In this document: piece after piece, positions 1 through 64,000 of the stretch
Layout: each line of letters starts with the position of its first letter
How positions within the stretch are numbered: the first letter of the stretch is position 1
Source: Heterotrichella gracilis
Taxonomy: Eukaryota > Sar > Xanthophyceae > Tribonematales > Xanthonemataceae
Assembly (NCBI GenBank): GCA_032358255.1
Contig: JAULBX010009327.1
Span: 41,397-105,396 of the forward strand
DNA length: 64,000 nucleotides
Reading direction: 5' to 3'
The notes under the pieces: generated by a model
What the model was told of the DNA's origin: nothing
Seen by the model: the letters and a program-made list of their open reading frames with translations, nothing else
Database searches by the model: none
Translations under genes and position numbers: made by a program

Positions 1-520
1 CCTGGAGGGGCGCCACCGTTGCCTTCAAGGCGATCGAGCACCACACTCTAAACCTTACATCCCCACCGCCTAAAAACCCTAAACATCTCCTGCTGCGCAG
101 CCACCTGGAGGGGCGCCACCGTTGCCTTCAAGGCGATCGAGCACCACACTCTAAACCTTACATCCCCACCGCCTAAAAACTCTAAACATCTCCTGCTGTG
201 CAGCCACCTGGAGGGGCGCCACCGTTGCCCTCAAGGTGATCGAGCACCACACCCTAAACCCTACATGCCCGCCGTCTAAACCCTAAACGTTCCCTGCTGC
301 GCAGCCACCTGGAGGGGCGCCACCGTTGCCCTCAAGGCGATTGAGCACAACACTCTTGACCCTAAAACCCTACATCCCTGCCGCCTAAACCCTAAACGTT
401 TCCCTGCTGCGCAGCCACCTGGAGGGGCGCCACCGTGGCCCTCAAGGTGATCGAGCACGTGGACAGCAAGCAGCCGGCCATCCAGCGGGAAACTGCGCTG
501 AGCGCCAACATCTCCCACCC
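1..520 (+). repeat. Tandem copies of a kinase exon 5' edge
   Basis: Five tandem copies begin at about 1, 104, 207, 308 and 418, a period of 101-110 bp. Each starts with CCTGGAGGGGCGCCACCGT and runs into the coding stretch for the kinase VALK motif. It then passes through a CCCTAAA-rich spacer ending in TGCTGYGCAG, an acceptor. Only the last copy continues into the rest of the exon (415-576). The first four are decayed shadow copies in the upstream intron. Confidence 0.93.
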
Positions 521-3143
521 CAATGTGGTCATCACCCACAAGGTGGTGACAGTCCCCTCTGGGGAGGGGCTGTCAGGTGCGCTGCGGCTATGGTAGCCAG
601 GAAAATATGGTTCGTTGGGGATGCCTCCCATGGGTTATGACTAGGGTATTACCCGTTACTCCAGGGTGGTGAATCACTGTGATTACACACAAGGTGGTGA
701 CTGTCAACTCTGGGGACGGCTGTCAGGTGCGCTGCCGCTATGGTAGCCAGGGAAGGTTTTGTCCATTGGAATTCACTCCCCTGCCATCGTGTTGGGGTTT
801 GTAACCCCCCATGGTGACTTTACATAAGGTGGTAACAGTCAAGGCTGGGGAGTTTGGTGGCCCCTCTGCCTTTCTAGCTGCCTCTAGGCAGACGCACGCG
901 CTGGCCCAAATTGCCCTGATACGCCCGATCCAGAGTATTTTAAACCCCTGATCCCCACGCCCAGCTAGTCCCCAACTGCACAAAGCAACCTGTTATACCA
1001 CTGCGGCTCAAACCCTGTTCCATTCCACCAAATAGCGTTTCAAGCGCTAATTTGCTGACTAGATTCCACCGAATAGCCTTTCAAGCTAAATCTGCACATT
1101 CCCGCAGGGCTGTCCACAGCTGACGACGCCACCGACGCCAGCAGCATGGATGGCTCCATCAAGAAGTTCATGGAGACCTGGATGGTGCTGGAGTTCTGTG
1201 ACAGGGGGTCCATACAGGACGCCATCACGCTCCCCACCAGGCAGCTCACATTCACCACAGACAGCATCACGGACCTGGTGCGTGCCCTACCCAACGCCTG
1301 CATGTGCGCAGCACCTGCATGTGCGCACCACCAGTCATCATGTTTACAGTGTTCTTTGTGCACCATGGCCACATGATCCCGGTGCCTCCATGTGCCCCCA
1401 TGTCTGGCACCACGCTCCTCAGCTGACCTTCACCAAGGGTAATAAGATAATAAGTCCTATTAGTATCTTATTACCCTTGCCTTCATCAAGAAAGGTGCCA
1501 CTGACCTGGTGCTGCACATCAAGAGGCCAGACGTGTCGATCACGTTAGCACACTCTCTTTATCTATTTACAACATGGAATGCCATTTCACCTGCACAATG
1601 AGGACTGCCTAGGATTTGCACCCTGAACCTTAAACCCTACCCCCCCGGTGTGCGCAGGTGAAGGAGTACGACACCCTGCTTGACATCGTCCAGGGCCTGG
1701 AGTACCTGCACAATGAGGTCTGCTAGGGTTTGCAACCTAAACCCTAAACCCTAAACCCCCCGTTGTGCGCAGGTGAAGGTGTACGACACCCTGCTTGACA
1801 TCGTCCAGGGCCTGGAGTACCTGCACAACGAGAGCATCATCCACGGGGACCTCAAGGCAGCCAACGTGCTGCTCAAGTCAACCCTGCAGACAAGCAGAGG
1901 CTACACATGCAAGCTGGCGGACTTTGGCATGTCCAGGTACAGTATGTGTGCCTTCCCCGTTCACCTGCTTTCGCATGCCGTGATCAGCGGTTCCTTGTAG
2001 GGTAGAGGTTAGTGAGTCAATGGCCAGCCTCCGAGGGATCTTACAAGTAAAGGACATCAATTCGTCGTTGCACCCATCAAGGCCTCTCAAGGTCATGTTG
2101 CATGGTAGGGACACGTGAGGGGATGTCCAGCCTCCGAGGCTGGCCCGTTCTCACTCAGTCTCTTCCTCAACCAACACCCTCATACTTGAGATGAGAAGCG
2201 TAGTTACTATTCATTAAGCCTATGATTTATTGATAATCTACCTAATATTTATTTGCTTATTTGGCATTTCCAGGTCTCTTGACCGCCACACCCACCTGAC
2301 CACCGCCACCTGCGGCACCATCTCCCACATGCCACCAGAGGTGCTGGAGTTCAGGAAGCTCACAAAGGCAGCGGACGTGTACGCATTCGGCATGCTCAGT
2401 AAGTGGAACAGGACCCTTGCCAGGGCTGTGAATGTGTAGGCCTGTTGAGTGGAACTGGAATCTTTGCACCATGCCCTGTCCTGACGGCAAGCACCTTAAA
2501 CCCTACAAGGTCAACACCCTATATCCTAAAACCCTCCCCCTTTGCAGTGTGGGAGCTGTACACTGGTGAGATGCCCTTCCGCGGCCTGTCCGAGGGCGAG
2601 GTGTACGTCAAGGTGGTGGTGGAGAGCTACCGCCCACCGCTGCCGGAGAGCTGCCCCGCAGACTACGTGGAGCTGTTCAGGTGCTGCGTGGTGCAGGACG
2701 TGGCGGAAAGGTGAGGCGGAAGGGGGTGTTAGGGTTGTACATGGGAAAGGGTACACCCTGCATATGGTGGTGGCGGGGGAGCGCTACCGCTGGCCGCTGC
2801 CGGGAAGCTGCCGTATGTGGAGCTGTTTAGGTGCCGCATAGTGCAGGGGACAGGTGAGGCGGACGCTGGAATAGGATTTGAGATGCTGAGCTCCTGAAGG
2901 GTGGCTGGACTAGGGTTTCAAGGGCAGGGTGTAGGGTTGGCGACTGTGGAACAAGTGGTACCGCCTGACGCACCTTTTCCTTCCCCCACTTGCAGGCCCA
3001 CCGTGCGCGAGCTAGTGCAGCGCATCAGCTCCCTCCACAGGGAGGCCAAGGCCAGCTCCCCCCCATCGGTGCAGAACACGCCAACCACCGCACCGCTGCT
3101 GGGCCTGCCCCGCCCCGAACCCATCCCTGGGAGCGCACCGTGA
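415..3143 (+). CDS. TKL/Raf-like protein kinase, 5' partial
   Basis: Serine/threonine-type protein kinase of the tyrosine-kinase-like (plant MAPKKK/CTR1-like) class. Exons read as 415-576, 1108-1277, 1773-1936, 2274-2398, 2548-2710 and 2996-3143; phases agree throughout and TGA ends at 3143. In order, the sequence shows the beta-3 lysine in VALKVIEH, an alpha-C glutamate in QRETALSANISHPNVV, hinge MVLEFCDRGS, catalytic loop HGDLKAANVLL (H-G-D instead of H-R-D), the DFG motif, the GTISHMPPEV segment where APE is replaced by PPE, and DVYAFGMLMWELYTGEMPF. It ends with the C-lobe arginine in the RPTVREL segment and a short Ser/Pro tail. The glycine-rich loop and any N-terminal domain lie upstream of the window. 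The kinase looks catalytically competent. Its substrate cannot be told. Several introns hold duplicated exon edges. Confidence 0.9.
530..860 (+). repeat. Tandem copies of kinase exon 3' edge and donor
   Basis: The exon end around ACAAGGTGGTGACAGTC with its donor TGTCAG|GTGCGCTG and the following GGCTATGGTAGCCAGG recurs at about 538, 688 and 825. The second copy still has the donor; the third is decayed. Period is about 140-150 bp. Confidence 0.85.
1591..1830 (+). repeat. 115-bp tandem repeat holding a duplicate kinase exon
   Basis: CTGCACAA(T/C)GAG recurs at 1591, 1706 and 1821, exactly 115 bp apart, separated by CCTAAACCCTA-type spacer and a TGTGCGCAG acceptor. The middle unit (1658-1717) is a complete 60-bp exon-like block with an acceptor and a GAG|GTCTGC donor. 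It keeps phase 0 and encodes a near copy of the start of the next exon. Confidence 0.92.
2615..2875 (+). repeat. Duplicate of kinase exon 3' part and donor
   Basis: The exon stretch from GAGCTACCGCCCACCGCTGC through the donor GTGAGGCGGA is repeated once at about 2780-2865 (GAGCGCTACCGCTGGCCGCT...GTGAGGCGGA). The copy carries internal deletions and is out of frame, so it sits in the last intron as a shadow. Confidence 0.85.
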
Positions 3144-3212
3144 AGCCAAACGGTGGGGATGCCCCGCCCCGAACCCATCCCAGGGAGCGCACCATAAAGC
3201 CAAACGGGTGGG
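3100..3212 (+). repeat. Direct repeat over the kinase stop codon
   Basis: Two copies of a unit of about 54 bp, CCCCGCCCCGAACCCATCCC...GGGAGCGCACC(G/A)T(G/A)AAGCCAAACGG. The first holds the TGA stop; the second lies in the 3' UTR. The duplication therefore covers the 3' edge of the coding region. Confidence 0.85.
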
Positions 3213-5391
3213 AGAGGTGCACATTGGCACGCAGCGGGAGGGGCCAAGCTGCATTTCAGCTCGGAATGCATAGGGGGCAAAAAATAATCTGATCTGAGGG
3301 GGGCCTAGGAGGGCATTGCTTTTGATGGAATTGTTTGACCAAAAACAGAGGGGAGCCATTGATGTGAGGCTGGCACAAGGTTGTCGCCTGGCATCGTTGA
3401 TAGTCCAAATGGGTTCACATTGGGTTGTGAAATGCAGCACTGAAATGCAGCATTGAATTGCAGCATTGCAATCCCTTTTCCGAGCCGTTGCACCCGTTGA
3501 GCAGACCAGCGTCGACGCTGGCTGGCCATGCATCTGGCTGTGTTGTGTTCTAGTGTATCTTAGGGAATGGGCTGCTTTGGCATTTGACCAGGCACCGCAC
3601 CTTTTCCAGAGTGGTTCAAAATGCGTAACGAATGATCCTTACTTAATGAATCACATGGTTCAGAGCACAGAATGAATGATCCTTCATTTGGTGAATCAGA
3701 ATTACTCAGAGCGCGTGATGGATGCGGCACGCAAAAGGCTTTGATTTTTTTCTAGTTGCTGATGATTGCATTGTAGTGCCTTTGTTATTTGCATGTAGTA
3801 CTTTGGAGGTTTTGTTTCTGCATCGGTTGTTTGTCACTGCCGCAAGCCGTGACGTGAGGCTGTACAAGCTCTGAATCCCAGTGGCCATTCCCGCCACTTT
3901 CAGTTTGTTTTGGATATTCTGGTCATACCTGACCTGGTGGACTGGGAGTAGTGAACGGGCTGTACAGCTGTGCTGCCTGCGACTTGCAATTTCTTATAAA
4001 TCGGACCCAACCGTTTCTTTGTACTGGGCGTTCATAGGGTAGTGGCTAGTGACTGTCTTGCGGCAAAAAAAATCAAGTCAGTGCACTCGGTACTTTGCAC
4101 CATACCCGGTCGTGTAGAATGCATGAAATAAAACTTGGACGGCATGTATCCCACATTATCCACACCACTGTCCACTCATTTACTTTTTCCTTTTTTCAGG
4201 TTTTCCTTTCTCCTGTCCGTTTACGAAAATTCACACCACAATCCCCTTACTGAAGGATGTTATCAATGCTGTGTTTTTCCTACTTTTCCCCCTATCCTGT
4301 TGAGTCTGCTAGACTGGCTCTCCCGCAGGGCCACAAGCCCAGTTTACCACACAGCTGGTGCATATTTGAATGGTCCACAACCGCTTGAATGTATGTTCAT
4401 TACCAATCCGTGACATCACTGGTTTGAGTTGTCAACGCGTGCAAGTCCGTGATGCATAGTTTACTGCACCTTTTATGGCCTTGCCCCAGAGACTATGACA
4501 TTGTGCGGGCCACGCCGAAGTTTGACGTTCAGCGTCACAACTCTTAGGGCCGGCTGATGGTGGTTTGCAAACAGTGTGTCACAATGCCAACGGTTGTTAA
4601 CTTAACAATGACAATGGTTCTTTTAAGACTTCCAGCACATGGGGACCTTGTGCTGTGTTGTAAATTTCCCAGACTGCACGCTCAGCTTATTTAAATTCGT
4701 TCACAATTGCACATTCAACTTGGGCCCATTGATTTTGGATGCCGCATGCGTGTAATATCATACCCTCGGCCACACCCTATCCTGGTAGCCTATGCTGCAC
4801 AGCCTTGTCAGTGAGCCTCAGCCCTGAGGGTACTGAGGTGAGGACTGAGGTGCAGCCCCACATTGTATTTAGTATCATTGGATTGTCAATCCATTGATAC
4901 TAAACACTGTCCAGCACATGAGTTCAATGATCGCAGTGCGCCATCGAGTCAGGGGACATCATGATGGCAGTACTACTTGAAGTCACACGTGTACAGTGTG
5001 GGTGACTTCCTAAACGACAAGCAGAAAGAAACACCCACCGCTTCCGATGAATCAGATTGGCAAGACATTGGCAGTGCAGAGTTCACATGATGTGTTGGCA
5101 TAGGGTTAAACTGAGTTCAGTCAGTCTGCTGCGGCTTCTGAATCAGCCAGCTGCTGCTGCTGCTAGGCCCATTCATGAAAAGGCCCAGCAGAGGTGCAAA
5201 GAAAGTAAGAAAGGGACGCACAATGGTAGGGGAAGTATTTACAATGGTAAGGGAATATTTTTTCTAGTAGACAACAGGGCAGGCGCCTTAAAATTCTCCT
5301 TCGCAACTCCTCTGTGCCTCCCCTTTTCGCACACTCCTCTTCCTCAACCAATGCGCCGGTTCGAGGCTGCGCATGTATGTATGTTATCAAT
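3213..5391. other. Gene-free stretch between kinase and INSIG-like gene
   Basis: No coding exon is supported on either strand; open frames here are short and without recognisable domains. A TGTAA-type algal poly(A) motif occurs near 4658, but it is far from either stop. One strong hairpin lies at 4868-4903. Confidence 0.6.
4868..4903. repeat. Inverted repeat (hairpin)
   Basis: TTTAGTATCATTGGATTG is followed almost at once by CAATCCATTGATACTAAA, giving two 17-18-base arms with one mismatch and almost no loop. It lies in noncoding DNA between two convergent genes and could be a small foldback element remnant or a 3'-end hairpin. Confidence 0.85.
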
Positions 5392-7049
5392 TCATTCTTG
5401 CCCACCATCGGCCTTGGACGCCATCACCTGGTAGATGTGCCTCCCAAGCAGCACATTTGCTGGTGCCCCACAGAAGTACACCCAGCATATCCAGCTGGGG
5501 GTGCCCCAGGCCCAGGGGTGGCTGTAGCTGTACAGGTGGAGCCCATTGATGAGGACGGCCTCCAGAGCTGGGCCGCTGGCTGCTGTGAGGAGGGCGAGGA
5601 ACAGCCCTGCAGCAACACGGAGGGTTCATATCTCTTCAGGGGCCAGGTTTAGGTTGTGGGGCCAGAATGGGCTTTACCAGGCTTGTATTGTTTTTAATTT
5701 GTACTGATTTGTTGGCATTCTTTTCGACGTGTTTATTGTTTGGCATCAATTTATTGATGGGACCAGCTGGAGCACCCTTGCCCGCTCAGTCACTGATGGT
5801 GGGAGCTGCATTGAGAGTCTGCCAGGTGGATGAACCACTGACCATGGGAGGCTACCCTTGAGTGGGTTCTAACCTCGGATGGAACGCTGTGTGTAAAAGA
5901 AGATATGTACTTATTCTGCCAGGACAAACCCAAAGGACCACGCAACCCCCGCCCTTGTTGATCAGTTTATTAGCTCAAACCCTAAACCCAAACCCTAAAC
6001 AGGGTACAGCCCACCTGTGTTGCTTCGGTCAAACGTTCGCCAGTGCAGAACAGCTGTCATCGCCAGGAGCGCATCCAGTGCAGGTACCCCAGCCAGGCGC
6101 ACACCCAAGAGGGGTTCCTCCAACACCCCACTGGCCCAGTACTGCAGCACAAACAGCTTAAAAATGAAAAACATGTTGTACAGCGTACAGCATGTGGTGT
6201 ATGAGCATGGCGAGGCGCAGAAACGCACTTTTACAACATGCGTTCTATCACCATGGAGTGCAGTATTTTTTTTTTATGTAGCAGAAAAATACAGCCCTTT
6301 ATTTTGTTAGACCCACCTGGAGCACAAACAGTGCGATGGCGAGGTGCACTGTGGGCCAGGAAGTAGGTTGAGGGGCAAGGGAGGGGTCCTGGGGCCCAAA
6401 CCTGGTGTCCAAAATCAGCACACCCGTGCCCAGAATTGTGGCTGCAATCCCAAACAGGACAGGGACCCACCTGCACCACGTAGAGCCATGCTCAATAGGA
6501 CTGCATGGACTGCGTTGCTCATACCACATTTGTGGTCACGCGTGTCAACTCAATAGCCCTGTGCATGCACCTTGTGTTGCACCTTGTGTTGCCAGTATGC
6601 AGGTAACGGTAACAGTGCTGACCACAACTTTCATGTGTGGTGGCGTGCTTGGCGGGCATGGCCAGCGAGGGGGCAATAGCTTACCAGCAGGTCTCTAGCT
6701 GCAGGTTGGCAAGATAGAGGGTCACGGGGTTGGCGTAGTGCAAGACGTTGTGGCTCGAGTGCTGTCCGTCGCACACAGGTCCCAGAACTGCTCCGGATAC
6801 GAACATAGCTGCAGCATGTCGCGGCAGGACGTGGGGCTGAAGCTGGTTAGGTGAGCGCCCCGCTGACCACTGGTTTGTAGACTTGGGCTCGGGTGAGGGA
6901 TCGACATCAAGTCCTGCCACAGCAGTGGTGTTGGTGCAACACAAGCAAAGCTCCACCTTTGACACGACATTATTGTGCCAGGTTAGGCTGTATGCATCTC
7001 TCAATAGCTTCCCAAATGTCACGGGCAGCAAGCATTGGCATGCATGCAT
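5392..7049 (-). CDS. INSIG: INSIG-family membrane protein
   Basis: Four exons on the minus strand: 7049-6685, 6470-6317, 6141-6015 and 5606-5392, joining in phase to 286 residues (ATG at 7049, TGA at 5392-5394). The protein matches INSIG landmarks in order: SGAVLGPVCDGQHSSHNVLH (first membrane region), ETCWWVPVLFGIAATILG with a following D, the HLAIALFVLQ helix, then HWRTFDRSNTG (animal INSIG: WWTFDRSRSG), and finally GTPSWICWVYFCGAPANVLL, like SW-PC-FF-GG-GN in INSIG. Length agrees with animal INSIGs (about 225-280). In animals INSIGs are ER proteins that bind sterols and control SCAP/SREBP and HMG-CoA reductase; the role in algae is not known, so function here is inference. The first exon could begin later or have an upstream partner. 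The C-terminus lacks an obvious ER signal. Confidence 0.78.
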
Positions 7050-8120
7050 GCATTAATGACCAGTGATGCATGACCGGAGATGTGAGAGACTGTCGAGCAG
7101 ACTCACTCGAATGTGGTGCTGCCAAGCATCTAGCTTTCGTTCTGCCTGGACGCTGTGCACGGGGGTTGGCGGGTTGATGGAATATTAAGTCGTAATGCCT
7201 CAAACCACCACGACTCCAATGAACGGCCATTGCAATGGCATTGGATTTGAAACCAATAAGAAGTCCGGTGGCCAAGTGGTGCTAATTCGGGAGGAAAGGA
7301 GGTGTACGCGCCTATAAGGCGTTGCGCCGAAGACAGAGTAATGTGAGTGAGGTAACTGGGGCCTAGGCTGTAGGGCTATCGATAGGGCAAGGGCAAGGGC
7401 TAGAGGAGGCACCATGTCAGACACGGTGGTTGGTTACCACCTGAGACATGAATGCCGATTTCAACACTACGTCAGGTCCACTGGGCCTACCTTGTGGGTC
7501 CATGACCCCGCGGTAAGCATGTGTGCGACATTATTAGGTGCAAGTTGCAAGGTTTTTTATAGCATGCCCGCAGCGGGGCTATGTGTCGCCAGCGCCATGT
7601 TCGTTAAAAATGTCATCTTTCATCATAAGACACAATGGTTTGAAGTCATATTGCATCATAGTTGTACTTCCAGCGTGCACAGGCTAGCAGTATACTGGAG
7701 CGACCTCCCATGCACTGGTGCGTAAGTTGAAGTATGGAAAAACAGATGACTGGTACCAGCGTATACTTCAAAGCGATACAAAAAGTAGGCGGCAACTACA
7801 TGGTAGGCAATAGCTTAAATTCCTAGCTAATTAAGCACTGGGTTGCAAATGGGCTGTTGCAAGGCAGCCCAAACTGCTGGGTCCTCTGTACGCCACGCCT
7901 GTCCCCAAACGGTGCGGGTGTTGGTTGACATATATATGGCAAATGGAAATCCTCAAAAGGGTTCTCTTTTGCGAGCTCTATGTGGGTTCACGATGAAATT
8001 GGAGTGTCAAAATAAAACGTCTGGAGAGCAAACTGACCACTTCTGGACTCTGGCACACTAACCTATGCTAGTCCCAGCAAACCACCTGCTGCTGGGTTCC
8101 CCGCCTTCCCAATACCCTCG
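7050..8120. other. Gene-free stretch upstream of INSIG-like gene
   Basis: It holds the INSIG 5' flank and the 3' flank of APS kinase. A GCATGCATGCATGCATT palindromic run lies next to the INSIG ATG. An open frame at 7414-7725 has no recognisable features and no clear splice signals. Confidence 0.5.
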
Positions 8121-8864
8121 TCAGCTGTTGGTAGCTGGGCTGCTTGGGGCAGTGAGGTAGCCCTTGGTCTGCAAATAGTCCAGGATCTGCTTGGCCATCG
8201 TCTCCGGACTGCTCAGCTCCCCATCGCTGGTCCTGGCCTCCACCACAAGCTCGGGGTTCTCTGGCTCCTCATAGGGATCGTCAATTCCTGTGAACCCCTT
8301 GAGCTTCCCGGCCCTGGCCAGCTTGTACAGCCCCTTGGGGTCCCTCTGCTCACACAACGACAGCGGGACCTTCATGTACACCTCCACAAAGTCCCCTTCT
8401 GCCAGCCGTGCCCGCACGCTGTCCCTGTCCTTCTTGTAGGGGGAGATGAAGCTGACCAGGGTGAGGAGGCCGTTATCGCAGAACAGCTTGGATACCTCCC
8501 CTATCCGCCTGATGTTCTCTGTGCGGTCCTCGTGACTGAAACCAAGGTTCTTGTTGAGCCCATGCCGCACGTTGTCCCCATCAAGCAGCACGCTCATCTT
8601 GCCCATGGAGAACAGGGCGTGCTCCAGCGTGCAAGCCACCGTGCTCTTGCCCGACCCACTCAAACCAGTGAACCAGAGCACCACCCCTCGTTGGTTGAGC
8701 ATTGCCTGCTTGTGTTCCCGCTCCACACCCCCCTCATGCCACTTGATGTGGGTGGACTTGTCGACGTGGTAGGGAGTGGTGGCCAGCACCCGGGAGCCGC
8801 AGCTGTTGTACATGCTTCGGGCAGCGCCTTGCAGGAGCCTCCGCGTCGCCTCCCGGCCAATCAT
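8121..8864 (-). CDS. APSK: Adenylyl-sulfate kinase (APS kinase)
   Basis: A single-exon gene of 247 residues that phosphorylates adenosine 5'-phosphosulfate to PAPS, the sulfate donor for sulfotransferases. Visible motifs are the P-loop GLSGSGKST at 67-75, DGDNVRHGLN at 95-104, FISPYKKDRD at 139-148 and KGFTGIDDPYEEP at 189-201. All are diagnostic of the family, and no key residue is missing. The core starts near residue 45. The first 30-40 residues are rich in Arg, Ser and Ala with no acidic residues after position 4, which suggests an organelle (plastid or mitochondrial) transit peptide. The ATG at 8864 is the first in frame. It is divergent from the LSM14 gene, sharing about 490 bp of upstream DNA. 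It is one of the few intronless genes here and carries no tandem exon-edge repeats. Confidence 0.96.
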   Translation of the reverse strand: MIGREATRRLLQGAARSMYNSCGSRVLATTPYHVDKSTHIKWHEGGVEREHKQAMLNQRGVVLWFTGLSGSGKSTVACTLEHALFSMGKMSVLLDGDNVRHGLNKNLGFSHEDRTENIRRIGEVSKLFCDNGLLTLVSFISPYKKDRDSVRARLAEGDFVEVYMKVPLSLCEQRDPKGLYKLARAGKLKGFTGIDDPYEEPENPELVVEARTSDGELSSPETMAKQILDYLQTKGYLTAPSSPATNS

Positions 8865-9354
8865 GCTGGAAAGGAGCGACGGTCAGCAACACGATGCATG
8901 CATGTGGAAAAAAGGGTGCTTGGCAAGTCGGTTGCACGCTACAGCAGCTAAGGTTCACGCTCGAAAAAACAAGTGTATTGTTTGGTTGGTCTCTAGAAAC
9001 GGTGGTTGTTTATTACCTGCTAAGCTAGATCAACAGCGCATCCAGCAACAGGGGCACTAATATGTCCTGGGGAGGTCAAGGGTGCCCTGTCACTCGCTCA
9101 CTCCTCGAGCTTTCGGCATTAATGTCTTTCCACACAAAAGCACTTGAGGGCTAGCGTTGAGCGTGGCGAAAGATAGCTGTTTTATTTGTCTAACTCTGCC
9201 GGTGGTGCAGTTAGTTTACCCGCCGTGCACCGTTGGGGCCTTGCAATTTCATCACTGGTGCCCCTCTTACAAGGTGATGCGTCTGCAGCAGTGATTGACG
9301 TACTGGAGACGTTAACTCTAGCCGCGAACGCTCACCAGGCATCAGTTTATCAGT
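8865..9354. promoter_or_regulatory. Shared divergent promoter region, APSK / LSM14
   Basis: The 490 bp between the start codons of two head-to-head genes must hold both promoters and 5' UTRs. No clear TATA box or other element could be named. Confidence 0.5.
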
Positions 9355-11412
9355 ATGGGAGACGGTGGGGCAGGGCTGCCATATATTGGGAGCGTTATTT
9401 CGCTCATCTCGAAGAGTGACATTCGATATGAGGGGATCCTGCATCATGTCGACATCGCTGACAGCACCATCACCCTCCACAACGTGCGCTCCTTCGGCAC
9501 GGAGGGCAGGAGAACACCCGCCCTGGCCCCCTCGGCCGAAATCTACGACTTCATCAAGTTCAGGGGCTCGGATATCCGCGACCTGTGGGTGATTGCCAAC
9601 GGCCCGCCACCACCGCAGGCCCCTCCCCCTGCCCAGGACCCAGCAATCCTCTCCTCAGCGGCGCCCCCCGCGCCCCAAAACCCACCCGCCTTCCCTCCCC
9701 AGCAGCCCTCTCAAGCCACCCCCTGGGGACCCCCTCCCCCCCAATACGGGGTCCAAACCCCGCTCTACGGGGGCCAATCCAACGTTTGGGCCACAGCACC
9801 AGCCCCATCCGCCCCAGCACCAGCCCCCACCCCTGCTGCCGCCCCCACCCCACCAGCGCCCGAGCCAGCGGCCCCACCGGCCCCAGAGCCAGAAACCTAC
9901 TCCCCACCGGCGCCACCAGCACCCACACCAGCACCCACCGTGGCCCTCACAGCTGCTGACTCAGCTGCCAGGGGAGCAGCACCCGCACCCAGGCAGAAGG
10001 CCTGGCAGAGGGCACCCGCGCCAGCCAACGGGGCAGCACCACCACCAGCAGCACCACCCACCGCCACTGCACCACCCGCGCCACAGGCGCCCAGGAGTTA
10101 CGCAGGGGCTGCGGGTGCGGCCCCAGGGGGGCGTGGCAGGGGCCCGCCCCCCGGCAGGGGAGGTGGGCCACCCCGCGGCGGGGCCAGGGGGGGCAGGGGC
10201 CCCCCACCAGGCCCTGGAGGGCCCGGCAGGGGCAGGGGGGGCGTGCCCACCCCTCTGCCGCCAACGGTGCCTGTTCCGGATGACGACTTTGACTTTGAGG
10301 GCGCCCTGTCCCGGTTCAACAAGGAGGAAATCATCAAGGTGAGCGCGACACTGGCCTGGCCCTCTTGCTCTGCCACGCAGGTTTTGTGTGAAAGGCAAGA
10401 TGTGTGGCATGTGCCACTGGTTGTGGATGCATCCCATATGCTATGCTACGCTTGTGCCGCACACTCTCAGTTGGAACACCTTTGTCCCTGGATGTGCATT
10501 CCGGCCACAGCCGTTCTGGTGTCTGGTTGCCGCTTTTGGCCCAGGCAGTCTCTTTCGCGCTCCTGCACCTGCCCAGGCGCTGGCTCGCCACCTGCATCCC
10601 CCTCCCTCACCTCAGGTGCACCAGTAAGGGTGAATTTGTAGGGTGAATGTTTAGGTAACCACTACCAGCCCAGCAATTTGCAGAGGGGCTTCGTCCTTTA
10701 CTTTCTTCACAGCCCACCCGGCCACTCACAGCCTGCTCTCTCTCTTGCTGCAGGAGGTCCACGACAAGGTCGACGACACGGTGCAGCACTACCAAAAAGA
10801 CAGCTTCTTTGACGAGATCTCCTGCGAGGCGCTGGAGCGCATCGCCATTGCGGAGCAGAGGCCAGACATGCGGTCCAGGTGCGTGCGGGGCCACCAAGGG
10901 GCTTTAGGGTTCTTAGGTTAAACGCACCGCCAACGCAAAGCGGATATCAGAGAGGAGGTCTAGGGTGGAGGGTCTTTTACAAACCCTGGCATTGCGTATT
11001 CCATTCTTGCACAGGTGGTGGTGCTCGTGCAGCTAAGCCGCATAGAGCAAGGACTTTTTTACAATCGACGAAAGGCGCCAACGATGACAGGATTCAATTG
11101 TGCCATGGAGACCATTGTAATGTAACTAAACATGAAAGGAACTGACCACGACCTGATATTTCACCCAGGTATGCTGAGCAGCGCAAGGTAGACATGGAGA
11201 CCTTTGGGGGGCTGAGCGTGCGCAACCAGCAGCAGCACCACCACCACCGCGGCAGGGGAGGGTACCGCGGCGGCGGCCGCGGCGGCGGCGGTCGGGGCGA
11301 CGGCAGGGACGACGGCGGCAGGGGGAGGGGCAGGGGCGACCACGGAGGGGGTCGGCGTGGTGGCGGGGGGGGGCGTGGGCCCCAACCACCACGGGGCGGC
11401 GGCAACCAGTAG
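9355..11412 (+). CDS. LSM14: LSM14/SCD6/DCP5-like mRNP protein
   Basis: Three exons (9355-10338, 10754-10878, 11169-11412) give 450 residues ending at TAG. The N-terminus is a divergent Sm (LSm14) domain at about 5-85: YIGSVISLISKSDIRYEGIL, NVRSFGTEGR and FRGSDIRDL. It is followed by a long Pro/Ala/Gln linker, an RGG-rich stretch near 260-300, the FDF box (DDDFDFEGALSRFNKEEI, about 310-327), the FFD/TFG boxes in exons 2-3 (DSFFDEISCEALER; METFGGLSVRN), and a Gly/Arg-rich tail preceded by a His run. Proteins of this family act in cytoplasmic P-bodies to repress translation and promote decapping with DCP1/DCP2 and DDX6-type helicases. The domain order is complete. Its introns show no clear tandem exon-edge repeats, unlike most neighbours. 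Confidence 0.95.
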
Positions 11413-13033
11413 GCCTAGACCCAAGGCCTAGACCCAGGCCTGACGCAACCACGGCTGGCGGGTGCAGAGGAGGAAGGTGCTTGGAGCTGCCGCAAGGGGA
11501 AGAATGCATGGCATGGCGCGTCACACATGTGGGCTGCGGGAGGGTGGCTGGGAGGAGGCGAGCCCTGTAGTGGGCTCCGGGTGTGGCGCTGGAGCGATCG
11601 GCGCTGCAACAGAAGCGCTTCTGTCGGCTTGGCATGGCGTCAGCGGGTGTGTGGAGCGGGTCCGTGGTTTGAGGCAAGGTTCATGTTGTGGGCAGAGGGT
11701 GGGCGCAGCTATTTTTTATCCCAGCGGTTACCCCAGGCTATGGTGTAGATGGCATTGTTTTCATTGCAGCACCTGTGCTGGGCCACCTTGGTGCGTCGTG
11801 ATGTGCATGTCTGACCTTACATCTCAGTATTGCGCGTGTGGCGGCTGTGCGAGCGCACTCGTAATCCTTTGGGGTGGCGCGGTGTTTGCATAGCGCTCGG
11901 TGGTTGCATTGACTGGCACACCCGCCCACTTACAATTGCTGGGGCCTTGTGCGTGTTTGGAATCAGACTGACGGTGACGTGGGGCGATCCTGTAGGCGGT
12001 TGACTGTTTTGACTTATTTGTACCACTGTGCAGTACTAACTGGCAGTGCAGACCAGGCGGACCACCAGTGCTAGAGAGTTGGGGTAGATACATGGTGAGG
12101 AGGGGTTTGTTCAGACGTTTACATTGGTACAACTTGTCGCGGCCGCTCTAGGTGTGCTAGTACTAGCCTGAAAGACGTTTTTTCACATTGGTCCAAAAAC
12201 TGGTTCTGGCATCGCAAGCTACAGAGCTGCAATGCATTTGCAGGGCAGCACTTGTGGATTTGGCCTGGCACTGCTTGGACTTGTGACTTTTGTGACCTGA
12301 AGGAGGTTGTGTAAGAGTAAGAAAGAAAGACACAGGAGGCCAACAAACTGTTGAACGCGTCTTGGTTGCCCATGGTAAGTGACCACCGTGCGGCTCTAAC
12401 GGCTTAGGTGGGTATTTCTAATATACCATCAAAGCAGCAGCCGGGGTGGTTTTCTTGACAACTATTTGGGCGAAATTATGGCATTCTAGTGCCGCGCATT
12501 TCAAATTGTGCAATAACTGCGAGCCAGCGCTTTCCAAGGGGATCGCGGCAGCCTGTGACAGACAAGACAGTGACTCACAATTGGAGTGCAGCAGCTGCAC
12601 GCCCGCACCCTAGTATGGGTGAATTCCGAGAAGCACCAAGGACAATGCAGGAACAGGGTGTTACCTCACCCTGCAGGCTTGCAGCATAAGAGGTTCAGAC
12701 CCTCGCTAAGGGTACTGACGCCACCTTTCGATGCAAAGACATGGCACAGCTTCTTTTGTCCCAACAGGAAGTGTATAGCATTACCTGCCCTTGGGTTCGC
12801 TGGCATGTTACATCTAGCTTGGAACTTGGCGACTAGCCGGGACTGAGTGTTGACATAGACATTGCATCGCATGCCGTGCCCGTGCACAGAGTTTAACGCT
12901 CTCGGACGCTTGACGCAGCCCAACTGTGCATAGACACAGCCCTAGCCCTTGTACTTTTCCAGTCTCCAATCAGCTTCCGGCGCGCACCGAAAGGTGCATC
13001 AACGCGCTCGGAAGTGGTTCACTGGGGAGGGAG
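11413..13033. other. LSM14 3' flank and MECR 5' flank
   Basis: No convincing coding exon on either strand. The first part is presumably LSM14 3' UTR. Short frames around 11462-11893 and 12119-12373 have no family features. Confidence 0.5.
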
Positions 13034-15958
13034 ATGCACAGTGCTCTGCTGCGCTCAGCCGCTGCCCTCTCGCCAAGGCTGCGCCCGGCCGCTATCCACA
13101 GCATGCAGCAGTCGCAAGGCTACGCATCTGAGAGCCAGGCGCTGGTGTTCAGTCGATACGGGGACCCTCGCGAAGTGTTGGAGTTTCGAACCGTGGCCCT
13201 CCCAAAAGTGGGACAGGACGACGTGCTTGTGAGGATGCTTGCGGTAGGTCTGCATTGGCTCTATGTTCAGGTTATTTACTAAATTATAATATCCTCCTTT
13301 TTCTTTTGTATGTATGTGTGTCACGGTGTCACCAGTGGTGACCCTCCTGGCTCGCCATATGCATGCATGTTGACTCCAATACAATGCATGCATATTGGCA
13401 TGCATGCATGTGTGTCTGAGCGTGTGTTTGATTGGCCCTGCCATCCTGCGTAGGCGCCAATCAACCCCTCAGACATCAACTGCGTGGAAGGGAAGTACCC
13501 GCTGCGCCCCACACCCCCAGCAACAGCGGGCAACGAAGGCGTGGGGGTGGTGGTCTCCAGCGGGAGCAATGTGAGTACCATATCCCCCCTGGCAAGCCAC
13601 CACACCCCACCCCACCTCACCAACTACATGTTTCACCACACGCCACCTAGCACACCAAATTTCACCTCCACACACGCATGAGGACATCGCAAAGGCTGGC
13701 AACCATTACCCAATGTGGCACGCATTGCACCATGACATCATCATCATGATGTCATGACAATGCCGCACTCCCGTCCAGAATCTTCAGCTGGCAAACAGAT
13801 ACTAACGTACTATCCAGGATAATGGCACGTACTCTACAATCATGTCTTGCATTCATATATATATATTGCTTACTAATGATTTTAATTTGTTTATGCGGGG
13901 AGAATATAGGTCCGATCGCTCTCCCCCGGAGACTGGGTGGTGCCCCTCAAGCCTGGTCTGGGCACATGGGCGCAGGCGGGGGTGTTCCCTGCATCCGCCC
14001 TCCACGCGGTGCCCACCTCCCTACCTGTGGAGGCTGCAGCAACCATGACGATCAAGTAAGGAACCCTAACCCTAAACCCTGAAACCCTAAACCCCAAAAC
14101 CTCCACCGGCAACCATGGCAATCAAATAAGGAACCCCAACCTTAAACCCTGAAACAGTAAACCCTAAAACCTCCACCAGTAACCATGGCAATCAAGTAAG
14201 GTACCCCATCCCTAAACCCTGAAACCCTTAATCCTCCCCATGGCAACCGTGGCAATGCCATAAGGGCGACGCAGCAACTCCTGGCAAATCCGTAACCATC
14301 ACTGGTGTTTATGAATCCAAATGCACATTATAACAGAATCTACGCACTTACCCATGGTGTCCGCCTGCGCAGTCCCCCCACCACCATTCGCATGCTTGAT
14401 GATTTCACCACCTTGGTCCCCGGGGATGTGGTGGTGCAGAATGGGGCCAACAGCGCTGTGGGACAGGTGGGTGTGAATTTCACATTGTAACGCCACCTGA
14501 TCAGTTGAACATGCGGCATCATCATGTGATCACTTGACCCCTCGATCACTCCAGCCACCGCTTCAAATTGCACTACTGACAATGCACCATGAGCCACCGA
14601 CACCCCCTCTCCCCCACCCGCCCACAATTCCCACCACCACCTCCTGCATGCAGCTAGTGATTCAGGTCGCCAGGGCCAGGGGGGTGCACACAATAAACGT
14701 TGTGAGGGATCGGCCTGACTTTGATACTCTGGCGGGTGAGCTGAAGGCTCTTGGAGGGGACGTGGTGACCACGGAAGAGAGGCTGAAGGAGGATATGGGT
14801 AAGGGTTTTGCACATATCAGCATCTATCTATGGCAGTGCGCATGCACGAGTGCACATCCGCCCCCACACCTCCTACACATATACATACTCCCCATCCCCA
14901 CCACCCCTCCCCTTACACCACACCCCCTCCCCACCAGCCGCCTCTGGCCTGCCCCCGCCCAAGCTTGCCCTCAATTGCGTGGGGGGGTCCTCCTCAACAG
15001 CAATAGCCAAGGCACTGTGGTACGTGGACATGCACATGCACATGCACATGCACATGCACATGCACATGCACATGCACGTGCACATGCACATGCGCACACG
15101 CACACGCACAGGTACTGTATATGTGAGGTGCCATTCACCATGAACAGGCATGTGACGATGCCACGCACCTGTAGCCTTGACTGCTTTTGTTGTGTTGTAG
15201 TCTCACATGCAGTCAAATTCAACAAAATGTTTTATCTGTCTTGTAATTATTCATATTTGATTTTCAACAATCCTGAGTTTGATCTACAACACTACAAATT
15301 GCAAGGATAAATTGATCTGTATTTTCTTTTATTATTTCCTGCAGCGTGGGCGGCACCCACGTGACCTATGGCGGCATGTCCCTCCAGCCTGTCACCATAC
15401 CCACACCACTGCTCATTTTCAAGGACATACGCGTGCGGGGGTTCTGGCTGTCAGGGGGGGCTAATGGGGGGGAGGCGGGGAAGCGGGGTGTGATCGACCA
15501 GGTGGCGGAGCTGATTGGCAAGGGGGCGATCGTCACACGGTAGGGGATCATCCTTTGGATCTTGTCTCCTTATTTCACTTTCGGACCAGGAGTGGCATAC
15601 GCCACTCTGTTCAGCATTCTCCTGGTGTCCTGCAACCTCCTGGGATTGGCATATCCTGGGATTGGGAACTGCAACGAGGCGCAAGGGTCTTTCAGACTGC
15701 GCCACGCGGTGAATCACTACCCTGTGCTGCATGTGCTGGCATGTGCAGTGCAGTTTATTCTGTTTTTCCTCATTGTGCTGAGGCCCTCTGATTTTGTACC
15801 CTTGGGATTGCCGCAGGACCCAGAGGGTCCCCCTGCAAGATTTCAAGCGGGGCCTGGAACTGGCGCGAGGAGGTGGAGGGGGGGCGAAGGTGGTGCTGGT
15901 AACAGAGCAAGGAGCGGAGGGTGCCGGTATAGGCAGAGGCGCTGTTGACATGGTGTGA
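13034..15958 (+). CDS. MECR: Mitochondrial trans-2-enoyl-CoA/ACP reductase
   Basis: Eight exons (13034-13243, 13454-13570, 13910-14055, 14373-14466, 14654-14798, 14938-15019, 15345-15539, 15817-15958) join in phase to 376 residues. The protein is a zinc-free medium-chain dehydrogenase/reductase that performs the last reduction step of mitochondrial fatty acid synthesis using NADPH. Evidence in order: an Arg/Ser-rich, acid-free N-terminus to about residue 30 (mitochondrial presequence); [37 protein letters not shown]; the nucleotide-binding segment [72 protein letters not shown]; and [12 protein letters not shown]. Length matches the family (about 370). The Gly-rich stretch near the C-terminus is unusual. 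Several introns contain duplicated exon edges. It is convergent with PPOX. Confidence 0.95.
14035..14265 (+). repeat. 70-bp tandem copies of MECR exon 3 donor edge
   Basis: AACCATG(A/G)C(G/A)ATCAA(G/A)TAAGG recurs at 14041, 14111 and 14181, with a more decayed copy near 14238. Each is followed by AAACCCTGAAAC-type telomere-like sequence. The true exon ends at 14055; the third copy (14181) still has an intact GTAAGG donor. Confidence 0.93.
15027..15112 (+). repeat. CACATG hexanucleotide microsatellite
   Basis: About ten units of CACATG, grading into CACACG, lie just inside the MECR intron after the donor at 15020. Its alternating purine-pyrimidine character and expected length variation make it a likely polymorphic marker. 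Confidence 0.95.
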
Positions 15959-16906
15959 TGGTTCCCACAGACCGGTGACCAGTCATGCCCGTCACGGTGG
16001 CGTTTCAGCCGAATACTTGCATATGCCCTGGGCTAGTCGTAGCGCTGCGTGGCGCCGCATGTGCAAGACTGACTGCTAATCTGGCTATTTTGCTGGAATG
16101 CATGTAACTAACTAACTAACTAACTAGTCGTAGCGCAACAGCCGCGTTGTAGGTTACACACGTTTATTGGAACTTTGTTGAACAGCATGACTTGTGCTTC
16201 GATGCGCTGCTGTTACAGTACATATCGTCCTCAGCCAGTACAATGCATGTCATGTGCGCTGTGACAGTGCTTTTCATCAGCAAGTAAAACCTTGAAGCTT
16301 CACAAAATCTTTGAACCTAAACATAAAGGAGGTTCTTGTAGTTGTGTACAGACTACTCGCCGTGCTGGCCCCCCGCAACAGTGGGGATTACACCCGTCTT
16401 TAAGATCACGTCTTGCCCCCCAAAACCACCAGTCCCCCTCCCTGTCCGTAACTGCAGCCATCCCCACATGGATGCCAACATATCGACCCTATAAAATATA
16501 GCAATCTTTTTAAGGCTGCCCCAACGCCACCCAACCCACTCCCTGCCCATGCCATTGGCACCACACCCAACACCCTCCTGAGGTCCGCGCCCTACAGAAA
16601 ACCCCTAAACTCTGCTCTATTATCCCTAAACACCAGCGTCTGCTCAAACAGCCGCTTTGCCTTTTATTTCTGCAGGGCCACCTCACTTGAGAAGCCATGC
16701 ATCCACGTCACACCTCCACACTCAGCCCTAGGGGCATACCCAAATCCCTATTTCCCCACCCAGCGCGAGCCCACCAGAAAAGTCCCTAACCCTACTTCCA
16801 AAACCCTTGATCCTGATTTACGCAGCTGCCTTGGCCTTTTGGACCTGCTCCGCACTAGCCCATCAGGAAAGACCTTAAAGCCTACTAAAAACCCTCCATT
16901 ACTGGT
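15959..16906. other. Convergent 3' region of MECR and PPOX
   Basis: No coding sequence supported. A TGTAA motif at 16103-16107, about 145 bp past the MECR stop, fits the green-algal poly(A) signal and is followed by a short (ACTA)n run. At 16808-16860 lies a decayed copy of the PPOX 3' coding end. Confidence 0.6.
16103..16107 (+). terminator. Candidate MECR poly(A) signal TGTAA
   Basis: TGTAA is the usual polyadenylation signal of green algae. It lies about 145 bp after the stop codon. No transcript data are available to confirm use. Confidence 0.4.
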
Positions 16907-16950
16907 TTACACGGCTGCCTTGGCCTTTTGCACCTGTTCCGCCACCTCGG
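16808..16950 (-). repeat. PPOX: Duplicate of PPOX 3' coding end
   Basis: The last coding bases of PPOX with its TAA stop (GTTTACACGGCTGCCTTGGC..., 16905 on) are repeated about 91 bp further downstream as ATTTACGCAGCTGCCTTGGC (16815 on). A weaker third trace lies near 16650. The repeat covers the 3' edge of the terminal exon. Confidence 0.85.
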
Positions 16951-19900
16951 TTGCGAGCTCGTATGACGCCTCCACACACCGCCCCAGTGCCACCCCCGCC
17001 ACGTAGTTCCCACCCAGCACCAGTCCTGACAGCCCGGCAGCAGCCACCTCCTCCTTCACTCTCTGCAAGGGTGGGGGGTGGGGGGTGAGGTGGAGGGGTG
17101 GGTGGAGGTGGGTGGGGAGGGAGGATGTGATGTGTAGGATGGGTGAAGGGGGTTAGGCGGGTGAGTATGTAATGTGCAGCACTGTATTATTTACTCTTGA
17201 TGAGTAAATTCAAAAGTTCACAATTCCTATGTGTGCATGCATTCCTTCCAGGCAGCACGCATGAACCTCGGATTGTGATGTCGGGTAATCAGACAGGAGG
17301 TGGTGCGTGAAATGGGAGGACGGCGATGGTTAATATTTGGTGACGTCTACACCACTGCAACACAAAGTGGGTTTCTGTGCGACACCCTGCCTCGCAGGGG
17401 TGATCAACTGGGTGTGCGGATACCTGGCAAGAAACCCAAAGAAAGAAAGAAAGAAAGGGAACGCCCAGAGGCATAGTTAGGGGGCCACTGGCTCGCACCA
17501 GGACACCACAAACCCTACACAAACTCTCACTATGCCATACACTAGGGTATTCAGGTAGGGCAGGCTGTGCCGCATTGTCCTGCAAACGCAGGCCATGCAC
17601 CCCTGCAAACCCTACAGCAAACCCTAGGGTCGCACCTCCAGTGCGTCCAAATGCCCCACATTGAACTGGGGGATGGCCCGGGGCCAGACCCGCACCCCCA
17701 CAACCTTGGGGGCGGGCGCGTCTGGGCTCAGCAGCATCTTGCGGAGGTCCTTGTCAACCTGCGGGAATGCAATAAGGCCATATTCAGTCCCTGATAGCTG
17801 AGGAAGATGGTGAAAGAATGGAAGATGATTGGGGGCAAAACTGAGGCCGCATGATGCATGCCATCTGGAAGATGTATTGTCAGTGCGTTTCACTTTCAAG
17901 AAAAGTCCTCCTGATGCCATGCAAAATTCATTACCGCCCCTTGATTGCTGCCTGCAGATTTCACATGTGCACATCTTTTACGCCACGTCTGCATATACCA
18001 TCACACAGCTGCTCAACCCTCCCCACCCCCCACCGCACCCACCTGCGCCACGATTTGCTCCTCCGTTTGGTCCACAATCCCCCGGTTGGTCGCCCCCCCT
18101 ATGTAGTTGAGCAGCAGCTGCATGCCAGGTGGCGCCCTCCCGGGGAACAGCGACGAGCTGTAGATGGTGCCCAGGGTGACAACACCTTGCGACCTTGGAG
18201 CAAGTAGGGGGAAATGAGAAAAGAGTAACAGGGGAGATAGCATGGACCCACGAGTCATTGTTCACTCACCACCACCACAAGAACACACTCGGCTTGGAAG
18301 CCTTTTTTTTGGAATTTCGCTCTTGAAATTTGAAATGAATATATTATAGGTTCTCGGTAACTTGTAAAAATCAGTATATATGCATCTTAACCTTTGAAGC
18401 AAGGGCAAAGATAGCAAGCATAAGTACCCCAGGTCCCAAGACCTCCTTGGCCAAAACGCCAGGGAGGGTTTCCGTACCTGGGGTGCAGCTGGCCAAACCC
18501 TGGCAGGGTTTTGGAGGCGTCCAGACGGTCCGGGCGGATGGCGGACATGGGGTAGGCGATAGTGACAGCAGCCACTGGGGGGTAGTCAAAGCTTTCCAGG
18601 GCCTATAATAGGGGAGGGGAGGAGGTGCATGAGCATGATGCATTGGTTATTGGCGGGAAAGAATGTAGCTATTACCCACCTGTATGCAACGTGAACAGCA
18701 CAGCAACATCCCACTCCTACCAAACCCACGGTTTTTGCGCTGTTCTGTCCTGCCCGTCGATCCCCACTGCCCGCCTCCGCCCGCACCCTTGCACAAAGTT
18801 CACTCCTGCAACATCCCACCCCTATGCATAGCCCCCGAACGCCCTGCCGTGTCCAGCACACACACACACCCTCCCCCCCCCCTGCCCTCCCCACCTCAGC
18901 CGCCTCTGGAGCGCTCCCCTTGAGGAGGTCAGCCACCACGTAGGCAGGGGCTGTGAGGCACACCGACCTGGCCCTCAGCTCCCTGGCCCCCTCGGGTGTG
19001 TCGTAGCTGAGCTTGAAGGTGCCGTCGCTGGCCTTGCTCAGGGACTGGAGCTTCCAGCTCACCCTGTGAGGGGGAGATAGGGTTCAGAGTTTAACCCTTG
19101 CCTTCTAGATTAAGCGACAGCAATCCTCGTCCCCAATGCAATTGCGGGGATTTCATTCATAATACTACATCATCATCTGGGGGGCCTTGAGCTCAACATA
19201 GATAATCATCTAAGATAATGCTAATTTTTAAGAAATTGTTGCCCCTTTCAATTCCACACAGCAGTTTCCCATTCCCCATGCCAGGGCGCACCACGCCACC
19301 ATCCTCATGATTTTATCCTCCAATCCCCACCTGATGTTGTCCTGCAGGTTGGCAGCGATCGCCTCTGGCAGGGTCTTGAGCCCCTCCCGGAAGGAGCCCA
19401 CGGTCTGGCCCGGGGGCTTGGGGGGCAGGCGCGGGTCGCGGGGGGGTGTGGGGTTATTCTTCTTGTCCTGCTGCAGCTTGAGCACGCCCCCGATGATGGA
19501 GCCGCCAGTGGCCTCGAGCTTGTGCACCTGTAGGGTTTTTTGGCGGGGTTTGGTCCAACATGCGGATCGTCTGCATGCATGTAGTCACGAATCTGGTGCC
19601 CGTGAATTCGCATGCCCACTGATGCCCCTGAATCTGGTGCTCATGAATTCGCATGCCCACTGATGTCCCTAATCTGGTGCCCATGAATCTGTATCCGCAT
19701 GCCCATTCCCACAGGCGAGATACCCATACAGAATCATGCATGTAACACATTCCTGTTGGTAACAATCACGACGATATTTCGAGATTCTCTTCCGTCCCCA
19801 CCTTTCCAAAGGCGGCCTTCATGCTGAGCTTGGCTGGGTTGCCTGCATACACCCCCGAGCAGAAGGGCTCGATGAGGCGCTCAAAGATCTGGTCGCCCAG

Positions 19901-21357
19901 GTTGCGACGTACAAACTGCTCAACAGACTCCTCATACTCTGCAGCAGGGTGAAGAGTGTGGGGTTTAGGGTACACTATAGGGTATAAAATTTATGTGTAG
20001 GGTTTTAGGATTGCGCCGCACAAACTGCTCAAACTCTGCAGAAAATGGGGGAATGTAATGGGTTAAGGCTTGGTGGCGGCGGGTTCAGGTGTAGAAATTG
20101 CCTGGGTAGGGTTTGCCTTGTAAAAGTTGAGGTGTGGTTGGTCCCAATGCACCCTGCACAAGCCTCAGTAGAATTTACCCTTGCTTAGGGTTAGGGACAA
20201 GGATTTTGCCACCACACATCTGGTGCCTTTCGCGATACCCATCGCGCCCAGCCCCGCGCGGATCCTGCCCTTAATGCTGACCAGGACAAAGGTGAGGATA
20301 CTATCGCATTTTTGGGACGATCGAGGCTGGCGACGTTCATGGTCCGCAACTTGGCCAGGGTTTTGCAATACCCCTGCTTGGGGTTTTGTTAGGACCAGGG
20401 GTGTTGCTGCCACCCACCTGGTGCCTTGCCGTTGGCGATACCCATCGCGCCCAGTCCCGCACGGATCTTGCCCCAAATACTGACCAGGTCAAAGGTGAGG
20501 ATGTCCAATCCGGAGGGGGTGGGGCGCAGCTTGCCATCCCAAAACACAAACCGGGGAGCGGTGGGGTCCCCAAACACCAGCTCCTTGTCGCACCCAGCAT
20601 CCACCTAGAAAGGGGGGAGTGGGGATGTGGTGGGTGGGTGTGGAGGTAAGGGGGGGCTGGGGGTGAAACCACCCACCCACCACCACCTTCCCACCTAGCT
20701 ACTGGTTGCTGCACCACCTGGCAACTGTTGAATGCAGACTGGCCCCAGCACCGTCCCTGACCGCTGTTTCCAACAGCTAGGATATAGACCTTAGAAAGTA
20801 CATTTCCTATAGCTACAGGCATGCCCATATAATAGTGCTGGTGGTGGGTGGGTGGCCACACATGGCACGCATGCACTCACCGCCATCTTGAGCATCGAGT
20901 CGTTGGGCTGGAAGCTGTTGGGGCCCTCCTCCCACAAGTATCCGTCCCCACTCACGGTGGTAATATTACCCCCCACCCGCTCCCGGGCCTCAGTCAGCAC
21001 GAAGCTCTCCACCTGACCCTTGTGGTCGGTAACCAACGCCTGGGCGGTGCACAGACCCGTGATACCGCCGCCCACCACCACCACGTCGTACACCTCCTTG
21101 TCGCGGGGGTTGGCGGCGGAGGAGAGGCCGGACAGCATGGGCGGGGCGGCGGAGGCGAACACGCTCAGGCGCGACAGCTGACCCAGGCTGCGGGGGGGGG
21201 ATGCGATGAGGCGGAGGGGGTTCTGGGGGGCGCGCTTCAGCTGGCTGTTGGCGTAGCTGGCGATGGCGGCGGTGGTGGTGCGGCGGAGCACCATCCTGGG
21301 CGTGCAAGGCTGCGGCGAGCAGGCCAACGCCTGCCCTGGCGAGAGCGTCATGGACAT
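16907..21357 (-). CDS. PPOX: Protoporphyrinogen IX oxidase, plastid type
   Basis: Nine exons on the minus strand: 21357-20881, 20604-20418, 19938-19802, 19527-19331, 19063-18895, 18602-18478, 18193-18043, 17758-17636 and 17062-16907. They give 573 residues. The enzyme oxidises protoporphyrinogen IX to protoporphyrin IX, feeding both chlorophyll and heme. Evidence: FAD-binding [11 protein letters not shown] near 92-102, [146 protein letters not shown] and [17 protein letters not shown]. The first 85 residues are rich in Ser/Ala/Arg, fitting a plastid transit peptide. I chose the ATG at 21357 because the frame has no upstream ATG. This is the target of diphenyl-ether herbicides. Decayed exon copies sit in introns at about 20000-20045 and 20200-20300. 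Confidence 0.96.
20195..20515 (-). repeat. PPOX: Decayed copy of PPOX exon 2 3' part
   Basis: The segment 20200-20300, with its donor-side CATCTGGTGCCTTTCGCGAT, mirrors 20415-20515, which starts CACCTGGTGCCTTGCCGTTG and belongs to the true exon (ends at 20418). Both then share the ATACCCATCGCGCCCAG block. The copy has many substitutions and lies inside the following intron. A second shadow, TTGCGCCGCACAAACTGCTC at about 20011, copies the next exon's acceptor edge at 19899-19945. Confidence 0.85.
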
Positions 21358-22093
21358 TGGGTCGCGTCCAAGGTTTGTTCGCACACCCGCCAAGGACTTT
21401 TCCTAGGTTCCGTGGATGAGATTGGCAGAAGAGAGGTTAGGCACACCGATGCACAGGTGACCTAGGACGTTAGGCACGGTGCTATGTTGCTTTCGTCGCG
21501 CTCAAGGGCTTCGTGCTCGCAACGATGTCCATATGCATGCATTAGCACTTAGCGCTGCTGACATGGCAAGGGCGATTTGTAGAGGATAGGAAGCGATTGA
21601 CCGCCACGTGGATGACAAATGGCATCGCCACAAAAGTCGCAGCAAATTTCAAAGTGGCAGAAGCCCCTCTTCGAGCTCATTTGCACTCTTCAGCAATTGC
21701 CACACAAGTCTTGGGTCAGAAAAGGAAAGAAAAGCAACACAACCTGAACAGACTAAAGAAGGAAAGAATACCAAGAAGCACGAGCGTGAAAAAGGCGGGA
21801 CAGTATTTACCCATGCCCTGAGGGTCGGTGAAATACCGGACTGATAGCTGTCATGAATATGCAATTGGCCGTGCTATAAAGCCTACAGCTAACTAACTGG
21901 GCTCATGGCCATGACGCCTGCACTTGCGCCCCAAGTGCCCAGCCCCAAAAAACCAATTCCCAGCTGCCCAGTCCCACCATTGGCTGGACACCCAGATGGG
22001 AGTGGCTCACATCGGTGCCCAGCACCAGCTCCAAATGCCCACGTCAGGTATTGCCATAAAGGAGCCAGCAAATGCGCCGAAAAGGACCCCACG
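21358..22093. other. PPOX upstream and F-box/coiled-coil 3' flank
   Basis: No coding exon supported. It must contain the PPOX promoter and the 3' UTR of the next minus-strand gene. Confidence 0.5.
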
Positions 22094-23876
22094 CTACACG
22101 CCCTGCAGTGCTTTCAGACGGCGCTGCGCCTGGGTCAGTGCTGTGCGCGCCGCCTCACCTCGCTTCCTGAGTGTGCGCACCTGCAGGCGGCTCACGCGCA
22201 GCTCCTGGTGGAGGCTCTCCAGGCGCCAGGGGGCCTGTGCACAAAATTCAGGCTTCAGGTGCAGAATTTGAGGTTTTCTTCAGGGACTCAGGGTTTAGGG
22301 GTTGTATCTGATTAGTGGCCATATACTGGGTTGAGCAGGTGTGGGGTAATTTTTTGATAGGCGGCTCACACGCAGCTCCTAGTGCAGGTTCTCCATGCGC
22401 AAAGGGCCTGCACACACAGGGTTATCCAGTGGGCGAAGGGTGTAGGTTTCCGTGTGCCAATTAGGGGTTTTGTACACGCCGGCACACCCGCACAGGGGTG
22501 GCAACCACAATGTCATTGTCTGTTTGCCAGGCAGCTTGAATTGAGCAAATACTTTTTGTTAGGTTTGTAACCAGATTTGTTTCTTTGTGCCTCCCGTCAC
22601 ACTTCTTATATAAAGAATTCATCTGGCTAGCTGCATATCAACCACTCCGCCAGCTGCCTGCACTTGCCTCGACAGGTTGCTGTGCTACCACGTGCTGGTG
22701 CGCCTGCTGTACCAGTTGGGGCTGCCATACTTGGGTGGCCACCTGCGCCCGCCTGCAGTGCGCGAAACAGGTTTGAGGTGCGACAACCACACTCCAGAGA
22801 GTAGTGATACTGCACAACACAATCCAACATAATACACTCGATTCCAAGAAAACAACTAGCTGGCCTAACTAGTAGTTCTGCAGCGCCTGCTGCACATCAA
22901 GGGGATTGGGAAAGGCGGAGCTGGCTGGGCGCAAACTGTGCAAGGGTGACTGCCCACCAGGCTGTTCTGCTGAAACGTGTGAGACTATAATGGTAAGAAG
23001 ACCAACATCAAACCCATGGAACAGGCGGAATAACACAGACGCGTAGCCCCCATGCTTAGTTGTAGGGTTTAGGTGGTTTAGGGTTTAGATTAAGGGTTTG
23101 CTAGATTATAATCTCACCTTGCTCGCTCCAGTGCGCTGATCTGGTCCCGCAGCCGCTGCACCTGGGCTAACTCCGTTGCCAGCTGTCGCTGCAGGCTGCC
23201 CACCTCCCTCCTGTGCACTTGCACACAGCTGCTGGCCTGCATCACACGCACCTGGCGCTTCAGGCGCTGCTGCCGGCTGTCATGAAGGTACCTGTGGGGA
23301 CCAACCATCCAACCTCAGTGAAACAACACAGGTTACAAAGGCGCCTTACTAAATAAGCTGTGCAAAGCCTGTCACCGGACAGGCGCAATGAGGTTGTTGA
23401 AGGAAGGGCGCTTCTGTCCTCCTCCTGTTGCGGTAGTGTCCACTGCTAATGTCACATCAAGAACAACACCCTTGTGCATACGAAATTAAGACCAGGCCAA
23501 TTACTGTTACTCTATCAATGCAGCTCATGCTTTCAATTGGTTGGTGGTCACCACAGGACCCTCCAAGTAACCTGGGCACCCAGAGGACAGTGGATCATAA
23601 CCTTGCTCTCAGCCCAAGAACGGTCAGTTTGCAGCGTTGGCAGCTTGGTTTGAATTACCTGTGCTTGTACTTGTCCATCCAGCTGGCAGCAGAGGCTTCT
23701 GGTGGTACCACTGCGTCCCCATAGTTTTCAAGGTACAGCTGCTGCCACACGCTGTCTGCATCGCTGACGGACAGGGACAGGCGTTTGGACACGCAGGCGA
23801 CACGGCACAAGTCTTCCAGTGTCAAGAAGCTCAAAACGTGCTGTACCAAGTCGTTTGTAAGGCCGCTAAAGGACAT
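22094..23876 (-). CDS. F-box plus coiled-coil protein
   Basis: Four exons (23876-23659, 23291-23118, 22752-22668, 22234-22094) give 205 residues with a TAG stop. Residues about 4-50 form an F-box (LTNDLVQHVLSFLTLEDLCR, VACVSKRL, VWQQLYLENYG), which binds SKP1 in SCF ubiquitin ligases. The rest is a Gln/Arg/Leu-rich coiled coil (RQQRLKRQVRVMQ, LQRQLATELAQVQRLRDQIS, LHQELRVSRLQVRTLRKRGE) in place of LRR or Kelch repeats, so the substrate-binding mode is unclear. The third intron appears to start with GC (GTCGAG|GCAAGT), the standard GC-AG donor, and only this choice keeps the frame into the last exon. An alternative is read-through to a nearby stop, which would shorten the protein by about 35 residues. 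A shadow copy of the last exon's 5' edge lies near 22368-22430. Confidence 0.75.
22185..22430 (-). repeat. Duplicate of F-box/coiled-coil last-exon edge
   Basis: GGCTCACGCGCAGCTCCTGG...CAGG at 22190-22240 is matched by GGCTCACACGCAGCTCCTAG...AAAGGGCCTGCACAC at 22362-22415. The copy has a stop in the reading frame and lies in the upstream intron. Confidence 0.85.
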
Positions 23877-24674
23877 CTAGGGCGTGTATGTGACACTACA
23901 GATGGCAAGACTAGTGCATGCATATGGAGCATGCATGCATGCTTGGAAGCTCTTCACACCACACAACCAACAGTGTATCACCCAACTGCACAAACCCCAA
24001 TTTTTTGGTGTTTCAACGTCTTATAACTGCTTGGTGTGTGCCAGCTTTCGTCGATCGCGAGTCGTGGTGCCAGCACTCGATCTCGAGTGGCCTCTATGAT
24101 ATCTGACTTCCCTGTAGTACGACGGTGCCCTGTAGTAGTGGTTGTCTGTAAAATGGCTAAAACTCGACAAGTAGCACTGATAACGAGAATGGTTCCTCCT
24201 TTTGAGTCTTCCTTTTGAGTGCCTTGGCTGGCATGTGGCATGCCGCTGACCATTTGCAAACCTGGTCGCCAGCCCATGCTCAGGAAGTCGCCTAGATAGA
24301 AAGGTACCTTGTAAAAGAGTGGACATGTGTACACACTTGAACTGTTTTGCTCTTCTCCTGAAATTTCCCGTTTCCAAGTCACCAATTTGAAGGTGGGTGG
24401 ATTCTGCAAGTTGCAAGCTGCAAGCTGCACACCAGTCCTTTCCTTCGTCAAACGTGCACCAATCTGCCTTGACCAAGGGTGACGACATGGTTACATTGAG
24501 TTTGTTTTATTAGTGACCTGAAAGCAAGTGCCTGTACCATGACAAAGCTGCATACCAAGTAAATTTCCTTACACCAGTGGCTGCACAGAGGTACACATTA
24601 CGCAGTACCTGTGAGTTCTAACTTAGAGGTACTAAAGTAACTCTACGTTCACACCAAGCTGTGATTCACTGCAG
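23877..24674. other. Divergent upstream region
   Basis: Lies between the F-box/coiled-coil gene (minus) and the unrecognised gene at 24675 (plus). It contains a GCATGCATATGGAGCATGCATGCATG palindromic cluster near 23915-23942. Minus-strand frames at 23978-24488 are rich in Arg and Tyr with no recognisable motif. A first exon for the downstream gene was not found. Confidence 0.4.
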
Positions 24675-25905
24675 GTCCTATAATTTTGAACCCCTCCTCA
24701 AGAAGACGTGTGTCAGTAAACCTCAACACCCAGGTGTGGGGGCCAACCCCAGCCTTGACAGTGACAACTACAGCAGACTGGAGTGCGCTGCTTGGAACTG
24801 CAATTGACCTCATCGCTACCGCCCTGGCCAGCAAACCAGACGCATTCTGGACTTTGCAAGACATTGCTCAGCAGGCAGCATCTGTAGCGCTGGCGGGCCC
24901 AACCCATCAGCTGTGCCAGGCACTTTCCCAAGAGATATGGCGACAGCTTCGGTTCTTGCTGCCACCACTTCCACAGCGTTCTGTAAGTACCAGCACACCA
25001 CCAGACCTGCAAAACTCTGATCACAGTAGCGTTTCCCAAGAGTGGATACTGGACACCACCACTGTAGTGCTTCACGTCATGTCACTGCTGGAAGCAATTG
25101 CTGCCAGGCTTGGAATCCCTATGTGGGGCAACAAGTCAGGCAAGTCAGACCTGGCAGCCACAGCCCACCCAACTGTGATGCAAGAGGACCAGTGCTCTCG
25201 CACCGTGCACCCCACACAACGCAGCTTGGTGCTGGGAGACAAGAGCCGCCGAAGGGTGTACGACTGCGTTGCCAAGGGCACATTGGACTGACTATGCAGG
25301 ACCTCAAAATGCTGAAATTTCAGGCGGTTACATTTCCGAGCGATTTTTCAGACCCCCCATTAAGCTGCCGCCTCTACATGGCTGTTGAAGTGAGGCGCCT
25401 TGCCAGGGCAAAGCACGGCACGCAGGCAGCATTCATGCAGAAACAGCAGGCAGCGCGGCCAGCATGGCTACCACGGCTTGCTCTCAACCCATCCTGTCCG
25501 GGCAGCGAAGCTGAAAAGGAGCGCATGCAAGAGCTGACCACCGCCCTACAGGCGCAGAATTTGGCCCAACCTGTCTCCAGCGCGCTGCTCTCCAGGGTCT
25601 GCGCCAAGTACATTGCAAATGGATCACCCCCCACCCCACACGACATCGCAATCCAGCTGCATGAACTGGAGTTTTACCAGCAGCACACGCGGTACGATGA
25701 CTTCAGGGAGCTTGTGCAGCTGCGTGCGCAAGACGCGATGCCCAGGCATCCCAATCCCGATTACTGGGATGAGCTGGATGACCTGAGAAGCGAGAGGTGC
25801 CTTGTAAATCATGATCTCATCCATGAGGGGCTGGATAGGGAGGCCAAGGAAATGGCACTGGGCCATGGGTGGATGGTTTGGGGTCCAGGGCGCAGGCATT
25901 GCTGA
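24675..25905 (+). CDS. Unrecognised protein, 5' end unresolved
   Basis: Two exons are supported: 24675-24982, entered from a GCAG acceptor, and 25300-25905, ending in TGA. The donor TCT|GTAAGTACC and acceptor ATGCAG|GACCTC keep phase 0, giving at least 303 residues. The first part (VSVNLNTQVWGPTPALTVTT, then helices such as WSALLGTAIDLIATALASKP) and the second (RLYMAVEVRRLARAKHGTQA, IAIQLHELEFYQQHTRYDDF, WDELDDLRSERCLVNHD) look like a folded, mostly helical globular protein. I recognise no family. The first exon has no ATG before the donor, so an upstream exon must exist, or the frame starts elsewhere. An open frame also continues through the intron to 25291, so intron retention would make a different C-terminus. 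Confidence 0.5.
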
Positions 25906-27730
25906 GGCCTGAGCTGCCTGCCAGCCTGCGCGATATGCAAGGGGGGCTGCCTGAGGGTCGGGGCAATTTCAATGCTTTGCTGTGGCACCCTTGATTGAAT
26001 GGGTGGGTTTGGGGTTAACGGTTTAGGGTTTGGGTGGTGCATGTAGCTGCGGCATGTGGAGAAAGGAGGAGGATCGCCATGCGCAGTGGTACTGAGCAGC
26101 CTGCCAACTTCTACAGGGGCCAAGGGCATGGGTCTCTGCTGAGTCGCTTTGACACGCATGTATTGTGCTTCAGATGTAGCTGTGCTGTGAAAACCAAAGG
26201 AAATGTGTTGGCAGAAATAGTGGGAACAGTTTTGCAAGCAACGCATCGTGATATATACACTCCATTCTGGAAACAGTGCCATCATGTGTGGCAACAAAAG
26301 ATGCTGAGCAGCACTTGACTAGATCAGCAGTGGATTTGGCGTTTTCCTTGAGCAATGCATGGGCGGGGTGGTCATGTAAGGGTTCCATGGAGCAGCTACT
26401 TGCCCTAGTATCCAGGCATCATGCATGGGTGTGCATACGTATAACCCATTGTGTGCGGCTATGGGTGGATGGGGGGCCATCAAGGAGGATCCAAGGCGCA
26501 TCTATGCCACTGGCTGTGCTTCCACTTGGCGCAATGGGATGCAAGGCCTGCTGTCGTCATGGTTGCGTCATGCTGTGGGCCGCGGCACGCGCAGGAGTAC
26601 GCTGAGGATGTACTGGCTGGTGGTGAGGCGGCGGGGCCATTCGAGCCGATGGTGACCACCTTGACGGACCGCCGTGACGGACCGCCAGACCGCCACGACC
26701 CCAACCCCATACGAGGTGGGTCACCCGGGAAGCCAGGATTGACATCTAAGGCAAGGCTTGGCAAATTGGCCGCGCAGGCAGCCAGGACCTTGGACCGATC
26801 AATCAGCTACGACGTGCAACTTGCTGGCCTTGTGACTTGCCTTCAGAGGCCTATAAAGGACGCGCTTGAGTGCAAAGCGGGTGCTTTTCAAGCTGGTGTC
26901 GCCTGCACTAGACTGCAACTGAAGTGCAATCCTCTCCGCCCAGGCTGTGTGCAGGTTGGTGCTGGTACCGTGGGCGTCGAGCTTGAAGGCATAAAGACCG
27001 TCCTTATCCAGCCTCCAGTCTTGTTCACGAACACCTTCCAGTGCTGGTTCATTTGCGAAGTCTGCAAGCAGTCCAGGTGAGTGCCTGGCACGAAGCCCAT
27101 GCCGAAAAGATCACTTTTCCATGCATAGCATGTGCAGCTAGCCTAGGGCCGAGGCTGGACAGCGCGGGCAACCCCCAGCCTGCAAGGGCTTGCCACAGCC
27201 TCCACGCCACATACACTGTAGTTCTCATGCAACCTGCATTAGGGTGAAAGCGCATGAAATGCAAGGGCCCATCTGGAAGGGTTAGCATGGTAGCTAGCTC
27301 TGTCACCCTACCCCGTGCAAGCCTGGAACTTCCATTAGCACACCCATGGCCCATCGGACTGCGGCCTTTCATAATGCACCACACTGACATGGCCAGGGCA
27401 TATGGATAGACTGTGGCACATGGACCAAATGGTCTCTTGCTGTCTGCTATGACAGGGAAGTGCAACCTGCCGCTGCTCAACCGACCACTGGTCTATGTGC
27501 CACCGTATTTCCATATGCCCTGGCTACGTCAGTGATCGAGCCTCGACGGTCTGACCTATGTGACTCACTTGTAGTAACATGGCTGGCGGCGGTACCAACC
27601 CCCTTGCCTGCTGGGCCGTGCCACAGGCGGCAGCATCACAGCCCCTGATCGACACATACCTGCATGCTAACACTCTTGGTCATGGGCCATCTTCCCTTCC
27701 TGGCAGGGTCTCAGGAAAGCAAACCACACG
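25906..27730. other. Stretch without a supported gene
   Basis: A long open frame at 26451-27080 (209 codons) has no family features and no clear splice signals, so it is not called as a gene. The region holds an inverted repeat at 27382-27534 and the FAS1 gene's upstream DNA. Confidence 0.45.
27382..27534. repeat. Imperfect inverted repeat, about 52-bp arms
   Basis: The left arm at 27382-27434 (CACTGACATGGCCAGGGCAT...) matches the reverse complement of the right arm at 27483-27534 (...ATGCCCTGGCTACGTCAGTG) at roughly 80 percent, with about 48 bp between arms. It could be a small foldback/MITE-like remnant or a hairpin RNA source. Confidence 0.8.
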
Positions 27731-30700
27731 ATGGTGTTCAAGGCACCACAAGGGGCGGCGACCCTGGCGGCGCTGCTGGGGCTGCTGCTGGCATGCCAAA
27801 CACAAGGTAGCCATCCAGCAGTGGGGGGGGAGGCGGACCCGTGCACGTGTGTCATGGTGTCAAAGACTGCTTATTCATGAGCCAATGCGCTATAATAGAA
27901 AAATTGTATACCTTGGTGATAAACACACATGTGGTTCTCCACTGCATGGCACGATTTCTAAGGACTTGTAAGTGGCAGTTGCATGGGGGAGGTGGGCCAC
28001 ATTGCTGCTCTGGTACACCCAGGCAGCTACATGCCCTCCGCATGCGGGGATGACTGCTTAGAGCAGACAAGGGATGTAGCACCCACCATCGTACCCAACC
28101 GGAGCCCCCACCGGCATGTGGCCAGTGAGGGCTCCAGGATGGGTACGAGGTTGGAGGCTGCCCCCCTTGTCCCCTTGAGCAATCATCCTGGCATGCGTAC
28201 CTCTTCAGGGGCTGCATCCCCAACCCCCTTGCAAAGTACTGTTACACCACTCATGCACGCATGCCTTCGAGGCTCATCACACCCCATGTGCATGGATGCA
28301 TCCCCAACGCCTTACACCCAATGCAAGCACCACCACCCGCCAGTCTAAAACAATCCATCCTCCTCATGCATGGCCCTCATTGATCCACCCTCTTTTATAC
28401 ACCCTCCATTCACACACTCCCCGACCCACCCTCTGGCAGCTCTCACCTAAGACCCTAAGACCCTAAACCCTGAACCCTAAACCGCTCTTAAACTCATGCA
28501 GCGTTCAGCCTGGGAGTGGCCCACCCTCCACACCCTCCACATTCTCTTTTACTGACGTTTTCCCCCCCGTCCCCCCCCCCCCCAATGCAGCTTCCACCGT
28601 GGCAGGCACCTCCGAGGACCTGCTCCCCCCCCTGGTCCCAGTGGATGATGAGGTGGTTGACCACGCGCGCCGCAGCCTGGGGGGACGCCGCCAGCTGTGC
28701 GACACATGCAGCACCGCGCTGGTCACCACCGTCATCTACCGTAAGCCAAAGACCCTAACCTTAACCCCAATCATAAACCCTAACTAGCTGCGCGGCGCGT
28801 GCAGCACGGCGCTGGTCACCACCGTCATCTTCCCCACGCCCAAACCCTAAACCCTAATTCCAAACCCGTAAACCCTAACCAGCTGCGCGACACCAGCAGC
28901 ATGGCCCTGGTCATCATTGTCATTTACCGCGGGCCTTCAACCCTAAATTTAAAGCCTAACACCCCATACCAGCATGGCTATACAGGAAGCACTCACATAT
29001 CTGACACTCACCGATGCCTCATCATGCACCCACCCTACCCATTATCATAAGACGAGCCATAGCCTCTGCTGCTTGCACTGGGCATACATTTGAGACTTTG
29101 CCCACCCGCACCTCCCGCCCTGAACCCCTCTCACCACTCCTTCCTGCAGCCTTCGACGTGACCATCCAGTGCGTGACTGTGTGGCGCATCATCATCACCA
29201 AGGTGGAGTACACCAAGGTGGCGCAGGCGCTGTGGGTAAGTCAACAACCATAATCATAATTGCGATCTTAATTTATGTACATCATCACCAAGGTGGAGTA
29301 TACCAAGGTAGCGCAGGCGCTGTGGTAAGTCGCCAATCACAATTACGTTTCTTATCATCATCGTAACTACACTCAAAATTATGATCATCATCGCCAAGGT
29401 GGAGTACACCAAGGTGGCGCAGGCGCTGTGGGTAAGTCAACAATCATATGATCACAATTGCAGTCAAAATCCATGATCATGATCATCAGATGTGGAGTAC
29501 ACCAAGGTGGCGCAGGCGCTGTGAATATGTCAATAATCATATGATCACAATTGCAATCATAATCATGATCGTCATCGCCAAGGTGGAGTACACCAAGGCT
29601 GATGCGCATGCGCTGCGCAGGTTTGTGCGCAAGTCATTCAGTGTGGCAGTGGATCACAGCTATGTGACTATTCGCTTGGTGGGTTAGCAACTTAAATTCA
29701 TACATTATTTTTGTTACTTACCATGCACTCCGACAGTTCAACCAGACTTCCTAATCTTGCCATGGCTGGTCCGTGATGGCCACTGGTGCCCAGTGCCTGC
29801 CCAGCAGCATGTCTGACCAGAGAGGTGGTTTCCCATACACCACCTTCCCAAGGTGGATGGCCCCCACCCTTCATGGGCATACATGTGACTAGGCATTCCT
29901 TGGGCCTCCGTGGCAGTCAGGAACCAGCCCTGCTTGGTCCTGGATTATCCAGTCTTGAACATTGGTAGGAGTTAATACAGACATTTGCTTCACTTCATTT
30001 GCTTGCTAGATGCCTGCATCCACGTGAGATAACCTATTGGCCACATGGACAACCAGTGTGCACGCATGGACAACCAGGATCTGGTGCTGATGTATCTGGT
30101 TGCTGTCTGGTGCAGGTGACCGGCCTGTGGACCCATCCAGACAACCCCACCATCCTCATGTCACATTAGTACACTGATCAAATCTGATTTAATCTGCTTG
30201 CTGTGTGGTACAGGTAACTGGCCTGTGGAGCCAGCTGGACAATCCCTCCATCACCTGGACAGTGTTTGTGCCCAACGACGACGCATGGAGCGACTCCCTG
30301 CTGTACCTGGGGATTTCAGAGGACGACCTGTACGCGGATGTGGCCCTGCTGACCCAGGTCCTGCAGTACCACATCATCACCGATGGGGTGATCTACAGTG
30401 ACCAGCTGCCAACCATCACAGTGCTCACACCCCTCCTGGCAACCCAGTCCATCAGCGTGAGTACAAGTTCCGGTGGGGACAACCTGAGGGTTTGCTGTGA
30501 CAAAAGCAAGTTGTATGCGTACCAAATTGGGTAGTACCTGAAAGTGTGAACTGGCCCATTTGCCAAGTTTTGCTCATTGAGTGGCACTGCATCCCTCCAG
30601 ATTCCGATGTTCACATGTGTCCAATGATTGTCCATCTTCCTCATGCAAATGCATTGTGTGGTGTTTAGTTTCCCATGTTATGTCATGTCATCAGCTTTCT

Positions 30701-33054
30701 GCTGACCTTTCCACGCGCTTGTCTTCCAAAGATTGCGGCATTTGCTTTTCACACAGGGAAATTCCTTGCTGACCGACATGTTACCATGGAGAGTGCAGCA
30801 GGGCGCGCGTTTGCAACCTTGTGGGTTGTCGTTAGCTATGTCCCCACAAACCCCACCAATCAGATGCTGGCCCATGTTGCTGTTGTCACTGGATGGGTCC
30901 GTTTTGGGGCCCTGCGTAAGATTGCTTTGGCCGGCGGCGTGGACTTGGAAGCTGGCTTAGGCGCCTATGCCAAGTGGAGCCTACCAGCTGGCAAGGCCTC
31001 GTCCCCGCCCAAGGCAATTGTACGGAAGGCCCCCAAAACGGACCCACCTATAGGCACTGCCTATAGGTTAAACCTTGAAAATAGGGTTTAGGGTTTATGG
31101 TGAATCCCTAAACCCTAAATCAGCCTTGGGAGCTGGTGTAGGCTTGGCCTTTGGTGCATGTACATCGCAAGGGTTGTGAAGGGTTTACCACTGGGGCGCA
31201 TGCACCAACCGCTAATCTCCCTCAATAACGGCATCGTATATCTGCGGAGGCTGTATTGCTGGAATGCATGTGGAGGCCGATGCATGTGCTTGATTGCACC
31301 ATGGATCCCTTCCCCTCATGCCATCGTCCCCATTTGCCTTCACGCGACAAAGTGCTAATGTTATTCTTAAAAATTTAAATCTGCAGGTGGACCCCAACTT
31401 CATCCCAGGTTTCTACGGTCTGGTCCCCACAGCTGGTCCCCTGGTGACCCTCATCGAGTTTGATGTGCTGGTGTGCCAAGCGGTGGTGCACACAGTCAAC
31501 TTCATCATCTTCCCGGTGTGCCCTGTGCAATTCTTCCCCAAGGTGCCGGTGGTCATTTCTGTCACATTTGTGATCGCAATCCAGGTATGGAATTGAATCT
31601 TGAACATTTATTGACAGCTAGGACAACATGCGCTGTGGTGTTGTGATGGTATAGGCAGGCTTCCTTGCTCATATAATGCATTCAATTACATATGTGAAGA
31701 ATTTATAATACACAATTATCTCATCAAAATATGGTATCAAATCCATAATGATCAATCCATAACTTATGACTTCAAAAATATAATCAGGTATGTTCAAGGC
31801 ATGATTCTGTTGCGCTGTGCAATGTTGGCGTGCATCAAAGCACAGAAATGTAACAGAATCAAAGCACAGAAATGTAACAGATTTGGTGTCAATCCAGGTT
31901 GGGTATGTGAAGCCAGAGCAGCTTTCTCCCCCTCCTCCAGCCACCTATTTCCCTCCCCCTGCCCCAGCCACTGTCACAGCGCTGGCCACAGTGGAAAGCA
32001 TCCCAGCAGCGCCAAGTAAGTCGAACAAATCTATGCTGAGGAACAATAATGCTGCACTGGACAATTTGTCAAATTTAGATTGATGCAGCATGTTGGTTCA
32101 AATGCCATTTTGAACACATTAGATGGTAAAGGTGGTTCATGAAATGTCTCACTGGATAAAAATTTGATGATTGTGCAGCCAGCTGGTTTGAAATACCATT
32201 TGAACACATCGGATGTAGAGATGGCCCATCAGCAAGGGTAATAGATATACTAAAATAATAATCCTGCTTATATAATTTATTATTGCAACCAATGATGGTT
32301 TTAAGTGTGGTTTTATACCAGTTGAGTTGTGCTGACAGGCTGTGTGATTTGACCTTATGCAGACGCCCCCCCTCTCTACCCACCTCCCCCCACCACTGCA
32401 CAAGCCCCCTTGGAGGCCGCCCTTACCAATATCAGAGCCGCACCACCAGCCACACCCCTACCCGCCATCACCGGGACCCCACCACCCATCACGCCCCTCA
32501 CCACCACTACTGCTGAGTCAGAGCCACCACCGGTAGGTGTAAACCCTAAGCCCTTGTGCATGTAAACCCTAAACCCTAATGCGTCCGTTTAGGATTGGGT
32601 CACAACTGGGTCCACTGCATGTACCGGCTCATGGCGTCAGCGGATAGAATAACAAGTCACATGCCAATTGCTGCCAGCACTCCGCCATATACCCTTTAGC
32701 ACAATGCATCACCAGGTCCTGTAGCTTGAGGTAACTTAGGCAGGCTGCACACACCCCTGGTATAGACCCAGCCATCACCCAGTGGGTGGCACGGGTTTCA
32801 AATGGCAGCCCTATTGGCACGGCACGCACCCTGCAGACAACCCAAGTTGCCCCCCCGCCACCTTCACTGACACTGTCAACACCCTGCATTTCCCATAGGC
32901 TGCAAGCCCCCCTCCCAAAGCGGCTACATCGCCCCCGCCACCGCCACCCCCGCCACCACCAAAGAGCACTGGCAGTGTCAACCCGCTGTTTGCCACTGGC
33001 GGGTCCGGCATGATGTCAGCCCCTCCACCACCTCGTGGAAATCCCACCCCTTGA
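27731..33054 (+). CDS. Secreted FAS1-domain, proline-rich wall-type protein
   Basis: Eight exons (27731-27806, 28591-28740, 29150-29235, 30214-30456, 31387-31584, 31898-32015, 32363-32532, 32899-33054) give about 398 residues. Exon 1 is a textbook signal peptide (MVFKAPQGAATLAALLGLLL, cut near residue 25). Exons 3-5 form one fasciclin (FAS1) domain: VEYTKVAQALWVTGLWSQLD, TWTVFVPNDDAWSDSLLYLG, LTQVLQYHIITDGVIYSDQL and VLVCQAVVHTVNFIIFP, the last matching the NGVVHVVDAVLLP element. The C-terminal 130 residues are Pro/Ala/Thr-rich with [15 protein letters not shown] and PPPPRGNP, like extensins and pherophorins. FAS1 proteins act in cell adhesion and wall or matrix assembly. The exon 5 end is uncertain: an alternative donor at 31516 would remove 23 residues. 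Introns hold many copies of exons 2, 3 and 4 edges. Confidence 0.85.
28680..28935 (+). repeat. Three tandem copies of FAS1-gene exon 2 3' edge
   Basis: AGCTG(T/C)GCG...GCAGCACSGCGCTGGTCACCACCGTCATC recurs at about 28692, 28787 and 28880 (period about 94 bp), separated by AACCCTAACTAG and AAACCCTAAACCCTAA spacers. The first is the real exon end at 28740; the others are shadows in the intron. Confidence 0.92.
29185..29640 (+). repeat. Five tandem copies of FAS1-gene exon 3 end and donor
   Basis: ATCATCACCAAGGTGGAGTA plus CACCAAGGTGGCGCAGGCGC and TGTGGGTAAGTCA recurs at about 29191, 29281, 29388, 29483 and 29571, spaced 88-107 bp. Copies two and three retain GTAAGT donors; copy four has ATATGT instead. 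The last copy diverges after CACCAAGG. Between copies lie AT-rich TCATAATCATGATCA spacers. Only the first joins a bona fide upstream exon. Confidence 0.94.
30095..30260 (+). repeat. Duplicate of FAS1-gene exon 4 acceptor edge
   Basis: TGGTGCAG|GTGACCGGCCTGTGG at about 30109 copies TGGTACAG|GTAACTGGCCTGTGG at 30206, 99 bp downstream, including the acceptor and about 45 bp of coding sequence. The first copy lacks a donor and is interpreted as intronic. Confidence 0.9.
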
Positions 33055-35013
33055 AACCACAAATAGCGTGGACCCCAGTTGGCACGCATGTGCACGCATT
33101 TGCAAAGTCACCCGTGGCATGCATATGCAAAGTCACCCTGCTTTGGTGCGGCGGCTGGTGGTACGCTATGCCACTACCGTATAAAATACTGTGGGGACCG
33201 CAGAGTCATGCTGTTGGCCAGGCGTGGAGGGTCCGTGATATAGTTATTGCAATGTGAGGATAAGGGTTTACGCACCAGTGTAGCGTAGAGCACAATGGAC
33301 GTGCGTGCGTGCTGCCAATAGGTTTCAAATGGACCATGGTGTGGCATTGCTAATGCACCACACGATAATACGCTGATCTGCTTCATGCATACACAATAAT
33401 AATACTGCGGACTTTTGATTCTCTGAAGAGCATACACTACTAGCCTTGGACATGGTGTGAACCTGTGTATCGTTGCTCATTCCGTTGAATCAGATCTACC
33501 ATCGCGTTGCCAATTACATGTGACATTGCTCATTGAGTTTGACAAAGGAAGGATTCATGATTGCCACTGCCATGTGACCTGTTTGAATTCATCCGTGATT
33601 GGCGCTGATTGACCATATGGGCTTCAGACTATCATAGCAGCTCAATGAGCTGCTAGGTGTTACTCATGAGACACTTTAATGACCATTCAGTAGGCAACGC
33701 AAGCATGGGTCCCTGTTGACCAACAGTGTCTGTAATCTCGTGCAATTGTGACAGTTATAAAAGGTGATTCTCTCAAATGACTTGTCAACATGGTGAACTG
33801 CATGTATTACACCAACGGCTTATGACTGCCGTGCAACAATTAATGACGATCGTCAACCAATTGGCGCTGCAAGCAAGCAGGTTGCAGTGCTCAGGGGCCA
33901 GAGCTCAGGGAGTGGGGCATTGATTACCATGGCATTTTTTGCTGTCATCAAACTTTGTTTCAAATCCGTTTCTTCAATTTAAATCTGCATAGCCTGTAAA
34001 CACATTTCAATGCCGCTTCAAAACGGTGCAGCGGCTGACAGTGTGCACCTTCAAGCGCAGCTCGGTTGGCAAGCTCTTTTGGACAGCAATGATAGAGGTG
34101 ATATATGCGGTCTTTGTATCGATATAACTGTTAATCGAAGCTTGCTGAATGTTGTTACTGAAAGTATAGCAGATGTGCAATCTTTTTTGCACATTTCTGA
34201 AAAACCCTAGCTCAGGGTAAAAGCATGGAATGGAACCTTGGCAAGTCCACATGAAACCTCCCTGGTATGATAACCTCTACAGAACTGTCTGAAAGGCTAT
34301 TCCGAAAACTATACCATCTCGTGCTTCGTATCGTGCTCTTGCAAAGCGAGCAAACGTAGTTTTCGACACATACATGGTGATCTGCCCACAGTGACTGTCC
34401 TGCCGCGGCTCCTTCTCCTTCCAACCAAGTGACACCTCCACCCAGAGTCCACCTACCCAACCACGTTAACAACTCCGTGGTGTGACAGAAACAGCATTCG
34501 TTAGCCCGCCCGAGTAAGGTCTGCAGGCGCGTGATATCCAACATAGCAAAGGCAAGTAGCCAAGTTGAACCCTCTGGGCACAGAGCAACCTATTCACCGA
34601 CGTAAGGTGAAGGCCTGTTGGATAGCATCTGCAAGGACACTTACTTTGGCTGTTGTAAAATAATACGTGCTGGCTGCATAAAATTGTCAGTCTGCTCTCT
34701 TTCATGCTTTACAGTGAAATTGAATACATAGTCCAAGGTTGTCCCTCTCTGTCACAGTGACTGAGAGTATGGTCCATGCACAGTGTGCACTGTGCATGGA
34801 CCTGCACAGTCTTCCATGGATCCTTGGCGCTGTAAGAATATGAGTTTTGGATTACTCATTGACATTGGGGGGCCCTGCCATGGCTTATAAACTGCAGTAA
34901 GATATGCCGGGGTCATCCTTGCGCAATTCTCTTGCCACAAAGCTTGCCTTGCAAGGACTGCTACCTTACATAAACTGTTCTACGTGGCTGCAGGTGCTTA
35001 ACCTGTTGCCACA
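33055..35013. other. Gene-poor stretch before the F-box/LRR cluster
   Basis: No coding exon can be supported. A minus-strand frame at 34212-34544 encodes a Cys/His-containing stretch (CCFCH...CSLCKS) that might be a gene fragment. A perfect 30-bp palindrome is present at 34772-34801. Confidence 0.45.
34772..34801. repeat. Perfect palindrome (hairpin)
   Basis: GTCCATGCACAGTG, two bases, then CACTGTGCATGGAC: two perfect 14-bp arms about 210 bp upstream of the first F-box/LRR ATG. Confidence 0.9.
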
Positions 35014-36474
35014 ATGGAGAGAGAACCTTCACTGCTTGTCAGCGCACTGCCTGATGATTGCCTGCAGAACATATTTGGCAGGCTGAGCCTGAAGGACAGG
35101 GCGCAGTCATTGCCACTTGTGTGCAAGCGCTGGCACGGGGTGCTTCTCAAGCCATCACCAGCCTGGAGCAATGTCCACATGCCCACAGCCATGTTCCGCA
35201 GCTGGTCAGTCACAGATTTGGAGCTTGTTCCATGTGTCAGCGGCAGAATCACCAGGCTGGGGAGGCTCATAAAATGGCTCGCCAGGGTGGGTGAATCCAT
35301 CAACACCTTCAAGAGCTGGTGTTTGTCTGAGAGGAAGTTTGTCATCTCCAACTCTCGGGAAACTGTGCTCAGATTTCTACTGTCAATCGCAACCAATTTG
35401 CAGAAGTTGGAGTTGCATGAAGAGACTCCTCTGGAGATGCAAGGCAGCATCAATCTCATATGGCAGGCATCTGAGATTGTCAAGGGATGCAAGAACCTTG
35501 CAAGCCTACACCTGCACGTCGTGGAGAACCTGGATTTGCTGGAAGGCGATGCTCTCCTGGGAGCAGTAACAGCCCTCACCAGCCTGACACACCTGTCATT
35601 GAGCTCCACATACCATGGCAACCAGTCTGGCTCTGCCCACGACGCGGTGCAGCGTGGCGACGTGGCAATCTCCAGTTTCCCTGGGAGCGTCTCAGTACTC
35701 ACGCGCCTGCAGGAGGTCACCATTGGCAGATGGCTGGTGGTTGCTGAGGTGTCACAGAATGTGGCGCAGCTCACCAACCTCCAGTCCCTCACCCTGTCCA
35801 CAGCAGCCTTCCCTACAGCAGTCACCAGCCTCAAGGGCCTGCGCCACCTGTGCGTCAGTCGCTACACACTTGATGGCCCCTTCCCAACCCTCTTCATGAT
35901 GACCAGCTTGACCTCCCTCCATCTGGAGCCCCATGCCAGCGCGGCAATTGCAAACCTGGATGATTTCAATGGGAGGCTCCCATGTCAGCTACAGTCACTC
36001 AATTTCACAGCAGCAACAGCGGTCCCTGCAAACGTTCCCATCCACCTGGCTGACCTCACCAACCTCACGCGTCTGGAGCTGCGGTGCGAGTACGATGGAG
36101 CGGTGCCGAGTGAGCTGGGACAACTGACCAACCTCCAGCGGCTGGTGCTGGGTCCCAGGGATGCATCCAGGCCCGGGCGCCAGGCTCCGGCAGTGGTGGT
36201 TGATGCGGCATGCATCCTTGCCCTTGGGAAGCTGGAGCACTGCACCCTGGGCAGCAACAAGGTGACGCTCAGCCTTGAGGTGCCAGCTGGCAGCCCTGCG
36301 GCGCTGGCGTTTGCACGCGCTGGTTGTCAGCCCACAGCCAGCCTCATGCGAGCGGGGCCGGACAAGAACTGGAGGGTGAGCACCACCATCCCATGCCCGC
36401 GCTTGCCAGCCATGCGAGACAGCCTGGAGAAGATGTACGCGGCACTGGCTGTGCTTGCCATGGTACTCCAGTGA
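35014..36474 (+). CDS. F-box/LRR protein, copy 1
   Basis: A single-exon gene of 486 residues. The N-terminal F-box (about 10-52: LPDDCLQNIFGRLSLKDRAQ, LPLVCKRWHGVLLKPSPAWS) would bind SKP1 in an SCF ubiquitin ligase. It is followed by leucine-rich repeats (LTNLQSLTLS, LKGLRHLCVSRYTLDGPFPT, LADLTNLTRLELRCEYDGAV, ELGQLTNLQRLVLG) that form the presumed substrate-binding surface. The C-terminal 60 residues are non-LRR and end EKMYAALAVLAMVLQ. Plant-type and algal F-box/LRR genes are often tandem and intronless, as here. The 3' 440 bp are nearly identical to copy 2 while the 5' half has diverged. The ATG at 35014 is the natural start at the F-box. Confidence 0.92.
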   Translation: MEREPSLLVSALPDDCLQNIFGRLSLKDRAQSLPLVCKRWHGVLLKPSPAWSNVHMPTAMFRSWSVTDLELVPCVSGRITRLGRLIKWLARVGESINTFKSWCLSERKFVISNSRETVLRFLLSIATNLQKLELHEETPLEMQGSINLIWQASEIVKGCKNLASLHLHVVENLDLLEGDALLGAVTALTSLTHLSLSSTYHGNQSGSAHDAVQRGDVAISSFPGSVSVLTRLQEVTIGRWLVVAEVSQNVAQLTNLQSLTLSTAAFPTAVTSLKGLRHLCVSRYTLDGPFPTLFMMTSLTSLHLEPHASAAIANLDDFNGRLPCQLQSLNFTAATAVPANVPIHLADLTNLTRLELRCEYDGAVPSELGQLTNLQRLVLGPRDASRPGRQAPAVVVDAACILALGKLEHCTLGSNKVTLSLEVPAGSPAALAFARAGCQPTASLMRAGPDKNWRVSTTIPCPRLPAMRDSLEKMYAALAVLAMVLQ

Positions 36475-38186
36475 TGGTGCAGTATGAAATGAGGCTAAGG
36501 CAATGACAGGCAATGAACATACTATTCAGTTAAAGAGTTCATGATTGCCATTGCCATAGGGCATGTCTGAATGCGTTCACAACTAGACTAAGTGGCACTG
36601 CCGATATATCATATAGGCGTTTCAAAACGATCGAGAGTTGACAGTAACCCGGCTGTAGCATGCAAGGGTCCATTTTGTTACAAGTATTACGCCTCTGTAT
36701 TTGCTGCGGAAACGGGGTTCAACTTGACACAATGATTCACGCGCCCATGCTGACATTTATGTTTGATACATGTTGGTAACCTTGGCGTCTATACATGGCA
36801 CTAACATTTGGATATCCAATTGTTAGTTGACTTGAGACCCTGGCTGAGGGTAGCATGCTAGCTTGGTTTATTACAGATTCCATGCGAAGGGAATGCTCAT
36901 GGTCACGCGCCATGGCCTGCCGGGCACCATGGTGCAAGGTCTAGAAGAATGCATGTTAACATTAAATTTTATTTGGGTATCCTCTAGATCAGGCCAGGGC
37001 ACCGCTGCGGCACGAGCTTCGCACTCGTGTTCAATAGACATTAGTAATTCCCAGTCAGATGAAGACAGAGGAAATAGGCTCAACGCTCGGAGGCACATGG
37101 CCATGGCAGTACTAGTAAGCACTCGTTGAGTTAAAACCCCAGCGTAGGGTCACTGAACGTGGTAATATATCTTGTGCATCCGCGGTATATGACTCGAACA
37201 AACCACACATGCATGGAATAGGCAGTATTCGACGACTTATTTCCCATGATTGGTCTACTAGGTGACCTCAGCTTGCTGCCGCAATGAATGGGACATGCAG
37301 GTCCTGGTGGCACAGTGATGGCACTTGCTGAGCAGTAGCTGAGATTACAGGGATTGTTTGGCGTGACCACTTAGTACAAACCGTTGCTGCTTGCACAAAG
37401 ACAAGTGCACGTTCACGGTGCCTTGCTTCTGAGATAGCAGTGCTCACGAGTACTTCCAAGCTGTAGTCTACCTTTTGTTCCATTCTGACACGTTACTACG
37501 CACGCAAGGGACAGTACCAGTGGCGTTCAGCAGCCTGCAAACCAACTTAGCATATTCCAGGACGCCTTTCGCAAGTGGCCCACCGCCAAAGACTCGTTTC
37601 AGGTACACTCACTGTAACAAAATGCATATACGTGAGGCAGGTGGGGTTACCGTAGCCAGTGGCCCCACGCCACGCACTGTTCTTTAAAAGCCCGCCAAAA
37701 AGAACAGGCTCTCTTAGAGCTACCTGCATGCATCACAGTACAACCTACTCAGAAGTTAAAACCCCTCTCACGGTGAACCCCCTTCATGCTTGGAATCTAT
37801 TGAGCAGCAGAACCATCAGATTCAGCTGCTTATTTCTGAAATGTCTCATAATAGTCCACTGGAATGAGGGCCCATACACTGCACTTTGCCATGTCATTCA
37901 TTGAACGTTTGAGACTCTCGCTAGTAACAGGTTGTTTCAAACGAAGTTCAGTCCAGTCTGAAACTAGACTTGAGTTACACGCAATGCCATTGCATTACAC
38001 CATTTGAAATAAAGCTAGCTGCAAAGATTTCAGGAGACTGTACATCAATGGTCCATTCATGACTGACTGCGTGAGATCTGCAGCCTGGTTAAAATTCAAT
38101 CAAATGAACATCCATCCCATGTGATTTCTGCAAACATATGCATAAATCTGCATCCCCAGGTGGCTGAAGCGACGCAACGTTTTGCA
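36475..38186. other. Intergenic, F-box/LRR copies 1-2
   Basis: No gene supported; open frames are short and lack family features. It must hold the copy 1 3' UTR and the copy 2 promoter. Confidence 0.5.
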
Positions 38187-39710
38187 ATGGAGACATGGGA
38201 ACAGGCAATGGGCATCTGCGGGCTACCTGATGACTGCCTACAGAACATATTTGGCAGGCTGAGCCTCGAGGATAGAGCACAGTCACTGCCATTTGTTTCC
38301 AAGCAATGGCACAGACTGCTTTCTGCGCCATCTGCATCCTGGAGCGATGTTGACATTGGCAAGAACAGGTTCCGCAATTGGGCACTCTCAGAATTGGATC
38401 TGTTCCCATCCGATCGGGGCGTTGCAAAGCTGAGCTCGCTTTTAAACTGGCTCACCAGGGTGGGTCCGTCAATCAACAGCTTCAAGGGCTTAGCAGTACC
38501 AGAAATGGTTACCCTGCGGGGCAGCTCAATGACCAGCTTGGACAAAGAAGAGTCTCGGATGGCAAATGCAATCACCAGGGTCATTTGTAGAATGGTGACA
38601 GCGGAGCTGCTGCCAAATGCAATCAATTTGCAAAGTTTGGAGCTGAATGGAGTTGCTGCTTCAAATTTACAATGCAATGCAAAGCTTGTGGAGGGATGCA
38701 AAACTCTCACAAGATTGCACCTGCACCTGGATCAGCTGGAAATGTTGGAAGCAGATGCGTTTCTGGATGCAGTGACAGGTCTCAGAGGCTCCAACCTGAC
38801 AGCCCTGCGCATCACCTCCTCCAATCCGATCCTTTGGCAACCTAATCATGCTGGCGCAGCGCAGGATGGGCTATTGAGTCTTGAAGGACAGTTGTCATTC
38901 TCCTGTGTTCCTGGGAGTATTTCAGTACTCACGCGCCTGCAGAAGCTCACCATTGGCAGGTGGCTTTTGGTTGGTGAGGTGTCACAGGAATTGGAGCAGC
39001 TCACCAACCTCCAATCGCTCACCCTGTCGCCAGATATCTTCCCCACCGCTGTCACCAGCCTCAAGGGTCTGCGCCACCTGTGCGTCACTCGGTACATGCT
39101 GGATGACCCCTTCCCATCCCTCTCCATGATGACAAGCTTGACTTTCCTCCATCTGGAGCCTCACGTTGATGAGGAAATTGCAAACTTGACACCTGATGGC
39201 CTCAGCAGGAAGCTCCCACATCAGCTGCGATCACTCAATTTCACAACAGCAACAGCAGTCCCTGCGCGCATTCCCATCCACCTGGCTGACCTCACCAACC
39301 TCACGCGCCTGGAGCTGCGGTGCGAGTATGATGGAGCGGTGCCAGCTGAGCTGGGACAACTGACCAACCTTCAGCGGCTGATCCTGGGGCCCAGGGATGC
39401 ATCCAGGCCCGGGCGCCAGGCCCCGGCAGTGGTGATTGACGCAGCATGCCTCCTCGCCTTCGGGAAGCTGGAGCACTGCTCCCTGGGCAGCAACAAGGCG
39501 ACGCTCAGCCTCGAGGTGCCAGCTGGCAGCCCTGCGGCGCTGGCGTTTGCACGCGCTGGATGTCAGCCCACAGCCAGCCTCATGCGAGCGGGGCCGGACA
39601 AGAACTGGAGGGTGAGCACCACCATCCCATGCCCGCGCTTGCCAGCCATGCGAGACAGCCTGGAGAAGATGTACGCGGCGCTGGCTGTGCTTGCCATGGT
39701 ACTCCAGTGA
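38187..39710 (+). CDS. F-box/LRR protein, copy 2
   Basis: A single-exon tandem paralogue of 507 residues. The ATG at 38187 (METWEQAMG) precedes the F-box LPDDCLQNIFGRLSLEDRAQ. An open frame extends further upstream but without ATG. The LRR region parallels copy 1: LTRLQKLTIGRWLLVGEVSQ, LKGLRHLCVTRYMLDDPFPS, LADLTNLTRLELRCEYDGAV and the same C-terminal EKMYAALAVLAMVLQ. The middle segment (residues about 70-260) is diverged and contains small insertions relative to copy 1, as expected for a substrate-selecting region. Likely role is SCF substrate recognition; the target is unknown. Confidence 0.92.
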   Translation: METWEQAMGICGLPDDCLQNIFGRLSLEDRAQSLPFVSKQWHRLLSAPSASWSDVDIGKNRFRNWALSELDLFPSDRGVAKLSSLLNWLTRVGPSINSFKGLAVPEMVTLRGSSMTSLDKEESRMANAITRVICRMVTAELLPNAINLQSLELNGVAASNLQCNAKLVEGCKTLTRLHLHLDQLEMLEADAFLDAVTGLRGSNLTALRITSSNPILWQPNHAGAAQDGLLSLEGQLSFSCVPGSISVLTRLQKLTIGRWLLVGEVSQELEQLTNLQSLTLSPDIFPTAVTSLKGLRHLCVTRYMLDDPFPSLSMMTSLTFLHLEPHVDEEIANLTPDGLSRKLPHQLRSLNFTTATAVPARIPIHLADLTNLTRLELRCEYDGAVPAELGQLTNLQRLILGPRDASRPGRQAPAVVIDAACLLAFGKLEHCSLGSNKATLSLEVPAGSPAALAFARAGCQPTASLMRAGPDKNWRVSTTIPCPRLPAMRDSLEKMYAALAVLAMVLQ

Positions 39711-40726
39711 TGGCGCACATACCACCTATACCACCCATGGCCATGCAGCGTGGGATGGCGTTGACTTCAATACTGAACATAGCTGGGGCCTTGAGTTTGA
39801 TATCCGATACATTTGATACATGATAATATCTCATGATAGGTGCACCAGTCTTATTTGATAATTGATAGCCGTTAATTTTACATGCACAGGAATGAAAGAG
39901 CTGATGCAATCGTCCAGATCGACATGGTTTGGCGTGGCGTGACGCACGATTGGCATCAATCATCTTGGATAGCATTATGTACAGTGTTCAATATGCCAAA
40001 GCATGTTGCTGTGTCCTAGTAGTAGGCAAGCAAGTTCATGCACGGTGTAATGGCAAGGTTGAACCTGCACATGTCTGAGGTGAAGAGTGCGGTAGGTTTC
40101 TTTCAAGTTGCAACAACGGGACACAAGCACCTGATCCATGCTGCCTATTCTTCTTGGAGCACAGTTGCGCCAGGAGAGCAACCCAATGTGCCCCACACCA
40201 GTCCAGGCATTTTACAGCCAAAAAACCCCTGTTGAGGGTTATGCTGGGATCATCCGCAGTGCGAACTCATGTTGCGAACTGCGCTGCCTTGACATATGCC
40301 ATGTCATTGACCCTTTATTTTCAAACGTTCCACTCGCACCCGCAAGGTTTGCTCAGGTGATCACGTGTGTTAAAACTGTCACAGGTGTTAACTGCTGTGA
40401 AGGGCCTCAACCTGGTGGTGGTGTGCGGGGGGCTTTGCTCATCAGGTGTCAGGTGGGTGGCGTGCATGCATGCATAGGTATGGGATATTCGCTGGTTAAT
40501 TGTCACTTCATTCTGCGCCGCCTGTGGATAATTGCACTCCATTCAGCTTGGGTGTGCAACCGCTGCCCGTGAAGGTTCACGGCATTTGCCGGCATCTATG
40601 GACAACAAGTTCTCAGGCTGTTTCTTCTTCGCAGGGAGGACCCATTTGCCAAGCTGAGTGGAGTTCATATATGTAGGACCTTACGTGGAGGGTTCAACCT
40701 ACGACGAGCGTGCCCAGTTGCCCATC
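39711..40726. other. Intergenic, F-box/LRR copies 2-3
   Basis: No gene supported. A pyrimidine-rich TTCTTCTTCGCAG acceptor-like site at about 40633 could belong to a 5' UTR intron of copy 3. Confidence 0.45.
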
Positions 40727-42054
40727 ATGGACCAAGCACTTGTTGACATCACCACCCACAGCAGCAACCCAGCAAACCAGAGTTGCCATATACACTCCCT
40801 CCCAGACCACCTACAGCAGCGCATATCCGGGAAAATGGAGTGGACAACCGTCGACACTTGCTACATGGTGTCCGACAACACCCGTCACGTCGCACGGCTC
40901 CAGCTGGTGTGCAAGCGCTGGCACCAGGCCCTCGCAGGCCCAAGCACAGTCTGGGGGAAGACGTTGCTTGTCCACCCGTCAACAAGCAGTTCTTGGACTG
41001 GCTGTGTCCCAAGCTGGAGGCCACGAGGAGTGTCTGCCGCATCAACGGCTCGGAGCAGGAGTTGCTGCGCCTGTTCAGCTCCCTCAACCCAACGTGCCTC
41101 ACATACCTTCAGTCCGTGAACACATTGCACAGAGGGTCCAGTGCCGGGCAGCTGCTTGAGGCCACCTTGCGCCTCACCTCCCTGCAGTCCTTGGACCTGT
41201 GGCTGTGCTGCACCCCGGAGCAGGTGGCGCCCTACATGTCTGCCATGTCAGCACTGGGCAAACTGGAGAGCATCAGCCTTCATGCCAGCAGACCAAGCGA
41301 CCAGGGCTGGTGGCCGGAGCTTCCACGCCTTCCCAGTGTAAAAGAGGCACTGGTGACGGTGAATGGGGTTGACTTTGTGCCATTGTTGGTGCACCAGCCT
41401 GCGCTCACCAGCCTGGAAGTACATGGCAGCGATTACCCTAGGGACGAGGATGCACAGCTGAGCACCACCTGTTGGCAGCTCACCCAGTTGAGGAGCCTGA
41501 GCGTGAAGAAGCTGGAGATGCCTGGCCGCCTCCCCACATCCTTGCGGGACCTTTCTATCTTCACCACCGGCCGGCATGTAGACGCCACTGCATTTCAGTT
41601 AGGCCTGGTCCACCTGACTTCACTGGAGCTGTGTGACGTGGACATCCAGCAAATCACCCCTGCCCTGGTTGGCCTCACCAACCTCCGGGAGCTGGACGTG
41701 GGTAGCATGTATGAGCCGCTGGTGCTGCCGGTCATGCCCAGCCTCACGCTGCTCCAGGCGGAGCCGTTCTACACCGAAAGCATGCATTTGGAGGCGCCCA
41801 TCAACCCCAACCTGCGCTTGCCAACCTGGTTCAATTCACTGGTGGCCATCAAAGAGAGCTATGGGAAGTACAGTATAGGCACAGACCTGGAGGATGATGA
41901 TGATGATGACATGGATTCTTTGGTTGTGGGGGCATCACAGCGCCTGCCCCTGGAGGGGCCAGCGCACGCTTACGCAATACCAGAAGCAAGGGAGGAGTTG
42001 GAGCGGTGCTGTGCGTGGCTGCATGCTCTCCCAACGCACGCTGACAGGCAATAG
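40727..42054 (+). CDS. F-box/LRR protein, copy 3, with one frame break
   Basis: An F-box-type start (SLPDHLQQRIS, then LQLVCKRWHQALAGPSTVWG) lies in the frame beginning with the ATG at 40727. The LRR part (LRLTSLQSLDLWLC, LPSVKEALVTVNGVDFVPLL, WQLTQLRSLSVKKLEMPGRL, LVGLTNLRELDVGS) lies in another frame that runs to TAG at 42054. The frames meet near 40975, where coding signal moves from one to the other. This is either a true one-base frameshift (recent pseudogene) or a base error in the assembly; no intron signals flank it. The C-terminus has an acidic EDDDDDDMDS run. It is more distant from copies 1 and 2 than they are from each other, with an added insertion in the F-box region. Confidence 0.8.
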
Positions 42055-42582
42055 CATCACCATCTAGTATTACTTTGCTTACTGTGTGGATACACAACGC
42101 AATAAGCCGATGGCGGCTAGACTAGGAATTGATTTTTGAAAATATGTTTGTTGTGCATGTGGAATAAAGGAGCCTTTTGAAACATCCCCAGCAAATTTAT
42201 GGCATTGCGCCAGATGGAACATGCCCAGTACCTGATATACAAGCAGGATTCGGCGCACGCAGGCATCACATCAACGCACTTGCACATACACGCAATTTGA
42301 AAGCCTGCTTTCTGAAGAGCTCTCATGAGCAGCAATGTCATTGATCATTAAGACCGCCACATGCCCCTCCCTCCAATCGCGCCCCTCCTCCCTGCATGTT
42401 AAGCCCCAACTTGCAGCGAGGCGCATCATTTTGCATACGCAGTGCAATCCCTCCTCCCAAAACACTTCCCCATCAATCCCTCAGGCAGCCTGCCTCCCCC
42501 CACCCCCTCGTCGCTGCCCTCTCCCACCCCATTCACCGCCGTGTTTCCTCCCACCCCTCCGCAGTCCTCCGCACTTTTCCCC
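42055..42582. other. Convergent 3' region of F-box copy 3 and UBE4
   Basis: No coding exon supported. It contains the 3' UTRs of both convergent genes and a C/T-rich stretch running into the UBE4 stop. Confidence 0.5.
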
Positions 42583-45500
42583 TCAGTTCGACACACCCCC
42601 ACCCCGCCCGCCCGCCGCCACCGCAGCAGCAGCTGCAGCCTTCTTCCCCCTTGCCCACTCCCTTATCCGCAGCTTCAGCTCCGGTAGCGGCACCAGCTCG
42701 TCGGGTTTGAGCGGCGCTCTGCTGAAAGGGTCTGTTGGGTCTGACAGAAGGTGGCGCATAATGATGGGGCGGTCAACAACCTGCGTTGGGGGTGGGGTGA
42801 TGGGTCACGGTGGAGGATGGCACAAGGTGCACTGGTAACGCACAGGTATGATATGGGCATCACAAAGATAGCATACATATATATAAGGTAACACAAGACA
42901 ATTACACATGTAGATACAGATGTGGTGCTGAGCCGTGGGTGAGCATGACAGACACAATATAACTGTAAGTACTTCACCACACACACACCCAGTGACTTGA
43001 AACCCCACCTCGCCGCCCCCTTCCCCTTCCCCAACCCACCCACCTGTTTTGAGCTGGGCAGCTGCACCGGATCCCGCATGATTGTGGACATGATGGGGTC
43101 AAGGAACTCATCAGGCACATCGTCAAACATCTCGTCATCCGCTGCGCCCTGTTCTACCGCCCGCTCAATACCCTCCGCTAGGGTCTCAAAGTCGCGCACG
43201 TCGCCCTCGGGCAGCAGGCCATGGGATCGAAGCACCTGGGGGCCAATTTTTCTCTGTTAAAACATTATTTAGATAACTGTTCTTTTATATTATAGAAGAG
43301 CAATGCAAATGACATTTTTTCAAAATCAGAAGCTTTTGTAGATTCTAAAAATCCGAGGGGATTGCAATCATTTTGGGTGCAAATCATGTTTACGGCGTTC
43401 TTATTTACTGAGGTTTGCAGCTGGGAATGGCAGGGGTGCGTGAATCCTGTCCCCTCACCTCCGCCGCCATGTCAAACACCCCGTTGCTGTAGCTGCACTG
43501 GTCACATCCCCCCCTCCCTACCTAGGATTCTTGCAGCAGGGTCCCCTTAGGGTTTACGGGTTCTCTCACCTCCGTCGCCTTGTCAAACACCTCTTTGCTG
43601 TAGCTGCGCTGGACACACCACCCCATCCTCATCTAACGTTCGGCAGCAGGGTATCGTATGGTTTCATATGATTCCCTTACCTCTGCGGCCATGTCAAACA
43701 CCTCCTTGCTGTAGCTGCGCTGGTCAGCCGCCACCGCGGGCGCCAGCCTGCCACCCCTGTCCGCCCTGTGCAGGTTGAGGTAGATGGCTGTGATGTCAAC
43801 CAGCAGCTGGCCGGGGTGCCAGTTGAGGGACTTGGGGTCGCTCACCTTCAGGGACTTGCGCTCGGGGCCTGTGAGGATTGGGGAAAGGGGTTTTATGGGA
43901 TTTGCATCCGAGTGGCGGGGATGGGGAAAGACACTTTAAGGGACTTGCGCTCGGGGCCTGCGGGGATTTGGGGAAAGGCAGCTTTGGGGTATGTGCGCTT
44001 GGGAGCCTGCAGGATCTGGATTGGATGAACAGTTTTTGGCACTTGAGGCCTGAAGGAAACGCAAAACAATGGTATTGTCAGGAGAATTTTGACATCACGG
44101 ATTGAGCTCCAGAACCCACACCACCACCACCCACCAGCCAGGCACAGCAAACAGACACACCACGCAACACGAAATACCCGCCCCCCCCTCCCCTAACCCC
44201 CAACACCACCCACCCGCCAGGTACAGCAGAAAGTAGTTGAGCATGGACGCCAGTCGCTCCACCATCTCTGGCGTCAGCCATGGCCGCACCACCTCCGAGT
44301 CCCCTGTGGTGTACTTGAGCAGGTGGATGATGTCCTGCGCGTAAGTCAGGAAGGCGCGCACCAGGCGCTTGTCCTCCTGGAGCTGCTCGCGCACATCCTG
44401 GCGCTCCTGGGGGTAAGGGATAAGGAGTGGCAATTGACTCTCAGAATTCGTGTTGTTGTGGTGGTGGGGGAGGCAGGGGGTGTAGGGGTGAGGAGGCAAT
44501 GGACAGCAGTGGAGGGTGGTGAGGGGTAGGGGGTGGCTAGGGTCATGGAAAACAATGCTGGAGGGGAGTAAGGGTGATATGGGGGCAATGGGGTATGGGG
44601 AAAAAAAGGGAATCTGTTTGCCAGAGAGTTGATCTACCCTCCAATTCATATGGGGTGTACTCTTAGGGTCTCTACCCACCTGCTGCGGCAGTAAGTTCCA
44701 GGTGTGTTGCTGCGCCATCTGGCCCTCTGCATCCCTGATGCGCGCCAGGCGCTTGAGTGACTCATCCAGCAGGTAGATTGCGTCGTTGATGATGTTTGAG
44801 CAGAACTTGAGGTAGGTGATGGGCTGCTGGGTGGTGAGGTGGCGCCAGGCCTCGCGGTGCCAAGGAATCTCCCACAGGTACTCTGCGGGTGGGGGGTGAA
44901 GGGTAATGGGCAGGGGTGCACCCAGAACTTACTGCGATTCTTAAACCGCACAGGCATACATCTTTAGGGTTTAGACCTAAAGCTTGGGGTTTGAGATGTG
45001 CACCCTTAATGTGGTGCCACATCATAGACCTTAGGGTCCAAAGTTTAGAGGGTATGGTTGTCATGCGCCCAGTATTTCCTATGTGCAGCTTGTGGCAGAA
45101 TCCTGGCTGAACGGAGGAAGGATTTAGGATTAAGGGTTTTCTTGCGCACCTAGAATATCCTCTATGTGCTGGCGCGTGGCAGGCTACATTAGCATTTAGG
45201 GTTCAAGGTTCAAGGTTTAAGGGTTTTTTGTGTACCTAGGATCTCCTCTATGTGCTGCCTTGTGGCAAACTTCTCGTAGAACTGGTTGCTCCTGTCGGTG
45301 CGCTCAATGTCCACATACACTAGGATGAGGCTGAACACCTGTGGGGAGAGGGGGGGGGGGGTTACTGGATATGCATGTGTTGCCCATTAATTAGGCATGG
45401 TAACCTGTGATCCTTTCACCATAATGTATGCATGGACATCCTTTCAACATGGATCCATGCATCAAATCTCCACAACAAATGCGTACAGTATATGTGCCTG

Positions 45501-48500
45501 GTTACCCTACACTGAACCAACCTCGGATCACCATGTACCAGCTACTTCCCCCCCCACAACCTGAACTCCCAGCAACACCCACCATGTGCTTCTGCACCAG
45601 CTGGTTCCCTTGGAACAGCGACTGCAGCGTCTGCACAGTGGACGTCATGCGGCGGTTCTGCTGTTGCCGCCTCCGACCACCAACACCACCATCATCCTCG
45701 TCTTGGGGCATCCAGGCGTGGAGCACCTGGAGGAGGGGGGAAGGGGTGGGTTTTTGGTGTAGGGTTCGGGATTAGGCTTTTGAGTGTCGCCGCATGGCTT
45801 GCAGATGGGCATCCAAGCATGCAGCACCTGGTGGGTGGGCAAATGCTCATCTGCAAGCCATTGGTGGGTCGTGCAACTTCCCCATGGAGCACCTGTGGGA
45901 AAATGGATGTGTGCGTGTATGGATGGTTAGAGTCCAGGGTTTCGGATTTGGGTCTAGGGATTGCATGTTAACACATGGATTGCAGGTGAGTATTCTAATG
46001 TGAAACACCTCGAAGTAGGGACAAGGATTCAGATGTTGGGATTTGTCAAGTTAGGCTGTAGGGTTTGGGTGTCAGGCAACATCTTTCTCCCTCTTCTGAT
46101 CACTCTGCTTACCTCCACTAGTTGTGATCGTGTGAATGGGCTCTTGATGTAGCTCTCGCTGCCCACAAACGCTGTGAGGAACATCATGAGCTCATCCATG
46201 CGCACAGACTCAAACACAGAGGGGTCATATTGTGCGGCATGGAGCAGCACCTCGCCCACATCGCCCACAAAATACTCCTGCATTAGACAGGCAAAAAGGG
46301 GGATTACAAGAGGTGGAATTTGTACGCGTTGAGTCACCCGCATCACCCCCGAAATAGGTAGAACATTAAAGTGACCGGGAATCACAGACATCGCAGCCTT
46401 GACCAGTCCAAAACTCCACCAACGCCCCACTGCCAGGCACTCACCGGCAGGAACCTGAACGCATAGATTGGGGACACCAGGCGCAGCAGCCAGGCGGCCA
46501 TGAGGCGGTAGAATGCCACCGCTGCCTTGTGCACCACAAAACCCTAAACTCTACCCCCACACCACTGCCCTAAAACCCTAAGGCGCACTCACCGGCAGGA
46601 ACCTGAACGCATCCGGGGCAGGCACGGGTAGGGGAAGATTCGGAAACAGCCCCGCTGCATAGCTCGGGGACACCAGGCGCAGCAGCCAGGCTGCCATGAG
46701 GCGGTAGAACGCCACCGCTGCCTTGAGCACCTCTGGGTCCTGCACCACTGTTGCGTAGCAGTACACCAGGGCCAGGACGTCGCTCTTGGACTTCTTGGCC
46801 TGCTCCAGCTGGGCGGAGAACTCGAGGTGCTCCCGGGATCCCGGGGTGGAGCTGTGGGGATGGGGGAAACGGGTGTCGGGTAATAATGACAAAGTGGCGA
46901 TGAGGAGCTCTGCATGCGTGTAGGTGGGTGCGTGTGTGCATAACCTGGATCAAGTCGTGCATTCCACGCACCTCTCAATCGCCTCTTCCAGCGCCTGGAT
47001 GGATCCCATCACCCGGTGCAGGCTACCGTTGAACTGATCCAGCTCGTGAATGGCCTTCACAATCCCCAGGTGGAGCCCCTTGGCAGCCAGGAAGAAGCAC
47101 TCGCAGATGAAGTGGTAGGGCGGGGGGGACCGGGGTTCGGTCCCTGGGGTGCCCGCGGCGGTCCCGGGGGTAGCGCTGGTGCTTGCGCCCTGCTGGGATG
47201 CCAGTCGGTCGAGGTACGCCTTTTGTTCTGTCATGTCAGCGCTGAGCTTGGTATCCTCCTCAAAACTGACCCGGGAGTTGTCTAGGACGAACCTGGTGGG
47301 GGAATGGGGGGAGAGGCGATAAAAATTGTCATCCGGTGTGGTGCAAGCATGGGAACCCTAACTAATTCATTGAACTGTCAAGTTTGCACCCTCATGACCC
47401 TCCCCATGCACCACCACCACCACCACCACCACCAACCCCGCCCACATCTAAAACAGCTACAGCCATGCCTTGCTCCATAGATCTATGAACGGGCCACACA
47501 CCATCCAGCATGAATTGATGAAGTGAGTCAATCCATCGGGTTTCAATCTTGCAGCCCCAGGTTCATGCGACCCCCCATCTCTCCCCCAAATTCCAACCCC
47601 CGTTTCCCCCACAAAACCACCCACCTTGGGTCCAGCCGCGGCCACGCCTTGCCCGCCATCGGCTCTATGAACGGGTCGCACAGCTTGAGCAGCACCATGT
47701 TGAGGTTGATGAAGAAGCCAGACGAGGCGGCGATGAGGGAGTTGGACACAGTCTTGGCGCGCTCCTCGTTGCTGGCAATGGCGCGCGCAAGCCACTGCAA
47801 CATGGCCTCGCGGGTGTCCTGCAATTCGGAGCAATCCTTACATTAGATTGGTGCGTGAAGATGGTGAGGGCAGGCCAGTAGAGCAAGATCTTTTGGGTGG
47901 CGTGGAGGACCTCCTTAGGCACGCATACACCGCATGGTGCCACTGCAGCAGGTGAGCTAGTTTGATACCAACCCAACGAGGAGCGCGCAGTATGGTTTCC
48001 CAGATAGATTGGCGTGGATCCACCACCACCACCACCACCGCTACCCCTCTCACGGTGAGAGTCTCACCCCACCACACACACATGCCTCCGTCACGCCCCC
48101 CGCACCCCCCTCACCTTGTTCTTCAGCAGTGTCTCCACCACACCCTTGAGCGCATCGTAGATCTGTGCCTGTGTCAGCCGCAGCGACGTGATGGTGGACT
48201 GCATCTCAGCGGCGCGCCGGTTCTCTACATCAGAGAAGCACTGCTCGGAGACGCTGGGCTTGGACCGCATCTGCACATAAGTCACAATGGCGATTACAAA
48301 ACAGCAGTTTGACGATCAAATTCACAATAACATTGACAAGTATAGGATGTCCACTTGACATTAAAAGAGTGCTGATGTAGATTTAATAAAATCAAACTCA
48401 GTCAGAAATCCAACAAAGTGCTAAGCATGACACCTGCAGATACTCTTGAACGGCCTTCTTCACCCCCTCAAGATCTCACATCGGCGCCGTCCAGACTGCT

Positions 48501-50629
48501 GTCAGCAGCTGGAGCACATGTTTTGGGGTGAGGGTCATGCGGGGTCAGGGTGAGTAAAAAACGCGACGCACTTGTGGAACCGGGTCTGGCAGCGCGCTAT
48601 TCTTTGACGCTAAAAGCATTTCAGGGTTTAAGGTTTCGACCTAGGGTAGCTGGAGACCAGGGCGCACCTGTGGCACGGGGTCTGGCAGCGCGCTGACGCA
48701 GAAGAAGGGCCCCAGCAGGCTGTCGGACTGGATGGAGCGCCCAAAGGTGGAGCGCGGGAGCCAGTTGGTTGCCTTGACCAGCACCTTGGCCACTGGCTTG
48801 CAGGACACCAGGAAGTGCAGGAGCTGCAGGGGGGCCGAGAAGTTGCCCAGCGGGGACACGGCCCAGATGCGGTTGCGCAGCTCCTGGGCTGTGGGAGCAA
48901 AGGGTTCCGGGTGTCAGTGTAGGGTTTTGCTGGGAGAGGGGGTGGCGCGTCACGACCCAGGTGCAGTCAAATAGGGATCTCACCGATTGGGTCCACGCTT
49001 GCAGGGAATTACCCCGCTCCTCTCTCACCCTTGTAGATCATTTACCCCGTTGCCCTTGAATCGTTTAGGGTTTAGGGTTTCAGGCCAAGAGTTTAGGGTT
49101 TAGGGTTCCTCACCTATGGGTTCCACCACCTGCTCCAGCCCGTCCTCCTCAAACCTGGCTGCAAACTGGTTAGGGTTTTGGGTTTAGGGTTCTCACCTAT
49201 GGGTTCCACCACCTGCTCCAGCCCGTCCTCCTCAAACCTGGCTGCAAACTCCTCCAGGAACCCCGAGGGCAGCGCCACGATCCCGCTCACGGCCGCCCAC
49301 CTGCTGTCTATGCTGTCAAGCAGCTGAAGGGCCCCGCGCTTCTGGGCAGCTTCGGGCTGCAACCGGCAAGGATGTTGGTTCGGCTGGCGGCACCAATGGA
49401 TTAAGGCTCATGGGAGGTACGACGCTGGGTTGTGATACCTTGAAGAAACACTTGTGTGCTGTTTCTGAGTTTACAAAAAAGCAGGTTTGAGACAAGCCAC
49501 AGCCCGTCACTAATTCAGACGGTTGCGACCGTGCACGGGTCCCCTCTCTCCCCAGGTTATATACCACAAGGCATGAGCACCTAGGTTAAACCATACGTGC
49601 ATAGGGTACCTGTGGGAACATATCCATGGTGAGCAGTAGGCCCGCGTAGTTGACCACCAGCTGCTTGGAGAAGGCAACCAGCTCCTGCACCTTGGCCGCC
49701 ACACCCTTGTCCTTGACCCCCGAGGCGGCCCTGAACTCGTCCGAGGCGCGCTCATAGCACCCCAGCAGGTACTGCAAGGGCGCCTGGGGGTAGTCTGTGC
49801 CATACTCCGTGAGGCGGGTCATGAGGGCGCCCTCCAGGTTGTCTCCCGAGAGGAGAATGATTTCATCGGGTTGGGCGTCGATGAGCTCCTTACGGAGCTC
49901 CTGTGGGTGGTGGGAGAGTGGGAGAGTGGGATTTAGTGCATATGAGTAGAGCCATGCGGTGGCATGGATGTTGATGCAGGACACCGATTGTACAGGATAT
50001 CAGTTGTGCAGAACACCCTTGGTGCAGGATGCTAGTGATACGACTAGTGTGGTTTAAAGTGTGGTGTCAACGTGGTTTCTGAACACCACTCGTACAGGGC
50101 AATACTGTGTATGAAATTGGTTGACATGTGGATCCATGCGGGCAGCATGCCTCGGTGGAGGAAAGAAAAACTCTTGGCTTATGCAGCAAATCACTCATCT
50201 GCGGTAACCTCCACCCAACGTGGGTTGGCTGGCGTGTATCCGGTCGGGCTGCACACTGCCATGCAATAACCCGCAATGCATGCATATGGAGGGTAGGGAG
50301 GAGACACCCAGCTTATCAGACAGTTCATATAGTTGGGCTTATATTTATAGCAAACATGGTGGGAGTTGGCAGTACACCAACCGGTAGACAGCCAATGCCA
50401 TGCATGCATATGTACCAAGTGCATGTATGGAAAGAGTAAAGTAACACTGACTTAGTCAAACACCCAACGTGAGAATCGTTGATGAAAGAAGATTGTAATG
50501 GGTTTGTACCTCAGCCACGCTTTCCAGAAGCAGGACGGGAGGTGTGGCGTTGCGATCGGCCTTGGAAGGGTCGAGAGTGAATGCAAACACGCGCCGCAGG
50601 ACCACATCTTCCTTCTTCCTGATATCCAT
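42583..50629 (-). CDS. UBE4: Ubiquitin conjugation factor E4 (UBE4/Ufd2)
   Basis: Sixteen exons on the minus strand: 50629-50510, 49900-49610, 49356-49197, 48888-48668, 48270-48115, 47818-47625, 47292-46972, 46851-46593, 46277-46113, 45726-45583, 45338-45236, 44882-44680, 44406-44214, 43868-43681, 43235-43044 and 42780-42583. All phases close, giving 1035 residues, the usual length of plant homologues. Ufd2-core elements include [115 protein letters not shown] and [19 protein letters not shown]. The C-terminal U-box (about 946-1020) shows [34 protein letters not shown] and DPFSRAPL. E4 enzymes elongate ubiquitin chains on pre-ubiquitinated substrates with CDC48/p97. The ATG at 50629 is the most likely start; an upstream exon cannot be excluded. 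Introns hold at least eight sets of duplicated exon edges. Confidence 0.95.
43450..43710 (-). repeat. UBE4: 111-bp tandem copies of a UBE4 exon 3' edge
   Basis: CCTC(C/T)G(C/T)(C/G)GCCATGTCAAACACC-type sequence recurs at 43458, 43569 and 43680, exactly 111 bp apart. The copy at 43680 is the real exon end with donor; the two others retain donor-like TCACCTC but sit in the intron. Confidence 0.93.
43840..44020 (-). repeat. UBE4: Tandem copies of UBE4 exon acceptor edge
   Basis: AGGGACTTGCGCTCGGGGCC, followed by TG(T/C)GRGGAT, occurs at about 43850 and 43940, with a more decayed copy near 43990 (TGTGCGCTTGGGAGCCTGCA). The first is the true exon start (43868) and acceptor; the others lie further into the intron. 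Confidence 0.88.
45070..45265 (-). repeat. UBE4: Tandem copies of a UBE4 exon donor edge
   Basis: CCTCTATGTGCTG-C-TGTGGCA occurs in the true exon at about 45243 and in shadow copies at about 45160 (GCACCTAGAATATCCTCTAT) and 45080 (CCTATGTGCAGCTTGTGGCA). They are separated by AGGGTTCAAGG/TTTAGGG-type spacers. Confidence 0.85.
45715..45900 (-). repeat. UBE4: Shadow copies of a UBE4 exon acceptor edge
   Basis: The exon start GGGGCATCCAGGCGTGGAGC (ending ACCTGGAGG at 45730) is copied at about 45806-45836 as GGGCATCCAAGCATGCAGCA with CCTGGTGGG, and more weakly at 45880-45900 (CCATGGAGCACCTGTGG). Confidence 0.8.
46437..46735 (-). repeat. UBE4: Partial UBE4 exon copy within an intron
   Basis: ACTCACCGGCAGGAACCTGA at 46440 repeats 46589. 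The copy then lacks a central stretch of about 55 bp before resuming with GGGGACACCAGGCGCAGCAG and continuing to the CTGCCTTGTGCACCA region. About 100 bp of coding sequence with its donor is therefore duplicated and then internally deleted. Confidence 0.92.
47457..47720 (-). repeat. UBE4: Decayed UBE4 exon copy
   Basis: GCCATGCCTTGCTCCATAGATCTATGAACGGGCCACACAC at 47462-47500, shortened here to its start, resembles GCCACGCCTTGCCCGCCATC followed by CTCTATGAACGGGTCGCACA in the true exon at 47640-47685. It is about 180 bp downstream of the exon in gene direction and heavily mutated. Confidence 0.78.
48560..48700 (-). repeat. UBE4: Shadow copy of a UBE4 exon donor edge
   Basis: GTGGAACCGGGTCTGGCAGC at about 48573 repeats GTGGCACGGGGTCTGGCAGC in the true exon at 48671, 98 bp apart. 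The spacer contains TTTCAGGGTTTAAGG-type sequence. Confidence 0.9.
49105..49255 (-). repeat. UBE4: Near-identical copy of a UBE4 exon donor edge
   Basis: About 55 bp beginning TCACCTATGGGTTCCACCAC, donor included, occur at 49110 and again at 49193, about 83 bp apart, separated by TTAGGGTTTTGGGTTTAGGG. The two copies are essentially identical, so this is the youngest-looking duplication in the window. Confidence 0.95.
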
Positions 50630-51179
50630 CCCGATAAACTGACAGTAGACCAATACAGAATCAATAGCCACCACAGCAGTGGCGTCCAACAAGGCTAGTC
50701 TCCAGTCAGTGTTGGTTCGCCTCTACATGCATGCAAAGTAAAACCTAATATTAGGAATCTTCAGCCTGTGGACAAACAAACAGGCAAGAGCTGATCTTAA
50801 GAAAATACGCAGTTTGGTATTGTCCTAGAGAAGCCTCTCTGTATCCCGTGATCAGCGGTTTCTATAGCTGGAGGGATTGCAATAATATTGCCAACAAGGA
50901 AATAGGGGGTTTTCGCTGGGGGTTTTGTCAGGTACAAGAGAGTTTTAAGCAACGCTTCACACACAACAAAGCCTTTGTAAACCCTTTCAGAGATCGTGCC
51001 ACAACAACTTCGACCTGCTTTCTATCGCCCAGCTTGGTCCATTGGCATGTGGCGCATGTTGCTGACTAGTACTGCATGATGTGACCATGATGTCGCTGTC
51101 ACCATGCCACACTGGGCTTGGGTGTCTGCTGTCCTCTTAGGCGTGCTAAGGATCCTAGGCATATGCTCAGTCTTGTCAC
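50630..51179. promoter_or_regulatory. Divergent promoter region, UBE4 / Mediator-like gene
   Basis: About 550 bp between two head-to-head start codons. It should hold both promoters and perhaps a 5' noncoding exon of UBE4. No named element is visible. Confidence 0.45.
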
Positions 51180-52133
51180 ATGGAGCAGCTGAAGCCAGCG
51201 TATGAGGTGAGGATGGCCATGGACCCATCACCCCCACCCCTTTGGTTGTGGTTAGTTTCCTGGCTTAAACCACCGCTTTCACCGTCGCAGAACCTGTTGT
51301 TTGCACTGTCAGACGTGCTTCAGGCCTCCAACACGACCGGCCCGGAACCAGACACGTACGTACGGTCTTTGCTCTGTCTTTGCTCAACAATCTGTCCCCA
51401 AGTATCGTGGTATGAACGAGGGCTGAGCGTGTTTCCAACCTTGTTCAGGAGCCAGCTACAGGAAGCCATTAGGAAGCTCGACAAGGCAAGGCAGGAGTTT
51501 GTCAGCGCGTGTGACGCAGTTGGAGTGCTGTTGGTGAGGCTGGTGTGCACCTAGCCACCGTGATGCACACACCTTCCACTAGCTCTGTACACAAGAGCAA
51601 CTCCTGTGTAGTAGACCACAAAGCAATGGGTAGCTCTCGTGCTCTGAAAGCACACTTGCACGCACAAGGCTTGCATATGCATATGCATGCATATGAACTT
51701 CTGCCAGTGGCCACCTGGCCTGAAGCAACTGCACATAGTTGGGCATGTCAATGTTAACTCAGCAAGCGCCAGCCTGGCGCTATGCCCACGTGTGTATGCA
51801 CTGCTATGCACGCAAAACCCTGCCGTCAACCCTAAACCCTACCCGTGCCCAACGACCACCTACAGCACCTATCCTGCACCCCAAAACCCTGTTGTTACCC
51901 TAAACCCTAACCATGCCCACGGCCTCGCCGAACACATACCCTGCACCCAAAACCCTAAACCTACCCGTGCGCAGGACCACGCAGAGCACCGGACCGCCCT
52001 GCAGCTGGCTATAGAGCAGCAGCAGCGCAGCGCAGACACACCCACAGCCACTGTCAACATCCACCACCTGCACGAGATGCTGCAGTCGCTGGCGGCAACC
52101 ATGCACACCACGGCGGCCAGTGCGCAACCCTAA
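51180..52133 (+). CDS. Small helical protein, possible Mediator subunit
   Basis: Four exons (51180-51206, 51291-51355, 51449-51533, 51975-52133) give 111 residues, ending at TAA. The first exon is only 27 bp (MEQLKPAYE). The sequence is almost all predicted helix: NLLFALSDVLQASN, QLQEAIRKLDKARQEFVSAC, DAVGVLLDHAEHRTALQLAI, then HHLHEMLQSLAATMHTTAAS. The size, two-helix layout and the EFVSACDAV segment resemble plant MED32/MED29-type Mediator tail subunits (FRVACDQAEE), which bridge activators and RNA polymerase II. This match is weak and rests on a few residues. Other small coiled-coil proteins remain possible. Confidence 0.5.
51828..52000 (+). repeat. Tandem copies of an acceptor and exon start
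   Basis: CTACCCGTGC(C/G)CA-CGACCACCTACAGCACC at about 51838, AACCATGCCCACGGCCTCGC at 51909, and the real acceptor CTACCCGTGCGCAG|GACCACG at 51961 share one pattern, each preceded by AAACCCTAAACCC. The two upstream copies lack a usable AG. Confidence 0.85.
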
Positions 52134-52318
52134 ACTCTGTGCCAAGGTGTGCGTGTACACACCACGGATACCCCTGGGCAGGGTTTCACAGCTCTATTTG
52201 GAGATTATTTTTCTGCAGCCAGCTCACCGCGCACGATGCAGCTCTGAGCCCACCATCTGGATACGCTTGCCTAGGGTTCCACCCAGCCGGAGTAGGGTTT
52301 TCCCGAAGCAGGCACACG

Positions 52319-54671
52319 ATGGACACCTCACCCCCAGACCCCACCGCTGCTACCCCCCACCTCCCCACCCCCACACAGCCGCTGTTTGTTGGTGGGGGCC
52401 GCAGGATGCCCTTTGACCATCCCTTTTTCGAGGAGGGCAACATTGAGCGGGAGCTGCTTGCCAGCCGCGGGTTCCATGATGCCGCCAGGCAGGGCCTGCT
52501 GGAGGGGCTGGCGCACGTGCAGACTGCGGGGATGCAGGCGCCGAGGTGTGGTGTGTGGTGTGTGTGTGGGGGATGGTTGGTGAGTGTGTGTGGCAAAGCT
52601 TGGGCGGGACACCACCCCGTGTGGTGGGGGGTGCCCAACATAGAGCGCTGTCTGTATACACTTTTTCATCTAGCCAAGGTGTGACCCCCCCCCCCACCCC
52701 CACCCCACATGCTGCCTCCCACATACACACCAAGCGTGTCGCCCCTTCTTCCCAAATGTCCTGATGGAGCGTGTGCCGCGTCCCACTCCCCAGCCCCCCC
52801 TCCTAACCCTCCCCCCCTCCTCCCCCCTCCAGGTCCCGCTGCAGCGTGTGCCGCGCCAGCCTTCCCACACCCCACCTTCTGGACATCCACGTGAGCGAGG
52901 TGCACGATGCTTTCTTCGCAGCGCAGGCCGCCAGGCGCATGAAGGTGCGGGTTTGAGCTTAGGGTAAATCCCTAAACCCTACATGCGAGTGAAGTGCACG
53001 ATGCATTCTTGGCAGCGCAGGCGGACAGGCGCATGAAGGTGCGGGATTGAGATTTGGGTACCACTCAGCAAAACCCTAAACCCTATACCTTAGTGAAGTG
53101 CACGACACATTCTTCGCAGCGCAAGCAGCCAGGCGCATGAAGGCGTGGAACAAGTCTTAAACCCTAAACCCTAAACCCAGTTGGAGTTGTCTCTCTCTGT
53201 CATGTGGGGGGAGACGTGAGGCAGGGCGTTCCGACCATGGTGGGCCTGGCGCAACCTGGCTATGTGTGATGATGTGCGCTGTCCAGTTACGACAGGGAAT
53301 GGCTTTGAGGCCAAGCACCAGCCAGTGCCGCATCCATTGCAGCGGGTGCGGATCAATGGTTGCAAGGCCGCACCCTCGCCGTGCATGCCGCGCATGCTGG
53401 AATTTTTGAATATAATATAAGTTCCAGTTACAATTGCCGGTGCATACACTGCTATCGAGCTCATGGATGCACCCTTGCTGTGTCACCCCCCGCCGCCCCG
53501 TTCTTCCCCATCTCCACCTCTTAATCCCCACCCCTGCCCTGTGCCTGCAGGTGTTTCAGTGCCTGGTTGAAGGCTGTGGCAAGAAGTTTTGCAGCGCCGA
53601 GGAGCGCAGGCAGCACCTGGTGGATTGGCACAGGTGAGGCGGGTTCTGGAGATCTTGCTGTTTGTGTTGCAAAGGAAGTCGATGTGGCTTTCATCAAAAG
53701 TTGCACTTCAAGTCTGTCTGGTGTCCACCTGGCATCTGCATGGCATCTGCATGTCCACATGGCGTCTGCATGGCCACACCTTTAGAGGTACATTATGGAT
53801 TGCCACCCACTGTGGCAAGCATTGGGCAAGTGGGCCGCCCTGTTTATCACGTGCAAGTGCAATGGGGCCATGGCGCATCCTAATGCAGGCGCCATGGTTG
53901 CCATGCCAGCCTCAAACTTGCAGCAACAGCACCACAGCAGTAGTTCCCCAAGCGGGTGTAGAACAGAATGACATTTGACTGAACCCCCAACCCTCAACCC
54001 CTGTGCAGGTTCCCAAAGAGCTTCAATTTTGAGCGCATGCATGTGCGCCACCACGCGCCGCAGCACCGCCCCGCACCCAACTACCGGAAAGCAGTTTCCA
54101 AACGCGTCGACATCGACACCCCCAGCCCCGGGGATGGAGCCAATTTCTCCGATTCCGGCTCGGGCGCTGCAGCCATCCCAGCCGCAGGGGATGGGGTTGG
54201 GAGCACCGCAGATGCGTCGACTGTCGGCCAAGGGGCGCAGGATATGGAGGGGGTGGTGCAGGGGATGTCGCGCCTGCGCATGGCTGCAGGTGGGGTGCCT
54301 GAACACATGGTAGTTGGTTAGGCATTCCAGCAACGCAGCAGTTTAATTAGTCAGTCTTGCACATGCGGCGTCACATAACTTGTCATGCATGGTGCTTCTT
54401 CCCATGTCCTTTTCATATGTGGCGAGTGGTGCTCCTGCATGCCTCCCGGGGATTGGGATTGCACCGCGAGGTGGCATAAGAAGTGGTACCGGGCACGGTG
54501 GCAAGTGGCATGGTGACATTTCACCAATGTTCTGTTATAATGACAGGTTCCTTTCTTTCAATAACATTTGTCTTTGCTGCAGGCGCTCAATCGGATGTGC
54601 CCGAGAGCATCTCGTTTGGGCGGCGGAGGGGCGGCGGCATGCAGCGGGGCAGGGGCAGGGGGGGGCGGTGA
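52319..54671 (+). CDS. ZNF511: ZNF511-like C2H2 zinc-finger protein
   Basis: Five exons (52319-52545, 52833-52944, 53551-53633, 54009-54289, 54583-54671) give 263 residues. After a Pro-rich start and MPFDHPFFEEGNIERELLAS come a C2H2 finger, CSVC...HLLDIHVSEVH (Cys about 79 and 82), and a second finger, CLVEGCGKKFCSAEERRQHL with VDWHRFPKSFNF. The tail ends with PESISFGRRRGGG and an RG-rich end. This order, including the FPK-F-F segment and the C-terminal FGRRRG, is that of animal and plant ZNF511. The family is nuclear and poorly characterised, thought to act in transcription. Shadow copies of exon 2's 3' edge lie in the following intron. Confidence 0.88.
52885..53150 (+). repeat. ZNF511: Three tandem copies of ZNF511 exon 2 3' edge
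   Basis: GTGAG(C/T)GA-GTGCACGA...TTC(T/G)(T/G)CGCAGCGCAGGC...GGCGCATGAAGG recurs at about 52890, 52988 and 53092 (period about 100 bp). The first is the real exon end (52944). Copy two keeps a GTGCGG donor; copy three has lost it. Spacers hold AAACCCTAAACCCTA. Confidence 0.94.
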
Positions 54672-55447
54672 CAATATGCGCGGTGTTCCATTGGCACACC
54701 GTTAAAGTTCACAGTGGGATGGTGCATTGGGTCCATTGCAAATGTGGGAACTAGGCAATGGACCTAGTTCATGGAGTTTGTTGTGCGCATGCCTCAGAAG
54801 ACAATCGGACGTGGCCATGCGCTTGTGTAGAACCATTGCCCATGCTACAAACAGACATGGCCTGTATCACCACGTAAGTTGCTTACCAGATCACCAAAGC
54901 TGGGCCTTTCCTCTACCAGCATTACCCTAGCAGGTGGTTCCAAGGGGGGTGCTGCACGAAAAGTTGTGCACATATTGTGTGAGGCTCTCAGGCTGCCACG
55001 TGATTTCAACACCCACTCGCGTATACGCGCATGCATGCATGTTGCTTCATATATGCGTATAGATAAGAGCTGTCTATCGTGCTGTATTTCCACTGGACAC
55101 ACGCTCAATAAATGCTTGCTCAAACAACTGTGAGGTCGCTTTATGTACTGGGATTGCATTCCTCGCCAAGCTGCTACACGGGTGCCACGGTGCATGTGCT
55201 TGCACGACACGACAAGTTATGTACCTTGACGCGTATGCATGCGTGCGCACCTATCTTCATAGCTCCTTTCGTTAGACTAGACCTCTGTACACGACTCTGA
55301 TCCGCTGTTGTTAACAAGCAAGGGTGCCCTTCCCGCCACCATCCACACACATTCCTTGTGAGTGCGTACAAGTCTAACGAAAGGAATAACCTCACAGCCC
55401 TACCAGCAACGCATACTTCCACCCATATGACTGTCACTTGTACCACC
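54672..55447. other. Intergenic, ZNF511 to thylakoid gene
   Basis: No gene supported. A pair of inverted segments near 54726-54772 (GGGTCCATTGC / GCAATGGACCTA) could form a hairpin in the ZNF511 3' region. Confidence 0.5.
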
Positions 55448-58234
55448 ATGCGCGCTGCTGGGGTTCGAACCCAGGCCTGCAGGCCTGTGCGGGTGGTATG
55501 TTCGAACCCACACCAGCACCCGCCACCAGCACCACCCAGAGGAGGTGCCGCCAGCACAAGCACCGCCAACACCGCCGCCAGTGGGACGACGAGGAGGGAC
55601 GTGTTGCTGTCAGTAGGGGCGCTGGCAGGTACCGAGTGATAGGATTTTAGGGTTCAGGGGTGTTGGCATCCACTGGCTTGGCGCGAGCCATATGTGTGCG
55701 ACAGTGGCAGTATCATAATGCTATTCACCTGTGGCTTCAGTTATTTATTGCCACTCGTTGCACACATAAGGGCTTGTGTGCTTGCAGTACAGCCACATTC
55801 CTTCATGCCAACTTTGCATTGCCATGGCGCACACCACCCTCGTACACGCAGCCACCCAATCGACAACCCACTGGTTCAATATCTCATAAAATGCCGTGTA
55901 ATTCGAATCTCATGCCCAAATTTGGATCAGCAGGTGGCCTTGCATTGGCCCAGCCCCCCAGCGCTTCTGCCGAATATGTGCCCCTGCCTCAAATGCTGGC
56001 AGCAAACGTGGCCCCCGCTTCGACCCGCAAATTGGACCCTCGCCTAGCAGCGGCCTTCACTGGAGCAGTGTATGGCGCGCTGGTGGAGTTGAAGGTGGGC
56101 GGGTATAGGGTTTTCAGTTGGATGCGGTACCCTAGCACAGGGTGCAGTGTACTTCAAGAAAGGAAGAGAGGAATGGCAGAATTAGGGCCCACAAGTCAGG
56201 GCTTACAGCAAGGCACTGTGACCTGCCAGACGGCTGGCCAAACAGGGCCTTAGCCAATGCGGCCTATGAACGCTAAAGGGTCAACGATGTGTTATCTGGA
56301 GTTTCACAGGTTGGGGCACAGCGCCATGAAACCCTACACCTTAACATGGCCCTGTGCTGCTGCTCAGGTGATGTCCGAAGAGGATTTCCAGAGGGAGAAT
56401 TTCAAGCTCCGATCCCGGGAGTACCAGTACTACTACCAGGTCAACCAGGACCGCTTGCCCAGGGTGCCTGATCTGTCGGACGAAGGGGGGGCAATCACCA
56501 TCCCCGCCTACTTCAATTTTGTGTACTACATCCTCTGGAAGGTGAGGGGCTGTGCGGCTTTGTCTCTGATGCAGGATCGAGGGTGTAGGGTTTACATTCC
56601 TGGTTTCTTGATGCCGCATGCCGCATGCCGCAGTGGCACTGATGGTGCTAGAGCTTCCGTACCTTTGATTATGGTAGCTAGGGTTTCCACCGAGGTTTTT
56701 CCGACGTGCTGCAGGTTGTGCTGCTGCACATGGAGGACCCCCTCGCCCGCCAGGCCTTTGTGACTGAGGCTGGGCGCCAGCTGGCATCCAGGCTGGCACC
56801 TGAGCAACTGGTGGCACTGCGGGAGGCGGGGCAGGCGGGTGAGTGATGGGTTTTGACGATCATGTGACAGGTGCTGGTGGTGCATGTTTCTGGGAATGGC
56901 ATGTGCGATGGTCATATGTCTGACACCTGCTTATTGTGTTATAATGCGTGGTGTCCTGTTTGAATCAATTCTGTTGCAGAGGCACAGTGCGAGCTAGCAA
57001 CCTGCAACATGCTGACCCGGCTTTTACAGCCTGGAAAAGGCCGTTGACCCGCCATTTAACCAGTCACTTGTTCATATTCAGACGAAGCGACATTTTGTTG
57101 TTACTTGCAAACATTACAGGCGGCGGGCGGGCGCCAATAGCACACGTCCAATCAGCGGTGACCAGCGTCCTCGAAATCCTAAAGCAGGGTAACTACCTGA
57201 CAGGGTACGACCTCATTTGGGGTGCCACGCCCCCCCTGGCAGGCACAGGCCAATCAGCCTCCTCCCTGCTCCAGCAGACAGTGGAGTTGGATGGTGATTC
57301 GGCGACAGGGGGGGACGTCAGCGTTACGTCTACTAGTGGAGGGGGAGAAGAGGCAGGGGAGGGGACGGATGCAAATGAGAGGGGAGAAATGCAGGTATGG
57401 ATGGAGAGTAAAGTCAAACGTCAATCAGTATCCCTTCACATGTTTTACAGGTCCCTTGCCATAGAGGGGAAACTATATTCTAGGGCATTACCATGCACCC
57501 GCACACCGCACCAAAACCGTTATCCAGGCCTGGTTGCTCTACCTTCCCTATGCACAAAACCCCTAATTTAGGCATAAGATTTGCTCTGAGAGTAGACTCC
57601 CGCAAGTTTTCCAGGCCAGGCTGACATTGAGGGTAACCCTAATTTAGGGCATTATCTCTCACACACACACAGCTCCCAAACCCTAATCTAGGGCATCGTT
57701 CCCCTGCAGATTTTCCAGGCCAGGCTGCATGGACCGGCTGACATTGAGGGGGCTGTGTCGCTGCGAGGGGAGGAGGGGGGGTGGTGGGGGAGGGGTGTGT
57801 GGGGGCTGCTGGCGGCTGTGCTGGCGGCAGGGGGGTATGACACGGCGGATGCAGACGAATACTTCTTCCAGGTAGGGACGCCAATGCATGCGATGTCAAT
57901 GATCCCACAGTGGATGCCAATTACCATTGCATTTTCAGATTTGAAAGCCCACTCATGCAGCTGCAGTGTTTGAAATTCACATACCATAGGCAACTCATGT
58001 CATGGAGCAGCACAGTTGGAACCCCACACCCCTCCGCACCCATTCCTGGACGGTGTGCATGGCAATCGGTGGGTTTCATGTCATTAACCCCCCATTCCCT
58101 TTAATTCGTAGGACGAGTGGGTTGGTCCCCGGGATTTGGTGTCGCGTGTGGTTCTGTGGCTTGGTGACCCGCTGATGCAGGTGGAGGTGCCATGGGTGCC
58201 AACCACACTGGTACAGGACTGGAGGGTGGGGTGA
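55448..58234 (+). CDS. Thylakoid-lumen protein of unknown function (Tat signal)
   Basis: Seven exons (55448-55628, 55934-56094, 56368-56541, 56715-56838, 57120-57394, 57710-57871, 58112-58234) give 399 residues, ending in TGA. The N-terminus is a bipartite plastid/thylakoid signal. A Ser/Thr/Pro-rich transit part is followed by a twin-arginine motif at 49-50 (TTRRDVLLSVGALAGGLALA) and an ASA cleavage site at 71-73, so the mature protein starts near AEYVPL and is predicted to enter the thylakoid lumen by the Tat pathway. The mature part is a soluble alpha/beta protein (DFQRENFKLRSREYQYYYQV, IPAYFNFVYYILWK, MEDPLARQAFVTEAGRQLAS, SAVTSVLEILKQGNYLTGYD, DEWVGPRDLVSRVVLWLGDP). I do not recognise the family. 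A low-complexity Gly/Glu linker near 235-270 breaks it into two parts. Exon edge copies flank exon 6 and the stop codon. Confidence 0.8.
57590..57755 (+). repeat. Duplicate of thylakoid-gene exon 6 acceptor edge
   Basis: TTTTCCAGGCCAGGCTG, followed by ACATTGAGGG, at about 57608 repeats the true exon start at 57712. The two copies are about 104 bp apart and separated by ACCCTAATTTAGGGCAT-type sequence. The shadow lacks a 13-bp piece of the exon (CATGGACCGGCTG), so it would shift the frame if used. Confidence 0.88.
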
Positions 58235-58380
58235 GGGCCGGCCGCCGGACTGGGTGGGGTATTACATGGTACCCACTATGCTCGTGCAGGGCTGGAGGCT
58301 GGGAACGGGGCGGCCAAGCGGGTACCCACTCGCGCGAGCGGCTCTGGTGTAGGACTAGAGGGTTGGGTGGATGAGGTGGC
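58190..58380 (+). repeat. Copies of the thylakoid-gene 3' coding end
   Basis: GTGCCAACCACACTGGTACA with GGACTGGAGGGTGGGGTGA at 58195-58234 is followed by two decayed copies, near 58268 (GTACCCACTATGCTCGTGCA, GGGCTGGAGGCTGGG) and 58320 (GTACCCACTCGC..., GGACTAGAGGGTTGGG). They lie past the stop codon, in the 3' UTR. Confidence 0.82.
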
Positions 58381-59200
58381 GGGCGTGCGGGAGGTGGCGG
58401 GAGGTGGTCACCCACATACCGTGTTGGTTGAGGGGTTTTATGGACCTAAGGCTTGTAGGGCTGTACTCCAGTGAGTTGCATCCATGAACAGGCATACTAC
58501 GATGCCACAAGGTCACTTTAAGTTGCGCGTACTTACAATATTTACTTGCGCGTGCTTAAGCCTGCCGTCTGTAATCGTGCCAGGCGCCTTACAATTTCTT
58601 TCCAGATTAGTAGTTTTAACGCTTTTGGTAGCAAACGGCACCGGTACGGTACTACCTTTTGTGGCAGACTGCCACACTGAGTGCACACTTCATGCCCAGC
58701 GGTGTGATGTAGCTATGTTGAAGTTCATTGTGGTGAATAATTCTTGGTGAACACTGAATGACACTGTCACACAACACAGGTTGTGCACACACGGGGTGAG
58801 GAATGGAAAATCTTAGTGGAAAATGGAGAATTAGGGGGGAAAAGACTCTAAAAAGTGCAGGCTAGCTGCCCACAGGGACAAAAAAATGCAATTACTGCAA
58901 AAGAAGCGCCGAAAAACCCTCTGATTAATCCTTCAAGTATCACAAACCCACAATCTCGTCGGTCCAAAAGTTTGCAAAATGAGAGCATACCACTGGCAGT
59001 ACTTCAAAGGAAAAAGGGTTGTGCCAAATTGAAAGCAGTCTCTCACCCCAACAATTATTAATATGGCCTACAGGGTTACCCCACAGGCCTACCGTAGCAG
59101 CTACCAGCACTAGCAATGCACGCACCACATACAAGTAACACTCAATGTGCATTCACCGATAACGTTAACCTAGAGTGGCTCATCCATTCAAAATTGCGCC
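58235..59200. other. 3' flanks of thylakoid gene and methyltransferase
   Basis: No coding exon supported. It holds the convergent 3' UTRs; an AT-richer stretch lies at 58740-59060. Confidence 0.5.
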
Positions 59201-60922
59201 CTACCCTCTCAGTGGCGCACCGCTCCAGGGCATGCCCTTGGTCAGCACACATGCCTCAGGCCAGCACTCTATGCTCACTATGTCTAATGGCTGCTCCTGG
59301 CATTGCTGGTTGGTCTGTGTGGTGTACAGCTTGGTGGCGTCGGTCGAGCGGCACATCACCACGTCGATCTTCTGCTTCAGGAACTCGATTGACTTGACAG
59401 GCTCCGACTCCTCTTGGAATGCCCTGCTCTTCTTGTAGTAGGCCACTGGAGTAAGGAAATACACCAACCACCTCAGCTAGATGAAAATCCACGAGAATTT
59501 CCAAATCCAGTGTCCAATGTAGCATTTGGGTAAGTAATCAGAAATAGCAGCCCATAAACGTAATGTACATTTTCATGCACGGACCCGCAACGGTTGCCAA
59601 AAGTATGAACCCCACTCACCGTTGATGTCTTCTATCACATAGATCCCTCCAGGCTTGACTGCGTCCCACAGGACCTCAAAGCTGGGGATTATGTGCGAAG
59701 ACTTGTGGCCCCCGTCGTCGATGAGCACATCGAACCCACCAAAGCTGTCTGCATACTCCTTGACCTGTGTCAGAAGGGTCTTATTGGCCTGGTCACCAAC
59801 AAAGAACCGCCCGTTGCTGCTTGCTATGTCTGCCGCAAACTTGGCGGCACACTCCGCGTCGTACTCCAGGAAAGACACCGTGGACTTGGGGTTGGTCAGG
59901 AACTCCTGCCACGTCTGGAAAGCACACACAGCGGTTTTAGGGTTTAGGGTTTGTCAGGAACCCCTGTGACAGCCCTGGACCACTCAACAGGATAGAGGTT
60001 TAAGGCTTTTTCAGCAACCTCTGCCACCCCAGGAACCCAGACAGCGGTTGGCAGTTGGCTCCAGACGAAAACCCACTTCAACCAACACAGCTGGAGTGCT
60101 TGAAACCTAACCAAAGCACTTACCCTTCACCTAATCTAGGGAATTGGCTGCGCCCCTGAGGTTGCAAAGCACAACAGTGCAGTAAAAACAACTACGACCA
60201 ATCCACGCCTGTAGGCTGCGTACCTATGCTAACACCGTGATCCATAGCCAACACACCCTACACAAACGCACCCCCAGTACACAACACCACACAAGCCAGA
60301 TCTGCACCCTCGGCATAGTTGCAACCCGACCCACCACCGTAGTTTAATCAAGGTTGTACCCTGGATCTATTGGTGAATGGGACCCCTCAATCAGCTTGCC
60401 ATTTACCCAAAATCCGGGCAGCAACACCTAACCCAAAACCTTACGACGATGGAGTTAAACAGAAGGCCATCTCATATGCATGCATGCATGCGACTCACAC
60501 AATTAGCGTATCGTTACGGTCGCATATTGCAGTCAACAGCTGTTGGGCTTCCAAATAGCTAGAAAGGTTAGAGGTGGGCATAGTATTACCTTTAGCGAGT
60601 GGCCAGGCCCGTTGCCGCCAGTGCAGCCCAGGCCGATCTCGAAAAGGTTGAGCGGCAGATGGCTGACGGCTGACAAATACTTCCCATAGAGATACTGATA
60701 AGTGTGCTTCCTCACTTTGTCAGTAGCAGTCCGGATAGCGACCTCTTTGTAGTGCACCCCATTGTGAATGTACTGGCCCATTACAGGACTTATCATTTCA
60801 GAGGGGTTAGCAGTCCCAGGCCACACCACAGTACGCTTTCCAACCACCGTATCGCAACCGATACCCAACAAAACCATACCCAGGAGGCAGTGTGAAAAAC
60901 CCAGGCGGCCGAGTGGCGCCAT
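59201..60922 (-). CDS. Signal-peptide SAM-dependent methyltransferase
   Basis: Three exons (60922-60590, 59914-59620, 59445-59201) give 290 residues with a TAG stop. The first 28 residues (LGFSHCLLGMVLLGIGC) form a signal peptide or membrane anchor, so the enzyme likely acts in the secretory pathway. A Rossmann methyltransferase follows: motif I LNLFEIGLGC (92-100, SAM glycine loop), motif II STVSFLEYD, the DVLIDDGGH segment at 173-181, and PGGIYVIEDIN. This acidic-histidine pattern (DDGGH plus EDIN) fits the CmcI/MycE/rhamnosyl O-methyltransferase group, which methylates sugar hydroxyls. A role in cell-wall or glycan O-methylation is inference. The C-terminal 80 residues (FLKQKIDVVMCRSTDATKLY) are also typical. 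The intron after exon 1 holds three copies of exon 2's acceptor edge. Confidence 0.85.
59890..60050 (-). repeat. Copies of methyltransferase exon 2 acceptor edge
   Basis: GTCAGGAACTCCTGCCACGT-CTGG at 59895 (true exon, acceptor at 59915) is repeated as GTCAGGAACCCCTGTGACAG with CCCTGG at 59954, and TCAGCAACCTCTGCCACCCC with AGG at 60011. They are separated by TTTAGGGTTTAGGG and AGCGGTT spacers. Confidence 0.85.
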
Positions 60923-61583
60923 GGTTCGACGCAGCCGGGTGGTCTAGAGAGTTGTCGTGGCGTTCATGGACAGCAAAGTTTGGTTCGAACCCACTACCGG
61001 AACTGCTTCAAAACTGTTGCATCAGGCGTAAAGGGCGCTGGGTTTCTACGATGTCGTTTGAAGGACGGTTGAATGCAATCTTATTGCAGGTGATAAAGCT
61101 CGCGTTGGCTGCTGAAAGAACTCATAGCACACTATCACCTAGCTTCCGCACCAGAGCTAGAAAGGTATTCCAAAATGAATGCAGTGGTAGTCAGATAAAA
61201 AGACCCTGTGCCAGGCTGGCGAGAGGTTTCAGAACGTTATAACTCACCCCAAAGTTGTGAAATGGGTTTAACCATAGCTAATAGCTACACCCAAACGCCA
61301 AGACCTTTATGTGGCCATAATATAATAACCGTTCGATACCGTGGTACACCAGACCCACCACTGACTGTCTGAGTAGTGCACGGTGCCAGATGACCAGGAT
61401 CAACGCTGACTTCACAGCACGCAATGCATGAATTTGTTGGGGTTTACAGTAGTCTGTTTAATGTGTTTCAGAATCTGCCAGAGTAGTGTACACTGTTTCT
61501 GCCAGTTTACTACATGGTGTCCCTTGTCCCTAGCGCCTAAGGATATTGGGACATCGTTTGGCAAATGTTGTGGTCGAATGGAG
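60923..61583. other. Upstream of methyltransferase, 3' of permease
   Basis: No coding sequence supported. TTTGGTTCGAACCC at about 60979 resembles a tRNA T-arm, but no acceptor stem or D-arm can be formed, so it is not called. Confidence 0.5.
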
Positions 61584-64000
61584 TCAGATACAAAGTCTGC
61601 AACAAGTGCTTTGCCCCTGTGGCCCGGCTGCCAGTGCCTGTACCCTACCCCTGCATGTTAGGCCCTGCAATCGGCCGCCACCAGGCACCCTGCCCCGCAA
61701 CACCCTCCCCAAGGGTTTCCGTCCCCCGCCCAAGGGTTCCCTCCCCAGCCACTGTTGCCTCGCCACCCCTTGCCACGTGTTGCCCCTCCCACAGCTAACT
61801 CGTTGTGGCTGACCTTGTGTGCATGCGCTGGCCACTCCACTGCCTGAGGGCCCAGGCCCGGCGTCCGCACCTGGCGGGAAATTCCCTCCCCCAGCTCCAC
61901 CCGCCCTTTCCTCCCCTTCGCCACTGCTCCCCTCCCCGCTTCCTCCCTGAATCTTCCCTCCCTGTGTGTTTTCACCCCCTTGAGAGGTGGCAGCACCAGA
62001 ATCCGCCACCTGGCGCCTGTATACCATCGGGAGGATAGGGGAGGGGGCCGCCAGCTGGCGAGCCACCACCGCACCCCCCACCAGCGCCACCACCAGCGCC
62101 ACACACACCCACAGCAGGGGGGCGTCGGCTCGGTACCCTAGCGAATACCCTAGGGGGGTGACGGCGATGGATGCCACAGGGGCGACCAGGGTGAGCAGGG
62201 CGAGGGAGGTGAGGTTGGATGCCTGGAGGAGGGTGGCTGCTAGGTTCTCGTTGAGGCGGAAATTGTGTGAGAACTGCATCACCTGGGATCGGAGAGAGGG
62301 AAGAGAGTCAGCAGCCATGACCAGCAGCAGGTGGTATACCCTAGGGGCGTAGCATCAAAACCATGGGGGGGGGGGTGCATTCGGGGAAGCTGTGTAGGAA
62401 CCACAGTCATGACCAGGGGGGTGGGGAGGGAAGCGGGGAGGAGACGTGTCAACAGCTAGTGGAACCCTAGAGGGTAGTCCGAGGAGACTTGCATGAACGC
62501 GGTGATGGAGAGAGGCTACAGTGGGGAGCGGTGAACCCCTACAACAGCGTTTAGTGCCTTCCCAGCGGGTATGGGCGCTAGCCTGTTGCCAAGGGTTATG
62601 GTTCCAGGGTTCCTAGGGTTTTCCTCACCGCCGCGGGTATTGGCGCCAGCCCGCACAGCACCACCGCCAGCGCCCCATGCAGCGCCACCCCCCTGAGCCC
62701 CACAGCCGCCACCGCCCCCAGCACCAGGGGGGGTACAAAACGCATGGCAAGGATGGCGCTCACGTCAGCCACCTGTGGAGGGGGTGGGGCGGCGAGGGTG
62801 GAGGCGAGGGGGTGGTGGTGGTGCACAAGTGGGCATCATGACGGCACGGGGGGTGGTACACGCATATAACTTGTTCTCCGTTGCATGTGCCTCGTCGGTG
62901 CTCGAGTAGACAAAAAGGCTGTTGCTTTCGATGCTGAATTACCTCGCTCCATGCAAATACAATACCCTACGTCCTGAATTCTATGGATTTCCTAGCTAGA
63001 AATCCTGAAATTTCTAGAAAAAATCACAATAAGAGTGCCCATCGCGCGGAGTTAAGTGCTGTGTAATAGTCACCTTTGCCTGTGGCTACATCTCTCGCTA
63101 AATTAAACCCTACACAGTCCTCAGCTCTCATAACACAAACCCTCATCGAGCACCAGCCAGCAGGAGTGAGATTGGGACCAGAGAAGTGTGGGGTGGAAAG
63201 ATGGGGGGGAGGGGTGGGGGGTGCATATGGGTGGAGGGGAGGATGGAGAAGGTGGGGTGATGGGTGCGGGATGAGAGGGGGAGAAGTGCACTGGGCCCAA
63301 CCGCAGCTCCTGACTAGCTGGCATGACAAACTGCTCTCAGGAGTATATGTCTTCATCATCGGACTTTTGCTTACAAACTATCACCCGTTTTGGGTGCACA
63401 CCACATTTTACTCTGCAAAAAGGAATAACGCAGCGCCCTGACCACACCCAATACCCTAGCCACACCCTACATCCTCCGCTACCCACACAGCCCCCACCTG
63501 CCGCTTTTCTGGCAGCTTCACCCTCAGAGACAGGCCAAAGCAGGCCAGCATGAGGGGGATGTGGGCCGAAGCAAGCAGCGCCGCCGCCGCCCCCACGCCC
63601 GCAGGGGGGGTGAACCCACTGAGGGCAATGGCCAGGCCAGCCACCAGCGCCCACAGGGGGGGGAACGTGGTGAGGAGCTGTAGGGCGTCGGAGAGGCGGG
63701 CACCGCCCACGTGGATGCTGCAGGGGAGGTGGGTGGGTGGGGCGATGGGGGAGGCAGCAGTGGCATGGGTGTGAAGGGGGAAGCAGATATTAATCCAGGG
63801 CCACGAGTCCCCCCTTCTCCCACCCTGGAACCCAATGTGCATCCATAACCATTGCCTACATATACCTCACCCACCCAGTCATCCACCCCTGGGACCCTAC
63901 CAGGATGCCGCCCCGCCGCCTTCAACACATCCACATACAAGCAACACACACCAACCCCTGCCCCTCACCTGCGCGCCACCCCTGCCGCCTCCACCGCCTG
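61584..64000 (-). CDS. Auxin-efflux-carrier-like membrane permease, 5' partial
   Basis: Four exons are visible on the minus strand: 64000-63969 (cut by the window end), 63717-63498, 62772-62629 and 62282-61584. The protein has strongly hydrophobic segments typical of the AEC/PIN-like family (ten-helix transporters for auxin-like or organic acids): FPPLWALVAGLAIALSGF, IPLMLACFGLSLRVKLP, SAILAMRFVPPLVLGAVAAV and LAVVLCGLAPIPAA, followed by VMQFSHNFRLNENLAATLLQ. The last two match the family's P-A-V-A helix and the downstream loop. The final exon adds another hydrophobic helix (PLLWVCVALVVALVGGAVVA) and then about 110 residues of Gly/Gln/Ser-rich low complexity, unusual for the family. That tail might instead be partly spliced out. 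The N-terminal half is beyond the window. Confidence 0.75.
62560..62665 (-). repeat. Copy of a permease exon donor edge
   Basis: GCGGGTATGGGCGCTAGCCT at 62566 copies the true exon-end sequence GCGGGTATTGGCGCCAGCCC at 62634, 68 bp away. The gene's donor (CCTCACCG) lies at 62623-62630, and the spacer between copies carries TCCTAGGGTTTTCC. Confidence 0.82.

What the first reader, a model, noticed from the sequence alone, without database searches (positions are those of the whole stretch)
1..64000. Pervasive tandem duplication of exon edges with their splice sites
In at least eleven intron-bearing genes (kinase, MECR, PPOX, F-box/coiled-coil, FAS1, UBE4, Mediator-like, ZNF511, thylakoid, methyltransferase, permease) the edge of an exon, its splice site and adjacent intron are tandemly repeated 2-5 times at 70-150 bp periods. 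The copies sit inside introns as shadow exons in every state from near identical to almost gone. Intronless genes (APS kinase, F-box/LRR) lack them. This fits a process that duplicates short stretches across exon-intron joins, as in the model of intron birth by tandem duplication of AGGT-bearing segments, but here it appears to be the rule. The mechanism and its bias to exon edges are, to my knowledge, not described in this form. It is the strongest candidate for a new system in the window.
Basis: partly seen in the sequence, partly recalled or inferred. Interest (0 to 1): 0.9.

Follow-up and report, generated by a model that had tools for sequence, protein, structure and literature searches.

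The report
Exon-edge copies joined to telomere repeats
In this green alga, short stretches spanning exon ends and their splice sites have been copied many times into the neighbouring introns, often together with pieces of chromosome-end (telomere) repeat, which suggests a DNA-repair process that keeps enlarging introns and making spare splice sites.

Summary
In 264 kb (window plus 20 ten-kb samples) there are 136 local direct repeat pairs of 35 bits or more, against none inverted or in simulated sequence, in 84 clusters. The exon-edge bias is real: among recent copies (88% identity or more) in classes that cannot harm coding, 16 of 26 span a splice site (6.0 expected) and 0 are intergenic (5.7 expected). 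Shadows decay like neutral DNA.

It sits in 70 of 401 predicted introns, clusters 5-10 bp behind donor sites, and raises the odds of an exon-edge copy 7.8-fold.

The intron-birth (AGGT) reading is not supported: donor-edge to acceptor-edge pairs are not enriched; the copies enlarge existing introns.

Best reading: repair of staggered breaks near splice junctions by fill-in, with telomere repeat as frequent filler or trigger, then tandem amplification. Each part is known elsewhere; density, splice-edge focus and telomere link look new. Break chemistry is inferred.

The parts
1..458 (+). Kinase gene: four upstream copies (period about 103) of acceptor plus first ~44 bp of the real exon starting at 415, each followed by degenerate CCCTAAA filler
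   Evidence: real exon 415-576, kinase Pfam
528..754 (+). Kinase gene: donor edge of exon 415-576 copied into the intron (weaker third copy to 854)
1589..1832 (+). Kinase gene: acceptor edge of exon 1773-1936 copied upstream (shadow exon 1658-1717), telomere-type tracts 1620-1639 and 1736-1758
2612..2863 (+). Kinase gene: donor edge of exon 2548-2710 copied downstream
3100..3207 (+). Kinase gene: tandem pair over the end of the last exon (gene end, not a splice site)
14037..14248 (+). MECR-like gene: three 70-bp copies of exon end + GTAAGG + telomere-type tract (exon 13976-14055)
16768..16942 (-). Direct repeat at the low (3') end of the PPOX gene; touches the gene end, not a splice site; classed intergenic
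20176..20502 (-). PPOX: edge of exon 20418-20604 copied into the intron
22185..22416 (-). F-box/coiled-coil gene: edge of exon 22130-22234 copied upstream
28691..28952 (+). FAS1 gene: end of exon 28591-28740 in three copies with telomere-type tracts (28842-28878)
29188..29615 (+). FAS1 gene: donor edge of exon 29150-29235 in about five copies, spacing 90-106
30087..30252 (+). FAS1 gene: acceptor edge of exon 30214-30472 copied upstream
43449..43746 (-). UBE4 gene: donor edge in three copies, period 111
43843..43993 (-). UBE4 gene: acceptor edge copied upstream
45123..45267 (-). UBE4 gene: donor edge of exon 45236-45338 copied, each copy followed by a telomere-type tract
46437..46731 (-). UBE4 gene: end of exon 46593-46851 copied, with an internal stretch missing from the shadow
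48567..48694 (-). UBE4 gene: A-X-A, 27 bp exon + GTGCG copied beyond a 64-bp stretch with a telomere-type tract
49088..49250 (-). UBE4 gene: 54 bp exon end + GTGAG + telomere-type tract, 96% identical tandem pair
52888..53178 (+). ZNF511-like gene: donor edge of exon 52833-52944 in three copies separated by telomere-type tracts
57457..57727 (+). Thylakoid gene: intron-intron direct repeat, no exon edge in it

Best explanation
An ongoing repair process adds short direct duplications at exon-intron joins across this genome. Inferred sequence of events: (1) a staggered break or pair of nicks forms near a splice junction of a transcribed gene; (2) the single-stranded ends are filled in, so the overlapped stretch (about 50 bp of exon, the splice site, a few intron bases) ends up on both sides; (3) the ends are joined, often with filler, and the filler is frequently telomere repeat added or captured during repair; (4) one copy keeps its link to the exon and is spliced as before, while the other lies in the intron as a neutral shadow; (5) units that include the telomere tract are amplified in tandem to 2-5 copies. 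Shown: the copies, their geometry, their neutral decay, the splice-edge bias, the telomere link. Inferred: breaks, fill-in, telomerase or telomere-fragment involvement, and order of events.
For: Direct orientation: 136 direct, 0 inverted pairs at 35 bits (171 and 3 at 30 bits). Two forms among 49 exon-to-intron copies at true splice boundaries (two further cases at gene ends set aside): plain tandem 10, and A-X-A 39; in 20 of those 39 the copy ends within -12 to +15 bp of the splice site, and 7 of the 11 with 93.5% identity or more end at +5 to +12. Two X segments searched match only themselves. Telomere: (CCCTAAA)8 in 11 contigs only, in six of them within the first 200 bases; 103 short tracts in 264 kb against 0-4 for the 19 other letter arrangements; 36 of 99 tracts flanked by direct repeats, control 0.3%; tract within 30 bp of a splice site raises odds of an edge copy 7.8-fold, p 4.9e-6. 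Whole genome: donor then C-strand telomere within 8 bp 96 matches (94 distinct places), reverse order 11. A further set of 20 donor+telomere sites, chosen without regard to duplication: 10 carry a downstream copy of the exon end (score 34 or more; control 0.75%). Shadow neutrality: differences by codon position 31/36/69 in 35 recent pairs and 83/90/135 in all 55, near the 1:1:2 expected if the exon drifts silently and the shadow freely. Splice-edge bias in recent copies: 16 of 26, expected 6.0, p 3e-5.
Against: No break, repair intermediate or polymorphism was seen. 57 of 84 clusters hold no recognisable telomere tract (27 do), so telomere is not needed. In several arrays both copies carry the tract (L018, L023; L032, L035, L039, L044, judged by eye), so there the tract preceded the last duplication and may be cause rather than filler. 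Why intron-side ends hug the splice site is not explained by fill-in alone. Acceptor-near tracts are not clearly in excess (16, expected 11.0, maximum 22 in 2000 trials). GTAAGGG donors are over-represented at in-register telomere junctions (27 of 35 in the 100 listed rows, counted by eye) although GTGAGGG is not rarer among sampled donors (10 against 7 of 387); unexplained. Exons are predicted, not measured.
Confidence: 0.5

Rival explanations
1. Survivorship: short local duplications strike everywhere alike; those in exons are purged, and those touching exons stay recognisable longer because the exon side is conserved.
For: Exon-exon pairs are few (4 of 84, expected 8.9). Weighting exon-touching classes by about two would bring the all-age counts near those seen, apart from intergenic DNA (my arithmetic).
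Against: The age-matched set removes most of the detection advantage: at 88% identity 16 of 26 copies span a splice site, expected 6.0 (p 3e-5), intergenic 0 against 5.7 (p 0.0015), intron-intron 5 against 9.7; at 85%, 20 of 34 against 7.4 and 1 against 7.5. It also does not predict ends hugging the splice site (7 of 11).
Confidence: 0.2
2. Functional retention: C-rich or G-rich telomere tracts are kept near splice sites because they aid splicing (branch-site-like CTAAAC before acceptors, G runs after donors); duplication is a by-product of these unstable tracts.
For: Tracts before acceptors are 15 C-sense to 1 G-sense; 531 matches telomere-then-TGCAGG against 216 in reverse order; donor consensus is itself G-rich after GT.
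Against: Tracts occur in only 70 of 401 introns. The strand bias is equally explained by selection against TTTAG acting as a false acceptor (inference). It does not explain telomere-free exon-edge copies.
Confidence: 0.2
3. Intron birth by tandem duplication of AGGT-bearing exon segments (Rogers model).
For: Exon-edge copies carry AG|GT and 21 shadow copies were called as exons by the gene finder.
Against: Edge-edge pairs, which include the direct product, are 6 of 84 against 8.0 expected. What follows the shadow is predicted non-coding in most examples printed.
Confidence: 0.05
4. Introner-like mobile elements that insert at splice-like sites with target duplications.
For: A-X-A geometry resembles insertion with target duplication.
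Against: With telomere tracts masked, only 8 dispersed hits in 264 kb, all between local paralogues in the window (F-box) and in L021; X matched only itself in 2 of 2 tests; duplicated stretch mostly 25-100 bp, longer than usual target duplications (recalled).
Confidence: 0.03
5. Old tandem copies whose exon part is kept alike by gene conversion while the intron part drifted away, giving copies that end at the splice site.
For: Would explain sharp ends near splice sites without special breaks. X resembled the neighbouring flank above the 99% shuffle level in 7 of 29 gapped recent pairs.
Against: Codon-position pattern fits simple one-way neutral decay. 22 of 29 gapped recent pairs show no such resemblance.
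Confidence: 0.1

Closest known systems
Short interstitial telomeric sequences inserted at double-strand breaks in mammals (PMC2246262, PMC7215372; passages seen)
   Same: Short telomere tracts at internal sites, inserted in one step, sometimes with duplication of the target and with bases in register with the repeat
   Different: There target duplication alone accompanies 6 of 130 rodent and 4 of 25 primate cases (PMC2246262) and 3 of 66 horse loci, and the intronic share in human (31%) fits random insertion (PMC7215372). Here 36 of 99 tracts are flanked by direct repeats, 99 of 103 lie in predicted introns, and they crowd behind donors
Small tandem duplications from fill-in of staggered breaks by CST and Pol alpha-primase (PMC8355091; abstract, introduction and discussion read)
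   Same: Short direct duplications; overhangs of tens of bases; CST is a telomere complex
   Different: Nothing on splice sites or telomere sequence at the duplications in the sections read; whether it acts in this alga is untested
[quoted passage not shown] passages seen)
   Same: Tandem duplication of exon stretches carrying AG|GT
   Different: Here the copies mostly fall into existing introns; edge-edge pairs are not enriched
Intron gain at staggered breaks in Daphnia (Li et al. 2009, not seen; as reported in passages of PMC3443670)
   Same: Direct repeats flanking inserted sequence at splice boundaries
   Different: Short repeats and new introns there; here mostly 25-100 bp exon-edge copies and enlarged introns
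Plant telo boxes (PMC3022908; passages seen)
   Same: Telomere motif inside genes
   Different: In Arabidopsis and rice enriched in 5'UTRs and not in introns overall; no duplication link in the passages seen

Membership tests
Intron gain by AGGT tandem duplication | One copy spans the donor, the other the acceptor of the same intron | tested here: not met
   edge-edge pairs 6 of 84, 8.0 expected; holds for the bulk, not for every single case
Intron gain by AGGT tandem duplication | Intron absent in relatives | not testable with these tools
   no related genome held; best UBE4 homologue 47% identical
Telomeric repeat insertion at breaks (short ITS) | Internal tracts of the organism's own telomere repeat | tested here: met
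Telomeric repeat insertion at breaks (short ITS) | Empty site in a related genome | not testable with these tools
   no relatives of G000 held
Telomeric repeat insertion at breaks (short ITS) | Junction bases in register with the repeat | tested here: inconclusive
   35 of 100 listed rows (138 matches) read AGGTRAGGGTTTAGGGTT; no such peak by eye in the C-strand donor list or the 100 rows shown
Short tandem duplication by fill-in of staggered breaks | Direct orientation, short unit | tested here: met
   136 direct, 0 inverted at 35 bits; 82 of 84 offsets up to 240 bp
Short tandem duplication by fill-in of staggered breaks | Dependence on end-joining and fill-in factors | not testable with these tools
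   needs mutants
Introner elements | Shared sequence in many introns | tested here: not met
   (264 kb, telomere masked)

The most novel reading that the evidence does not exclude
Telomerase heals broken 3' ends at splice donors: the donor GTRAGGG ends in telomere-like AGGG, so ends exposed there are extended in register with TTTAGGG, or even templated together with a donor-like start, and rejoined to the duplicated exon edge. Telomere maintenance would then be a main author of intron growth and of spare splice sites in this genome.
Probability: 0.15. Interest if true: 0.93.

Novelty: new variant of a known kind. Interest (0 to 1): 0.74.

Why it matters
At about 84 clusters per 264 kb sampled, this genome should hold very many natural, dateable events in which repair at exon-intron joins enlarges introns and supplies decoy splice sites. 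The exon-shadow pairs carry their own clock (codon positions 1-2 against 3). It links two separate subjects, telomere healing of breaks and the growth of introns, and makes the question of how introns gain sequence and new splice sites directly testable with strain resequencing and RNA.

Tried and rejected
Inverted copies: 0 pairs at 35 bits, 3 at 30 bits. Dispersed intron families: none in 264 kb beyond local paralogues. X captured from elsewhere: 2 of 2 segments matched only themselves. A-X-A as tandem units with a drifted intron part: X resembled the neighbouring flank above the 99% shuffle level in 7 of 29 gapped recent pairs, so not excluded for some, rejected for most. Shadow exons under coding constraint: rejected, codon positions 1 and 2 about equal. 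Opposed telomere tracts as fused healed ends: 1 of 15 neighbouring tract pairs, no support. Precise homology end at GGG in the 20 fetched sites: looked so at first (where my query was cut at that point), but one search shows that several copies carry telomere sequence too; dropped. In-register seeding at acceptors: not visible by eye. Species naming: not possible beyond green alga. On checking, two of the 51 copies proved to lie at gene ends and not at splice sites; one search gives the corrected counts used here. By-eye counts: 35 of 100 rows, and the telomere-like copies. Gene models are my own HMM, which merges neighbouring genes; 21 shadow exons were removed by rule before class counts. 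Telomere-distance counts were made before that removal and include tracts inside arrays, so they are not all independent. In one search the age-matched test left out the classes that could harm coding: 5 of 39 copies at 85% identity and 2 of 28 at 88%.
Full report
What the window is. The window is part of a 68.5-Mb eukaryotic assembly of 903 contigs. Proteins place it among green algae: the 120 listed APS kinase hits are 60-73% identical and the named ones are mostly green algae; the best UBE4 hit is Myrmecia bisecta, 47%. No close relative is held. Five spliced pieces from five of the eight window models were tested: Pfam kinase, zinc dehydrogenase (MECR-like), amine oxidase (PPOX-like) and, over the full core, Ufd2 (E 4e-173) plus U-box; the ZNF511-like piece matched nothing.

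The observation. Local direct repeats are dense: 136 pairs of 35 bits or more at 25-700 bp offset, against 0 inverted and 0 in order-2 Markov sequence; at 30 bits 171, 3 and 0. They form 84 clusters covering 21.7 of 264 kb. 28 of 41 predicted genes with three or more exons have at least one, against 1 of 5 with one or two exons. Offsets are 55-240 bp in 82 of 84, with a main group at 70-130 and a second near 180-220.

Are exon edges favoured? After removing 21 shadow exons, best pairs per cluster were classed: edge with intron 39 (13.2 expected under random placement), exon with intron 16 (9.7), intron with intron 13 (22.5), intergenic 2 (12.6), edge with edge 6 (8.0), edge with exon 4 (6.8), exon with exon 4 (8.9). 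One of the two intergenic pairs lies at the end of the PPOX gene. Since a conserved exon keeps a pair recognisable for longer, I repeated this with recent copies only and only classes that leave coding intact. At 88% identity or more: edge with intron 16 of 26, 6.0 expected, p 3e-5; intergenic 0, 5.7 expected; intron with intron 5, 9.7 expected; exon with intron 5, 4.3 expected. At 85%: 20 of 34 against 7.4; intergenic 1 against 7.5. So the bias is real and not only survivorship, with the caveat that exons are predicted.

Anatomy. Of 49 exon-to-intron copies at splice boundaries, 10 are plain tandem units and 39 have another stretch X between the copies (A-X-A). With telomere tracts masked, A is typically 40-50 bp of exon plus the splice site and about 10 intron bases, for donors and acceptors alike (medians 52 and 10.5 for 22 donors, 41 and 12 for 17 acceptors). 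In 20 of 39 A-X-A cases the copy ends between -12 and +15 of the splice site; of the eleven with 93.5% identity or more, seven end at +5 to +12. In such young copies the missing intron flank is hard to blame on decay.

Dating and neutrality. Exon against shadow, 35 recent pairs: 31, 36 and 69 differences at codon positions 1, 2 and 3; all 55 pairs: 83, 90 and 135. That is near the pattern of an exon changing silently and a shadow changing freely. It also argues against assembly error, which would give identical copies or unpatterned differences.

The telomere link. Arrays of eight CCCTAAA units occur in 11 contigs: within the first 200 bases in C-rich orientation in six, and in G-rich orientation in five (lengths of those five contigs were not fetched). 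So TTTAGGG is very likely this genome's telomere. The exact 16-mer CCCTAAACCCTAAACC occurs 3052 times, its reversed control once. Short degenerate internal tracts: 103 in 264 kb, against 0-4 for the 19 other circular arrangements of the same letters; 99 of the 103 lie in predicted introns, 4 intergenic, 0 in exons. They are in 70 of 401 introns. 27 of 97 start within 15 bp of the donor (9.4 expected for random position in the same intron; maximum 18 in 2000 trials), with the mode at 5-10 bp; acceptor-near tracts are not clearly in excess (16 against 11.0, maximum 22) but are 15 to 1 in C-strand sense. 36 of 99 tracts are flanked by direct repeats (control 0.3%). 22 of 75 stronger tracts lie inside repeat clusters (7.1 expected). 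A tract within 30 bp of a splice site raises the odds of an exon-edge copy 7.8-fold (11 of 41 against 33 of 736 edges, p 4.9e-6). Still, 57 of 84 clusters have no recognisable tract.

Whole-genome checks. AGGTRAG followed within 8 bases by AACCCTAAAC gives 96 matches (two pairs overlap, so 94 places), the reverse order 11, and some stand in tandem at 76-116 bp (C25, C45, C75, C277, C316, C412, C656). Telomere then TGCAGG within 15 bases: 531 matches, reverse order 216. AGGTRAG followed by G-strand telomere: 138 matches; of the 100 listed rows 35 read AGGTRAGGGTTTAGGGTT, in register with the repeat, 27 with GTAAG and 8 with GTGAG, counted by eye. I fetched 20 of these in-register sites (15 of the 27, 5 of the 8): the upstream flanks printed are unalike, and the cross matches shown (60 of 186) centre on the donor-telomere piece. 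10 of 20 have a copy of the exon end downstream at score 34 or more, 13 at 28 or more (controls 0.75% and 1%). In four of the twelve alignments printed (L032, L035, L039, L044, by eye) the copy also runs into telomere-like sequence, so there the tract was present before the last duplication.

What it is not. Not introners: no shared intron sequence in 264 kb beyond local paralogues. Not the AGGT intron-birth model for the bulk. X matched only itself in 2 of 2 tests. The genome has one recognisable TERT locus, two adjacent matches at C626.

How it may work. In mammals telomere repeats are inserted at double-strand breaks, sometimes with target duplication and with bases in register (PMC2246262, PMC7215372; passages seen). 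Small tandem duplications arise when CST and Pol alpha-primase, which also fill in telomere ends, fill complementary 3' overhangs before end joining (PMC8355091; abstract, introduction, discussion read). Together these would give A-telomere-A at a break near a splice site, and, without telomere, A-A or A-filler-A. Copies that leave a working donor attached to the upstream exon or a working acceptor attached to the downstream exon are tolerated. What this does not give is why breaks should favour splice junctions, nor the GTAAGGG excess. Telomere-like AGGG in the donor may be part of the answer; breaks tied to transcription may be another. Both are inference.

Literature. Nine searches on telomere repeats with introns or splice donors, intron gain, short tandem duplication and exon-intron boundaries in algae listed no title or abstract reporting this combination. 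Most hits were seen as listings only, some lists were cut (for example 12 of 22), and the library lacks most subscription papers.

Noticed in passing
G000 C70, C140, C609, C712, C717, C770 (starts); C173, C460, C607, C660, C872: Telomere arrays of eight or more CCCTAAA units mark apparent contig ends; for the last five the contig length was not checked.
   Followed up: partly
G000, one search list: At in-register donor-telomere junctions GTAAGGG outnumbers GTGAGGG 27 to 8 in the 100 listed rows, although sampled donors show 7 to 10; a templated or primer preference is possible.
   Followed up: partly
window 35663-36481 and 38893-39717: Two neighbouring F-box/LRR genes, 88.5% identical over 827 bp, in a stretch free of clusters.
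   Followed up: no
window 15028-15110: ACATGC microsatellite of about 13 units in the MECR-like gene region.
   Followed up: no
window 31834-31881: Perfect 24-bp tandem pair.
   Followed up: no
84 clusters in 264 kb: Offsets fall in two groups, about 70-130 and 180-220 bp; the second may be twice the first with a lost middle copy.
   Followed up: no
G000 C420:132531-139217: Four similar donor plus G-strand telomere junctions over 7 kb, perhaps a larger local repeat.
   Followed up: no
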